This document shows, one piece after another, positions 1 through 64,000 of a stretch of DNA of 64,000 nt. A program made the translations under genes and the position numbers. The DNA comes from Chamaelirium japonicum (Eukaryota > Streptophyta > Magnoliopsida > Liliales > Melanthiaceae). The notes beneath the pieces were generated by a model. It saw nothing but the letters and a program-made list of their open reading frames with translations. It did no database searches and was not told the DNA's origin. The DNA is taken from positions 528,501 through 592,500 of the forward strand of contig CANTAL010000145.1 of assembly GCA_947650365.1 (NCBI GenBank). The letters run 5' to 3'. How positions within the stretch are numbered: the first letter of the stretch is position 1; every line of letters begins with the position of its first letter.

Positions 1-3000
1 TGAAATAGGTTTGGATTCGATCGGATCGTCAACGGATCAGCATCCGATAATTCGAACTTGGAATTATTCCATATTTCGGACTTGCGAGCGGGTTCTAATT
101 GGATATTTGACCAATTTACGATCCGATTCACCGATTTAGAGTCTACGTGTTGGAAAATCGTAAGTTAGCGTGTTTCGGATATGAAATATGTTTGGATTCG
201 ATCGGATCGTCATCGGATCGGCATCTGATAATTCAAACTTGGAATTATTCCGTATTTCGGACTTGCGAGCGGGTTCTAAATGGATATTTGACCAATTTAC
301 GCTCCGATTCACCGATTTAGAGTCCTAGTGTTGGAAAATCATAAGTTAGTGTGTTACGGATATGAAATAGGTTTGGATTCGATCGGATCGCCAACGGATC
401 GGCATCCGATGATTCGAACTTGGAATTATTCCGTATTTCGGACTTGTGAGCGGGTTCTAATTGGATATTTGACCAATTTACGATCCGATTCACCAATTTA
501 GAGTCTAAGTGTTTGAAAATCATAAGTTAACATGTTTCGGATATGAAATATGTTTAGATTCGATCGGATCGTCATCGGATCAGCATCCGATAATTCGAAC
601 TTGGAATTATATTCCATATTTCGGACTTGCGAGCGAGTTATAATTGGATATTTGACCAATTTACGCTCCGATTCACCGATTTAGAGTCTAGGTGTTGGAA
701 AATCATAAGTTAGCATGTTTCGGATATGAAATAGGTTTGGATTCGATCCGATTGTCATTGGATCGGCATCCGATAATTAGAACTTGGAATTATTCTGTAT
801 TTTGGACTTGCGAGCGGGTTCTAATTGGATATTTGACCAATTTACGATCCGATTCACCGACTTAGAGTCTAAGTGTTGGAAAATCATAAGTTAGCGTGTT
901 TCGGATATTAAATAGGTTTGGATTCGATCCGATCATCATCGGATCGGTATCCGATAATTCGAAGTTGGAATTATTCCATATTTCAGACATGCGAACGGGT
1001 TCTAATTGGATATTTGACCAATTTACGATCTGATTCACCGATTTAGAGTCTAAGTATTGGAAAATCATAAGTTAGCGTGTTTCGGATATGAAATAGGTTT
1101 GGTTTCGATCCGATCGTCATCGGATCGGCATCCGATAATTCGAACTTGGAATTATTCCGTATTTCGGACTTGCGAGCGGGTTCTAATTGGATATTTGACC
1201 AATTTACGATCCGATTCACCGATTTAGAGTCTAAGTGTTGGAAAATCATAAGTTAGCATGTTTCGGATATGAAATAGGTTTGGACTCGATCCGATCATCA
1301 TCGGATCGGCATCCGATAATTCGAACTTGGAATTATTCCATATTTCGGACTTGCGAGCGGGTTCTAATTGAATATTTGACCAATTTACGATCCGATTCAC
1401 CGATTTAGAGTCTAAGTGTTGGAAAATCATAAGTTAGCGTGTTTCGGATATGAAATAGGTTTGGATTCGATCCTATCGTCATCGGATCGGTATCTGATAA
1501 TTCGAACTTGGAATTATATTCCATATTTCGGACTTGCGAGCGAGTTATAATTGGATATTTGACCAATTTACGCTCTGATTCACCGATTTAGAGTCTAAGT
1601 GTTGGAAAATCATAAGTTATCGTGTTTCGGATATGAAATAGGTTTGGATTCGATCCGATCGTCATCGGATCGGCATCCGATAATTCAAACTTGGAATTAT
1701 TCCGTATTTCGGACTTGCGAGCGGGTTCTAATTGGATATTTAACCAATTTACGCTCCGATTCACCGATTTAGAGTCTAAGTGTTGGAAAATCATAAGTTA
1801 GCCTGTTTCGGATATGAAATAAGTTTGGATTCGATCCGATCGTCATCGGATCGGCATCCGATAATTCGAACTTTTAATTATATTCCGTATTTCGGACTTG
1901 CGAGCGGGTTCTAATTGGATATTTGACCAATTTATGATCCGATTCACCGATTTAGAGTCTAAGTGTTGGAAAATCATAAGTTAGCATGTTTCGGATATGA
2001 AATAGGTTTGGATTCAATCTGATCGTCATCGGATCGGCATCCGATAATTCGAAGTTGGAATTATTCCGTATTTCGGACTTGCGAGCGGGTTCTAATTGGA
2101 TATTTGACCAATTTACGATTTTTTGATTCACCGATTTAGAGTCTAAGTGTTGGAAAATCATACGTTAGCGTGTTTCGGATATGAAATAGGTTTGGATTGG
2201 ATCCGATCGTCATCGGATCGGCATCCGATAATTCGAACTTGGAATTATTCCGTATTTCGGACTTGCGAGCGGGTTCTAATTGAATATTTGACCAATTTAC
2301 GCTCCGATTCACCGATTTAGAGTCTAAGTGTTGGAAAATCATAAGTTAGCGTGTTTCGGATATGAAACAGGTTTGGATTCCATCCGATCATCATCGGATC
2401 GGCATCCGATAATTTGAACTTGGAATTATATTTCGTATTTCGGACTTGCAAGCGGGTTCTAATTGGATATTTGACCAATTTACGATCCGATTCACCGATT
2501 TAGAGTCTAAGTGTTGGAAAATCATAAGTTAGCGTGTTTCGGATATGAAATAGGTTTGGATTCGATCCGATCGTCATCGAATCGGCATCCGATAATTCGA
2601 ACTTGGAATTATTCCGTATTTCGGACTTGCGAGCGGGTTCTAATTGGATATTTGACCAATTTACGATCCGATTCACCGATATAGAGTCTAAGTGTTGGAA
2701 AATCATAAATTAGCGTGTTTCGGATATGAAATAGGTTTGGATTCGATCCGATCGTCATCGGATCGGCATCCGATAATTTGAACTTGGAATTATATTCTGT
2801 ATTTCGGACTTGCGAGTGAGTTATAATTGGATATTTGACCAATTTACGCTCCGATTCACCGATTTAGAGTCTAAGTGTTGGAAAATCATAAGTTAGCGTG
2901 TTTCGGATATGAAATAGGTTTGGATTCGATCCGATCGTCATCGGATCGGCATCCGATAATTCGAACTTGGAATTATTCCGGATTTCGGACTTGCGAGCGG

Positions 3001-3607
3001 GTTCTAATTGGATATTTGACCAATTTACGCTCCGATTCACCGATTTAGAGTCTAAATGTTGGAAAATCATAGGTTAGCGTGTTTCGGATATGAAATAGGT
3101 TTGGATTCGATCCGATCGTCATCGGATCGGCATCCGATAATTCGAACTTGGAATTATATTCCGTATTTCGGACATACGAGCGGGTTCTAATTGGATATTT
3201 GACCAATTTACGATCCGATTCACCGATTTAGAGTCTAAGTATTGGAAAATCATAAGTTAGCATGTTTCGGATATGAAATAGGTTTGGATTCGATCCGATT
3301 GTCATCGGATCGACATCCGATAATTCGAACTTGGAATTATTCCATATTTCGAACTTGCAAGAGGGTTCTAATTGGATATTTGACCAATTTACGCTCCGAT
3401 TCACCGATTTAGAGTCTAAGTATTGGAAAATCATAAGTTAGCATGTTTCGGATATGAAATAGGTTTGGATTCGATCCGATCGTCATCGAATCGGCATCCG
3501 ATAATTCGAAGTTGGAATTATTCCGTATTTCGGACTTGCGAGCAAGTTATAATTGGATATTTGACCAATTTACGCTCCGATTCACCGATTTAGAGTCTAA
3601 GTGTTGG
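1..3607 (+). repeat. Satellite array A, 181-184 bp monomers
   Basis: About 20 head-to-tail monomers, recognised by recurring blocks such as TTGGAAAATCATAAGTTAGC, GGACTTGCGAGCGGGTTC and GATATTTGACCAATTTACG. Spacing between equivalent positions is 181, 183 or 184 bp. Two length classes differ by an AT dinucleotide (GGAATTATTCC against GGAATTATATTCC). From about 1.5 to 3.3 kb short and long classes nearly alternate, giving repeated 364-bp spacings. Each monomer carries a dyad (GATCCGAT, 4-nt loop, ATCGGATC). Copies differ by scattered substitutions, mainly transitions in CG-containing positions. The left end is cut by the window. Nothing shows whether this is centromeric, subtelomeric or a captured block. 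No gene is present; an open frame of 68 codons recurs because the monomers are alike. Confidence 0.95.
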
Positions 3608-3906
3608 CATTACATCTTTCTACTATATTCTCTTTGTATAATCGTAAAAAGTACCAATTGCATGAGTGAATTTAAAATAATTTGCACTTACAAAGCTTCA
3701 GTCAAAGTTTACCTATATGCCAGCATAACTGCAGAGATCGAAATCGAACTCCGTTGGGTGGCATATTGTTGTGTCCACTACAAATGTCACATGAGGGAGA
3801 TATCCCTCTTCCAACGAGGCACACACCTAGTATGATTAAAAAACAAAATTCTATCATTTAAAAGGAAAACAGAGGCTACATCATTACCCTGAGAGAGAGA
3901 GAGAGA
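3608..3906. other. Unidentified block interrupting satellite array A
   Basis: The satellite breaks off after GAGTCTAAGTGTTGG and resumes at 3908. The roughly 300 bp between has no satellite similarity, no recognised protein and no clear terminal repeats. About 43 bp of satellite (ending at 3607) is repeated, slightly diverged, just after the block (3909-3950), so the block sits between two short direct repeats. It ends in a 16-nt GA run. I cannot identify it. Confidence 0.6.
3891..3906 (+). repeat. (GA)8 microsatellite
   Basis: A perfect run of eight GA dinucleotides directly before the resumed satellite fragment. Confidence 0.95.
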
Positions 3907-3907
3907 C

Positions 3908-3959
3908 CATTTACGATCCGATTTACCGATTTAGAGTCTAAGTGTTGGAAAATCATAAG
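3908..3959 (+). repeat. Satellite fragment
   Basis: A partial monomer in the same direction as array A, from the TTTACGATCCGATT block to AAAATCATAAGT. It is the last piece of satellite A before the CACTA-derived sequence. Confidence 0.9.
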
Positions 3960-4036
3960 TGTGATAATATGATCTAAACTCAAATTAGTAAGATTCATAT
4001 TTTTTGCTAATATTATAAAGATTAGTAAGTACCTGA

Positions 4037-5730
4037 TCATGAGGATGAGCCACCGCTAGACCGGTTTATGAATTCATAAAATTTACGCTCCAGTTCCCTG
4101 CGAGCTTCTCTTTCCTCATCGAGGGCCTTCTTCTCCGCCTCAACCCTCTGCTCGAGGGCCTGCCTCTGCTCTCGCTCCGCCTCAATCCTCTGCTCGAGGG
4201 CCTGCCTCTGCTCTCGCTCCACGTCTAACGCAGATTGCAGCTGAGTAATAGCACCAGTCTGGGTGTCCCGTGCTCTCGAGCGCATACCCTCTCGTCCAAA
4301 GTAGGAGGTGGGTGTGACTCCAAGGCCCGTACAGAGGACACGACCGTACGTGGCAGGTCTCAGCACAGTATCCATCGCTGAGTCGGTAGATACTGAGCTG
4401 GAGAAGGAGCCGGCCTCGCCCGATGGGGTCACCAGAAGTCGCATCCTCTCCTATATAAAAATAACCAATGATATTCAATGATATTTTATGGCATATATAT
4501 AAGAATATATTAATAGTAATTTAATTACTTACCACTTGCGAGGCAGCCCTGTCGTCCAGAAATGCCCCATCGATACGCCGCCTCCTAGAGGCCTCAAAAA
4601 GGTCAATTCTATTAGGCTCGTGGCCCAAGGACTGTGTCTGTTGGATATATAAAATAAATAGATGAGTTAATATAACATGTATAGAGCTTTAAATAATACC
4701 AATGTTTGTATTATTTACCAGCTGCTGGGCAAGCTGGGGCATGGAGCTCCTTCCCTTCACTGGAGCAGGTGTCATCGAGGCACTTCTATTCTGCTTGCCT
4801 ATAGCAGATTTCCTCTGTGTCAATCGATTAAATTTTGAAACATCAATACAAATTTTTAGTATAACATTAAAACAAGTACGAATCAACAAAATTATAATTA
4901 TACCTGAAAGCTAGGGGTGGCCCAGTGAGCGACCAAAAACTGTAGAACGTGTAGCGGTGGCGCGTCTCTCGTCCCGGCCACAGCCTGTACCTCCTCAGCC
5001 GGCTGGCCGACCAAGTAACCATAGAGCTGGTAGAGCTCGTGACGGTAATCCCTGTACCGCTCACCCATCATCTTCCATAAGTCCTCACGATGGGTGTCGA
5101 TTTCCATGTTCTCCCATATAAATTTCTCTTATAAAATCAATTTAGAAACAAGTCATTTTATCAAATCAAATTATAAAGAAGTATGATATTATTCTAAAAT
5201 GCTTTAATGAAACTAACGTACCAAAAACTGCTGATACATCCTCTCCTTATAGGATGCATCAATGTTCTTCCACCCCCTTAACCCACAATCGGGGCATTCC
5301 TCTCCTCTCGTACTATAATGTCGACCCACGTGGCGGAGTCAGAAGCGTGCTCACCCACAAAGGTCCTGCCGGTCCACTGTAGGGACAGCGGCTCGCGTAA
5401 GGCCGACAAGTACCGGGCCGTCGTCACGCCCCGGTCGCCTACGTGCCTGGTGATCCTCGACCCTGCAAATAAAATATACATCAGTACTGAAGAAGTATTT
5501 ACAACATGTATAAAACTTTAGATCTAAACATTACCTACGGGCGTAGACGCTGTAGCCGAGTACTGAGCACTGCTCGAAGCTCCGGAGGCTGTGACCACAT
5601 CAGGAGCTGGTATGGAGAGAGGAGCAGCACTACCAGATCCGGACGGCTCAGCCTCGGACCCTGGGGTGGCAGCCAGAGCGCTCAGAGGCTGCCCCACCCC
5701 TGCCTCTATGAATATATGACCGTGATGCCA
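4037..5730 (-). pseudogene. CACTA second gene, Transposase_24 (Ptta/En/Spm)-like, six exons, frameshifted
   Basis: Read on the minus strand. Visible exons with GT-AG borders are about 5730-5535, 5462-5222, 5110-4904, 4814-4719, 4637-4533 and 4450-4037, ending in a TGA stop. Phases agree across all joins. The N-terminal part is Ala/Ser/Pro-rich, the middle holds a basic DNA-binding-like region (WVDIIVRE, RGWKNID, RYRDYRHELYQLY), and the last exon reads TYGRVLCTGLG before a C-terminal coiled coil. That coil has a 14-residue unit (EREQRQALEQRIEA) repeated twice. The layout matches the family of accessory CACTA proteins thought to bind subterminal repeats; that role is inferred. In exon 2 the frame shifts near 5280 (a stop, with the related frame continuing one base off), consistent with a 1-bp deletion. 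No in-frame ATG was found at the 5' end, which runs into the minisatellite, so the start is lost or lies in an unrecognised exon. Confidence 0.75.
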
Positions 5731-5734
5731 TATG

Positions 5735-5935
5735 AAACAGTTTAATTTACATATGAAACAGTAAGATTTACATATGAAACAATATGAAACAGTTTGATTT
5801 ACATATGAAACAGTATGATTTACATAAGAAACAATATGAAACAGTTTGATTTACATATGAAACAGTATGATTTATGAAACAATATGAAACAGTTTGATTT
5901 ACATATGAAACGGTATGATTTACATATGAAACAGT
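5735..5935 (+). repeat. 21-23 bp minisatellite, left block
   Basis: Repeats of a unit like ACATATGAAACAGTATGATT with variants (CAGTTTGATT, CAATATGAAA). It directly abuts the satellite array at about 5936 and covers the 5' end of the second CACTA gene. The same unit, in the same direction, reappears at 8308-8470, so the satellite seems to sit within the minisatellite. Confidence 0.9.
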
Positions 5936-8307
5936 TATAATTAGTCAAATATCCAATTATAACTCGCTCGCAAGTCCGAAATACGAAATATAATTCCAAG
6001 TTCGAATTATCGGGTGCGATCCGATCACGATCGGATCGAATCCAAATCTATTTCATATCCGAAACACGCTAACTTATGATTTTCCAACACTTAGACTCTA
6101 AATCGGTGAATCGGATCGTAAATTGGTCAAATATCCAATTATAACTCGCTCTCAAGTCCGAAATACAGAATATAATTCCAAGTTTGAATTATCGGATGCC
6201 GATCCGATGACGATCGGATCGAATCCAAACCTATTTCATATCCGAAACACGCTAACTTATGATTTTCCAATACTTAGACTCTAAATCGGTGAATCGGAGC
6301 GTAAATTGGTCAAATATCCAATTAGAACCCGCTCGCAAGTTCGAAATACAGAATAATTCCAACTTCAAATTATCAGATGCCGATCCGATGACGATCGGAT
6401 CGAATCCAAACCTATTTCATATCCGAAACACGCTAACTTATGATTTTCCAACACTTAGACTCTAAATCGGTGAATCGGATCATAAATTGGTCAAATATCC
6501 AATTAGAACCCGCTCGCAAGTCCGAAATATGAAATATAATTCCAAGTTCGAATTATCGGATGTCGATCCGATGACGATAGGATCGAATCCAAACCTATTT
6601 CATATCCGAAACACGCTAACTTATGATTTTCCAACACTTAGACTCTAAATCGATGAATCGGAGCGTAAATTGGTCAAATATCCAATTATAACTCGCTCGC
6701 AAGTCCGAAATACAGAATATAATTCCAAGTTCGAATTATCGGATGCCGATCCGATGATGATCCGATCGAATCCAAACATATTTCATATCCGAAACACGCT
6801 AACTTATGATTTTCCAACACTTAGACTCTAAATCGGTGAATCGGATCGTAAATTGGTCAAATATCCAATTAGAACACGCTCGCAAGTCTGAAATACGGAA
6901 TAATTCTAAGTTCGAATTATCGGATGCCGATCCGTTGACGATCCGATCGAATCCAAACCTATTTCATATCCGAAACACGCTAACTTATGATTTTCCAACA
7001 CTTAGACTCTAAATCGGTGAATCGGATCGTAAATTGGTCAAATATCCAATTAGAACCCAGTCGCAAGTCCGAAATACGGAATATAATTCCAAGTTCGAAT
7101 TATCGGATGCCGATCCGATGACAATCGGATCGAATCCAAACCTATTTCATATCCGAAACACGCTAACTTATAATTTTCCAACACTTAGACTCTAAATCGG
7201 TGAATCGGATCGTAAATTGGTCAAATATCCAATTAGAACCCGCTCGCAATTCCGAAATACGGAATAATTCCAACTTCGAATTATCGGATGCCGATCCGAT
7301 GACGATCGGATCGAATCCAAACCTATTTCATATCCGAAACACGCTAACTTATGATTTTCCAATACTTAGACTCTAAATCGGTGAATCGGAGCGTAAATTG
7401 GTCAAATATCCAATTAGAACCCGCTTGCAAGTCCGAAATATGGAATAATTCCAAGTTCGAATTATCGGATGCCGATCCGATGATGATCGGATCGAATCCA
7501 AACCTATTTCATATCCGAAACACGCTAATTTATGATTTTCCAACACTTAGACTCTAAATCGGTGAATCGGATCGTAAATTAGTCAAATATCCAATTAGAA
7601 CCCGCTCGCAAGTCCGAAATACGGAATAATTCCAAGTTCGAATTATCGGATGCCGATCCGATGACGATCGGATCGAATCCAAACCTATTTCATATCCGAA
7701 ACACGCTAACTTATGATTTTCCAACACTTAGACTCTAAATCGGTGAATCGGATCGTAAATTGGTCAAATATCCAATTAGAACCCGCTCGCAAGTCCGAAA
7801 TATGGAATATAATTCCAAGTTCGAATTATCGGATGCCGATCCGATGACGATCGGATCGAATCCAAACCTATTTCATATCCGAAACACGCTAACTTATGAT
7901 TTTCCAACACTTAGACTCTAAATCGGTGAATCGGATCGTAAATTGGTCAAATATCCAATTAGAACCCGCTCGCAAGTCCGAAATACGGAATAATTCCAAG
8001 TTCGAATTATCGGATGCCGATCCATGACGATCCGATCGAATCCAAACATATTTCATATCCGAAACACGCTAACTTATGATTTTCCAATACTTAGACGCTA
8101 AATCGGTGAATCGGATCGTAAATTGGTCAAATATCCAATTAGAACCCGCTCACAAGTCCGAAATACGAAATAATTCCAAGTTCGAATTATCGGATGCTGA
8201 TCCGTTGACGATCCGATCCAATCCAAACCTATTTCATATCCGAAACATGCTAACTTATGATTTTCCAACACTTAGACTCTAAATCGGTGAATCGATCGGA
8301 TCGTAAA
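5936..8307 (-). repeat. Satellite array B, inverted relative to array A
   Basis: About 13 monomers of the same 181-184 bp satellite, opposite in direction to array A (recurring GGTCAAATATCCAATTA, GAACCCGCTCGCAAGTCC, CTAACTTATGATTTTCC). Short and long classes (GGAATAATTCC and GAATATAATTCC) occur without strict alternation. Arrays A and B form a large inverted repeat with a 2.3-kb spacer that holds the second CACTA gene. Both ends run directly into the minisatellite; the right junction is a hybrid in which satellite GGATCGTAAA passes into TCGGTGAAACGGTATGATT. Confidence 0.95.
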
Positions 8308-8470
8308 TCGGTGAAACGGTATGATTTACATATGAAACGGTATGATTTACATATGAATCGGTGAAACGGTATGATTTACATATGAATCAATATGATATAC
8401 ATATGAAACAATATGATTTATATATGAAACAATTTTATTTAAATATGAAACAATTTGATTTATATACGGT
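8308..8470 (+). repeat. 21-23 bp minisatellite, right block
   Basis: Degenerate copies of GAAACGGTATGATTTACAT and ACATATGAATC. It ends immediately at the stop codon of the transposase gene (8471), so it takes the place of that gene's 3' untranslated region. Confidence 0.9.
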
Positions 8471-11400
8471 CTAGTCATTTTCTGTCTCATCTCTGTCACT
8501 CTCATCGCTTTCCTCTTCTATTATTTGATCTGCATTCGCTGTCCAGTTTATATTGTCGACATCTTCATTTTCGTCGTGCACTGCGTCGACAATGATTATC
8601 ACATCATTCTGGTATGCATCCAAATCATCATCGAGGACCCCCGCATCCTTGTCTCCCATGTCATAAAAATTTCTGGGTGGTGACCTGACTATAATTTGCC
8701 AACCTAGAGAGGTATTATCCGGTGCATAAAATATCTGTTGCGCTTGAGAGGCAAGAATGAATGGATCTTCATATTGGGTATTCAATCTCTTGCCAGTGTT
8801 GATGCTGATAAAACCGTATTTGTCGATATTATAACCAGTCCCGTGATTATTAATATCATACCAATCGCATTTGAATAATACGATCTGATTTTGGCTAAGG
8901 AATTTAATCTCGAGAATCTCGTTGAGGACGCCGTAGAAGTCGATATTTTCTAATTCTTCTTGCTCACCGTTGACGACAACCCCACTATTTTGGGTTCTTC
9001 GTGATTTTTCACTATCTTTCGTCCGAAATCTATAACCGTTCACGATATAACCATCGTACGATATTGCATCTTGCAAAGGACTAAAAGATAAGCACCAGAG
9101 ATCCTCATTCATCAGTGGATCGTGGTTGTTGTGCAGCTCTTGTGCCTATAATAACCACATGATATTCATGATATGAACACATAATTATTGTTCGGTAATG
9201 GATGTCAATGAAATTCAGTAATGATGTGAATACTTACGTGTTTCTCGAACCACGATGGGAATTCACGATCATGAATTTGGGGAGCATTTCGAGTACCCCG
9301 ATTATTAATGATGGCTTTATGCTTCCTGTTTTACCGGTTATGAATTAGATTATAATTAGCACATATACTTAATGAATGGACTGAAAGAATGAGTAAATGA
9401 TCATAAAATGCTTACTCAATGAATGGCCACACTTCATCACATTGGCGCAACACATACATACGTGCCTGTTGAATCTCATCTAAAGACAATCGATGGATTT
9501 TGCCTCCTCCTACAGGTCTACCCATTTCGGCAAATATAGACAGACCCCCATCGAAGTCTATTGGACCACCGTCATAGTTCCGCTCAAGTTGATTGAATCT
9601 CGTGTCTATACCATGTAGGTATCTTGAGCAGAATGTTAGACATTCTTCTGCTAGGTATCCTTCAGCAATTGATCCCTCCGGACGACTTTTATTACGAACA
9701 TATGATTTCAATGTTCGCAAGTACCTAATTTGAGAAAAAAATATTTGGATGAATATATCAAGAACGATCAAATACATTGTGCGAATGAGACGAGACGATT
9801 ACCTCTCGATAAAATACATCCAGCGGTAATGAACTGGGCCGTCGAGTTTGGCCTCATTTGCCAAGTGAACGGTCAAATGCACCACGACATCAAAGAAGGA
9901 AGGTGAAAATATCATCTCTAACTTGCACAATGTGAGCGCAATATCCCTCTCCATCTGTTCAAGTTGGTCCACTCTAAGTACCTTCGAGCACAACTGTCTG
10001 AAAAAAGTACTGAGCTCAATTAATGGACCGGACACCTGTTCGGTTAAATTCCCACGTATAGCAAGAGATAACAATCGCTGCATAAGAACATGACAATCGT
10101 GGCTCTTTAATCCAGACAACTTTCGGCCGTTCTCTTGCACGCATCATACGATATTCGAAGAATAACCGTCTGGCGTTTTCACAGACCGTAGGAATGCACA
10201 TAAGGCTGCCTTTTGCTGTGAGCTCATGGTGTAGCATGCAACTGGCAACACATACTTATCCCCAATCTCTTGGGGATGAAGTAATTTTCGGATGCCCAAC
10301 TCCTTAAGATCGAGACGAGATTTAAGATTATCCTTCGTCTTACCGTCGAGATTCAGCAGTGTTCCTATAATGTTGTCACATATATTTTTCTCGATATGCA
10401 TGACATCCAAGTTATGCTGCAAGAGTAGGCTGCTCTAGTATGGTAGTTTAAAGAAAATACTCTTCTTCTTCCAGTTATACTCACGCGTAGAATCTTCATA
10501 CGTTCTCATCTTTTTACCTTTTCTAAGTGCCACGGCATCAAGCTGATCCAATTCGCACAAGACTTCTACCCCCGAAAGCTGCTCTGGGGCCTTTGCAAGT
10601 TCCTTCTTGCCGTTGAAAGCTCTTTTGTTCTACCTCTACTTATGGCCGTCAACAAGGAATCTTCGATGGCCCATATAACAGAACTTGCCTCTGTTCTTCA
10701 ACCGTAATGAATCTGTCTCCTTATTGCATGTAGGGCACGCCAATTTTCCTTTAGTACTCCACCCGGATAAGTTGGCATATGCAGGAAAATCGTTGATGGT
10801 CCATAGAAGTGCCGCATGCATCCGAAAATTCTGGCGCAACGAGGCATCATACGTATCGGCCCCAACTTCCCATAACTCGTTCAACTCCTCAATCAACGGC
10901 AGCAAGTAAACGTCAATATCATTACTAGGCGACCTGGGTCCGGGAATGAGCAAGGAGAGCATTGTGTATGGCTTTTTTAAGCACATCCAGGGAGGCAAAT
11001 TGTATGGAACTAGGACAACTGGCCAAATGTTGTACGACACACTCATATTCCCAAAGGGATTGAAGCCATTGCTAGCAAGCCCTAACCTGACATTGCGAAC
11101 TTCACATGCGAATTCAGGATAGGTATGATCAAAATCTTTCCACGTCAGAGAGTCGACCGGATGTCTCATAATCCCGTCATCTGTACGTTCTCGTGCATGC
11201 CACCTCATATGCTCAGCAGTCTTCGATGACATAAACAACCTTTGAAGCCTGTCCCTGAGCGGGAAGTATAGGAGAACCTTTGCAGATACATTTTTCTTCC
11301 TTCGACTGGTACTAGACTCGGCATCCGTCTCTTTATATCTCGTTGCTCCGCATATGTGGCATGACCGTGCATGTTCGTACTCTTTCCGATACAACATACA

Positions 11401-12072
11401 ATCGTTCATGCATGCATCAATTTTCTCATAACCCAGACCGAGATCTTTAATTGTCTTCTTCGCCTCGTAGAATGATTTCGGTACTGTCTCGCCCATAGGA
11501 AAAGCCTCTTTCAGCAACTCTACCAATATATTAAATGACTTATTACTCTAACCATTGAGGCACTTCAAATGAAGAAGCTTTACAGTAAAAGAGAGTTTTG
11601 AAAACTTCTCACACCCCGGGTATAGAGGTTGTTCGGCATCTTTAAGCAATCTGTAGAACTTGTCCGCTTCGATATTGGGCTGATCACCTGACGGTGTTTC
11701 CGTGCCTATTCCACCTTGCAAATCATGTATCATACCCTGCATGTCATCGTCATCGTCTGTATTAATATTATCATCAGCGATCACTGTGTTTGAAGTTTCA
11801 CCGTGAGCTGCCATGGGGACTGCATCTAGCTCCTCACCGTGCGAGAACCAACGGGTATATCTAATATCAATGCCACGCATTACCAGTTCAACCTCACATT
11901 CCTCTCGAACCTTCCTAATCACCCTTCCGCAGTCTATACAGGGACACATAATTTTTCCATCAAGCAGTGCAAGACACTCAAATGCAAAATCCAGAAATTT
12001 CCTGACTCCTTCTCTGTACTCTTGGCTCATGCGATTCGAATTACGCATCCAACTCTTATCGATCGAAGACAT
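8471..12072 (-). pseudogene. TNP2-like CACTA transposase, four exons, five in-frame stops
   Basis: Exons on the minus strand are 12072-9803, 9724-9416, 9325-9238 and 9145-8471, with all GT-AG borders intact and phases matching. Domains in order: transposase-associated N-terminal domain (start DKSWM, Cys pairs CPCIDCG), Transposase_21/TNP2 (CHICGATRY zinc-binding type, RNVRLGLAS, NDFPAY, LACPTC, HNLDVMHIEKN), DUF4218 (GLKSHDCHVLMQRLL to YFIERYLRTLKSYVRNK) and DUF4216 (VLFKCDWYD, DPFILASQAQQIFY), with an acidic C-terminal tail. The enzyme would cut and rejoin element ends in the nucleus. Damage: TAG at 11550-11548, 10638-10636, 10632-10630 and 10437-10435, and TGA at 10146-10144. The first acidic catalytic position before GFNPFG is Asn (codon 335, 11070-11068); the second Asp (10791-10789) and the Glu in MHIEKN (10392-10390) remain. 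The start is chosen because the associated domain begins there. Identification is firm; present function is very unlikely. Confidence 0.93.
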
Positions 12073-12557
12073 CTTCGTCTATCTGGCTATACAACACCTG
12101 ACATATAATTTCAAACAATATTATAAGACTCCGCACAATTTCGGTTTCGGTTCCCGGGTATGGAACACCGAACCAAAACTTCTACAGGCCATCCACATCC
12201 CTAATGGATGAGTGTATTATGATGAGTAGACTAGTCACATAGTAAACCTAGGGTTGCTGGCCAGCATTTGAACTGCTAATAGTTCGAATGCTAGGCATAG
12301 CACCAAAGTTATGCGACAGTAAGTCAACAAGTCAGGGAGCCTCATCAAGTAAACACTTGGGGTCTGACGGTTCTCTCTGTCGCTCGAGTAGATTTATGGC
12401 TTTAGCATACCTCATATCACACCGAACCGATAAAAACCGACCATTTCGGTTTCGGTTTCGGTTTCGGTTTTGATTTTTCGTAAACCGAAAAAAATATAAC
12501 CGACAAAACCCACACCGAAACCGACCGACAAAACCGACGCTCACCCTAGTCTAAAAA
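12073..12557. other. Upstream region with a CGGTTT/AACCGA-rich block, possible hAT-type MITE end
   Basis: No gene. The stretches 12135-12182 and 12421-12550 are rich in TTCGGT and ACCGAA. Read on the minus strand, the segment starting near 12550 begins with AGGGTGAGCGTCGG and runs into repeated CGGTTT motifs, which resembles the ends of small non-autonomous hAT elements in plants. A matching opposite end is not clear, so the element call is weak. The part at 12186-12420 is unidentified. Confidence 0.35.
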
Positions 12558-13110
12558 CTACATTTTGCCCCCCATTCCCCCATTCAATTCAGTTTTGATA
12601 GGATAAAAATCAATGTTTTAAAACACGAAAACTCGACTCGACTCGAAACCTTAATGAGTCGAGTAGACACGACAACTCGGCTAAAACCCGACAAAACTCA
12701 AGTCGGATTGAAACTCAGCCGAGTCGGATCGAAACTCGAGTTTTGGACCGAGTCGGATCGAAACTCAGCCGAGTCGAGTCGACTCGGCCGAGTTTCGAGT
12801 TGACTCGGCGAGTTTTAAAACAGTGTAAAAATTACCAAATGAGGGAATTAACCAGTTTTGATAAGATAAAAATTACTCATATGAATGAATTGGAATAACT
12901 CATATGAATCGTATGATAATAACTCATATGAATGAATTGTATCAATGGATACATTCCCATTCGATTCCCCCCATTCAATTCAGTTTTGATAAGATAAAAA
13001 TTATCAAATAAGTATGCAATTTTCATAAGGGAATTCAGTACGTAGATGACAAAATTAGTATACAATTTTGATAAGATAACATTTCAAACTTTAGTATACA
13101 ATTTGGAACA
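12558..13110 (+). repeat. Degenerate AT-rich repeats in the CACTA leader
   Basis: The motif CAGTTTTGATAAGATAAA or close variants recurs near 12590, 12852, 12977 and 13060, mixed with ACTCATATGAATGAATTG copies at 12877-12940. The CATATGAAT core resembles the minisatellite at 5735-5935 and 8308-8470, hinting that both come from the element's own non-coding DNA. One copy is interrupted by the MITE at 12611-12825. Confidence 0.6.
12611..12825. mobile_element. 215-bp MITE (hAT-like) with TAAAAAT target duplication
   Basis: The ends are inverted: the left reads CAATGTTTTAAAAC and the right, reverse-complemented, reads CACTGTTTTAAAAC. The interior is built of GACTCG/CGAGTC and CGGATCGAAACTC motifs with many internal dyads. 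TAAAAAT lies on both sides (12604-12610 and 12826-12832). An undisrupted copy of the target (GATAAGATAAAAATTATC) exists near 12985, which acts as an empty site. A 7-8 bp duplication and CA...TG ends suit a hAT-type non-autonomous element. It has no coding capacity. Confidence 0.75.
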
Positions 13111-13113
13111 AAT

Positions 13114-13560
13114 TAACCTAAGGGGGAAAGGGAGGAGGAGGAGGAGCTCACCAGCGATGGTCGGCAGGCCTCAAGAAGGAGGAGGAGCACTGGTGTCGCA
13201 GTCGGTGGCGCGAGAAAGGGGAGGGGTGGCCGAAGGTGCAAGGGAGGGGATGGGTGGCCGACCGGAGGGGGGGTTTAGATCGAGAGAGTGAGAGAGGTAA
13301 GGGAAGGAAGTAGAGAGAGAGAGAGAGAGAGAGAGAAGGCTAGGGAGGCCGGGGAGGGGGAGAGGAGGCCGGGGAGAGAGAGAGAGAGGGCCGAGAGGCC
13401 GGGGAGGGGCAGAGGTCGGGAGGGGGATGGGTGGCCGGGAGGGGGATGGGTGGCCGGAGGGGATCGCGGGGCTGCCGGAGGGGGACGGGGTCACCGGACG
13501 GGTCGGGTCGGTGAGAGAGAGAGATTGAGAGAGGGGCGCCGGAGCTTTGGTCGAAACACA
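13114..13560. repeat. GA/GGGA purine-rich low-complexity tract
   Basis: Almost all plus-strand bases are purines, with (GA)n runs near 13313-13336 and 13376-13388 and repeated GGCCGGGGAGGGG-type units. Open frames on both strands are compositional (Arg/Gly/Glu-rich one way, Pro/Ser-rich the other) and are not genes. Such tracts are known to favour triplex (H-DNA) structures. It lies between the subterminal repeats and the transposase leader, where the CACTA promoter would be expected. Confidence 0.7.
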
Positions 13561-13599
13561 AAAAGAAAAGGGTGCAGGCTGCGGTGTATTATTGAAGAG

Positions 13600-14330
13600 T
13601 TTTTACGATGGAACTATAAGTTTCGTCGGTATAATTACTTTATACCGACGGTAGTATAATTTTCGTCGGTAAAAATCAGCGACGAAACTCAGGGTTCCAT
13701 TTTTTTCCAGAGGCTCGGGTTTCACCCTGAGTTTCGTCGGGACAATTTTACCGACGGATATTTAATTACCGTCGCTATCGTACCGACGGACATATAATTT
13801 CCGTCGGTATAATTAGTTATACCGATGGAAATATAACGTCCGTCGGTAAAAACCGCCGACGAAACTCAGGGTTCCATTTTTTTCCAGAGGCTCGGTTTTT
13901 ACCCTGAGTTTCGTTGGGACAATTTTACCGACGGATATTTAATTACCGTCGGTATCGTACTGACGGCCATAAAATGTCCGTCGGTATAATTAGTTATACC
14001 GACGGACATATAAAGTCCGTCGGTAAAAATCTCCGACAAAACTCAGGGTTCCATTTTTTTCCAGAAGCTCGGTTTTTACCCTGAGTTTCATCGTGACATT
14101 TTACTGACGGTCTTTATGTAGCCGTCGGTATAAAGTATATTACCGACGGTACATATATGTACCGTCGGTATAAATCATTTTATCGACGAATACTATTTGA
14201 CCGTCGGTAATAAATATGCAAAAAAAATTTAAAAAATTGAAGTTATAATACCGACGGATATTATAGTCACCGTCGGTAAAACGTGTATTATTACTGACGG
14301 TGATAATAATGTCCGTCGGCAAAGACCCTA
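13600..14330 (-). repeat. CACTA subterminal repeats with a 177-bp tandem unit
   Basis: The CCGACGG / CCGTCGGT motif occurs dozens of times in both directions. A larger unit is tandemly repeated: AAACTCAGGGTTCCAT starts at 13685, 13862 and 14038, a spacing of 177 and 176 bp. Each unit also holds an inverted pair (AAACTCAGGGT and ACCCTGAGTTT). Subterminal repeats of this kind are the expected binding sites of CACTA-encoded proteins, probably the product of the second gene here; that pairing is inferred. Confidence 0.9.
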
Positions 14331-14342
14331 TTTCTTGTAGTG
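14331..14342 (-). repeat. CACTA terminal inverted repeat (5' end)
   Basis: TTTCTTGTAGTG on the plus strand is CACTACAAGAAA on the minus strand, the standard terminus of this superfamily. The next three bases (TGT) would be one side of a 3-bp target duplication; the other side is not in view. Confidence 0.9.
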
Positions 14343-14439
14343 TGTGTTGTGAGATGGGAGAAAGAGAGAGCCGTCAAACTTCTCTCTTCTCCCATGGATT
14401 AGGATTTCCCATAGATTGCTTAGGCCCTAAGTAAGCTTA

Positions 14440-14600
14440 CCCTATAAATAATATACGACCCCTTTAGGGTGGGGCACATTTACGGCTCTCTCTTTCTCTC
14501 ATCTTATAACACTTACCCTATAAATAATATATTACCCCTTTAGGGTAGGGCACGTTTGACGGCTCTCTCTTTTTCCCATCTTACAATATATTATCAGCAC
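14440..14600 (+). repeat. Tandem duplication of the promoter half of the LTR-like module
   Basis: The segment from CTTACCCTATAAATAATAT to the CATCTTATAACA end is present twice in a row, so two TATA boxes and two CCCTTTAGGGTGGGG blocks lie about 75-85 bp apart. The same rearrangement is at 20820-20950, 53400-53575 and 58255-58400, and reversed near 34575-34740. Confidence 0.8.
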
Positions 14601-15579
14601 GAACATATCGAGCCCTGCCGACCAGTCGTAAGAAAACAGAGAGAGAAACAAAGACAGAAGAGGAGTTTTGGAATTTAGATTCCTTCTTACTTCACACCTA
14701 TACCCCTGGTCAATGGACTGGAGTAGGACTTCTTCTCTACAGAAGAGAGAGAAGAAGAGAGAAGAGAACAAAGATATAAACATAGACAGAAGAGAGAGAT
14801 ACGACTGGTCGGTTGGGCTCGATAGTAAGAAGTGGCACACCCGAATTGCTTAGGCCCTAATTTCAAATATTAAAAAATACACCATCGAATCTTTCCCATA
14901 GATTAGGGTTTCCCATAGATTACTTAGGCCCTAAGTAAGCTTACACTATAAATAATATACGACCCCTTTAGGGTGGGGCATGTTTAACGGCTCTCTGTTT
15001 CTCCCATCTCACAACACATTATCAGCACGAACATATCGAGCCCAGCGACAAGTCGCAAGAAAATGGAGAGATAAACCAAGATAGAAAAGATAGAAGAAGA
15101 GAGAAGAGAATGGAGAGATAAACGAAGATAGAAGAGGGAAGAAGTTCTACTCTAGTCCATTAGCCATGGGTTTAGTTGTGAAGTAAGAAGAAATTTAAAT
15201 TCAAAAATTCAACTTCTCAATAATATATTTAAATCTCTCCATTCTCTTCTCTCTTCTTCCATAGATTAGGGTTTCCCATAGATTGCTTAGGCACTAAGTA
15301 AGCGTACCCTTTAAATAATATACGACCCCTTTAGAGTGGGGTATATTTCATGGCTCTCTCTTTCTCCCATCTCACAATATGTTATCAGCACGAACATATC
15401 GAGCCCAGCCGACCAGTCATAAGAAACGGAGAGAGAAACGAAGATAGAAGAGAGAGAAGTGGAGAGATGAGAACGGAGAGATAAACGAAAAGAGAAGAGA
15501 GAAGAAGTTATGCTCCAGTCCATTCACCATGGGTATAGATATGAAGTAAGAAGGAATCTAAATTTTAAAACATCACTTT

Positions 15580-15722
15580 TCAATAGTATCTTCTCAAAGT
15601 TATTATGATTATCATAGTAATATTACTATAATTTTTTTAATTAAATTAATTGTTTGATTAAAACAAAGAGAGAAGGGAATTTGCTATGATAATCGTAATA
15701 ACGTTGAGATGATACTATTGAG
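15580..15722. repeat. 143-bp hairpin (MITE-like) copy 1
   Basis: Long inverted arms (left TCAATAGTATCTTCTC... TTATGATTATCATAGTAA; right is its complement ending GATACTATTGA) around an AT-rich loop that includes TTTAATTAAATTAATTG and a GAGAGAAGGGAA stretch. Two near-identical full copies occur at 33472 and 62236. Confidence 0.75.
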
Positions 15723-18700
15723 AAAATTCCAATTCTCAGTAACATAATTAAATCTTTCCGTTCTCTTCTATCTTTTCCTATAGATTAGGTTTTCCCATGG
15801 ATTGCTTAGGCCTTAAGTAAGCTTACCTTATAAATAATATACAATCCCTTTAGGGTGGGGCATGTTTGATGGCTCTCTCTTTCTCCCATTTCATAATACG
15901 TTATCAGCACGAACATGTCGAGCCCAGCCGACCCATCACAAGAAAATAGATAGAAAAAAGAAGACAAAAGTGGGGTTTTGAAATTTAGATTCCTTCTTAC
16001 TTCACACCTATATCCATGGCCAATTGACTAGAGCAGGACTTCTTCTCTCTTCTTTCTTTATTTATCTCTCCATTCTCTTCTCTTTTTATTTATCTCTCCA
16101 TTCTCTTTTCTCTTCTTCTCTCTCTTTTGTATTCGTTAAACTCCACTTCTTTTCTCAATAAACGAAGAGAGAAACGAAGACAGAAGAGAGAAAATAACGG
16201 ATAGATAAACGAAGAGAGAAAAGAAGAAGTCCTACTCTAGTCCATTAGCCATGGGTATAGGTGTGAAGTTTTCTCTTCTATCTTCATTTATCTCTCTATT
16301 CTCTTTTCTCTTCTTTTGTCTTCATTTGTCTCTCTATTTTTCTTATTACTAGTCGACTGGGCTCGACATGTTCATGCTGATAACGTATTATGAGATGGGA
16401 GAAAGTGAGAGCCATCAAATGTGCCCCACCCTAAAGGGGTCGTATATTATTTATAGGGTAAACTTACTTAGGGCCTTAGTAATCTTGAGAAACCCTAATT
16501 CATTGGAGAAGAGAGAACAAAACGGAGAGATTTAATTATATTATTGAGAAGTGGAGTTTTGGAATTTAGATTCCTTTTTACAAAACACCTATACCCATGG
16601 ATAATGGACTGGAGGAGGACTTCTTCTCTCTTCTGTCTTCGTTTATCTCTCCATTCTCTTCTCTCTTCTTCTCTTTACTCACAACACGTTATCAGCATGA
16701 ATATGTCGAGCCAAGCAGACCACCATTTAGAATTTAACTAAATTATTTAAATATATTATTTAAATTATTTATCTCTTTATTCTCTTATCTCTTCTTCTTT
16801 TTCTTCAGCCTTTATTTCTCTCTCCGGTTTCTGGTGACTGGTCGGCTGGGCTCGATATGTTCGTGCTGATAATAAGTTGTGAGAAAAAATAAGAAGAGAG
16901 AAAAGAAGGAAGAATTAACAAAGAAAGAAGAGAGAAGAAGTACTGCTCCAGTCCATTCACCACGGGTATACGTGTAAAGTAAGAAGGAATCTAAATTCCA
17001 AAACTCTACTTTTAAATAATATAATTAAATCTCTCCATTCTCTTCTCTCTTCTCTCGTGGATTAAGGTTTCCTTTAAAATGCTTAGGACCTAAGTAAGCT
17101 TACCCTATAAACAATATACGACCCCTTTAGGGTGGGGTATGTTTAACGGCTCTTTCTTTCTTCCATCTTATAATATGTTATCAGCTCGAACATGTCGTGC
17201 CCAGATGACCAGTTGCAAGAAAAGAAAAAGAGAAACGAAGACAGAATTGGAGTTTTGGAATTTAAATTCCTTCTTACTTCATACCTATACCCGTGGCCAA
17301 TAGCCTAGAGCAGGACTTCTTCACTCTTCTCTTCGTTTATCTCTCCGTTCTCCTTTCTCTTCTTCCCACACTTCTGTCTATGTTTCTTTATCCGTTTATT
17401 AAGAGAAGAAGAGGAGTTTAACGAAGACAAAAGAGCGATAAGAAGTGAGAAGAGAACGGAGAGATAAATAAAAAGAAAAGAGAGAACTTCACACCTATAC
17501 CCGTGGCCAATGGACTGGAGTACAACTTCTTCTCTCTTCTCTCTTTGTTTATCTCTCTATTTTCTTCTCTCTTTTTCTTTCTCTTCTGTCTTTGTTTCTC
17601 TATCTGTTTATATAGAGAAGAAGTGGAGTTTAACGAAGACAGAAGAGAGATAAGAAACGAGAAGAGAACAGAGAGATAAATGAAGAGAGAAGATGTCCTG
17701 CTCCAGTCCATTGGCCAAGGGTATAAGTGTAAAGTAGGAAGGAATCTAAATACCAAAACTCCACTTTTGTCTTCGTTTCTCTTACTGTTTTCTTACGACT
17801 GGTCAGCTGGGCTCGACATATACGTACTGATAACATGTTGTGAGATGGGAAAAAGAGAAAGTCATCAAACATGCCCCACGCTAAAGGGGTCGTATATTAT
17901 TTATAGGGAAAGCTTACTTCGGGCCTAAACAATCTATGGGAAACCCTAATCCATAGACGAAGAGAAAAGAGAACTGAGAGATTTAATTATATTATTGAGA
18001 AGTGGAGTTTTGGAATTTAGATTCCTTCTTACTTCACACATATACCCATGGCGAATGGACTGAAACATGACTTCTTCTTTCTTCTATTTTTATTTGTCTG
18101 TCTATTCTCTTCTCTCTTCTCAGAACATATTATCAACATGAACATGTCAAGCCCAATTGACCAGTCACAAAAAAACGGAGAGAGAAATGATGATAGAAGA
18201 AAGAGAAGATAACAGAAAGATAAACGAAGAGAGAAGTCCTGCTCCAATCCATTGACCACGTGTATAGATTTAAAGTAAGAAGGAATCTAAATTCCAAAAC
18301 TCCACATAAGAGAGATAAGAAGGGAGAAAAGAATGGAGAGATAAATTAAGAGAGAAGAGAGAAGAGAGAAGAAGTCCTACTATAGTCCATTGGCCATGGG
18401 TATAGGTGTGACGTAAGAAGGAATCAAAATTCCTAAACTCTATTTCTATCTTCCTTTCTCTCTCCATTTTCTTGTAACTGGTCGGCTGGGCTTTACATGT
18501 TCGTACTGATAACGTATTATGAGATGGGAGAAAGAGAGAGTCATCAAAAAAGCCCCACCCTAAAAGGGTTGTATATTATTTATAGGGTAAGCTTACTTAG
18601 GGCCTAAGTAATCTATAGAAAATCCTAACCATGGGAGAGATCCAACGGTGAACAGTCATCCTTCTTAATTCACACCTATACCGTGGCCAATATAATGGAG

Positions 18701-20819
18701 CAAGACTTCTTCTCTCTTTTCTCTTCGTTTAGCTCTCCATTCTCTTCTTTCTCTTTCTCCCATTTCACAATACGTTATCAGCACAAACATGTCGTGCCCA
18801 ACCGACCAGTCACATGAAAACGGAAAGAGAAACAAAGACAGCAGAGAGAGAAGAAGAGAGAAAAGAACGAAGAGATAAACGAAGAGAGAAATGATAAGAA
18901 GTTCTGCTCACGTCAATTGGCTACGGGTTTAGGTGTGCAGTAAGAAGGATGGCTATCCACTATCGGATCTCTCCCATGGATTTGGGCTTCCCATAGATTT
19001 CTTTGGCCCTATGTAAGCTTACCCTAAAAATAATATATGACCCTTTTAGGGAGGGGCATGTTTGACGGCTCTCTCTTTCTCGCATGTCATAACACGTTAT
19101 CAACACGAAAATATAGAGCCCAGCCGACCAGTCACAAGAAAACGGAGAGAGAAACGAATATAGAAATGGAGTTTTGGAATTTGGATTCCTTCTTACTTCA
19201 CACCAATACCCGTGGCTAATGGATTTGAGTAGGACTTCTTCTCTCTTCTTAGTTCATTTATCTCTCCGTTCTCTTCTCTCTACTTCACTCTCTTCTATGG
19301 AGTTTCGAAATTTAGATTCATTCTTACTTCACACCTATACCTGTGGCCAATGGACTAAAGCAGGACTTCTTCTCTTTTCTCTTTTCGTTTATTTCTCCGT
19401 TCTCTTCTCTTTTCTTCTCTCACTTCTGTCTTTGTTTCTCTCTCTATTTTCTTATGACTGGTCGGCTGGGCTCGACATATTCGTGCTGATAATATGTTAT
19501 AACAAGTGAGAATTAAACGGAGAGATAAACAAAGAAAGAAGAAGTCCTGCTTTAGTCCATTCGCCACGGGTATAGGTGTGAAGTAAGAAGATATCTAAAT
19601 TCCAAAACTCAACTTCCCAATAATATAATTAAATCTCTTATTTCTCTTCTCTATTCTCTCATGGATTATGGTTTCCTATAAATTACTTAGGCCCTAATTA
19701 AGCTAACCCTATAAATAATATATGACCCCTTTAGGGTAGGGCATGTTTGACGACTCTCTCTTTGTCCCATCTCATAATACGTTATCAGTACGAACATGTC
19801 GAGCCCAGCCGACCAGTCGTAAGAAAACGGAGAGAAAAACAAAGACAGAAGAGAGAGAAGAAGAAAGAAGAGAACAGAGAGATAAACAAAGATAGAAGAG
19901 AGAAGATGTCCTGCTCCAGTCTATTGGCCACGGGTATAGATTTGAAGTAAGAAAGAATTTAAATTCCAAAACTCCACTTCTCAATATTTATACGACCCCT
20001 TTATGGTGTGGCATGTTTAACGGCTCTTTCTTTCTCCCATCGCACAACATGTTATCTATATGAACATGTCGAGCTCAGTCGACCTGTCATAAAAAAATGG
20101 AGAAAGAAATGAAGACAGAAGAGAGAGAAGAATAGAGAAGAGAACAGAGAGATAAACGAAGAGAGAAGAAGTCCTGCTCCAGTACATTTGCCATGGGTAT
20201 AGGTTTGATGTAAAAAGGAATCTGAATTCCAAAACTCCACTTCTTAATAATATAATTAAATATCTCTGTTCTCTTCTCTCTTCTCCTATGGATTAGGATT
20301 TCCCATAGATTGCTTAGGCCCTAAGTAAGCATACCCTATAAATAATACATGACCCCTTTAGGGTAGGGCATGTTTGATGGCTCTATCTCTTTCTCCCATA
20401 TCATAACACGTTATCAGTACGAACATGTCGAGCCTAGCCGACCAGTCGCAAGAAAATGGAGACAGGAACGAAGACAGAAGAGAGAGAAGATAATGAAGAG
20501 ATAAATGAAGAGAGAAAAAGTCATACTCCAGTCCATTGGCCATGGGTATAGGTGTAAAGTAAGATGTAATCTAAATTCCAAAACTCTACTTCTGTCTATG
20601 TTTCTCTCTCCGTTTTCTTACGACTGGTCGGCTGGGCTCGATATGTTCGTGCTGATAACATATCTAGTTTAATTAAGAAGGAATCTAAATTCCAAAACTC
20701 CACTTCTCAATAATAAATTAAATTTCTTTATTCTTTTCTCTCTTCTCCTATGGATTAGGGTTTTCCATAGATTACTTAGGCCCTAAGTAAGCTTATCCAA
20801 TAAATAATATTCGACCCCT

Positions 20820-20950
20820 TTAAGGTAGGGCACATTTGATGGCTCTCTCTTTCTCCCGTCTCAGAACACTTACCCTATAAATAATATACAACCCCTTTAG
20901 GGTAGGGCACGTTTGATGGCTCCCTCTTTCTCCCATCTTATAACACGTTA
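20820..20950 (+). repeat. Doubled LTR-like promoter half, second occurrence
   Basis: ACTTACCCTATAAATAATAT follows directly on a CGTCTCAGAACA end, then a second CCCTTTAGGGTAGGG and a second end (CATCTTATAACA) occur. The arrangement is the same as at 14440-14600. Confidence 0.75.
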
Positions 20951-21422
20951 TCTTTTATTTCTCTCCCCATTTCTCACCCCGTTTTCTTTGTTTATCTGTC
21001 TTTCTCTTATAGTATAAAATAAAATAAATAAGTATTCATAGAAAAGAGATAAAAAATTATTTTAAACTAGAGAGAGCAGGACTTTTTCTCTCTTCTCTCT
21101 TTTTTCTTTGTTTATCTCTTCATTCTCTTCTCTCTTTCTCCCATCTCATATATGTTATCAGCACGAACATATCGAGCCTAGCTGACCAGTCGCAAGAAAA
21201 CGGAGAGAAAAACGAAGACAGAAGTAGAGTTTTTAAATTTAGATTTCTTCTTACTTCAAACTTTTACCCATGGCTAATGGACTGGAGCGGGACTTCTTCT
21301 CTCTTCTATCTTCGTTTATCTCTCCATTCTCTTCTCTCTTCTTCTCTCTCTTCTGTATTCATTTCTCTCTCAGTTTTTTTTACGATTGGTCGGCTGGGCT
21401 CGATATGTTTGTGCTGATAATG

Positions 21423-21590
21423 TGTTGTAAGATGGGAGAAAAAGAGGGTCGTCAAGCATGCCCCATCCTAAAGGTATCGTATATTATTTATAGGGTAAGC
21501 TTACTTAGGGCCTAAGCAATCTACGAGAAACTGTAATCTATGGGAGACGTCCGACGGTGGACAGCCATCCGATCGAACGATCTCACAACA
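21423..21590 (-). repeat. Full-length LTR-like module (168 bp)
   Basis: On the plus strand it begins TGTTGTAAGAT and ends ATCTCACAACA, so the two ends are an 11-bp inverted repeat with one mismatch. Read on the minus strand it holds the telo-box AGGGTTT-type motif (diverged here), CTTAGGCCCTAAG, a TATAAATAATA box and the GGGGCATG block, and is followed by CATTATCAGCAC. Length agrees with five other complete copies within 3 bp. Confidence 0.7.
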
Positions 21591-22135
21591 GTTTTAATGT
21601 TTTATATTTTTTTAAAGAAAAATGTAAAATATTTTTAAAGCAAAAACTTTGAGTGTGCCTCATCTTCTTTCTTTACTTCCTATTATTTAATTAATTTAAT
21701 AATTTAATAAATTTAAAAGTTAAATAAAAAATAATTAAATAAATATTTAATTATCTTATCTCTTCTTACTTCATTTTATTACTATGATAATTAAGTGGAG
21801 TATTGTTACTATAATTTTTTAATTAAAATAATCGTTTAATTAAAATGAAAAGAGAATAGAATTTCCTATGATAATCATAGTAACGTTGAGATGATACTAT
21901 TGAGAAGTGGAGTTTTAGAATTTAGATTCCTTTTTACTTCATACCTATACCCGTGGCGAATGAACTGGAGCAGGACTTCTTCTCTCTTCTCTCTTATTTA
22001 TCTTTGTTTAAATTATTTAATAATTTAAAAAAATTATAAATTAAGTTTTTAGTAAAATAATTTATTTAAATAAACAAATTTTTTGCTTTAAAAATAATTA
22101 ATATTTTTTTAAAAAAAATTTAAAAACATTACAAC
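21591..22135. other. AT-rich linker between divergent LTR-like modules
   Basis: No gene. The two flanking modules point away from one another, and the linker holds AAAATATTTTTAAAGC-like ends, GTGTGCCTCATCTTC and TTAATTAATTTAATAATT runs plus one arm of the hairpin family (ATGATAATCATAGTAACG). The same linker in the same setting is found at 59027-59570. Confidence 0.8.
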
Positions 22136-22303
22136 TGTTATGAGATCGTTCGATCGGATAGCTGTCTACCATCGGATCTCTCCTATGGATTAGGGTTTCC
22201 CATAGATTGCTTAGGCCCTAAGTAAGATTACCCTATAAATAATATACGACCCTTTTAGGGTGGGGCACGTTTGACGGCTCTCTCTTTCTCCCATCTCACA
22301 ATA
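22136..22303 (+). repeat. Full-length LTR-like module (168 bp), best plus-strand copy
   Basis: It starts TGTTATGAGATCG and ends ATCTCACAATA (a CA end changed to TA), followed by CATTATCAGCACGAAC. Inside are CGATCGGAT, a TTAGGGTTT telo-box (22190-22198), CTTAGGCCCTAAG, TATAAATA (22234-22241) and CCTTTTAGGGTGGGG. TG...CA ends, a TATA box and a following conserved tRNA-like segment fit a short LTR of a miniature retroelement. The 11-bp terminal inverted repeat is longer than usual for an LTR, so a MITE origin remains possible. Confidence 0.7.
22190..22241 (+). promoter_or_regulatory. Telo-box plus TATA box in LTR-like module
   Basis: TTAGGGTTT (complement AAACCCTAA) at 22190-22198 and TATAAATA at 22234-22241, 35 bp apart. 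This pairing is kept in most copies of the module. Telo-boxes are known in plants as binding sites of TRB proteins and as promoter elements; activity here is inferred. Confidence 0.55.
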
Positions 22304-24329
22304 CATTATCAGCACGAACATGTCGAGCCCTATAGAATCTAATTAAATAAATATTTAATTGATTACATAACTTCTTCTCTCTTCTCTCTTCGACATGTTC
22401 GTACTGATAACGTATTGTGAGATAGGAGAAAGAGAGAGCCGTCAAACGTGCCCCACCCTAAAGGGGTCGTATATTCTTTAAAAAAAAGAGAAAAGAACGG
22501 AGAGATAAACGAAGAGAGAAGAACTCCTACTTTAATCCATTGGCCACGGGTATAAGTATGAAGTAAGAAGGAAGCTAAATTCCAAAACTCTACTTCTCAA
22601 TATTTATACAACCCATCAGATCTCTACTATCACTTTATTTATTATACTTATTTAATCTCACAACACGTTATCAGCACGAACATATCAAGCCAAGCCGACC
22701 AGTCATAAGAAAACGGAGAGAGAAATGAAAACAAAAGAAAGAGAAGAAGAGAGAAGAGAACGGAGAAATAAACGAAGAAAAAAAAGAGAAGAAGTTCTGC
22801 TCTAGTCCATTGGCCACGATTATAGGTGTGAAGTAAGAAAGAATATAAATTCCAAAACTCCACTTCTGTCTTCGTTTCTTTCTCCATTTTCTTATGACTG
22901 ATCGACTCAGCTCGACATGTTTGTGCTGATAACGTGTTGTGAGATGGGAGAAAGAGAGAGCTATCAAATATACCTCACCCTAAAGGGGTCGTATAAATAT
23001 TAAGAAGTAGAGTTTTGGAATTTATATTCCTTCTTACTTCACACCTATACCCGTGGCCAATAGACTGGAGAGGCCACAGGTATATTATTTATTGGGTAAG
23101 ATTACTTAGGGCCTAAGCAATCTACGATAAACCCTAATCCATGGGACATTACTTAGGGCCAAAGCAGGACTTCTTCTCGCTTCTCTCCTTATTTATCTCA
23201 CTGTTCTTTTCTCTCTTTCTCCCATCTCACAACACGTTATCAGTACGAAAATATCGAGCCCAACTGACCAGTAACAAGAAAACGCAGAGTAAAGAGAAGT
23301 CAAAAGAGAGAGAAGAAGAGAGAAAAGAACAAAAATATTTAATTATATTATTGAGAACTGGAGTTTTGGAATTTAGATTCCTTCTTACTTCACACCTATA
23401 CCCGCGGTGAATGTACTGGAGCAGGACTTCTTCTCTCTTCTCTATTCTTTTGTCTCTGTGTTCTCTTCTCTCTTCTTCTCTATCTTCTATCTTTATTTCT
23501 CTCTTTGTTTTCTTGTGACTAGTCGGCTGGGCTTGATATATTCATGCAGAATGGGAGAGATTATTTAACTAATATTATTTTTAGTCCTGTTCCATATTTA
23601 ATCTCTTTTCTTCTCTCTCTTCTGTAGAGATTTGGAATTTAGATTCCCTTTTACTTCACACATATACCCGTGGCCAAAGGATTATAGCAGGACTTCTTCT
23701 CTCTTTTCTCTTTATTTATCTTTTTTTTATATTCTCTCTTTTTCTCTCTCTTCTATAGAGTTTCAGAATTTAGATTTCTTCTTAGTTTACACCAATACAC
23801 ATGGCCAATGAACTAAAGCAGGACTTCTTTTCTCCTCTTTCTTTATTTATTTATCCGTTCTCTTCTCTCTTCTTCTCTCTCTTCTATTTTCATTTCTCTC
23901 TCCATTTTCTTGTGACTGGTTGGCTGAGCTCGATATGTTCGTGCTGATAACATGTTTTAAGATGGGAGAAAGAAAGAGTCGTCAAACGTGCTCCACCCTA
24001 AAGGGATAATATATTATTTATAGGGTAAGCTTACTCTGGGCCTAAGTAATCTATGGGAAACTTTAATCCAAGGGAGAGATCCGACAGTGGACAGCCATCC
24101 TTCTTACTTCACACCTATACCCGTGGCGAATAGACTGGAGATAGACTTCTTCTCTCTTCTCTCTTCTTCTTTTTCTAATTATCGGATAGCTGTCCACCAT
24201 CGGATCTCTCTTATGGATTAGGGTTTCGCATAGATTGCTTAGGCCCTAAGTAAGAAGAAGTCATGCTCTAGTCCATTGGCCACGAGTATAGGAGTGAAGT
24301 AAGAAGGAATCGAAATTCAAAAATTCCAC

Positions 24330-24719
24330 TTCTCAATAGTATCATCTCAATGTTATTATGATTATCATATTAATGCTACTATAATTTATTAAATTAAATT
24401 AAAATTTTATTTAATTATTAAATAATTTAGTAATTAAGTTTTTAGTAGAATAATTAATTTATTTAATTATTTAATTATCTAATTATTTAATTAAATTTAT
24501 TATTTTATTTATTTATTATTATTTTATTATTAAATAATTAAATTAGGTAATTATTTAATTATTTAAATTATTAAATAAAGAAATAATGATTTAATTATAT
24601 AATTAATTTATTAATTTATTTTATTAGTTATTTCTTTAATTAATATTTTATTTTTAAATAATTAAATAATTAGTCAATTATTTAAACGGAGTGGGAGAAC
24701 GTAGAGATAAATAATAGTG
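24330..24719. other. AT-rich stretch before the gypsy element
   Basis: No gene. It starts with a hairpin-family arm (CTCAATAGTATCATCTC, from about 24333), then runs of ATTTAATTATTTAATTA. The last bases (GAGAACGTAGAGATAAATAA) are GA-rich repeat body, cut off at about 24719 by the gypsy LTR. Confidence 0.75.
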
Positions 24720-25460
24720 CCTATGGGTGCAAATTTTGGCAAAAAGCCCTAGAGACTGCGGGACCCACCAGCCCTGCCTGGGGGGCCCACGGAGACCGCC
24801 GTGGGACCCACCATCCCTGCCTGGGGGCATCCACAGAGACTACCGCGGGACCCACCAGCCCTGCCTGGGGGGTCCACAGAAACTACCGTGGGACCCACCA
24901 GCTCTGCCTGGGGGGTCCACGAAGACCGCCGCGGGACCCACCAGCCCTGCCGGGTCCACAGAGACCGCCGCGGGACCCGCCAGCCCTACCTGGGAAATCC
25001 CCGGATACAAAGGCAAAAACCACCATTTGCCCCGAATTTCCTCCCAGAGTTTTTCTATAAATAGCAGGACCTTTAAATATAAAAAAATCCAGAACCAAAC
25101 TCTAAGAACTGATTTCCAGAAACCAGAACCCAGAGCTCTGACTTCGATATTCCGTTACTTTCAATCTCCTTTTCAAAGAGATCAGTGACACTCGGCCTAT
25201 CGAGGTCACTTCTAGTGGAGAGTTAGTGAATTCGGGTTGCTCCCTATAGCACGGAGACGTAGGCTTCGGCTGAACTCCGAGATCACACCTTGTGTCAATC
25301 TTCTTTCTGTTTGTATATCAAAAATCCCAACTCAAAGTCACCAATACATCAACCTTCGGACCTACCTTCCATTCAGTAGATCGATTAAAGATCTTCGACT
25401 CGACTTCGATTGACTGGTGGCGCGGAGTCTTCGGATCGGCACGAAGATTTTCCCCCCACA
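24720..25460 (+). repeat. 5' LTR of the gypsy element
   Basis: The right end is placed at CCCCCCACA (25460), directly before the PBS-like site. The left end is uncertain and is placed at the switch from repeat-body sequence near 24720. A TATA box (TATAAATAG) lies at 25056-25064. No second LTR is in the window for comparison. Confidence 0.6.
24751..25003 (+). repeat. 43-bp GC-rich minisatellite in the gypsy LTR
   Basis: Six copies of a unit containing GGGACCCACCAGCCCTGCC; GGGACCC starts at 24760, 24803, 24848, 24890, 24933 and 24972. It lies upstream of the TATA box, in the U3 part. A Pro/Gly-rich open frame across it is a by-product. Its GC content contrasts sharply with the surrounding AT-rich DNA. 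Confidence 0.9.
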
Positions 25461-25462
25461 GT

Positions 25463-25480
25463 TAGGCAATGTCTGTGGGA
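25463..25480 (+). promoter_or_regulatory. Degenerate primer-binding site of the gypsy element
   Basis: AGGCAATGTCTGTGGGAT sits just after the LTR end. Tat-lineage elements commonly carry TGGCGCCGTCTGTGGGA here; the right half is intact and the GCGCC core is changed. The family motif is from memory. Confidence 0.6.
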
Positions 25481-25631
25481 TCCGTTCGGAAAGCCAAGTT
25501 CGCTCTATATCAAACATCACATCGGTTGAGCAGATAACTGGTCTAGATAGTCAAACTTCCTGGCCCCTTCGGTTGAGCAAACAACCGCTAAGACACCGGC
25601 AATCTTTTTTGCATCCTTTGCTCTCTAAAAG

Positions 25632-27318
25632 GTGAGGACAAAGCATCAGGATCATTCAAAGGGAAGTAACACACGTCAAGCTCATCCAGAGACTCGTTCG
25701 ATGAGTCAACGGCTCAACTTCGGGCAGCCCCTCGCTGTCCCCGAAATAGGGGTTCGATCAAGGAGCGGAAGATCGGTCGATCGACCGATTGTTCCACCTC
25801 TCCGACAGTCGATAGGGCAAACTGCCCCTGCTCCTACTGAAAACCCACCATCTACCTACCAAATCTCGACGATCGATTTTTAGCTATTGTAATTGGCTAA
25901 GCAAAACGCCACCCTCACAGCTGAAAGGGACGCCCTCATAAAGGCAGCCTCCGAAGTCGGAATTGCTCTCCCCATCCCTTCATTTGATGAGAGAGTTGAT
26001 CTGCCACGGCAATCGATTCACTCTGAACCATGAAGGTCAATGGACACCACCGCCCATAAGAGGATTCATCTCAACCCAACCCCCTCTGCGGCTCCATAGA
26101 AGCAGAGTGTCTGGGATCGTATCGATGACGAGTCCTCTCAATCATCTTCAGGATGCAACTGTATCAGGCAGACACAGTCAAAGCCCAACTTGCGAGGGAG
26201 GCACCAGATAAAAGGAGCACCCTCAAAAGGCAGAACTTCTTCATCCCTCCCACACCAACATAAAGCTAGAATGGATCTTCGTCATCAACTCCATCCCGCA
26301 ACCACTCAAAGGCCTGGACAAGACCTCTCGATCTGTATCCAGGTCGGGGGCATGGTCATAGAGAAGGATACTCTTCTGTTGGACCTCTCCACCAAAGTTT
26401 GTTTCAATCATCCTTTCCGAGGGGATGGAGAACTCCAACTCTCCCCAAGTTCAATTGCCTCAAAAGAGATCCTACCCTCATATTCTAGCACTTAAGCAAG
26501 CTCTAATGCCACACGAAGAAGAGAACAATGTGCTTTGCCGAACCTTCGTCGGAAGCCTCGATAAGCCATCTCTCGATTTGTACCATAACCTTTAGGCTGG
26601 GTCCATCACCCAGTTCGAAGTATTGGCAAACCACTTCGTGCAACACTATCAACTCAACTTAAAGCCTGAGAAGAAGCTTGATTCCCTTTACCGGTTGAGG
26701 ATGGGAGCAGATGAAAGTCTTCACAGTTTCACACGAAGATTTCGCAACGAGCACGCCGCTCTCTCAGGATGGCGTCTGGATAATAAGGCTATCATGTTAG
26801 CCTTCCAAAATGCCCTCCGGTTCGATCTGTATATCTATAATGATTTCATCCACAATCCTCCCCCTTTCCTGGGTTCGAAGTTTGATCAAATTCAGAGGTA
26901 GATCGAAGTCGAAGATGATCAGATCGCCCGAAAGGGACGAGAAACAAAACGACAACCTGTTGAGAGGAAAGCCCCAAAGTATACCGCCAAAGCTCACAAT
27001 GCGGAGGCAGTTGCCCCCCTGCACCCAAGCGGCCGAGAAATGACGGACGTAGATCGCCTCTGAAGAATACTACATTCACGGATTGGACTCTACCAATCGA
27101 GCAGATTCTCGATCAAATTCAATATCAAGACTTCCTCCGAAGGCCGAATCCTTTACAGTCTGATACCATGGTTACAGCTGATAAAATATTCTACTGCAAT
27201 TTTCATCGCAGTCACGGCCCTTCTACCGATCAATGCTACCGGCTGAGGTACCATCTGGAGGATCTGCTATAAGAAGGTCATCTCCAGAAGTTCATCAAAG
27301 GCGGGCAAGATCAACGTC
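25632..27318 (+). pseudogene. gag of Tat-lineage gypsy element, broken
   Basis: Gag forms the capsid of retrotransposon particles. Pieces are seen in more than one frame: a Ser/Arg/Pro-rich start (25632-25883), then AERDALIKAASEVG near 25920, a capsid part (LCRTFVGSLDK, GSITQFEVLANHFVQHY, LDSLYRLRMGADESLHSF, about 26525-26900), and a zinc-knuckle-like FYCNFHRSHGPSTDQCY near 27190-27240. In-frame stops include TAG after YHNL (about 26593), TAG at the end of the capsid segment and TAA after HLEDLL. At least one frameshift lies between 25883 and 26520. Confidence 0.8.
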
Positions 27319-27323
27319 GACCT

Positions 27324-27971
27324 TTGGCGAAAGGAAAAGAAGCTTGCTGGATCCACCAAATACCTACCGATCAATTACCTATCGCTGTGCGTGCTAATAT
27401 CTTCAGCATTCATGGAGCATTGCATAATCAAACACTGACAGGAAAAGAAGTTGATCGTCAAGTGCGACGCATATTCAATGTTCGCTCTGTAGCGAACAAA
27501 GAAGACACCTGGATCGAAAAACCTATCAAAGGCCTAACTTGGCCATCTATCATCTTCAACGACTCTGATCTTCAAGGAGTCCATACTCCACATCGGTACC
27601 CCCTAGTCCTGAAGCTCATCGACGGGAGCACCGTCAACCGCATCCTCATCGGCACCGAAAGCTCTATCGTCATGTTCTCAGACTACTTCAAGCGCCTGAG
27701 ACATAAATATACAAGCCTCTAAGTTGTCCCGACCGTGATCATAGGCTTCAACGGGGAGAAGAGCATAACAATGGGGGAATCAAGATTCACCCTCGACCTC
27801 AGTCGAGAGACTCGAGTCTCCGTAAGAGTCGCCATTGTCGAAGGAACGTCCAACTATAACGTCATCCTGGGGCGGTCTTTCCTCCACCCGATCAATACTA
27901 TATCCTCCTCCTACCACCAACTCCTCAAATTTGCAACAGGAGAGGGTATCGTCTGCATTCGAGGAGATTAA
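27324..27971 (+). pseudogene. Aspartic protease region of gypsy element, catalytic Asp lost
   Basis: Retropepsin-like region that would cut the Gag-Pol polyprotein. Family landmarks are visible: IIFNDSDLQGVHTPH, then KLIDGSTVNRILI followed by GTESS, where the family has an Asp-led DxGSS-type active site; here the Asp codon position is Gly (27651-27653). Downstream IIGFNGEKSITMGE and YNVILGRSFLH match the later part of the fold. One stop (27720-27722) lies between the halves, in the same frame. Confidence 0.8.
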
Positions 27972-28229
27972 CAAACCGGGAAATCTTGCGAAGCGGCATA
28001 TACAAAAATAGATCGCCGAATAAATCTCGTCCCCCCAAAATGACCAAGAGATGAAGCTGGTCCTTCTTCAAGATAGCAACCAAAGGAGATCCCACTATTC
28101 GAACCTCTGCCAATCGAAAGGGAGACCTCTCCCTTAATCGAAGAAATCATTCTAATCAATATCGGTAGTGGAGATCTCCCTTAAGAAACCTTCATCGGTA
28201 TCGGTCTCAGCGACGCAGAAGCGCAAAAT

Positions 28230-29130
28230 ATGGTATCCTTCTTTCAATCCAACATTGACGTCTTCGCTTGGTGTTTCAAAGATATGTCCAGGATCAACCC
28301 GAAGGATGCTTATCACCGGCTCATAATCAAAGAAGGAGTGAAGCTCGTCAAACAAAAACCACGCACAATCCGACCAGAACGACAAGCTACAGTTCATGAG
28401 GAGATTAATAAGCTACTCGCAGCAGGCTTCATTCGTAAAGTAGAGTACCCTACTTGGATCTCCAACATAGTCGCTGTCCCTAAGAAGAATGGCAAAATCA
28501 GGGTCTGCATCGACTTCACCAACCTCAACAGGGCTTGCCCTAAAGACCCATTCCCAATGCCAAGGATAGATAGACTCGTTGACGCCACTGCTGGCCACGA
28601 GCTCCTATCTTTCATGGACGAATACTCTAGGTATATTCAAATCCCGCTACATCCGGACGATCAAGAGAAGACATATTTCATGACAGACCGAGATCTCTAC
28701 TGCTACAACGTACTACCATTCGGCCTCAAAAATGCTAGATCGACCTATCAAAGGCTAGTCACGAAGATGTTCGAATAATAAATCGGCCGCAACGCTGAAG
28801 TCTATGTCGATGATCTACTCACCAAAAGTCCCAATCGGGAGAGCCACTTCTCCGATCTAGCAGAGATGCGTCAAATCCTTTGAAAATACTGCATGAAGCT
28901 CAACCCAGCCAAATGTGCCTTCGGTGTTCAATCGGGTAAATTCCTGGGTCACTTTGTGACCAGGAGAGGCATCGAAGCCAACCTCGACCAAATTCGAGCT
29001 ATCCTCGATATGCCATCACCTACCAATCGGAAGGAAGTTCAATGCCTCACTGAAAGATTAGCTGCCCTTAATCATTCATCTCGAAATATTCTGATAAGTA
29101 CAAACCGCTCTTCGATAAGTTACGAAAGGC
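28230..29130 (+). pseudogene. Reverse transcriptase of gypsy element
   Basis: Landmarks in order: INPKDAYHRL, RTIRPERQATVHEEINKLL, IRKVEYPTWISNIVAVPKKN, RVCIDFTNLNRACPKDPFPM, LLSFMDEYSRY (first catalytic Asp), PFGLKNARSTYQRL, then two adjacent stops (28776-28781), then YVDDLL (28803-28820), KLNPAKCAFGV and GKFLGHFVTRRGIE. The catalytic YVDD pair is intact, but the double stop directly before it and a further TGA after MRQIL end translation. A Ty3/gypsy RT with this wording is typical of Tat elements. Confidence 0.9.
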
Positions 29131-29142
29131 AGATACCTCTGG

Positions 29143-30365
29143 ATGGAGTACAACTTGCGAACAAGCTTTTCAAGATACCAAAAATTATCTCATGCGTACT
29201 CCTATTTTGATAGCTTCGCTCCCAAGGAAGATCTCTGGCTCTATCTTACCATCACTGATCAAGCAATCAGTGCGGTCCTGGTTAGCAGAAAAGAAGGCAT
29301 TGAATATCCGGTCTACTACATCAGTCATACACTTCTCCCGGCAGAGACACGATATTCAAAGATTGAGAAGGTCATACAAGCCTTGCTCACCGCATCACGA
29401 CGTCTTCAACCCTATTGTGTCTCCCATCCGATCACCGTTATCTCAGAGCACCCACTCAAAGACATCCTAGATAAGGCTGGTCGAGCAGGTCGAATGACCA
29501 AATGGGTGATCGAGATGAGTGCTCTCAGAATTCAATTCGAGCCTTGCACTTCGCTCAAAGGGCAAGCTGTAGCTGACTTCCTTGCTGACTTCCCCGAGGA
29601 AGATCCTATTGCATGGAAGGATGACGTCAAAATGCACCTTGATAACGAAGATGAACCTCTGCTCAACTCTGCTCCTACAACCATCAATCATAGTCCCGAG
29701 ACTCCCAATACTTCAACTCAATGGAAGCTTTACACTGACGGAGCTTCAAGTGCAATCGATTCAGGAATTGGGATAGTCTTGATATCCCCCGAGCTCGATC
29801 ACCTCCAAAAGGCTATTCTCCTCGGATTCAACGCTAAAAATAACAAAGCAGAATACGAAGCACTTATCTCTGGATTGGAGATTGCTAGATCCTTGGGGGT
29901 GGACCGTTTCGTTGTTCACAGCGACTCCCAACTTATAATTCGACAGATTAATGGGGAGTATACAGCCCGTGAAGAAAGGATGCAACACTGCTTGGCTTTG
30001 GTGATGCATTATCGACAATGATTCAATAACATCGAATTCCTTCAAATCCCGAGGGTCAAAAATCGAGAAGCTGATGCTCTAGCTAATGCTGCATCAGTAC
30101 TAAGAGATTCACTCGGAGAAAGGTGAATACATATCGATTATCAAGAATCGCCAAAAACCACCATTGAACAGCAGATCGTTGCCACTAATGAATGGTCTGG
30201 GGGTTGGAGACAGCCAATTTTCAATCTTACAATACATGACCTCGGGGATTGGAGACTGTTAATTTTTGACTTCTTCAAACATGGCAGAATGCCAGAAGAT
30301 CTAATTCAAGACAGAAGACTTCAAAGAAAACTTCCATGCTACAACCTCCAAGGAGCGGATCTATA
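29143..30365 (+). pseudogene. RNase H plus archaeal-type RNase H and a stub of integrase
   Basis: The first part (LYLTITDQAISAVLVSRKEG, YYISHTLLPAETRYSKIEK, VISEHPLKDIL) is the normal gypsy RNase H and connection. It is followed by a second RNase H: WKLYTDGASS, NNKAEYEALISGLEIA, VHSDSQLIIRQINGEY and NREADALANAAS, with Asp, Glu, Asp and Asp positions all visible. TGA at 30019-30021 and at about 30123 interrupt it. The final segment (GRMPEDLIQDRRLQRKLPCY) resembles the start of the integrase zinc-binding region and is cut by the repeat at about 30370. Confidence 0.88.
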
Positions 30366-31289
30366 CTTGAGCAAGACTTCTTATCATTTCTCTCTTCATT
30401 TATCTCTTTGTTCTCTTCTCTCTTCTTCTCTCTCTGCTGTCTTTGTTTCTCTTTCCCTTTTTTTATGACTGGTCGGTTGGGCATGACATGTTCGTGCTGA
30501 TAACGTATTGTGAGATGGGAGAAAAAGAAAGAAGAGAATGGAGAGATAAACGAAGAGAGAAGAAGTCTTGCTCCATTCTATTAGCCACGGGTATAGGTGT
30601 GGAGTAAGAAGGATGACAGTCCACCGTCAGATCTCTCCCATGGTTAGTATTTCCTAAAGATTACTTAGGCCCTAAGTAAGCTTACCCTATAATTAATATA
30701 CGACCCTTTTAGGGTGGGGCATGTTTGACGACACCCCCTTTCTCCCATCTCATAATACGTTATCAGTACGAACATGTCGAGCCCAGCCGACCAGTCATAA
30801 GAAAACGGAGAGAGAAAGGAAGATAGAAGTAGAGTTTAGGAATTTAGATTCCTTCTTACGTCACACCTATATCCATGGCTAATGGACTGGAGTAGGACTT
30901 CTTCTCTCTTTTCTCTTTATTTATCTTTCCATTCTCTTCTCTCTTCTTATCTCTCTTATGTGGAGTTTTGGAATTTAGATTCCTTCTTACTTTACAGCTA
31001 TACGTATGGCCAATGGATTGAAGCATGACTTCTTCTCTCTTTGTTTATCTCTCTGTTATCTTCTCTCTCTTCTATCATCATTTCTCTCTCTGTTTTCTTG
31101 TGACTGGTCGGTTGGGCTCGACATGTTCATGTTGATAACGTGTTGTGAGAAGAGAGAAGAGAACGGAGAGACAAATAAAGAGAGAAGAAAGAAGAAGTCA
31201 TGTTCTAGGCCATTCGCCATTGGTATAGGTGTGAAGTAAGAAGGAATCTAAATTCCAAAACTCCACTTCTCAATAATATAATTAAATCT

Positions 31290-34200
31290 CTCAGTTCTCT
31301 TTTCTCTTCGTCTATGGATTAGGGTTTCCCATAGATTGCTTAGGCCCTAAGTAAGCTTACCCTATAAATAATATACGACCCCTTTAGGGTGGGGCATATT
31401 TGACGACTTTCTCTTTCTCCCATCTCACAATATATTATCAGTACGTATATGTCGAGCCCAACTGAGCAGTCGTAAGAAAACAGTAAGAGAAACGAAGACA
31501 GAAGTGGAGTTTTGGTATTTAGATTCCTTCTTACTTCACACTTATACCCTTGGCTAATGACCTAGAGCAGGACATCTTCTCTTTTCATTTATCTCTCTGT
31601 TCTCTTCTCGCTTCTTATCTCTCTTCTGTCTTTGTTAAACTCCACTTCTTCTCTATATAAACGGATAGAGAAACGAAGACAGAAGAGAAAGAAAAAGAGA
31701 GAAGAAAATGGAGAGATAAATGAAGAAAGAAGAGAGAAGAAGTTCTGCTTCAGTCCATTGGCCACGGGTATAGGTGTGAAGTTCTCTCTTTTCTCTTTAT
31801 TTATTTCTCTGTTCTCTTCTTGTTTCTTATCTCTCTTTTGTCTCCGTTAAACTCCTCTTCTTCTCTCAATAAACGGATAGAGAAACGTAGACAAAAGTGT
31901 GGGAAGAAGAGAAAAGAGAACGGAGAGATAAACGAAGAGAAGAGTGAAGAAGTCCTGCTCTAGGCTATTGGGCACGGGTATAGGTGTGAAGTAAGAACGA
32001 ATTTAAATTCCAAAACTCCACTTCTATCTTCATTTCTCTTTTCCTGTGACTGGTCAGCTGGGCACGACATGTTCGTGCTGAAACATATTATGAGATGAAA
32101 GAAAGGAAGAGCCATTAAACATGCCCTACCCTAAAGGGGTCGTATATTATTTATAGGGTAAGCTTACTTAGGTCCTAAGCATTTTAAAGGAAACCTTAAT
32201 CCATGGGAGAAGAGAGAAGAGAATGGAGAGATTTAATTATATTATTTAAAAGTAGAGTTTTGGAATTTAGATTCCTTCTTACTACATATCTATACCCATG
32301 GTGAATGGACTGGAGCAGTACTTCTTTTCTCTTTTTTCTTTCTTTATCTCTCCTTTCTCTTCTCTCTTCTTATTTTTTCTCACAACTTGTTATCAGCACG
32401 AACATATCGAGCCCAGCCGACCAGTCACTAGAAACCGGAGAGAGAAATAAAGACAGAAGAAAGACAAGAAGAGATAAGAGAATAGAGAGATAAATAATTT
32501 AAATAATTTATTTAAATAATTTATTTAAATTCTAAATAGTGGTCTGCTGGGCTCGACATGTTCATGCTAATAACGTATTGTGAGTAAAGAGAAGAAGAGA
32601 GAAGAGAATGGAAAGATAAACGAAGAAAAAAGACAGAAGAAGTCCTCCTCCAGTCCATTATCCATGGGTATAGTGTTATGTAAAATAGAATCTAAATTCC
32701 AAAACTTCACTTCTCAATAATATAATTAAATCTCTCCATTCTCTTCTCTCTTTTCCCATGGATTAGGGTTTCTCATATATTACTAAGGCCCTAAGTAAGT
32801 TTACTCTATAAATAATATGCGACCCCTTTAGGGTGGGGCACATTTAACGGCTCTTATTTTCTCCTATCTCATAATACGTTATCAGCACTAACATGTCGAG
32901 CCCAGCCGACTAGTAATAAGAAAAATAGAGAGACAAACAAAGACAAAAAAAGAGAAGAGAGAACAGAGAGATAAACAAAGATAGAAGAGAGAACTTCACA
33001 CCTATACCCATTGTCAATGGACTTGAGCAGGACTTCTTCTCTTCTCTCTTCCTTTATCTCTTCATTCTTTTCTCTCTTCTTCTCTCTCTTGTGTCTTCGT
33101 TTCTCTCTTCGTTTATTGAGAAAAGAAGTGGAGTTTAACGAATACAAAAGAGAGAGATGAAAGGAGAAGAGAATGGAGAGATAAATAAAGAGAGAAGAGA
33201 GAAGAAGTCCTGCTCCAGTCAATTGGCCATGGGTATAGGTGTGAAGTAAGAAGGAATCTAAATTTCAAAACTCTACTTTTGTCTTCGTTTTTCTATCTAT
33301 TTTCTTGTGATGGGTCGGCTGGGCTCGACATGTTCGTGCTGATAATGTATTATGAGATGGAAGAAAGAGAGAGCCATCAAACGTGCCCCACCCTAAAGGG
33401 AAAACCTAATCCATGGGAGAAGATAGAAGAGAACAGAGAGATTTAATTATATTACTGAGAATTAGAGTTTTCTCAATAGTATCATCTCAACGTTATTACG
33501 ATTATCATAGTAAATTCCCTTCTCTCTTTGTTTTAATCAAATAATTAATTTAATTAAAAAAATTATAGTAATATTACTATGATAATCATAATAACGTTGA
33601 GAAGATACTATTGAGAAGTGATATTTTAAAATTTAGATTCCTTCTTACTTCATATCTATACCCATGGTGAATGGACTGGAGCATGACTTTTTCTCTCAAC
33701 TTTTTTTGTTTATCTCTCCGTTCTCATCTCTCATCTTCTCTCTCTTCTATCTTCATTTCTCTCTCCGTTTTCTTATAACTGGTCGGCTGGGATCGACATG
33801 TTCGTGTTGATAACGTATTGTGAGATGGGAGAAAGAGAGAGCCAAAAAATATGCCCCACCCTAAAGGGGTCGTATATTATTTATAGGGTACGCTTACTTA
33901 GTGCCTACGCAATCTATGAGAAACCCTAATCCATAGGAGAAGAGAGAAGAGAATGGAGAGATTTAATTATATTTTTGAGAAGTTGAATTTTGGAATTTAG
34001 ATTTCTTCTTACTTCACCACTATACCCATGGCCAATGGACTAGAGCATGACTTCTTCTCTCTTCTATCTTCGTTTATCTCTCCATTCTCTTCTCTCGTCT
34101 TCTATTGTTTCTGTCTTTATTTCTCTCTCCGTTTTCTTGTGATTTGTCGCTGAGCTCGACATGTTCGTGCTGATAACGTATTGTGAGATGGGAGAAAGAG

Positions 34201-35096
34201 AGAGCCGTTAAACATGCCCCACCCTAAAGGGGTCGCATATTATTTATAGTGTAAGCTTACTTAGTGCCTAAGTAATCTATGGGAAACCCTAATCTATGGG
34301 AGAGATTCGACGGTGTATCTTTTAATATTTGAACTTAGGGCCTAAGCAATTCGGGTGTGCCACTTCTTACTATCGAGCCCAGCCGACCAGTTGTATCTCT
34401 CTCTTCTGTCTTTGTTTATATCTTTGTTCTCTTTTCTCTTCTTCTCTCTCTTCTATGGAGAAGAAGCCCTACTCTAGTCCATTGACCAAGGGTATAGGTA
34501 TGAAGTATGAAGGAATCTAAATTCCAAAACTCATCTTCTGTCTTCGTTTCTTTCTCCGTTTTCTATCTTTGTGAGATGGGAGAAAGAGAGAGCCGTCAAA
34601 CGTGCCCCACCCTAAAGGGGTCATATATTATTTATAGGGTAAGTATTATGAGATGAGAGAAAGAGAGAGCCGTAAATGTGCCCCACCCTAAAGGGGTCGT
34701 ATATTATTTATAGGGTAAGCTTACTTAGGGCCTAAGCAATCTATAGGAAATCCTAATTCATGGGAGAAGAGAGAAGTTTAATGGTTCTCTCTTTCTCCCA
34801 TCTCAAAACACGTTAATTAGTAAACTTAATTATTAAATTATTTAAATTATTTAATAATTAAAGAATTAATTATTTTAATTAAAAAAATTATAGTAACATT
34901 AAAATAATAATTATAATAATATTGAGATGATACTATTGAGAAGTGGAGTTTTGGAATTTAGATTCCTTCTTATTTCACACCTATACCTATGGCGATAATT
35001 AATTATATATAATTAAATATTTATAAGGTAAGTTTACTAATTAAGAAAATTGATTTAATAATTATTTAAATAAATGATTAATATGACCCCTTTAGG
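31290..35096 (+). repeat. Segmental duplication D2, copy 1
   Basis: Colinear with 60110-64000. Shared landmarks include TCTTCGTCTATGGATTAGGG, the 144-bp hairpin (33472 and 62236), TTAATATTTGAACTTAGGGC (34322 and 63069) and the AT-rich end running into ATTAATATGACCCCTT. The duplication probably continues past the window edge. Confidence 0.8.
33472..33615. repeat. 144-bp hairpin (MITE-like) copy 2
   Basis: Left arm starts CTCAATAGTATCATCTC and the right arm ends GATACTATTGAG, with about 42 bp pairing. The loop holds TCTCTTTGTTTTAATC and AAATAATTAATTTAATT. It lies in duplication D2. Confidence 0.8.
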
Positions 35097-35339
35097 GTGG
35101 GGCACGTTCGATTGGATGGCTGTCCACCGTCGGATCTCTCCCATGGATTAGGGTTTTCTATAGATTGCTTAGGCCCTAAGTAAGCTTACCCTATAAATAA
35201 TATACGACCCCTTTAGTGTGGGGAATGTTTGACAGCTCTCTCTTTCTTCCATCTCATAACGCATTATCAGCGCGAACATGTCGAGCCTAACCGACCAGTC
35301 AAAAGAAAACGGAGAGAGAAACGAAGAAAGAAGAGAGAG

Positions 35340-35687
35340 AAGAAGATATAGTTAAAAAAATAATAATTTTAATAAATAAATAAAATAATAATTTTAATTT
35401 TTTGAATATATAAATAATAAAATATTTTTTAAATAACTTATTTTTTTTAAATAATTAAATTAATATTTATTTATTTTAAAATTTAAATAATAAATAAATT
35501 GTTTAAATAATTTAATATTTAGTTATATAGATAATTAAATATTTATTTAATTATTTAAATATTTAATTTATTAAACTAATTAAATTAATTAAATAATCGA
35601 GAGTAAAAAAGAAAGATGAGGCATACCCGAATTTTATGCTTAAAAAATAATTTATTTTTTTCTTTAAAAAAATTAAAATATTACAAC
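35340..35687. other. AT-rich linker, reverse orientation
   Basis: No gene. Reverse complement of the linkers at 42540, 47985 and 52256: it ends with GATGAGGCATACCCGAATTTT and leads into a plus-strand LTR-like module. Confidence 0.8.
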
Positions 35688-35852
35688 TGTTATAAGATCG
35701 TTCGATCGGATGGTTGTCCACCGTCGGATCTCACATGGATTTGAGTTTCTTTTAGATTGCTTAGGCCATAAGTAAGCTTATCCTATAAATAATATACGAC
35801 TCCTATTGGGTGGGGCACGTTTGACGACTCTCTTTTTCTCTATCACATAATA
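35688..35852 (+). repeat. Full-length LTR-like module (165 bp)
   Basis: Starts TGTTATAAGATCG and ends CACATAATA, followed by CGTTATCAACACGAAT. Telo-box (diverged), CTTAGGCCATAAG and TATAAATAATA are in the usual order. Confidence 0.7.
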
Positions 35853-38800
35853 CGTTATCAACACGAATATGTTGATCCTAGCCATACAATTATAAGAAAA
35901 CAGAGAGAGAAAGAAAGACAGAAGAGAGAAAAGAAGAGAGAAAAGAAGAGAGAAGAGAACGGGGAGATAAACAAAGAGAAAAAAATAGAAGAAGTCCTGC
36001 TCCAATCTATTGGCCACGGATATAGGTGTGAAGTAAGAATAAATCTAATTAGGGTGGGGCATGTTTGATGGATCTCTCTTTCTCCCATCTCACAATACAT
36101 TATCAGTACGAATATGTTGAGCCCAACCGACTAGTCATACAAAAACAGAGAGAGAAACGAAGACAGAAGAGAGAGAAGAAGAGAGAAGAAAACAGAGAGA
36201 TAAACGAATAGAGAAGAGAGAAGAAGTCCTGCTCCAGTCTATTTGCCATGGGTATAGGTATGTAGTAAGAAGGAATCTAAATTCCAAAACTCCACTTCTC
36301 AATAAAATAGTTAAAGCTCTCCATTCTATTCTCTTTTATTCTATGAATTAGGGTTTACCATAGATTACTTAGGCCCTAAGTAAGCTTATCCTATAAATAA
36401 AATACGACCCCTTTAGGATAGGGCACGTTCGGCGGCTCTCTCTTTCTCCCATCTCACAAAATATTATCAGCATGAACATGTCTAGCCCTACCGACCAGTC
36501 ATAAGAAAATACAGAGAGAAACAAAGACATAAGAGAGAGAAGAGAACTAAGAATTAATTATTTAAATAGTTTCTTCTCACACGGGTATAGGTGTAAAGTA
36601 AGAAGGAATCTAAATTCCTAAACTCTACAAAAGAGAGAAGAAAAGAAAAAAGAACGGAGAGATAAATGAAGAGAGAAGAGAGAAGAAGTCCTGCGCCAGT
36701 CTATTGGCCACGGGCATAGGTACGAAGTAAGAAAGAATCTAAATTCCAAAATTCCACTTTTTAATATTTATACGACCCATTTAGGGTGGGGCATATTTGA
36801 CGGCTCTCTCTTTCTCCCATCTCATAATACTTTATCAGTACGAACATGTCGAGCCCAGCCGACCAGTCATAAGAAAATGGAGAGAGAAACGAAGACAAAA
36901 GAGAGAGAAGAATAGAGAAGAGAACAGAGAGATAAACAATGAGAGAAGAGAGAAGAAGTCTTGCTCCAGTCTATTAGCTACGGGTATAGTTGTGAAGTAA
37001 AAAGGTATCTAAATTCCAAAACTCCACTTCTCAATAATATATTTAAATATCTTTATTCTCTTCTTTTATCTTCCATAGATTAGGGTTTCCCATAGATTGC
37101 TTAGGCCCTAAGTAAGCTTACCCTATAAATAATATACGACCCCTTTAGATGGGGCATGTTTGATGACTCTCTCTTTCTCCAATCTTACAACACGTTATCA
37201 GCACGAATATATCGAATCCAGTCGACCAATCATAAGAAAATAGAGAGAGAAACAAAGACAGAAGAGAGAAAATAACAGAGATATAAACGAAGATAGAAGA
37301 TAGAAGAAGTCTTGCTCTAGTTCATTGTCATCCGATCGAACGATTTTATAATAGTTGTATTGTTTTAAACTTTTTTAAAGAAAATTATAAATTATTTTTA
37401 TAGCAAAAAATTCATTGAGAAGTGGAGTTTTGGAATTTTAATTCCATCTTACTTCACACCTATACCCATGGTGAATGGACTAGAGCAAGACTTTTTCTAT
37501 CTTATCTCTTCGTTTATCTCTCCGTTCTCTTCTCTCTCCTTCACTCTCTTCTATCTTCTTTTCTCTCTCTTTTTTTTATGACTCGTTCATTGGGCTCGAC
37601 ATTTTCGTGCTGATAACATGTTGTGAGATGGGAGATTGTATATTTATTTTATTTATATTAATTAATATTTTTTTAAATATTATAAAGTATATCGTTTTTT
37701 TAGATATTTAAATAGTATTATCTCAATGTTAATATTTAAATATTTAATTATAAAATATTTCATATTTATTAAATAATTTATATAAATTTATGAACATGAA
37801 AATATTTTATTTCTCTTCTTCTCTCTTCATTTATCTCTCTGTTCTCTTCTCTCTCTTTTGTCTTCGTTTCTCGCATCGTTTTCTTGGGACTGGTCGGCTG
37901 GACTCGATATGTTCGTGCTGATAACGTGTTGTGAGAAGAGAGAAGAGAATGAAGAAATAAAAAAAAAAAAAAAAGAGAATAAGTCCTACTCATGTCCAAT
38001 CGCCAAGGGTATAGGAGTGAAGTAAGAAGGAATCAAAATTTCAAAACTCCACTTTTCAATAATATAATTAGATCTCTCCGTTATCTTTTCTCTTCTCCCA
38101 TGGATTAGGATTTCCCATAGATTTCTTAGGCCCTAAGTAAGCTTACCCTATAAATAATATACAACCCCTTTAGGGTGGGGCATGTTTGATGGCTCTCTCT
38201 TTCTCCCATCTCACAATTCATTATCAGTACGAACATGTCGTGCCCAGCCGACCAGTCGTAAGAAAATGAAGAGAGAAACAAAGATAGAAGAGAGAGAAGA
38301 AATGAGAAGAGAATAAAGAGATAAACGAAGAGAGAAGATAAAAGAAGTCCTACTCCAGTCCATTTGCCATGGGTATAAGTGTAAAGTAAGAAGGAATCTA
38401 AATTCTAAAACTTTACTTCTCAATAGTATCATCTCAACGTTATTATGATTATCATAGTAAATTCCAAAACTCTCCTCATTTTAATTAAATGATTAATTTA
38501 ATTAAAAAAATTAGAGTAACATTATCAGTATGAAAAAAGAAGAAGTCCTACTCCAGTCCATTGGCCATGGGTATAGGTGTGAAGTAAGAAGGAATCTAAA
38601 TTACAAAACTCCACTTCTCAATATTTATATGACCCTTTTAGGGTGGAGGATGTTTAACAGCTCTTTTTTTCTTTCACCTCATAATACGTTATCAGTACGA
38701 ACATGTCAAGCCCAGCCTACCAGACAAGTGAAAGAAATGAAGACAGAAGAGAGAGAAGAAAAGAGAAGAGAAAATAAAGAGAGAAACGAAGACAGAAGAG

Positions 38801-40672
38801 AGAGAAGAAGAGAGAAGAGAATGAAAATATAAACGAAGAGATAAATGAAGAGATAAATAAAGAGAGAAGAAGTCCTACTCCAGTCTATTAGCCATGAGTA
38901 TAGGTGTGGAGTACTTAGAAGGAATCTAAATTCCAAAACTCAACTTTTCAATATTTATACGACCCCTTTAGGGTGGTGCATATTTGACGGCTCTCTCTTT
39001 CTCCTATCTCACAACACGTTATCAGTGCGAACATGTCGAGCCCAGCCGATCAGTCACAAGAAAATGGAGAGAGAAACGAAATTAGAAGAGAGAGAACAAG
39101 AGAGTAGAGAACGGAGAGATAAACAAAGAGAGAAGAGAGAAGAAGTACTACTCCAGTCCATTGGCCACGGGTCTAGGTGTGAAATAAGAAGTAATCTAAA
39201 TTCCAAAACTCTATTTCTCAAAAATATAATTTAATCTCTCTATTCTCTTCTCTCTTCTCCTATAGATTAGGGATTCCCATAGACTGCTTAGACCCTAAGT
39301 AAGCTTACTTTATAAATAATAAATAATTTAAAACCCCTTTAGGGTGGGTCACGTTTGACGGCTCTCTCTTTCTCCTATCTCACAATATGTTATCTGCACG
39401 AACATGTCGAGCTCAGCTGACCAGTCATAAGAAAATAGAGAGAGAAATGAAGACATAAGTGAAATTTTGGAATTTACATTCTTTTTTACTTCACACCTAT
39501 ATCCATGGCCAATGAACTGGAGCAGGACTTCTTCTCTCTTCTCTCTTTATTTATCTCTTCGTTCTCTTCTTTCTTCTTCTCTCTCTTCTGTTGAGTTTTT
39601 GAATTTATATTCCTTCTTACTTCACACCTATACCCATGGCCAATGGACTGGAGTAGGACTTCTTCTCTCTTCTTTTTTTGTTTATATCTTCATTCTCTTT
39701 TCTCTTCTTCTCTCTCTTCTGTTTTTGTTTCTCTTTCTATTTTCTTATAATTGGTCGGCTGGGCTCGACATGTTCGTGCTGATAACGTGTTGTGAGATGA
39801 AAGAAAGAGAGAGCCGTCACACGTACCCCACCCTAAAGTGGTCATATAATATTGAGAAGTGGAGTTTTGGAATTTAAATTACTTCTTACTTCACACATAT
39901 ACCCGTGGTCAATGGATTGGAGCCAGACTTCTTCGCTCTTCTTTCTTCGTTTATCTCTTCATTCTCTTCTCTCTTTTTCTCTCTCTTTTGTTTTTGTTTC
40001 TCTCTCCGTTTTCTTGTGACTAGTCAGTTGGGCTCGATATGTTCGTGCTGATAACGTATTGTGGGAAGAAAGAAGAGAACCTAAATAAAATAATATAAAT
40101 CTCTCTAGTTTTAATAATTAAATAGAAGTATGTCCTTATCTTTTCTTTCTTCTGTGAAGTTTTGGAATTTAGATTCCTTATTAATTCATATCTATACCCG
40201 TGGCCAGTAGACTCGAGTAGGACTTCTTCTCTCTTCTCTCTTTGTTTATCTATATATTCTCATCTTGATTCTTCCCTCTCTTCTCCGTTCTCTTCTTTCT
40301 TCTTCTCTCTCTTCTGTGGAGTTTTGTTATTTAGATTCTTTCTTACTTCATACCTATACCCGTGGCCAATGGACTGGAGCAAGGCTTCTTCTCCCTTTCT
40401 CTCTTTGTTTATCTCTCTGTTCTCTTCTCTCTTCTACCTAAATAATTTAATTAAATAATATAATTATTTAATTGAGAGAGAAACTAAGATAGAAGAGAGA
40501 GAAGAAAAAATAAGAGAACAGAGAGATAAATAAGGAGAGAAAAGAGAAGAAGTCATGCTCCAGTCCATTCGCCATGGGTATAGGTGTGAAGTTAAAAGGA
40601 ATCTAAATTCTAAAACTATACAGAAGAGAGAGAAGAAGAGAGAAAAGAACATAGAGATAAACAAAGATAGAA

Positions 40673-41190
40673 GTGGAGTTTTGGAATTTAGATTCATTCT
40701 TACTTCACACCTATACCCATGAAAAAATGGACTGGAGCAGGACTTCTTCTCTCTTCTCTCTTTATTTATCTCTTCGTTCTCTTCACTTTTCTCCTCTTTT
40801 TTCTGTGGAGTTTTGGAATTTAGATTCCTTTTTACTTTACACCTATACCCATGGCCAATGGACTGGAGCAGGACTTATTCTCTCTTCTCTCTTCGTTTAT
40901 CTCTCAATTTTCTTCTCTTTTCTCCTCTTTTTTTTGTAGAGTTTTTGAATTTAGATTCCTTCTTACTTTACACCTATACCCATGGCCAATGGACTGGAGC
41001 ACAACTTCTTCTCTCTTCTATCTTCGTTTATCTCTCTATTCTCTTCTCTTTTCTCCTTTCTTTTCTGTGAAGTTTTGGAATTTAGATTCAATCTTACTTT
41101 ATACCTATACCTATGGCTAATGGACTGGAGTAGGACTTCTTCTCTTTTCTCAGTTCGTTTATCTCTCTGTTCTCTTCTCTCTTCTACCTA
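40673..41190 (+). repeat. Four tandem 131-bp units
   Basis: GGAGTTTTGGAATTTAGATT (or close variants) begins at 40673, 40805, 40936 and 41067, spacing 132, 131 and 131 bp. Each unit holds the conserved tail (ACACCTATACCCATGGC, GGACTGGAGCAGGACTTC) and a CT-rich stretch. Overlapping open frames here come from the tandem structure. Confidence 0.85.
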
Positions 41191-42539
41191 AATAATTTAA
41201 TTAAATAATATAATTATTTAATTGAGAGAGAAACTAAGATAGAAGAGAGAGAAGAAGAGAGAAAAGAACAGAGAGATAAATAAAGAGAGAAGAGAGAAGA
41301 AGTCCTATTCTAGTCTATTTGCCATTGGTATAGGTGTGAAGTAAGAAGGAATCTAAATTCTAATACTACACAAAAGAGAGAGAAGAATAGATAAGAGAAC
41401 GGAGAGATAAACGAAGATAGAAGTGGAGTTTTGGAATTTAGATTCCTTCTTACTTCACACCTATACTCGTAGCCAATGGACTGGAGCAAGACTTCTTCTT
41501 CCTTTCTCTCTTCGTTTATCTCTCTATTCTCTTCTCAGTTCTACCTACATAATTTAATTAAATAATATAATTATTTAATTAAGAGAGAGACTAAGATAGA
41601 AGATAGAAGAAGAGAGAAGAGAATAGAGAGATAAATAAAGAGAGAAGAGAGAAGAAGTCCTGCTCTAGTCTATTCGCCATGGGTATAGGTGTGAAGTAAA
41701 AAAGAATCAAAAATCTAAAATTATACAGAAGAGAGAGAAGAAGAGAGAAAAGAACGGAGAGATAAACGATAATAGAAGTGGAGTTTTGGAATTTAAATTC
41801 CTTCTTACTTCACACCTATACCCATGGATAATGGACTGCAATAGGACTTCTTCTCTCTTCTCTCTTTATTTATCTCTCCGTTCTCTTCTTTTTCCTTCTC
41901 TTTTCTATGGAGTTTTGGAATTTATATTCCTTCTTACTTTACACCTATACCCATGGCCAATAGACTGGAGCAGGACTTCTTCCCTCTTCTCTCTTTATTT
42001 ATCTCTCCGTTCGCTTTTTTCTTCTTCTCTCTCTTTGATCTTCGTTTCTCTCTGTGTTTTCTTATGACTGGTCGGCTGGGCTCGATATTTTTATACTGAT
42101 AATGTATTGTGAGGTGGGAGAAAGAAAAGAATGGAGAGATTTAATTATATTATTAAGAAGTGGAGTTTTGGAATTTAGATTCCTTCTTACTTTACACCTA
42201 TACCCGTGGCAATGGACTGGAGTAGGACTTCTTCTCTCTTCTCTCTTCATTCTTTTCTCTCTTCTGTCTTTATTTCTCTCTCTATTTTCTTGTGACTGGT
42301 CGGCTAGGCTCTATATGTTCGTGCTGATAACGTGTAGTTAGATGGGAAAAAAGGGAGTCGTCAAACATGCCCCACCCTAAAAGGGTCGTATATTATTTAT
42401 AGTGTAAGCTTACTTAGGGCCTAAGCAATCTATAGGAAAAGGGTCATATATTATTTATATGGTAAGCTTACTTAGGGCCTAAACAATCTATAGGAAACCA
42501 TAATCCATGGGAAAGATCCTACGGTGGATAGTAATCCCA

Positions 42540-43400
42540 TCGAACAATCTTATAACAGTTGTAATGTTTTAATTTTTTTTTTAAAAAAATATAAATTATT
42601 TTTAAGATAAAAAATTCGGGTTACCTCATCTTACTTCTTTACTTCCTAATATTTAATTAATTTAATTAGTTAAATAAATTAAATTATTAAATAATTAAAT
42701 AATTAAATAAATATTTAATTATCTATATAAATATATAACTAAATTATTTAAACAATTTATTTATTATTTAAAAATTAAAATAAAAAAATATTTATTTGAT
42801 TATTTCAAAAAATATTATGTTTTTTTTTAAAATATTTTATTATTTATATATTCAAATAATTAACTAATTATTTAAATAATAAGTAAATAGTTATTGAATT
42901 ATTTTTTAATTTTATTACTTAATTAAATAAATATATTTTCTAATTTCAATTAATATTTTATAATTTAATAAATTAATTATTTAATTATCTAATAATATAA
43001 TAATTTATTTTATTATTATTTATTTAACAATAAAATTATTTAACAATTAAATTATTTTTTTTTTTAGTAAATATTCTATTTAATATATTTATTCACTAAA
43101 TAAGTTTTTAAATATTTAAATAATTAACTAATTATTTTATTATTTAAAAATAAAATAATATTTTAAAAAATAACTTATAAAATAAATAAATAAATAAATT
43201 ATATTATTAAATCAATATTTCTTTATTTACTAATTTAAATAATTAAATCGTTTTATAATTTTATTTAGTAATATAATAATAGATAAATAAATTAAATAAC
43301 TAAATAAGTTAAAAATTAAATTTTTTACTCAAAAATTATTTATTAAATTATTTAATTTATTAATTATTAAATAAATAATTAATTCAATTAAAAAAAGTTT
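42540..43400. other. AT-rich linker, long form
   Basis: About 860 bp of AATTATTTAATTA-like sequence with no gene. It begins after a minus-strand LTR-like module (TATAACAGTTGTAATG), contains TTACCTCATCTTACTTC, and ends with a hairpin-family arm. It corresponds to 47985-48650 and 52256-52725. Confidence 0.8.
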
Positions 43401-43439
43401 AATAATATTACTATGATAATCATAATAATGTTGAGATGA

Positions 43440-46400
43440 TACTATTGAGAAGTGGAATTTTGGAATTTAGATTCCTTCTTACTTCATACCAATACCCCTG
43501 GCCAATGGTCTTGAGCAAGACTTCTATATTCTCTCTTCATTTATCACTCTGTTCTCTTCTCTCTTATTCTCTATCTTTTGTGGAGTTATGGAACCCATGG
43601 CGAATGGACTGGAGCAGGACTTCTTTTCTCTTCTCTCTTTGTTTATCTCTCCGTTCTCTTCTTACTCCTTTAATCTCTTCTATTTTTGTTTCTTTTTATG
43701 TTTTTTTGAGACTGGTCTACTGGGCTCGATATGTTTGGACTGATAACGTATTGTGAGATGGGAGATTAATTATTTATTTTATTTATTTCAATTAATATTT
43801 CTTTAAATATTATAAAGTATATTATTTCTTTAAATATTAAAATAGTATCATCTCAACGTTATTATTTAACTATTAAATAATAAAACATTATATAATTATT
43901 AAATAATTTATATAAATTTATGAGTATAAAAAATATTTTATTTCTCTTCTTTTTCTTCATTTATCTCTCCGTTCTCTTCTCTCTTATTCTCTCTTTTGTC
44001 TTTGTTTCTCGTATCGTTTTCTTGTGACTGGTCGGCTGGGCTCGATATGTTCATGCTGATAACGTGTTATAAGAAGAGAGAATATAACAGAAAGATAAAT
44101 GATAAGAGAAGAGAGAAGTCTTACTCCAGTCCATTCACCAAGGGTATAGGTGTAAAGTAAGAAGGAATCTAAATTCCAAAACTCTACTTCTTAATAATAT
44201 AATTAAATCTTTTCATTCTCTTCTCTCTTCTCCCATGGATTAAGGTTTCCTATAGATTGCTTAGGCCCTAAGTAAGCTTACCCTATAAATAATATATGAC
44301 CCCTTTAGGGTGGGGCATATTTGGTGGCTCTCCCTTTCTCCCATCTCACAATACGTTATTAACACAAACATGTCGAGACCAGCCGAGGAGTCGTAAAAAA
44401 ACGAAAAGAGAAACAAAGATAAAAGAGAGAATAAAAGAAAAGAGAATAGAGAGATAAATAAAGAGAGAAAATATAAGAAGTCCTGCTCCAGTCTATTCGC
44501 CATGGGTATAGATGTGAAGTAAGAAGAAATCTAAATTCCAAAACTCCACTTCTCAATAGTACAATCTCAATTTTATTATGATTATCATAGTAAATTCCAA
44601 AACTCTCTTTGTTTTAATTAAATAATTAATAAATAATTAAATTAATTAAAAAAAATATAGTTATATTATCAGCATGAAAAGAGAAGAAGTCCTGCTCCAG
44701 TCCATTAGCCACGGGTATAGGTATGAAGTAAGAAGGAATCTAAATTACAAAACTTTACTTCTTAATATTTATATGACACCTTTAGAAAGGGGTATATTTG
44801 ATGGATCTCTCTTTCTCCCACCTCACAATGCATTATTAGCACGAACATATCGAGCCTAGCCTACCGATCACAAGAAAACAGAGAGAGAAATAAAGATAGA
44901 AGAGAGAGAAAAAGAGAAAAGAGAAAATAGAGAAAGAAACGATGACAGAAGAGTAAGAAAAAGAGAGAAGAGAACGAAAGGATAAACGGATAGAGAAGAA
45001 GTCCTGCTCCAGGCCATTGGCCACGGGTATAGATGTGAAGTAAGAAGAAATCTAAATTCCAAAACTCAACTTCTTAATATTTATACGACCCCTTTTGGGT
45101 GGGGCATATTTGACGGCTTTCTCATTCTCCTATCTCACAATACATTATCAGTAAGAACATGTCGAGCCCAGCTGACTAGTTATAAGAAAACGAAGAGAGA
45201 AACAAAGTCAGAAGAGAGAATAAGAGAAAAGAGAATGGAGAAATAAACGAAGATAGAAGAGAGAAGAAGTCCTGCTCCAGTCCATTAACTATGGGTTTAT
45301 GTGTGAAGTAAGAAGTAATCTAAATTGCAAAACTCCACTTCTCAATAATATAATTTACACTCGCCATTCTCTTCTCTCTTCTCCCATGGATTAGGGTTTA
45401 CCATAGATTACTTAGGCATAAAGTATGCTTACCCTATAAATAATAAATAATTTATGACCCCTTTAGGGTGGGTCACGTTTGATGGCTCTTTTTTTCTCTC
45501 ATCTCACAACACATTATCAGTACGAATATATTGAGCCCAACTGGCCAGTCGTAAGAAAATAGATTTAGAAATAAAGACAAAAGTGAAGTTTTGGAATTTA
45601 GATTCCTTCTTACTTCATACCTATACCCATAACCAATGACTTGGAGCTAGACTTTTTCTCTCTTCTTATTTTATTTATCTCTCCGTTCTCTTTTCTCTTC
45701 TTCTCTCTTTTCTATAGAGTTTTTGAATTTAGATTCCTTCTTACTTATCACATATACCCGTGGTCAATAGACATGGGCAGGACTTCTTCTTTCTTCATTT
45801 ATCTCTCCATCCTTTTCTTTCTCCTTCTCTCTCTTCTATCTTTGTTTCTCTCTCCGTTTTCTTTTGACTGGTATGCTGGGTATGATATATTCGTACTAAT
45901 AATGTGTTATGAGATGGGAGAAAGAGAGAACCGTTACACGTGCCGCACCCTAAAGGGGTCATATAAATAATAAGAAGTAGAGTTTTAGAATTTAGATTCC
46001 TTCTTACTTCATACCTATACCCATGGCGAATGGACTGGAGCAGGACTTCTTATCTCTTCTCTCTTTGTTTATCTCTTCATTATTTTCTCTTTTTTTCTCT
46101 CTCTTCTGTCTTTATTTCTCTCTCTGTTTTATTGTGACTAGTCGGTTGGACTCGACATGTTCAAGCTGATAATGTGTTGTTAGAAGAGAGAAGGGAACCT
46201 AAATAAAATATTATAAATCTCTTTAGTTTTAATAATTAAATAAAAGTCTGTCCTTATCTTTTCTATCTTTTGTGGAGTTTTGGAATTTAGATTCCCTTTT
46301 ACTTTACACTTATACCCATGGCTAATGGACTAGAGTAGGACTTTTTCTCTCTTCTCTTTTCATTTATCTCTACGTTTTTTTCTCTATTCTTATCTCTCTT

Positions 46401-49155
46401 CTCTGTTCTCTTCTCTCTTATTTTATCTCGTCTGTGGAGTTTTGGAATTTAGATTCCTTCTTACTTCACTCCTATACCCGTGGCCAATGGACTGGAGCAT
46501 GACTTCTTCTCCCCTTCTTTCTTGGTTTAACTCTCTGTTCTCTTCTATCTTCTACCTAAATAATTTAATTAAATAATATAATTATTTAATTAAGAGAGAA
46601 ACGTAGACAGAAGAGAGTGAAGAAGAGAAAAGATAACGAAGAGAGAAGATAATAGAAGTCCTACTCCAGTCCATTTGCCACTGGTATAGGTCTGAAGTAA
46701 GAAGGAATCTAAATTCCAAAACTACACAGAAGAGAGAGAAGAAGAGGGAAGAGATCGGAGAGATAAACGAAGACAGAAGTGGAGTTTTGAAATTTAGATT
46801 CCTTCTTACTTCACACTTATACCCGTGGATAATGGACTGGAGCAGGACTTATTCTCTCTTTATTTATTTTTCTGTTATCTTCGCTTTTTTTCTCTCTTCT
46901 GAGGAGTTTTGGAATTTAGATTCCTTCTTACTTCACACTTATACCCGTGGCCAATGGATTGGAGCAGGACTTCTTCTCCTTCTATCTTTGTTTATCTCTT
47001 AGTTCTTTTCTCTTTTCTTCTTTCTCTTCTGTCTTCATTTCTCTCTTCGTTTTCTTGTGACTAGTTGGTAGGGCTTGACATATTCGTGCTGATAAAGTAT
47101 TGTGAGATGGGATAAAGAGAGATCTATCAAACATGCCCCACCCTAAAGGGATCGTATAAATATTGAGAAGTGAAGTTTTGGAATTTACCTTTCTTCTTAC
47201 TTCATACCTATTTAATAATTAAATAAAAAATTAATTTAATTAAAAAAAAATTAGTAATATTACTATGATAGTCCTAATAACGTTGAGATAAGACTATTGA
47301 GAAGTAGAGTTTTAGAATTTAGATTCCTTCTTACTTTACATATATACCCATGTCCAATGGACTAGAGCAGGACTTCTTCTCTCTTCTCTCTTTGTTTATC
47401 TCTCCATTCTCTTCTTTCTTCTTCTCTCTCTTCTGTCTTCATTTCTCTCTCTGATTTCTTGTTACTGGTTGATTGGGCTCGATATTTTTGTGCTGATAAC
47501 GTGTTGTGAGATGAGAGAAAGAAAAGAATGGAGAGATTAAATTATATTATAGAGATATGGAGTTTTGGACTTTAGATTCCTTCTAATTTTATACCTAAAC
47601 CCGTGGCCAAAAGACTGGAGCAGGACTTCTTCTCTCTTCTTTCTTTATTTATCTCTTCATTCTCTTTTCTCTTCTTTCTTTTCTATCTCTATTTCTTTCT
47701 CCGTTTTCTTGTGACTGGTCGGCTGGGCTCAACATATTCGTGCTGATAAGATATTGTAAGATGGGAGAAAGAGAGAGCTGTCAAACGAGCCCCACCCTAA
47801 AGGGGATGTATATTATTTATAGGGTAAGCTTACTTAGGGCCTAAGCAATCTATGGGAAAGGGGTCGTATATTATTTATAGGATAAGTTTACTTAAGGCCT
47901 AAGCAATCTATGGGAAACCCTAATCCATGGGAGAGATCCGACGATAGATAGCCTCCCCATCTAACGATCTCATAACAGTTGTAATGTCTTAAATTTTTAT
48001 AAAGAAAAATATAAATTATTTTTAAAGGAAAAAATTCGGGTGTGACTCATCTTCCTTCATTACTTCCTATTATTTAATTAATTTCATTAGTTTAATAAAT
48101 TAAATCATTAAATAAATATTTAATTATATATATATTTAAATAACTAAATAATTAAAAATATTTATTTATTATTTAAATATTAAAATAAATAAATATTTAT
48201 CTTTTCATTTAAAAAAATATTTATTTAATTAAAAAAATTATTATTTATATATTCAAATAATTTACTTATTATTTAAATAATTAGTAAATAGTTATTGAAT
48301 TATTTTTTATTTTATTACTTAATTAAATAATTAATTTTTTAATTAATTATAATTAATATTTCATAATTTAGTAAAATAATTATTTAAATATTTAATTACA
48401 TAAAAATTTACTTTATTATTTTTTATTTAACTATAAAATTTTCTAATAATTAAATTATTTATTTGTCTTAGTAAATAATCTATTTAATATATTTCTTCAC
48501 TAAATAAGTTTTTAAAGATTTAATTAAGTAAATAAATTAATTATTCTACTAAAAAATTATTTATTAAATTTTTTAAATTATTAAATTATTTAATATTTAA
48601 ATAAATAATTAATTTAATTAAAAAATTTATTGTAATATTATTATCATAATCATAATAACGTTAAGATGATACTATTGAGAAATAGAATTTTGAAATTTAG
48701 ATTCCTTCTATTTTCACACCTATACCCATAGCCAATGGACCTGAGTAGGACTTCTTCTCTCTTTTCTCTTCATTTATTTCTCCATTCTTTTCTCTCTTCT
48801 TCTCTCTCTTCTGTGGAGTTTTGAAATTTAGATTCCTTCTTATTTCATACATATACCTATGGCCAATGGATTGGAGTAGGACTTTTTCTCTCTTCTCTCT
48901 TCGTTTATCTCTTCGTTCTCTTCTCTCTTCTTCTCTCTATTCTGTTTTCATTTTTCTCTCTATTTTTTTATGACTGGTCGACTGGGCTCGATATGTTCGT
49001 GTTGATAATATATTGTGAGATGGGAGAAAGAGAGAGTCAAACGTGCCCCACCCTAAAGGGGTCAAATATTATTATAGGGTAAGCTTACTTAGGGCTTAAG
49101 CAATCTATAGGAAACCCTAACACATGGGAGAAGAGAGAAGATAACAGAGAGATCT
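43440..49155 (+). repeat. About 6-kb tandem unit, copy 2
   Basis: Colinear with copy 1. It has its own AT-rich linker (47985-48650) and its own doubled segment near 47810-47920, where CTTACTTAGGGCCTAAGC occurs twice; the matching doubling in copy 1 is at 42395-42500. Confidence 0.75.
47985..48650. other. AT-rich linker of unit copy 2
   Basis: No gene. TTTAATTA and AAATAATTA runs with the CTCATCTTCCTTCATTAC landmark near its start, parallel to 42540-43400. Confidence 0.8.
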
Positions 49156-52087
49156 AATTATATTATTGAGATGTGGAGTGTTGGAATTTAGATTTCTTCT
49201 TACTTCACACCTATAACCGTGGCGAATGGACTGGAGTAGGACTTCTTTTCTCTTTTCTTTTTATTTATCTCTCCATTCTCTTCTCTCTACTTCTCTCTCT
49301 TGTGTCTTTGTTTCTCTCTCTGTTTTCTTGTGACTGGTCTGCTAGGCTCGACATGTTTGTACTGAGAACGTGTTATGAGATAGGAGATTGCTTATTTATT
49401 TTATTTATTTTAATTAATATTTTCTTTAATATTTTAAAATATATTATTTATTTAAATATTTAAATAGTATCATCTCAATGTTATTATTTAAATATTTAAA
49501 TAATTTATATAAATTTATGAGAATGAAAAATATTTTATTTATCTTCTTTTCTCTTCATTTATCTCTCTATTCTCCTTTCTCTTATTCTTTCTTTTCTGTC
49601 TTTGTTTCTTACACCGTTTTTTTGTGACTGGTCAACTGGGCTCGACATATTTGTGCTGATAACGTGTAGTGAGAAGAGAGAAGAATATAGATAAGAACAG
49701 AGATATAAACGAAGAGAGAAGAGAGAAGAAGTCCCACTCCAGTCTATTCGCTATGGGTATAGGTGCGAAGTAAGAAGAAATCTAAATTCTAAAACTCCAC
49801 TTCTAATTAATATAATTAAATCTCTTTGTTCTCTTCTCTCTTCTCCCATGGATTAGGGTTTTTGATAGATTGTTTAGGTCCTAAGTAATCTTACCCTATA
49901 AATACTATATGACCCATTTAAGGTGGGGCACGTTTGACGACTCTCTCTTTCTCTCATCGCACAACACGTTATCAGCACGGGCATATCGAGCCCAATCGAC
50001 CAGTCACAAGAAAACGGATAGAGAACCGAAGACAGAAGAGAGAGAAGAGAAGAGAGAGATAAACAAAGAGAGAAGAGAGAAGAATTCCTGCTTCAGTCCA
50101 TTGGCCACGGGTATAGGTGTGAAGTAAGAAGGAATCTAAATTCTAAAACACCACTTCTAAATATTCATATGACCCCTTTAGGGAGGGGCACGTTTGACGT
50201 CTCTCTCTTTTTCCCATCTCACAACACGTTATCAGCACAAACATGTTGAGCCCAGCCGACCAGTCACAAGAAAATAGAGAGAGAAATGAAAAGAAAAGAG
50301 AGAGAAGAACAGAGAAAAGAATAGAGAGATAAACGAAGAGAGAAGAGAGAAGAAGTCATGATGTAGTCCATTGGCCACGGGTATAGATATGAAGTAAGAA
50401 GAAATCTAAATTCTAAAACTCTATTTCTCAATAATATAATTAAATCTCTTCGTTCTCTTATTTCTTCTCCCATGGATTAGGGTTTTCTATAGATTGCTTA
50501 GGCCCTAAGTAAGCTTACCCTATAAATAATATACGACCTCTTTAGGGTGGGGTACGTTTGACGACTCTCTCTTTTTCCTATTTCACAATACGTTATCTGC
50601 ACGAATATATCGAGCCCAATCGACCAGTCGCAAAAAATAGAGAGATAAACGAAGACAGAAGTAGAGTTTTAGAATTTAGATTCCTTCTTATTTCACATCT
50701 ATACCCGTGGCTAATAGACTGGAGAATGACTTCTTCTCTCTTCTCTCTTTGTTTATATCTCTATTCTCTTCTCTCTTCTTCTTTCTCTTTTGTCTTCGTT
50801 TCTCTCACCGTTTTCTTATGACTGGTCGGCGGGGCTCGACATGTTCGTGTTAATAAAGTGTTATGAGATGGGAGAAAAAGAGAGCCGTCAAACATACCCC
50901 ACCCTAAAAGGGTTGTATAAATATTGAAAAGTGGAGTTTTGGAATTTAGATTCTTTCTAACTTCACATCTATACCCGTGGCCAATAGATTGGAGTAAGAC
51001 TTCTTCTCTATTCTCTCTTCATTTATCTCTTCATTCTTATCTCTTTTCTTCTCTCTCTTTTGTAGAGTTTTGGAATTTAGATTCCTTCTTACTTCACACC
51101 TATACCCGTGTGAAGTAAGAATTTAAATAATTAATTCTTTATTCTTTTCTCTCTCTTTTGTCTTTGTTTCTCTCTATATTTTCTTGTGACTGGTCGATTG
51201 GGCTAGATATGTTCGTGCTGATAACATGTTATTAGATGGGAGAAAAAGAGAGCCGTCAAACATGCCCCACCCTAATGGGGTCGTATTTTATTTATAGGGT
51301 AAGCTTACTTAGGCCTAAGCAATCTATGAAAAACCCTAATCCTTGGAAGAAGAGAGAAGAGAACGGAGAGATTTAATTATATTATTGAGAAGTAGAGTTT
51401 TGGAATTTAGATTCCTTCTTATTTCATACCTATACCCATGGCGAATGGACTAGAGCAGGACTTCTTCTCTCTGCTCTATTCGTTTATCTCTCTATTTTCT
51501 TCTTTCTTCTTCTCTCTCTTCAGTTTTCGTTTCTCTCTCTGTTTTCTTATGACTGGTCAGCTGGGCTCAATATATACGTGCTGATAATATGTTGTGAGAT
51601 AGGAGAAAGTGTGAGTCATCAAATGTGCCCCACGCTAATTAGATTTCTTCTTACTTCGCACCTATACCCATTGCCAATGGGTTGGAGCAAGACTTCTTCT
51701 ATCTTCTCTCTTCGTTTTATTTCCCCATCTCTTCTCTCTTCTTCTCTCTCTTCTGTCTTCCTTTCTCTTTCTGTTTTTTTGTGACTGGTCGGTTGGGCTC
51801 GGTATGTTTGTGCTAATAACGTGCTTTGTGATGAAGAAAAAGTGAGCCGTCAAACGTACCCCACCTAAAGGGGTCATATAAATATTGAGAAGTGGAGTTT
51901 TGAAATTTAGATTCTTTCTTACTTTATACTTATTCCAGTGGTGAATAGACTAGAATAGGACTTCTTCTCTCTTCTCTCTTTATTTATCTCTCCGTTCTCT
52001 TCTTTTTTCTTCTCTCTCTTCTATCTTCGTTTCTCTCTAATTTCTTATGACTGGTCGGTTGGGCTCGACATGTTCATTCTGATAACG

Positions 52088-52255
52088 TGTTGTGTGATGA
52101 GAGAAAGAGAAAGCCATCAAACATGCTCCACCTAAAAGGGGTAATATATTATTTATAGGGTAAGCTTACTTAGAGCCTAAGCAATCTATAGGAAATCCTA
52201 ATCCATGGGAAAGATCCGACGGTGGACAGCCATCCGATTGAACGATCTCAAAACA
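52088..52255 (-). repeat. Full-length LTR-like module (168 bp)
   Basis: Plus strand starts TGTTGTGTGATG and ends ATCTCAAAACA. Read on the minus strand the TATA box and CTTAGGCTCTAAG follow the usual order. It is followed outward by the AT-rich linker at 52256. Confidence 0.7.
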
Positions 52256-52725
52256 GTTGTAATATTTTTAATTTTTTAAAGAAAAATATAAATTCTTTTC
52301 AAAGCAAAAAATTCGGGTGTGCCTCATCTTCTTTCTTTACTTCCTATTATTTAATTAATTTAATTTGTTTAGTAAATTAAATAATTAAATAATTAAATAA
52401 ATATTTAATTATCTATATAACTAAATATTTAAATTATTTAAATAATTTATTTATTATTTAAATAATAAAATAAATAATATTAATTTGATTATTTTAAAAA
52501 AAAATAATTTATTTAAAAAAATATTTTATTATTTATATATTCAAATAATTACCTTATTATTTAAATAATAAGTAAATAGTTATTAAATTATTATTTTATT
52601 TTATTACTTAATAAAATTATTAATTTTTTTATTTATTTCAATCAATATTTCATAAATTAATAAAAAAAATTTAATTATTTAATTACATAGTATTTTATTT
52701 AAATTATTATTTTTTTAACTATATC
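52256..52725. other. AT-rich linker of unit copy 3
   Basis: No gene. AT runs with the GTGTGCCTCATCTTC landmark; it ends where a CT-rich repeat body resumes (TCTTCTCTCTCTTC). Confidence 0.8.
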
Positions 52726-55700
52726 TTCTTCTCTCTCTTCTGTCTTCGTTTTTCTCTTCGTTTCTCTCTTCGTTTTTTTGTGACTAGTCAGTTGGGCTCG
52801 ATATATTCGTACTGATAATATGTTGTGAGATGAAAGAAAGAGAGAGCCATTAAATATGCCCCACCCTAAAGGATCGTATATTATTTATAGGGTAAGCTTA
52901 CTTAGGGCCTAAGCAATCTATGGGAAACCCTAATCCATGGGAGAGATCCGATGGTGGACAGCCATCCGATCTAACGTGCCCCACCCTAAAGGGGTCGTAT
53001 TAATCATTTATTTAAATAATTATTAAATCAATTCTCTTAATTAGTAAGCTTAGCTTATAAATATTTAATTATATATAATTGATTATCACCACGGGTATAG
53101 GTATGAAGTAAGAAGGAATTTAAATTCTTAAACTCCACTTCTCAATAGTATCATCTCAATGTTATTATAATTATCATAGTAATTTACTATAATTTTTTTA
53201 ATTAAATTATTTATTTATTTATTTATTAAATAATTTAAATAATTTAATAATTAAGTTTACTAATTAACGTGTTGTGAGATGGGAGAAAGAGAGAGCCATC
53301 AAACTTGCTCCACCCTAAAGGAGTCGTATAATATAATTAAATCTCTTCGTTCTCTTCTCTCTTCTCCAATGGATTAGGGTTTCCCATAGATTGCTTAGGC
53401 CATAAGTAAGCTTACTCTATAAATAATAAACGACTACTTTAAGGTGGGGCATATTTGATGGCTCTCTCTTTCTCTCATCTCACAACACTTACCCTATAAA
53501 TAATATATGACCCCTTTAGAGTAGGGCATGTTTAATGGCTCTCTCTTTCTCCCATCTTACAACATGTTATCAGCACGATAATATTTAGCCCAGCCGACCA
53601 GTCACAAGAAAATAGAGAGAAATGAAGACAAAAAAGGAGTTTTGGAATTTAGATTCCTTCTTACTTCACACTTATACCCGTAGTCAATGGACTAGAGCAG
53701 GACTTCTCTCTTCTCTCTTTATTTATCTCTCTGTTCGTTTCTTTCTTCTTCTCTTTCATCTCTCCGAAGAGAGAAGAGAAAAGAAGTATTTCTCCAATCC
53801 ATTCGTTATGGGTACAGGTATGAAGTAAGAAGTAATCTAAATTCCAAAACTCCACAGAAGAGAAAGAAGAAGAGAGAATAGAACGAAGAGATAAACGAAG
53901 ACAGAAGAGAGAGATACGACTGGTCGGTTGGGCTCGATAGTAAGAAGTGGCACACACGAATTGCTTAGGCCCTAAGTTCAAATATTAAGAGATACCCTAA
54001 TCCATGGGAAAAGCGAGAAGAGAACATAAAGATTTAATTATATTATTGAGAAGTGGAGTTTTGTAATTTAGATTCCTTCTTACTTAACACCTATACCCAT
54101 GGATAATGGACTGGAGCAAGACTTCTTCTCTCTTCTTTCTTCGATTATCTCTCCATTCTCTTCTTTTTTCTTCATTTTTCTCACAACATTTTATCAGCAT
54201 GAACATGTCGAGTCCAGCCGACCACTATTTAGAATTTAACTAAATTATTTAAATATATTATTTAAATTATTTATCTCTCTATTCTTTTCTCTCTTCTTCT
54301 TTCTCTTTTGTCTTTGTTTCTCTCTCCGGTTTCTTGTGACTAGTCAGTTGGGCTCGATATGTTCGTGCTGATAACGAGTTGTGAGAAGAGAGAAGAAGAG
54401 AAAAAAGAAGGGAAAGATAAATGAAGAAAGAATAGAGAAGAAGTACAGCTCTAGTTCATTCGCCTTGAGTAAAGGTGTAAAGTAAGATAGAATCTAAATT
54501 CCAAAACACCACTTCTAAATAATATAATTAAATCTCTCTATTCTCTTTTCTCTTCTCCCATGGATTAGGGTTTCCCATAGATTGCTTAGGACCTAAGTAA
54601 GCTTACCCTATAAATAATATATGAACGCTTTAGGGTGGGGCATGTTTGACGACTCTTCCTTTCTCCCATCTAATAATACGTTATCAGCATGAACATATCG
54701 AGCCCAACTGACCAGTCGTAAGAAAACAGAAAGAGAAATAAAGACAGAAGTGGAGTTTTGAAATTTAGATTCCATTTTAATTCACACCTATACCCGTGAC
54801 CAATAGACTGGAGTAGGACTTTTTCTCTCTTCTCTCTTCGTTTATCTTTCCGTTCCTTTTCTCTTCTTCTCTCACTTCTGTCTATGTTTCTCTATCCATT
54901 TATTAAGAGAAGAAAATGAGTCTAACAAAGATAGAAGAGACATAAGAAGCGAGAAAAGAACGGAGAAATAAATAAAGAGAGAAGAGAGAGCTTCAAACCT
55001 ATACCCATGGCCAATGGACTAGAGCAGGACTTCTTCTCTCTTCTCTCTTTATTTATCTCTCTGTTCTCTTCTCTCTTCTTCTTTCTCTTCTATCTTTATT
55101 TCTCTATCCGTTTATAGAGAGAAGAAGAGGAGTTTAACGAAGACAGAAGAGAGATAAGAAGCGAAAAAAGAACAGAGAGATAAATAAAGGGAGAAGAGAT
55201 AAAACGTCCTGCTCCAGTCCATTGGCCACAGGTAATGGTGTGAAGTAAGAAGGAATCTAAATTCCTAAACTCTACTTCTGTCTTTATTTCTCTCACTGTT
55301 TTCTTACGATTGGTCGGCTGGGCTCGACTTATTCGTGTTGATAAAGTGTTATGAGATGGCAGAAAGAGAGAGCCATCAAACGTACCACACCCTAAAAAGG
55401 TCGTATATTATTTATAGGGTAAGCTTACTTAGATCCTATGCAATCTATAGGAAACCCTAATCTATAGAAGAAGAGAGAAGAGAACATAGAAATTTAATTA
55501 TATTATTAAGAAGTGGAGTTTTGGAATTTAGATTCCTTCTTGCTTCACACCTATACCCATAGCGAATGGACTAGAACTGGACTTCGTCTCTCTTCTCTCT
55601 TTGTTTATCTCTTTGTTCTCTTCTCTCTTTTCACAACACATTATCAATACGAACATGTTGAGTCCAACCAACCAGTCACAAGAAAACGGAGAGACAAATG

Positions 55701-58700
55701 ATGATAGAGAGAGAGAAGATAACGGAGAGATAAACGAAAAGAGAAGAGAGAAGAAGTCCTACTCCAGTCCATTGGCCATGGATATAGCTATAAAGTAAGA
55801 AGAAATCTAAATTCCAAATTTCTACAGAAGAGAGATAAGACGAGAGAAAAGAACGAAGAGATAAATGAAGAGAGAAGAGAGAAGAAGTCCTACTCCAGTT
55901 AATTGGCCACGGGTATAGGTGAAGTAAGAAGGAATCTAAATTCCTAAACTCCACTTCTGTCTTCATTTCTCTCTCTATTTTCTTGTGACTGGTCGGCTGA
56001 GCTCGATATGTTCATACTGATAAGCTTACTTAGGGCCTAAGCAATCTATAGGAAATCCTAATCCATGAGAGAGATCCGATGATGGACAACCATCCTTCTT
56101 ACTTCACACCTATACTCATGGCCAATAGAATTGAGTACGACTTCTCTCTCTTCTTTCTTCATTTATCTCTCTGTTCTCTTTTCTCTTTTTCTCCCATCTC
56201 ACAATACGTTATCAGCACGAACATATTATGCCCAGTCGACCTGTCACAAGAAAACGGAGAGAGAAAGAAAATCAACAGAGAGAGAAGAAAAGAGAAGAGA
56301 ATGAAGAGATAAACGAAGAGAGAAAAGAGAAAAGAGAAAATAGAAAAAGTCATGCTCAAGTCTATTGGCCATAGGTTTAGGTGTACAGTAAGAAGGATGG
56401 ATGTCCACCGTCGGATCTTTCCCATGGATTTGGATTTTCCATAGATTACTTTGGCCCTAATTAAGCTTTTCTTATAAATAATATATGAACCCTTTAGGGA
56501 GGGGTACATTTGACGGCTCTCCCTTTCTCCCATCTTAGAACACGTTATCAATACGAAAATATCGAGCCCAACCGACCAGTCACAATAAAACAGAAAGAGA
56601 AACGAAGATAGAAATGGAGTTTTGGAATTTAGATTCCTTCTGACTTCACACTTGTAGTCGTGGCCAATGGATTGGAGCAGGATTTTTTCTTTCTTCTCAC
56701 TTTATTTATCTCTCCATTCTTTTCTCTCTTCTTCTCTCTCTTCTATGGAGTTTCGGAATTTAGATTCATTCTTACTTCACACCTATACCTGTGGCTAATG
56801 GACTGGAGTAGGAAATCTTCTCTCTTCTCTTTCCGTTTATTTCTCTATTCTTTTTTCTCTTTTCTCTCACTTCTGTCTTTGTTTCTCTCTCTATTTTCTA
56901 ATGACTGGTCGGCTGGGCTCGATATGCTCGTACTAATAATATGTTATGACAAGTGAGAATAGAATGGAGAGATAAACAAAGAGAAGAGAGAAAAAGTCCT
57001 ACTTCAGTCCATTCGCCATGGTATATGTGTTAGGTTAGAATGAATCTAAATTCCAAAACTATACTTCTCAATAATATAATTAAATCTCTCTGTTTTCTTA
57101 TCTCTTCTCCTATGGATTAGGGTTTTCTATAGATTGGTTAGGCCCTAAGTAAGCTTATCCTATAAATAATATATGACCCATTTAGGGTTGGGCACATTTG
57201 ATGACTCTCTCTTTATCCTATCTCATAACACATTATCAGTACAAACATGTCGAGTCCAGCCGACCAGTCGTAAAAAAACGGAGAGAGAAACGAAGACAGA
57301 AGAGAGAGAAGAAGAGATAAGAGAATTGAGAGATAAACAAAGATAGAAGAGAGAAGAAGTTCTGCTCTAGTTCATTGGCCACGGGTATAGGTTTGAAGTA
57401 AGAAGGAATCTAAATTCCAAAACTCTACTTCTCAATATTTATACGACCCCTTTATGGTGGGGCACGTTTGATAGCTCTTTCTCTCATTTCATAACACGTT
57501 ATCAACACAAACGTGTCAATCACAGCCGACCAGTCTCAAGAAAATAGAAAGAGAAACAAAAACAGAAGAGAGAAAAAAAGAGAAAAAAACAGAGAGGTAA
57601 ACGAAGAGAGAAGAAGTCCTGCTCCTGTCCATTGGCCACGGGTATAGGTTTGAAGTTAGAAGGAATCTAAATTCCAAAACTCCATTTCTCAATAATATAA
57701 TTATATATCGCTATTCTTTTTTCTCTTCTCCTATGGATTAGGGTTTCCCATAAATTGCTTAGGCCTTAAGTAAGTGTACCCTAAAAATAATACACGACCA
57801 CTTTAGGGTGGGACATGTTTGACGGCTCTCTTTTTCTTTCATATCATAACATGTTATATGCACAAACATGTCGAGCCCAGCCGATTAGTCGCAAGAAAAT
57901 GAAGAGAGAAACGAAGACAGAAGAGAGAGAAGAAGAAAGAAGAGAACGGAGAGATAAATGAAGAGAGAAGAAGTCATGCTCTAATCCATTGGCCACAGAT
58001 ATATGTGTGAAGTAAGATGGAATCTAAATTCCAAAACTCCACGTCTATCTTCGTTTCTCTCTCCATTTTCTTATGACTGGTCGGCTGGGCTCGATATGTT
58101 CATGCTTATAACATGTCTAGTTTAATTAAGAAGGAATCTAAATTCTAAAACTCTACTTCTCAATAATATAATTAAATTTCTCCATTCTCTACTTTCTTCT
58201 CCCATGGATTAGTGTTTCTCATAGATTGCTTATGCCATAAGTAAGCTTACCTTATAAATAATATTCGACCCCTTTAGGGTAGGGAATGTTTGACAGCTCT
58301 CTCTCTTTACCATCTCACAATACTTACCCTATAAATAATATACCACCCCTTTAGGGTAGGGCACGTTTGACGGTTCTCCCTTTCTCCCATCTCATAAGAT
58401 GTTATCTTTTGTTTTTTTCCCTGTATCTCTCCCCGTTGTCTTTGATTCTCTCTCTTTATCTTATAGTATAAAATAAAATAAAAAAGTATTGATAGAAAAT
58501 AGATAGAAAAGAATTTTAAACTAGAGAGAGTAGGACTTCTTCTCTCTTCTCTTTTCGTTTATCTCTCCGTTCACTTCTCTCTTTCTCCCATCTCACAACA
58601 TGTTATCAGCATCAATATATCGAGCCTAGCCGACTAGTCAAAAGAAAACGGAGAGAGAAATGGAGACAAAAGTAGAGTTTTCGAATTTAGATTCCTTCTT

Positions 58701-58859
58701 ACTTCACACCTATACCCATGGCCAATGGACTGGAGCGGGACTTCTTCTCTCTTCTATCTTCGTTTATCTCTCTGTTCTCTTCACTCTCTTCTGTCTTTGT
58801 TTCTCTCTCTGTTTTTTTACGACTGGTCGGTTGGGCTCGACATATTCGTGCTGATAACG

Positions 58860-59026
58860 TGTTGTAAGATGGGAGAAAAAAAGGGTCGTTAAGCGTGCCC
58901 CACTCTAAAGGTATCATATATTATTTATAGGGTAAGCTTACTTAGGGCCTAAGCAATCTACGAGAAACCCTAACCATGGGAGAGATCCGACGGTGGACAG
59001 TCATCCGATCGAACGATCTCAAAATA
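58860..59026 (-). repeat. Full-length LTR-like module (167 bp)
   Basis: Plus strand starts TGTTGTAAGAT and ends GATCTCAAAATA. It corresponds to the module at 21423-21590 in duplication D1. Confidence 0.7.
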
Positions 59027-59570
59027 GTTGTAATGATTTATATTTTAAAAATAAAAAATAAAAAATATTTTTATAGCAAAAAATTTGAGTGTGCCTCATT
59101 TTCATTTTTTACTTCCTATTATTTAATTAATTTAATTATTTAATAAATTAAATAGTTAAATAATTAAATAATTAAATAAATATTTAATTATCTTCTCTCT
59201 TTTTATATTATTTTATTACTATGAAATTAAGTGGAGTATTATTACTATAAATTTTTTAATTAAATTAATCATTATATTAAAACGAAAAGAGAAGAGAATT
59301 TACTATGATAATCATAATAACGTTGAGATGATACTATTGAGAAGTCGAGTTTTTGAATTTAGATTTCTTTTTACTTCACACCTATACTTGTGGTGAATGG
59401 ACTGGAGCAGGACTTCTTTTCTCTTCTCTCTTATTTGTCTTTGTTTAAATTATTTAATAATTTAAAAAATTTATAAATTAAGTTTTTAGTAAAATAATTA
59501 ATTTAACTAAACAAATTTTTTATTTTAAAAATAATTAATATTTTTTTAAAAAGATTTAAAACATTACAAC
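59027..59570. other. AT-rich linker between divergent modules, D1 copy 2
   Basis: No gene. Same arrangement as 21591-22135, including a hairpin-family arm (ATGATAATCATAATAACG) near 59305. Confidence 0.8.
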
Positions 59571-59736
59571 TGTTATGAGATCGTTCGATCAGATGACTGC
59601 CCACTGTCGGATCTCTCCTATGGATTAGGGTTTCCCATAGATTGCTTAGGCCCTAAGTAAGCTTACCCTATAAATAATATACGACCCCTTTAGGGTAGGG
59701 CATTATTGACGACTTTATTTCTCTCATCTCAAAATA
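59571..59736 (+). repeat. Full-length LTR-like module (166 bp)
   Basis: Starts TGTTATGAGATCG, ends CATCTCAAAATA, followed by CATTATCAGTATAAAT. Telo-box TTAGGGTTT, CTTAGGCCCTAAG and TATAAATAATA are intact. Partner of 22136-22303. Confidence 0.7.
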
Positions 59737-60109
59737 CATTATCAGTATAAATATATCAAGCTCCTTGGAATCTAATTAAATAAATAAGTAATTGATTACA
59801 GAACTTCTTCTGTCTTTTCTCTTTGATATATTCGTACTGATAACGTGTTGTGAGATGGGAGAAAGAGAGAGCCGTCAAACGTGCCCCACCCTAAAGGGGT
59901 CGTATATTCTTTAAAGAAGAGAGAATAGAATGGAGAAATAAACAAAGAGAGAAGAAAGAAGAACTCTTGCTCCAATCCATTGTCCACGGGTATATGTATG
60001 AAGTAAGTAGAAAGCTAAATTCTAAAACTCCACTTCCTAAAGGCGTCGTATATTATTTCTAGGGTCGTATATTATTTCTCTCTTATCTCTTTATTTATAT
60101 CTCCGTTCT

Positions 60110-63100
60110 CTTCTCTCTCATTCTCTCTCTTCGTCTATGGATTAGGGTTTCCCATATATTGCTTAGGCCCTAAGTAAGCTTTCTCTATAAATAATGTATG
60201 ACCCCTTTAGGGTGGGGCATGTTTGACGGCTCTCTATTTCTCTCATCTCACAATATGTTGTCAGCACGAATATATCGAGCCCAGCCGACCAATCGCAAGA
60301 AAACAGTAAGAGAAACGAAGACAGAGTGGAGTTTTGGTATTTAGATTCCTTCTTACTTCACACTTATACCCATGACCAATGGACTGGAGCAGGATATCTT
60401 CTCTTTTCTCTCTTTATTTATCTCTCTGTTCTCTTCTCGCTTCTTATCTCTCTTCTATCTTCCTTAAACTCCACTTTTTCTCTATATAAACGGATAGAGA
60501 AACGAAGATATAAGAGAAAAAAAAAGAGAGAAGAAAATAGAGAGATAAATGAAGAGAGAAGAAGTCTTGCTACAGTCCATTGGTCACGGGTATAGGTGTG
60601 TAGTTCTCTCTTTTCTCTTTATTTATCTCTCCGTTCTCTTCTCGCTTCTTATCTCTCTTCTGTCTTCGTTAAACTCCTCTTCTTCTCTCAATAAACAAAT
60701 AAAGAAATATAGACAGAAGTGAGAGAAGAAGAGAAAAGAGAAATGAGAGATAAACGAAGAGAGAAGAGTGAAGAAGTCCTACTCTAGTCTATTGGGCACG
60801 GGTATAGGTGTGAAGTAAGAAGGAATTTAAATTCCAAAACTCCACTTCTGTCTTTGTTTCTTTTTCTGTTTTCTTGCGACTGGTCAGCTGGGCTCAACAT
60901 GTTCGTATTGATAAAGTGTTATGAGATGGGAGAAAGGAAAAGCCATCAAACGTGCCTCACCCTAAAGGGGTCGTATATTATTTATAGGGTAAGCTTACTT
61001 AGGTCCTAAGCAATCTATGAGAAACTTTAATCCATAGGAGAAGAGAAAAGAGAATAGAGAGATTTAATTATATTATTTAGAAATGGTGTTTTGGAATTTA
61101 GATTCCTTCTTACTTCACACCTATACCCGTGGCGAATGGACTGGAGTAGTACTTCATCTCTCTTCTTTTTTCGTTTATCTTTCCCTTCTTATTCTCTTTT
61201 TTTTTTTCTTATAACTCGTTATCAGCATGAACATATCGAGCCCAACCGATCAGTCACAAGAAACTAGAGAGAGAAACAAAGACAGAAGAGTGAAGAGAAT
61301 AGAGAGATAAATAATTTAAATAATTTAGTTAAATTCTAAATAGTAGTCAGCTGGGCTCGATATGTTTATGCTGATAACTGTTGTGAGTAAGGAGAAGAAG
61401 ATAGAAGAGAATGGAGAGATAAACGAAGAAAGAAGAGAGAAGAAGTCCTGTTCCAGTCCATTATCCATGGGTATAGTTGTTAAGTAAGAAGGAATCTAAA
61501 TTTCAAAACTCCACTTCTCAATAATATAGTTAAATCTCTCCGTTCTCTTCTCTTCTCTCCCATAGAGTTGGGTTTCTTATTTGACGGCTCTTTCTTTCTT
61601 CCATCTCATAATATGTTATCAGCACGAACATGTCGAGCCCAGTCGACCAGTCGTAAGAAAAACAGAGAGAAAAACAAAGACAAAAGAAGAGAGAAGAGAA
61701 CGGAGAGCTAAACAAAGATAGAAGAGAGAACTTCACCCCTATACCCATGGCCAATAGACTAAAGCATGACTTCTTCTCTCTTCTTTCTTCGTTTATCTCT
61801 CCGTTCTCTTCTGTCTTCATTTCTTTCTCCGTTTATTAAGAAAAGAAGTTAAGTTTAATGAAGACAGAAGAGAAAGAAGAAGAGAATGGAGAGATAAATA
61901 AAGAGAAAAGAGAGAAGTCCTGCTCTAGTCAATTGGCCATGGGTATAGGTGTGAAGTAAGAAGGAATCTAAATTCCAAAACTCTATTTTTGTCTTTATTT
62001 TTCTATCCATTTTCTTGTGATGGGTCACCTGGGCTCGACATGTTCGTGCTGAAAATATATTGTGAGATGAGAAAAAGAGAGAGAGCCGTCAAACGTGCCC
62101 CACCCTAAAGGGGTCGTATATTATTTATGAGGTAATCTTACTTAGGGCCTAAGTAATCCATGGAAAAACCTAATCCATGGGAGAAGATAGAAAAGAATGG
62201 AGAGATTTAATTATTTTATTGAGAAGTGGAGTTTTCTCAATAGTATCATCTCAACGTTATTACGATTATCATAGTAAATTCTCTTCTCTCTTTGTTTTAA
62301 TAAAATAATTAATTTAATTAAAAAAATTATAGTAACATTACTATGATAATCATAATAACGTTGAGAATATACTATTGAGAAGTGGAGTTTTGAAATTTAG
62401 ATTCCTTTTTACTTCATACCTATACCCATGGTGAATGGACTAGAGCGTGACTTATTCTCTCTTCTCTTTTCGTTTATCTCTCCGTTCTCTTCTCTTATCT
62501 TCTATTTTTGTTTCTCTCTCCATTTTCTTATGACTGGTCGGTTAGGCTAGACATGTTCGTGCTGATAACGTGTTGTGAGTTGGGAGAAAGTTAGAGCCAT
62601 CAAACATGCCCTACTCTAAAGTGGTCGTTTATTATTTATAGGGTAAGCTTACTTAGTGCCAAAGCAATCTATAGTAAACCCTAATCCATAGGAGAAGATA
62701 GAAGAGAACGGAGAGATTTAATTATATTATTGAGAAGTGGAGTTTTAGAATTTAGATTCTTTCTTACTTCACATATATACCCAGGGCCAATGGACTAGAA
62801 CAGGACTTCTTCTCTCTTCGTTTATCTCTCCATTCTCTTCTCTCTTTTTCTCTCTCTTATGTCTGTTTCTCTCTCCGTTTTCTTACGACTGGTCACTGGG
62901 CTCGACATGTTCGTGCTAATAACATGTTATGAGATAGGAGAAAGAGAGAGCCATTAAACATGCCCCACCATAAAGGGGTTATATATTATTTATAGGGTAA
63001 GCTTACTTAGGGCCTAAGTAATCTATGGAAAACCCTAATCTATGGGAGAGATTTGATGGTGTATCTCTTAATATTTGAACTTAGGGCCAAAGCAATTCGG

Positions 63101-64000
63101 GTGTGCCACTTCTTACTATTGAGCCCAGCTGACCTGTCGTATCTCTCTCTTCTGTCTTTGTTTATTTCTTCATTCTCTTCTCTATTCTTCTCTCTCTTCT
63201 ATGGAGTTTTAGAATTTAGATTCCTTTTTACTTCACACCTTTACCCATGGTGAATGGATTGGAGAAGGACTTCTTTTCTCTTCTCTCTTCAAAGAGATGA
63301 GAGAGAAGAAGAAAACAAACAAAGAGATAAATAAAGAGAGAAGAAAGAAGAAGTCATGCTCCAGTCCATTAACCCTGGGTATAGGTGTGAAGTAAGAAGG
63401 AATCTAAATTGCAAAACTTCTTTTTTGTCTTCGTTTCTCTCTCTGTTTTCTTACGACTGGTCGGCTGGGCTCGATATGTTCGTGCTGATAATATATTATG
63501 AGATGGGAGAAAGAGAGAGCCGTAAACGTGCTCTACTCTAAAGGGGTCGTATATTATTTATAGTGTAAGCATACTTAGGGCCTAAGCAATCTATGGAAAA
63601 CCCTAATCCATGGGAGAAAAGAGAAGAAAACGGAGAAATTTAATTATATTATACGACCCCTTTAGGGTGAAGCAAGTTTGATGACTCTCTCTTTCTCCCA
63701 TCTCACAACACGTTAATTAGTTAATTTAATTATTAAATTAATAAATTATTTAAATTATCTAATAATTAAATAAATAATTAATTTAGTTAAAAAAATTATA
63801 GTAACATTACTAAGATAATCATAATAATGTTGAGATGATACTATTGAGAAGTGAAGTTTTGGAATTTAGATTCCTTCTAATTTCACACCTATAACTATGG
63901 CAATAATCAATTATATATAATTAAATATTTATAAGGTAAGCTTACTAGTTAAGAGAATTGATTTAATAATTATTTAAATAAATAATTAATATGACCCCTT
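60110..64000 (+). repeat. Segmental duplication D2, copy 2 (cut by window end)
   Basis: Colinear with 31290-35096. The last bases (AATTAATATGACCCCTT) match the sequence at about 35079-35096, so the duplication very probably goes on beyond the window. Confidence 0.8.
62236..62379. repeat. 144-bp hairpin (MITE-like) copy 3, with flanking direct repeat
   Basis: Inverted arms as in copies 1 and 2. The 17-bp sequence TTGAGAAGTGGAGTTTT is found perfectly at 62219-62235 and at 62375-62391, overlapping the right arm, so a target duplication of about 9-12 bp is possible. Confidence 0.75.

Follow-up and report, generated by a model that had tools for sequence, protein, structure and literature searches.

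Satellites and tandem repeats derived from LTR retrotransposons

Satellites born from retrotransposons are known, and usually either the parent element persists or the monomer is simple. In kangaroos an endogenous retrovirus, an LTR retroelement, has reportedly turned into a megasatellite with its provirus structure kept in a simple pattern; in contrast to that case, known to us by title, the array described here is scrambled and consists mostly of AT-rich and purine-rich spacer.

In Lathyrus, Ogre elements still exist, and short tandem repeats located downstream of their coding region gave rise to satellites (PMC7004042; reviewed in PMC12628747). As these sources present them, the satellites resemble our array in forming long arrays and in deriving from part of an LTR retrotransposon; here, however, the seed appears to be the junction of LTR and primer site, and we found no intact element in the loci examined. 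Among the terminal-repeat retrotransposons in miniature (TRIMs), Cassandra is a non-coding LTR retroelement that also forms tandem arrays (PMC7215508). Its arrays are described there as sharing LTRs in one order, and it has 5S promoters and a primer site of the full-length Met-tRNA type; our array, by contrast, switches orientation, contains higher-order units and belongs to a family with clusters of megabase size. The maize TRIM Wukong is likewise found in tandem, with 215 members, up to seven LTRs and usually one LTR orientation (PMC4528315); blocks of satellite scale, present here, are unreported in the portion of that source available to us. Finally, Bianca elements of the Ty1/copia group use as primer a half-molecule of tRNA-Ile with an A-to-I edited anticodon, and were the only such users in the survey that describes them (PMC6317226). 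The array differs from Bianca in that no polyprotein, second LTR or independent insertion was seen, and in its amplification as a satellite. By title and abstract, no plant satellite of such build was described among the literature matches listed, those for Bianca, TRIM and tandem included.

Our analysis indicates that the array is probably a complex satellite. Its seed would have been the 5' end of a Bianca-type Ty1/copia LTR retrotransposon, either small or truncated, that was later copied as DNA. In this case the primer site names the parent, a genome-wide tally of the founding junction is possible, and the copies appear to have been propagated solely as DNA. A single sequence family lets early scrambling, higher-order growth and exchange between chromosomes be read.

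Extent of the array in the window and in the genome

We analyzed 64,000 nucleotides (hereafter, the window) of contig CANTAL010000145.1 (C157) of Chamaelirium japonicum. Module searches and self-comparison place the array at 14343-24719, where LTR, leader, GA body, tail and AT-rich modules occur in both orientations, and at 30371-64000, a second stretch that runs on past the window end; together they comprise 44,007 bases. Three single copies from the window served as nhmmer seeds, all on the forward strand: an LTR core (31317-31434, a copy with a tail-type fusion on its 5' side), the leader with its half-tRNA-Ile primer site (31434-31490) and the tail (31195-31283). The seeds gave 89 LTR, 74 leader and 134 tail matches, all within the two array stretches, which confirms the coordinates given in the preliminary description. 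Profiles built from these matches found 90, 105 and 139 copies, respectively, which together span 53.2% of the array (23,419 of 44,007 bases) and nothing elsewhere in the window. Self-comparison over 264 kb around the window (contig positions 448,501-712,500) showed that 98.9% of the array bases are similar to at least ten other places and 95.6% to at least 20. At least five similar places were found for only 10.2% of the neighbouring CACTA-type part (8500-14300) and 4.1% of the gypsy-like part (24730-30360). Also in agreement with the preliminary description, we found no coding sequence in the array, its two open reading frames of at least 120 amino acids having no Pfam match, and orientation flips at 97 of 328 neighbouring module pairs accompany duplications at several scales (see below).

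The block is thus real, but its initial size of about 44 kb was too small, since modules are present in all 20 flanking 10-kb pieces of the 264 kb. Eleven further points were sampled on the 804-kb contig: modules were present at four (between 300 and 762 kb) and absent from six, and one consisted only of N. A genome-wide search with a 37-bp core gave 30,519 near-matches, which form large clusters on several chromosomes, some of them close to contig ends. From their density, the family totals roughly 36-120 Mb, and we estimate that the satellite fills a few percent of the genome. It is extremely improbable that the arrangement is an artefact of assembly. C157 is an unplaced contig, but neither the window nor its 200 kb of flanks contain any N, the copies are 5-14% different, enough for long reads to separate them, and the family occurs in both orientations within chromosome-size contigs too.

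LTR-like segment and primer-binding site

The LTR-like segment is 165-168 bp long (TGTT...AACA), and its ends form a matching 9-bp inverted pair, TGTTRTGAG / CTCAYAACA. A strict regular expression found three full-length copies in the window: one of 168 bp at 22136-22303 (forward strand; TGTTATGAG...CTCACAATA) that runs into the primer-site leader, one of 165 bp at 35688-35852 (forward strand), with a TATA box and followed by the primer site CGTTATCAACACGA, and one of 168 bp at 52088-52255 (reverse strand). The 167-bp LTR-like module with a primer-binding site that had been proposed from the letters is therefore well founded. The tail module was also considered as the start of the LTR, and was dropped once the TGTT...AACA ends appeared.

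The 14-nt primer site that follows the LTR is complementary, at 13 of its 14 letters, to the anticodon arm of the host tRNA-Ile(AAU); the sole mismatch is the first anticodon base, the one edited to inosine. The corresponding tRNA string occurs nine times in the genome, and all six of these loci that were fetched are tRNA-Ile(AAT) genes according to ARAGORN. The site is the complement of a half-tRNA-Ile with an edited anticodon base, as described for Bianca (PMC6317226).

We also considered that LTR and primer site could be chance look-alikes in an ordinary complex satellite or in a tRNA-derived (SINE-like) repeat, in keeping with an LTR-like part that is never found alone, a satellite-like purine-rich body with AT linkers and a leader similar to tRNA-Ile. 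However, the tRNA match is confined to the anticodon arm and lies directly at the AACA end, with the edited base as its only mismatch, and the inverted end pair and the TATA box are at the expected positions. In addition, Rfam recognized no family in the window at gathering score, ARAGORN predicted no tRNA there, and therefore a retrozyme or a tRNA-derived body is unsupported. We regard chance resemblance as quite improbable, and read the segment as a retrotransposon LTR with its primer site. As for a polypurine tract ahead of a 3' LTR, the 10 nt upstream of TGTT (ACATTACAAC) include five purines, but they may belong to the flank of the founder, and we identified no 3' LTR. Since the sequence leading up to the LTR shows no purine enrichment and no second LTR end was found, the element seems to be incomplete.

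Flanks of the LTR and recurrent junctions

Across the genome, 6,258 exact LTR 3' ends run into the primer site and two into foreign DNA, the latter two with one common flank, on C75; with a longer LTR 3' end as query, no site lay beside foreign DNA. The 5' end has one constant flank at 993 exact sites and a foreign flank at none, and this flank is the same at loci on C1, C3, C4 and C157. In the window it is the end (...ATTACAAC) of an AT-rich linker at 35345-35687 (forward strand). These tests require the LTR ends to match exactly and detect only about 21-24% of random flanks; insertions that are old and decayed could therefore escape them.

We clustered the LTR and leader contexts of the 264 kb by average linkage. 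The 189 LTR 5' contexts fell into classes of 117, 36, 15, 7, 6 and 5, plus three singles; the largest consists of LTR copies without a 5' end, all with one recurrent fusion. A recurrent inversion, in which a forward leader is fused to a reverse tail (for example at 31435-31576, forward strand), accounts for 92 of 410 leader 3' contexts, and shows the microhomology AGAAG. By eye, three small isolated patches among five fetched loci contained no LTR-internal-LTR unit with target duplications; their content was scrambled, and they had no common ends.

Given these ratios of primer site to foreign DNA (6,258:2, 3' side) and of constant to foreign flank (993:0, 5' side), we infer one founding junction, from which the family seems to have spread as copied DNA without further retrotransposition. 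The preliminary description had inferred an origin from a TRIM and pointed to the tandem chains that TRIMs form by LTR recombination; a TRIM that spread as an element and chained up in this way is unsupported by our results. In a living or recent family of this kind, small whole elements would have been inserted and then chained, either by recombination between LTRs or, following proposals made for Cassandra and Wukong, by concatenation while being reverse-transcribed. Several TRIM traits are indeed present (TG...CA ends, short inverted termini, a well-formed LTR with its primer-binding site, no coding sequence), TRIMs in tandem have been described (PMC7215508, PMC4528315), and the interior of a chain also predicts constant flanks. 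Nevertheless, neither the exact-end flanks genome-wide nor the three patches viewed by eye gave paired direct LTRs with target duplications at independent sites. The near absence of foreign flanks, the 117 LTRs lacking a 5' end, the frequent flips in a structure that LTR recombination would keep in one orientation, and the presence of other transposons inside duplicated blocks all weigh against this scenario, which we consider unlikely. The flank tests count against dispersal by retrotransposition in particular; a tandem LTR-internal-LTR founder keeps both flanks constant too, and is thus compatible with them, so a short tandem TRIM may have been the seed. A good LTR and primer site are no proof that a repeat has spread by retrotransposition.

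Sequence decay, duplications and proposed spread between chromosomes

Purine and pyrimidine tracts make up 25.6% of the array, compared to 2.5% and 0% of the neighbouring transposons. The sequence shows an excess of C-to-T changes: transition rates in the LTR are 0.293 at CG, 0.28 at CHG and 0.11 at CHH, versus 0.01 at A/T sites; in the leader they are 0.14, 0.18 and 0.16, respectively, CG decaying no faster than CHG or CHH.

Leaving out matches centred in four 181-bp-satellite intervals, we counted 43 block pairs of at least 4 kb in the 264 kb of C157, 19 direct and 24 inverted, with 85.9-95.2% identity. The family has the long arrays of a higher-order satellite, homogenised within a block as in the C4 unit described below, with modules in all 20 pieces over the 264 kb on C157, but lacks a single head-to-tail orientation on C157, where 24 of the 43 pairs are inverted. 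One 17.8-kb block (14345-32086, forward strand) recurs in inverted orientation, with 93.9% identity, at 40.6-58.3 kb to the left of where the window begins. It includes a gypsy-like retrotransposon fragment (24720-30370, forward strand; RT and RNase H domain matches) which lies outside the family and, being part of the inverted copy, was present before that duplication. The array is also interrupted by a CACTA-type sequence outside the family (1-14342, reverse strand; Transposase_21, DUF4216 and Transpos_assoc matches, one terminal TTCTTGTAGTG), with 181-bp satellite arrays inside it at 1-3607 and 5939-8298. The left array edge, 14342/14343, is the end of this CACTA element, which sits in an LTR 3' end.

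The spreading unit could instead be a large mobile element, such as a non-autonomous transposon, Helitron-like or other, that is 4-19 kb long and contains the module array. Blocks of 4-18 kb do recur in both orientations, and similar sites are found on many contigs, but the block ends vary from pair to pair and the small scrambled patches have no ends in common, making this very improbable. Our best reading remains a satellite amplified as 12-19-kb tandem units and 4-18-kb direct or inverted blocks, now decayed by methylation.

The seed would have consisted of an LTR, its half-tRNA-Ile primer site and the leader, to which an AT-rich flank, purine-rich sequence and the tail were joined. Once the seed existed, copying would have proceeded at the DNA level, with no RNA intermediate. 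The long purine/pyrimidine tracts may have provoked breaks or stalled replication and hence small inversions joined at short homologies, while unequal exchange or break-induced replication could have duplicated blocks of 4-19 kb, some head to tail and some inverted, and moved blocks between chromosomes. The blocks would be heterochromatin under DNA methylation, and many LTR promoters hence silent. The array has no coding function; its role for the cell, if any, would be as bulk heterochromatin. A bolder proposal, which we hold to be rather doubtful, is that a single Bianca-type LTR/primer-site junction ceased to act as a retrotransposon and became one of the main heterochromatin sequences (2-8% of the genome) via repeated template switching at purine tracts, arrays of nested palindromes and DNA spread between chromosome ends, with thousands of opposed LTR promoters giving double-stranded RNA that guides the methylation and silencing of the family itself.

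On C4 the tandem unit is 18,859 bp long, adjacent units are 99.2% identical over 3,142 bp, and the sites at 23.67-23.97 Mb are all forward among the matches listed. Since this unit and C157 have only short blocks in common (at most 861 bp, about 80-84% identical), the route between chromosomes is one that we infer. Five sites spaced at offsets 0, 249, 2.19k, 4.2k and 10.3k recur as a group on C1, first forward and then inverted.

A single repeat family covers the array

The window occupies positions 528,501-592,500 of a contig of 804,446 bp (C157) of a genome of 1.52 Gb in 3,253 contigs. Three module seeds derived from the window retrieved 89 copies of the LTR, 74 of the leader and 134 of the tail within it, all inside the two stretches (14343-24719 and 30371-64000) that the preliminary description had assigned to the array. 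When 264 kb (the window and its flanks) were compared, 98.9% of the 44,007 array bases resembled at least ten other places, and the interrupting tnp2-type CACTA (1-14342) and gypsy-like (24720-30370) parts had no such many-place resemblance; thus one family covers the block, as had been proposed.

Origin of the repeat

At full length the LTR measures 165-168 bp, opens with TGTTRTGAG, closes with CTCAYAACA and contains a TATA box. Immediately 3' of it stands CGTTATCAGCACGA. Of its 14 letters, 13 are complementary to the tRNA-Ile(AAU) anticodon arm; the mismatch is the first anticodon base, whose editing to inosine lets it pair with C. This tRNA string is present nine times in the host genome, and ARAGORN called tRNA-Ile(AAT) at all six of these loci that were fetched. 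The window holds 13 exact copies of the 14-letter primer site and 37 with one change, and the leader is followed 3' by the purine-rich body and tail module, or else by AT-rich linkers. In the available text of one survey (PMC6317226), edited half-tRNA-Ile is the primer of Bianca, a Ty1/copia lineage, and of no other lineage surveyed. The array is satellite DNA that descends from an LTR retrotransposon, and the parent was most likely of Bianca type. This primer type and the tnp2-type CACTA suggest that the host is a plant. Of the earlier proposal of a TRIM (a small non-coding LTR retroelement), the derivation from an LTR retrotransposon is supported. Independent insertions with paired LTRs were looked for, with exact LTR ends genome-wide and by eye in three small patches, and not found, so the array is not filed as a TRIM. 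As far as the available accounts describe them, Cassandra (PMC7215508) and Wukong (PMC4528315) arrays are set apart from this one by size, by orientation switches and by higher-order units, and Ogre-derived satellites (PMC7004042) by which part of the element served as seed.

Amplification and rearrangement

Genome-wide, the LTR 3' end followed by the primer site has 6,258 exact places, and the LTR 5' end preceded by its usual flank has 993. Retrotransposition would place LTR ends next to many differing sequences. Using patterns that would each detect only about 21-24% of random flanks, we found the LTR 3' end with five foreign letters at two places genome-wide, both on contig C75 with one shared flank, and found neither a longer LTR 3' end with foreign letters nor any LTR 5' end adjoining five foreign letters. 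The C75 pair (C75:821238 and C75:870338), the sole LTR 3' ends found adjoining foreign sequence (TAAAT), lie 49 kb apart and are therefore probably duplicates of one event. Nearly all of 35 LTR 5' ends in sequences fetched from C1, C3, C4 and C157 share one AT-rich flank. This lack of varied flanks suggests that the copies trace to one junction, multiplied as DNA; the founder may have been a short tandem chain.

Within the 264 kb, 189 LTR 5' contexts fall into classes of 117, 36, 15, 7, 6 and 5 plus three singles, and 410 leader 3' contexts into classes of 257, 92, 37, 11, 8 and 3 plus two singles; the primer site directly follows the LTR in 287 of 338 LTR 3' contexts. One old rearrangement, copied many times, underlies each context class. 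Purine or pyrimidine tracts make up 25.6% of the array, the inspected fusions sit within or beside such tracts, and the most frequent inversion, leader (+) to tail (-), has AGAAG in both of its parents. On C3, a patch of about 2 kb (L040) has shortened LTR pieces head to head, and a degenerate GATTAATTGCCGATTTTTTGCC-type repeat lies on its left side (L040:1-460).

At a larger scale, the 264 kb contain 43 pairs of blocks that are 4 kb or longer, 19 of them direct and 24 inverted (85.9-95.2% identity), leaving out matches centred in four 181-bp-satellite intervals. The longest, inverted, spans 17.8 kb and takes in the gypsy-like fragment. The unit on C4 measures 18,859 bp, neighbouring units are 99.2% identical over 3,142 bp, and the exact sites are all forward among the matches listed. 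Sites near 112.1 Mb on C2 have a period of 12.6 kb, and a C1 set with offsets 0, 249, about 2,190, 4,200 and 10,300 has forward copies at 116.48, 116.51 and 116.54 Mb and inverted ones at 116.64 and 116.67 Mb. Between C4 and C157, the units have in common only blocks of at most 861 bp, about 80-84% alike, so each set was built and homogenised on its own; most C4-unit LTRs have their nearest relatives among other C4-unit LTRs or in the C3 copy.

Sequence decay

Changes in near-full copies (190 LTR, 393 leader, 516 tail) are mostly of C-to-T type. In the LTR the rate is 0.293 for CG, 0.28 for CHG (few cells) and 0.11 for CHH, against 0.01 for A/T sites, and in the tail 0.20 at CHG, 0.10 at CHH and 0.016 at A/T. 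In the leader CG (0.14) is not ahead of CHG (0.18) and CHH (0.16), against 0.034 at A/T. This pattern would fit long-lasting methylation in all contexts.

Extent and chromosomal distribution

Modules were present in all 20 of the 10-kb pieces flanking the window, bringing the matches in 264 kb to 379 LTR, 441 leader and 619 tail. When another 11 positions along C157 were sampled, four had modules (300,001; 350,001; 400,001; 760,001), six had none and one read N; of six pieces sampled off this contig, three had none and three read N. A 37-bp LTR core (at most three mismatches) occurs 30,519 times genome-wide, and its reversed control 0 times. The core was counted at three places: 37 copies in the 44 kb of the window array, 142 in the 264 kb around the window and 5 in 20 kb of the C4 unit. 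Extrapolated from these densities, the family totals roughly 36, 57 or 120 Mb, which is 2.4-8% of the genome.

Among the matches listed, sites cluster at 116.3-118.0 Mb on C1 (137.3 Mb), at 0.09-1.5 and 108.2-112.2 Mb on C2 (122.5 Mb), at 0.1-0.5 and 92.5-99.5 Mb on C3 (100.1 Mb), and at 0.18-0.22 and 23.7-24.0 Mb on C4 (94.9 Mb). A rarer variant, listed completely (n = 29), has six sites on C2 (at 0.66 and 1.1 Mb, and 11-13 Mb from the end), four on C3 (at 0.67 Mb, and 3-6 Mb from the end), two on C4 (0.65 and 1.1 Mb from the contig end), four on C7, three on C10 and eight on smaller contigs, with C12 and C14 also represented. Some blocks are near chromosome ends and others interstitial, so "subtelomeric" is right for part only.

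Other repeats

Arrays of a 181-bp satellite (window 1-3607 and 5939-8298, and about 93,765-98,054 bp rightward from where the window starts; units about 93% alike) flank CACTA-type coding sequence in opposite orientations, with a further array 34 kb beyond the right end of the window. The gypsy-like fragment carries a GC-rich 43-bp minisatellite (24758-24994). At 33472-33616 is a palindromic, AT-rich, MITE-like insert of 145 bp with TCTCAATAGTATC-type ends, found once by strict pattern, with similar sequence seen by eye near 15590-15720. Satellite units of TTCATTCGTACGATCC type adjoin a small array patch on C3 (L041:1-830) and occupy the start of a piece fetched from C300 (L033).
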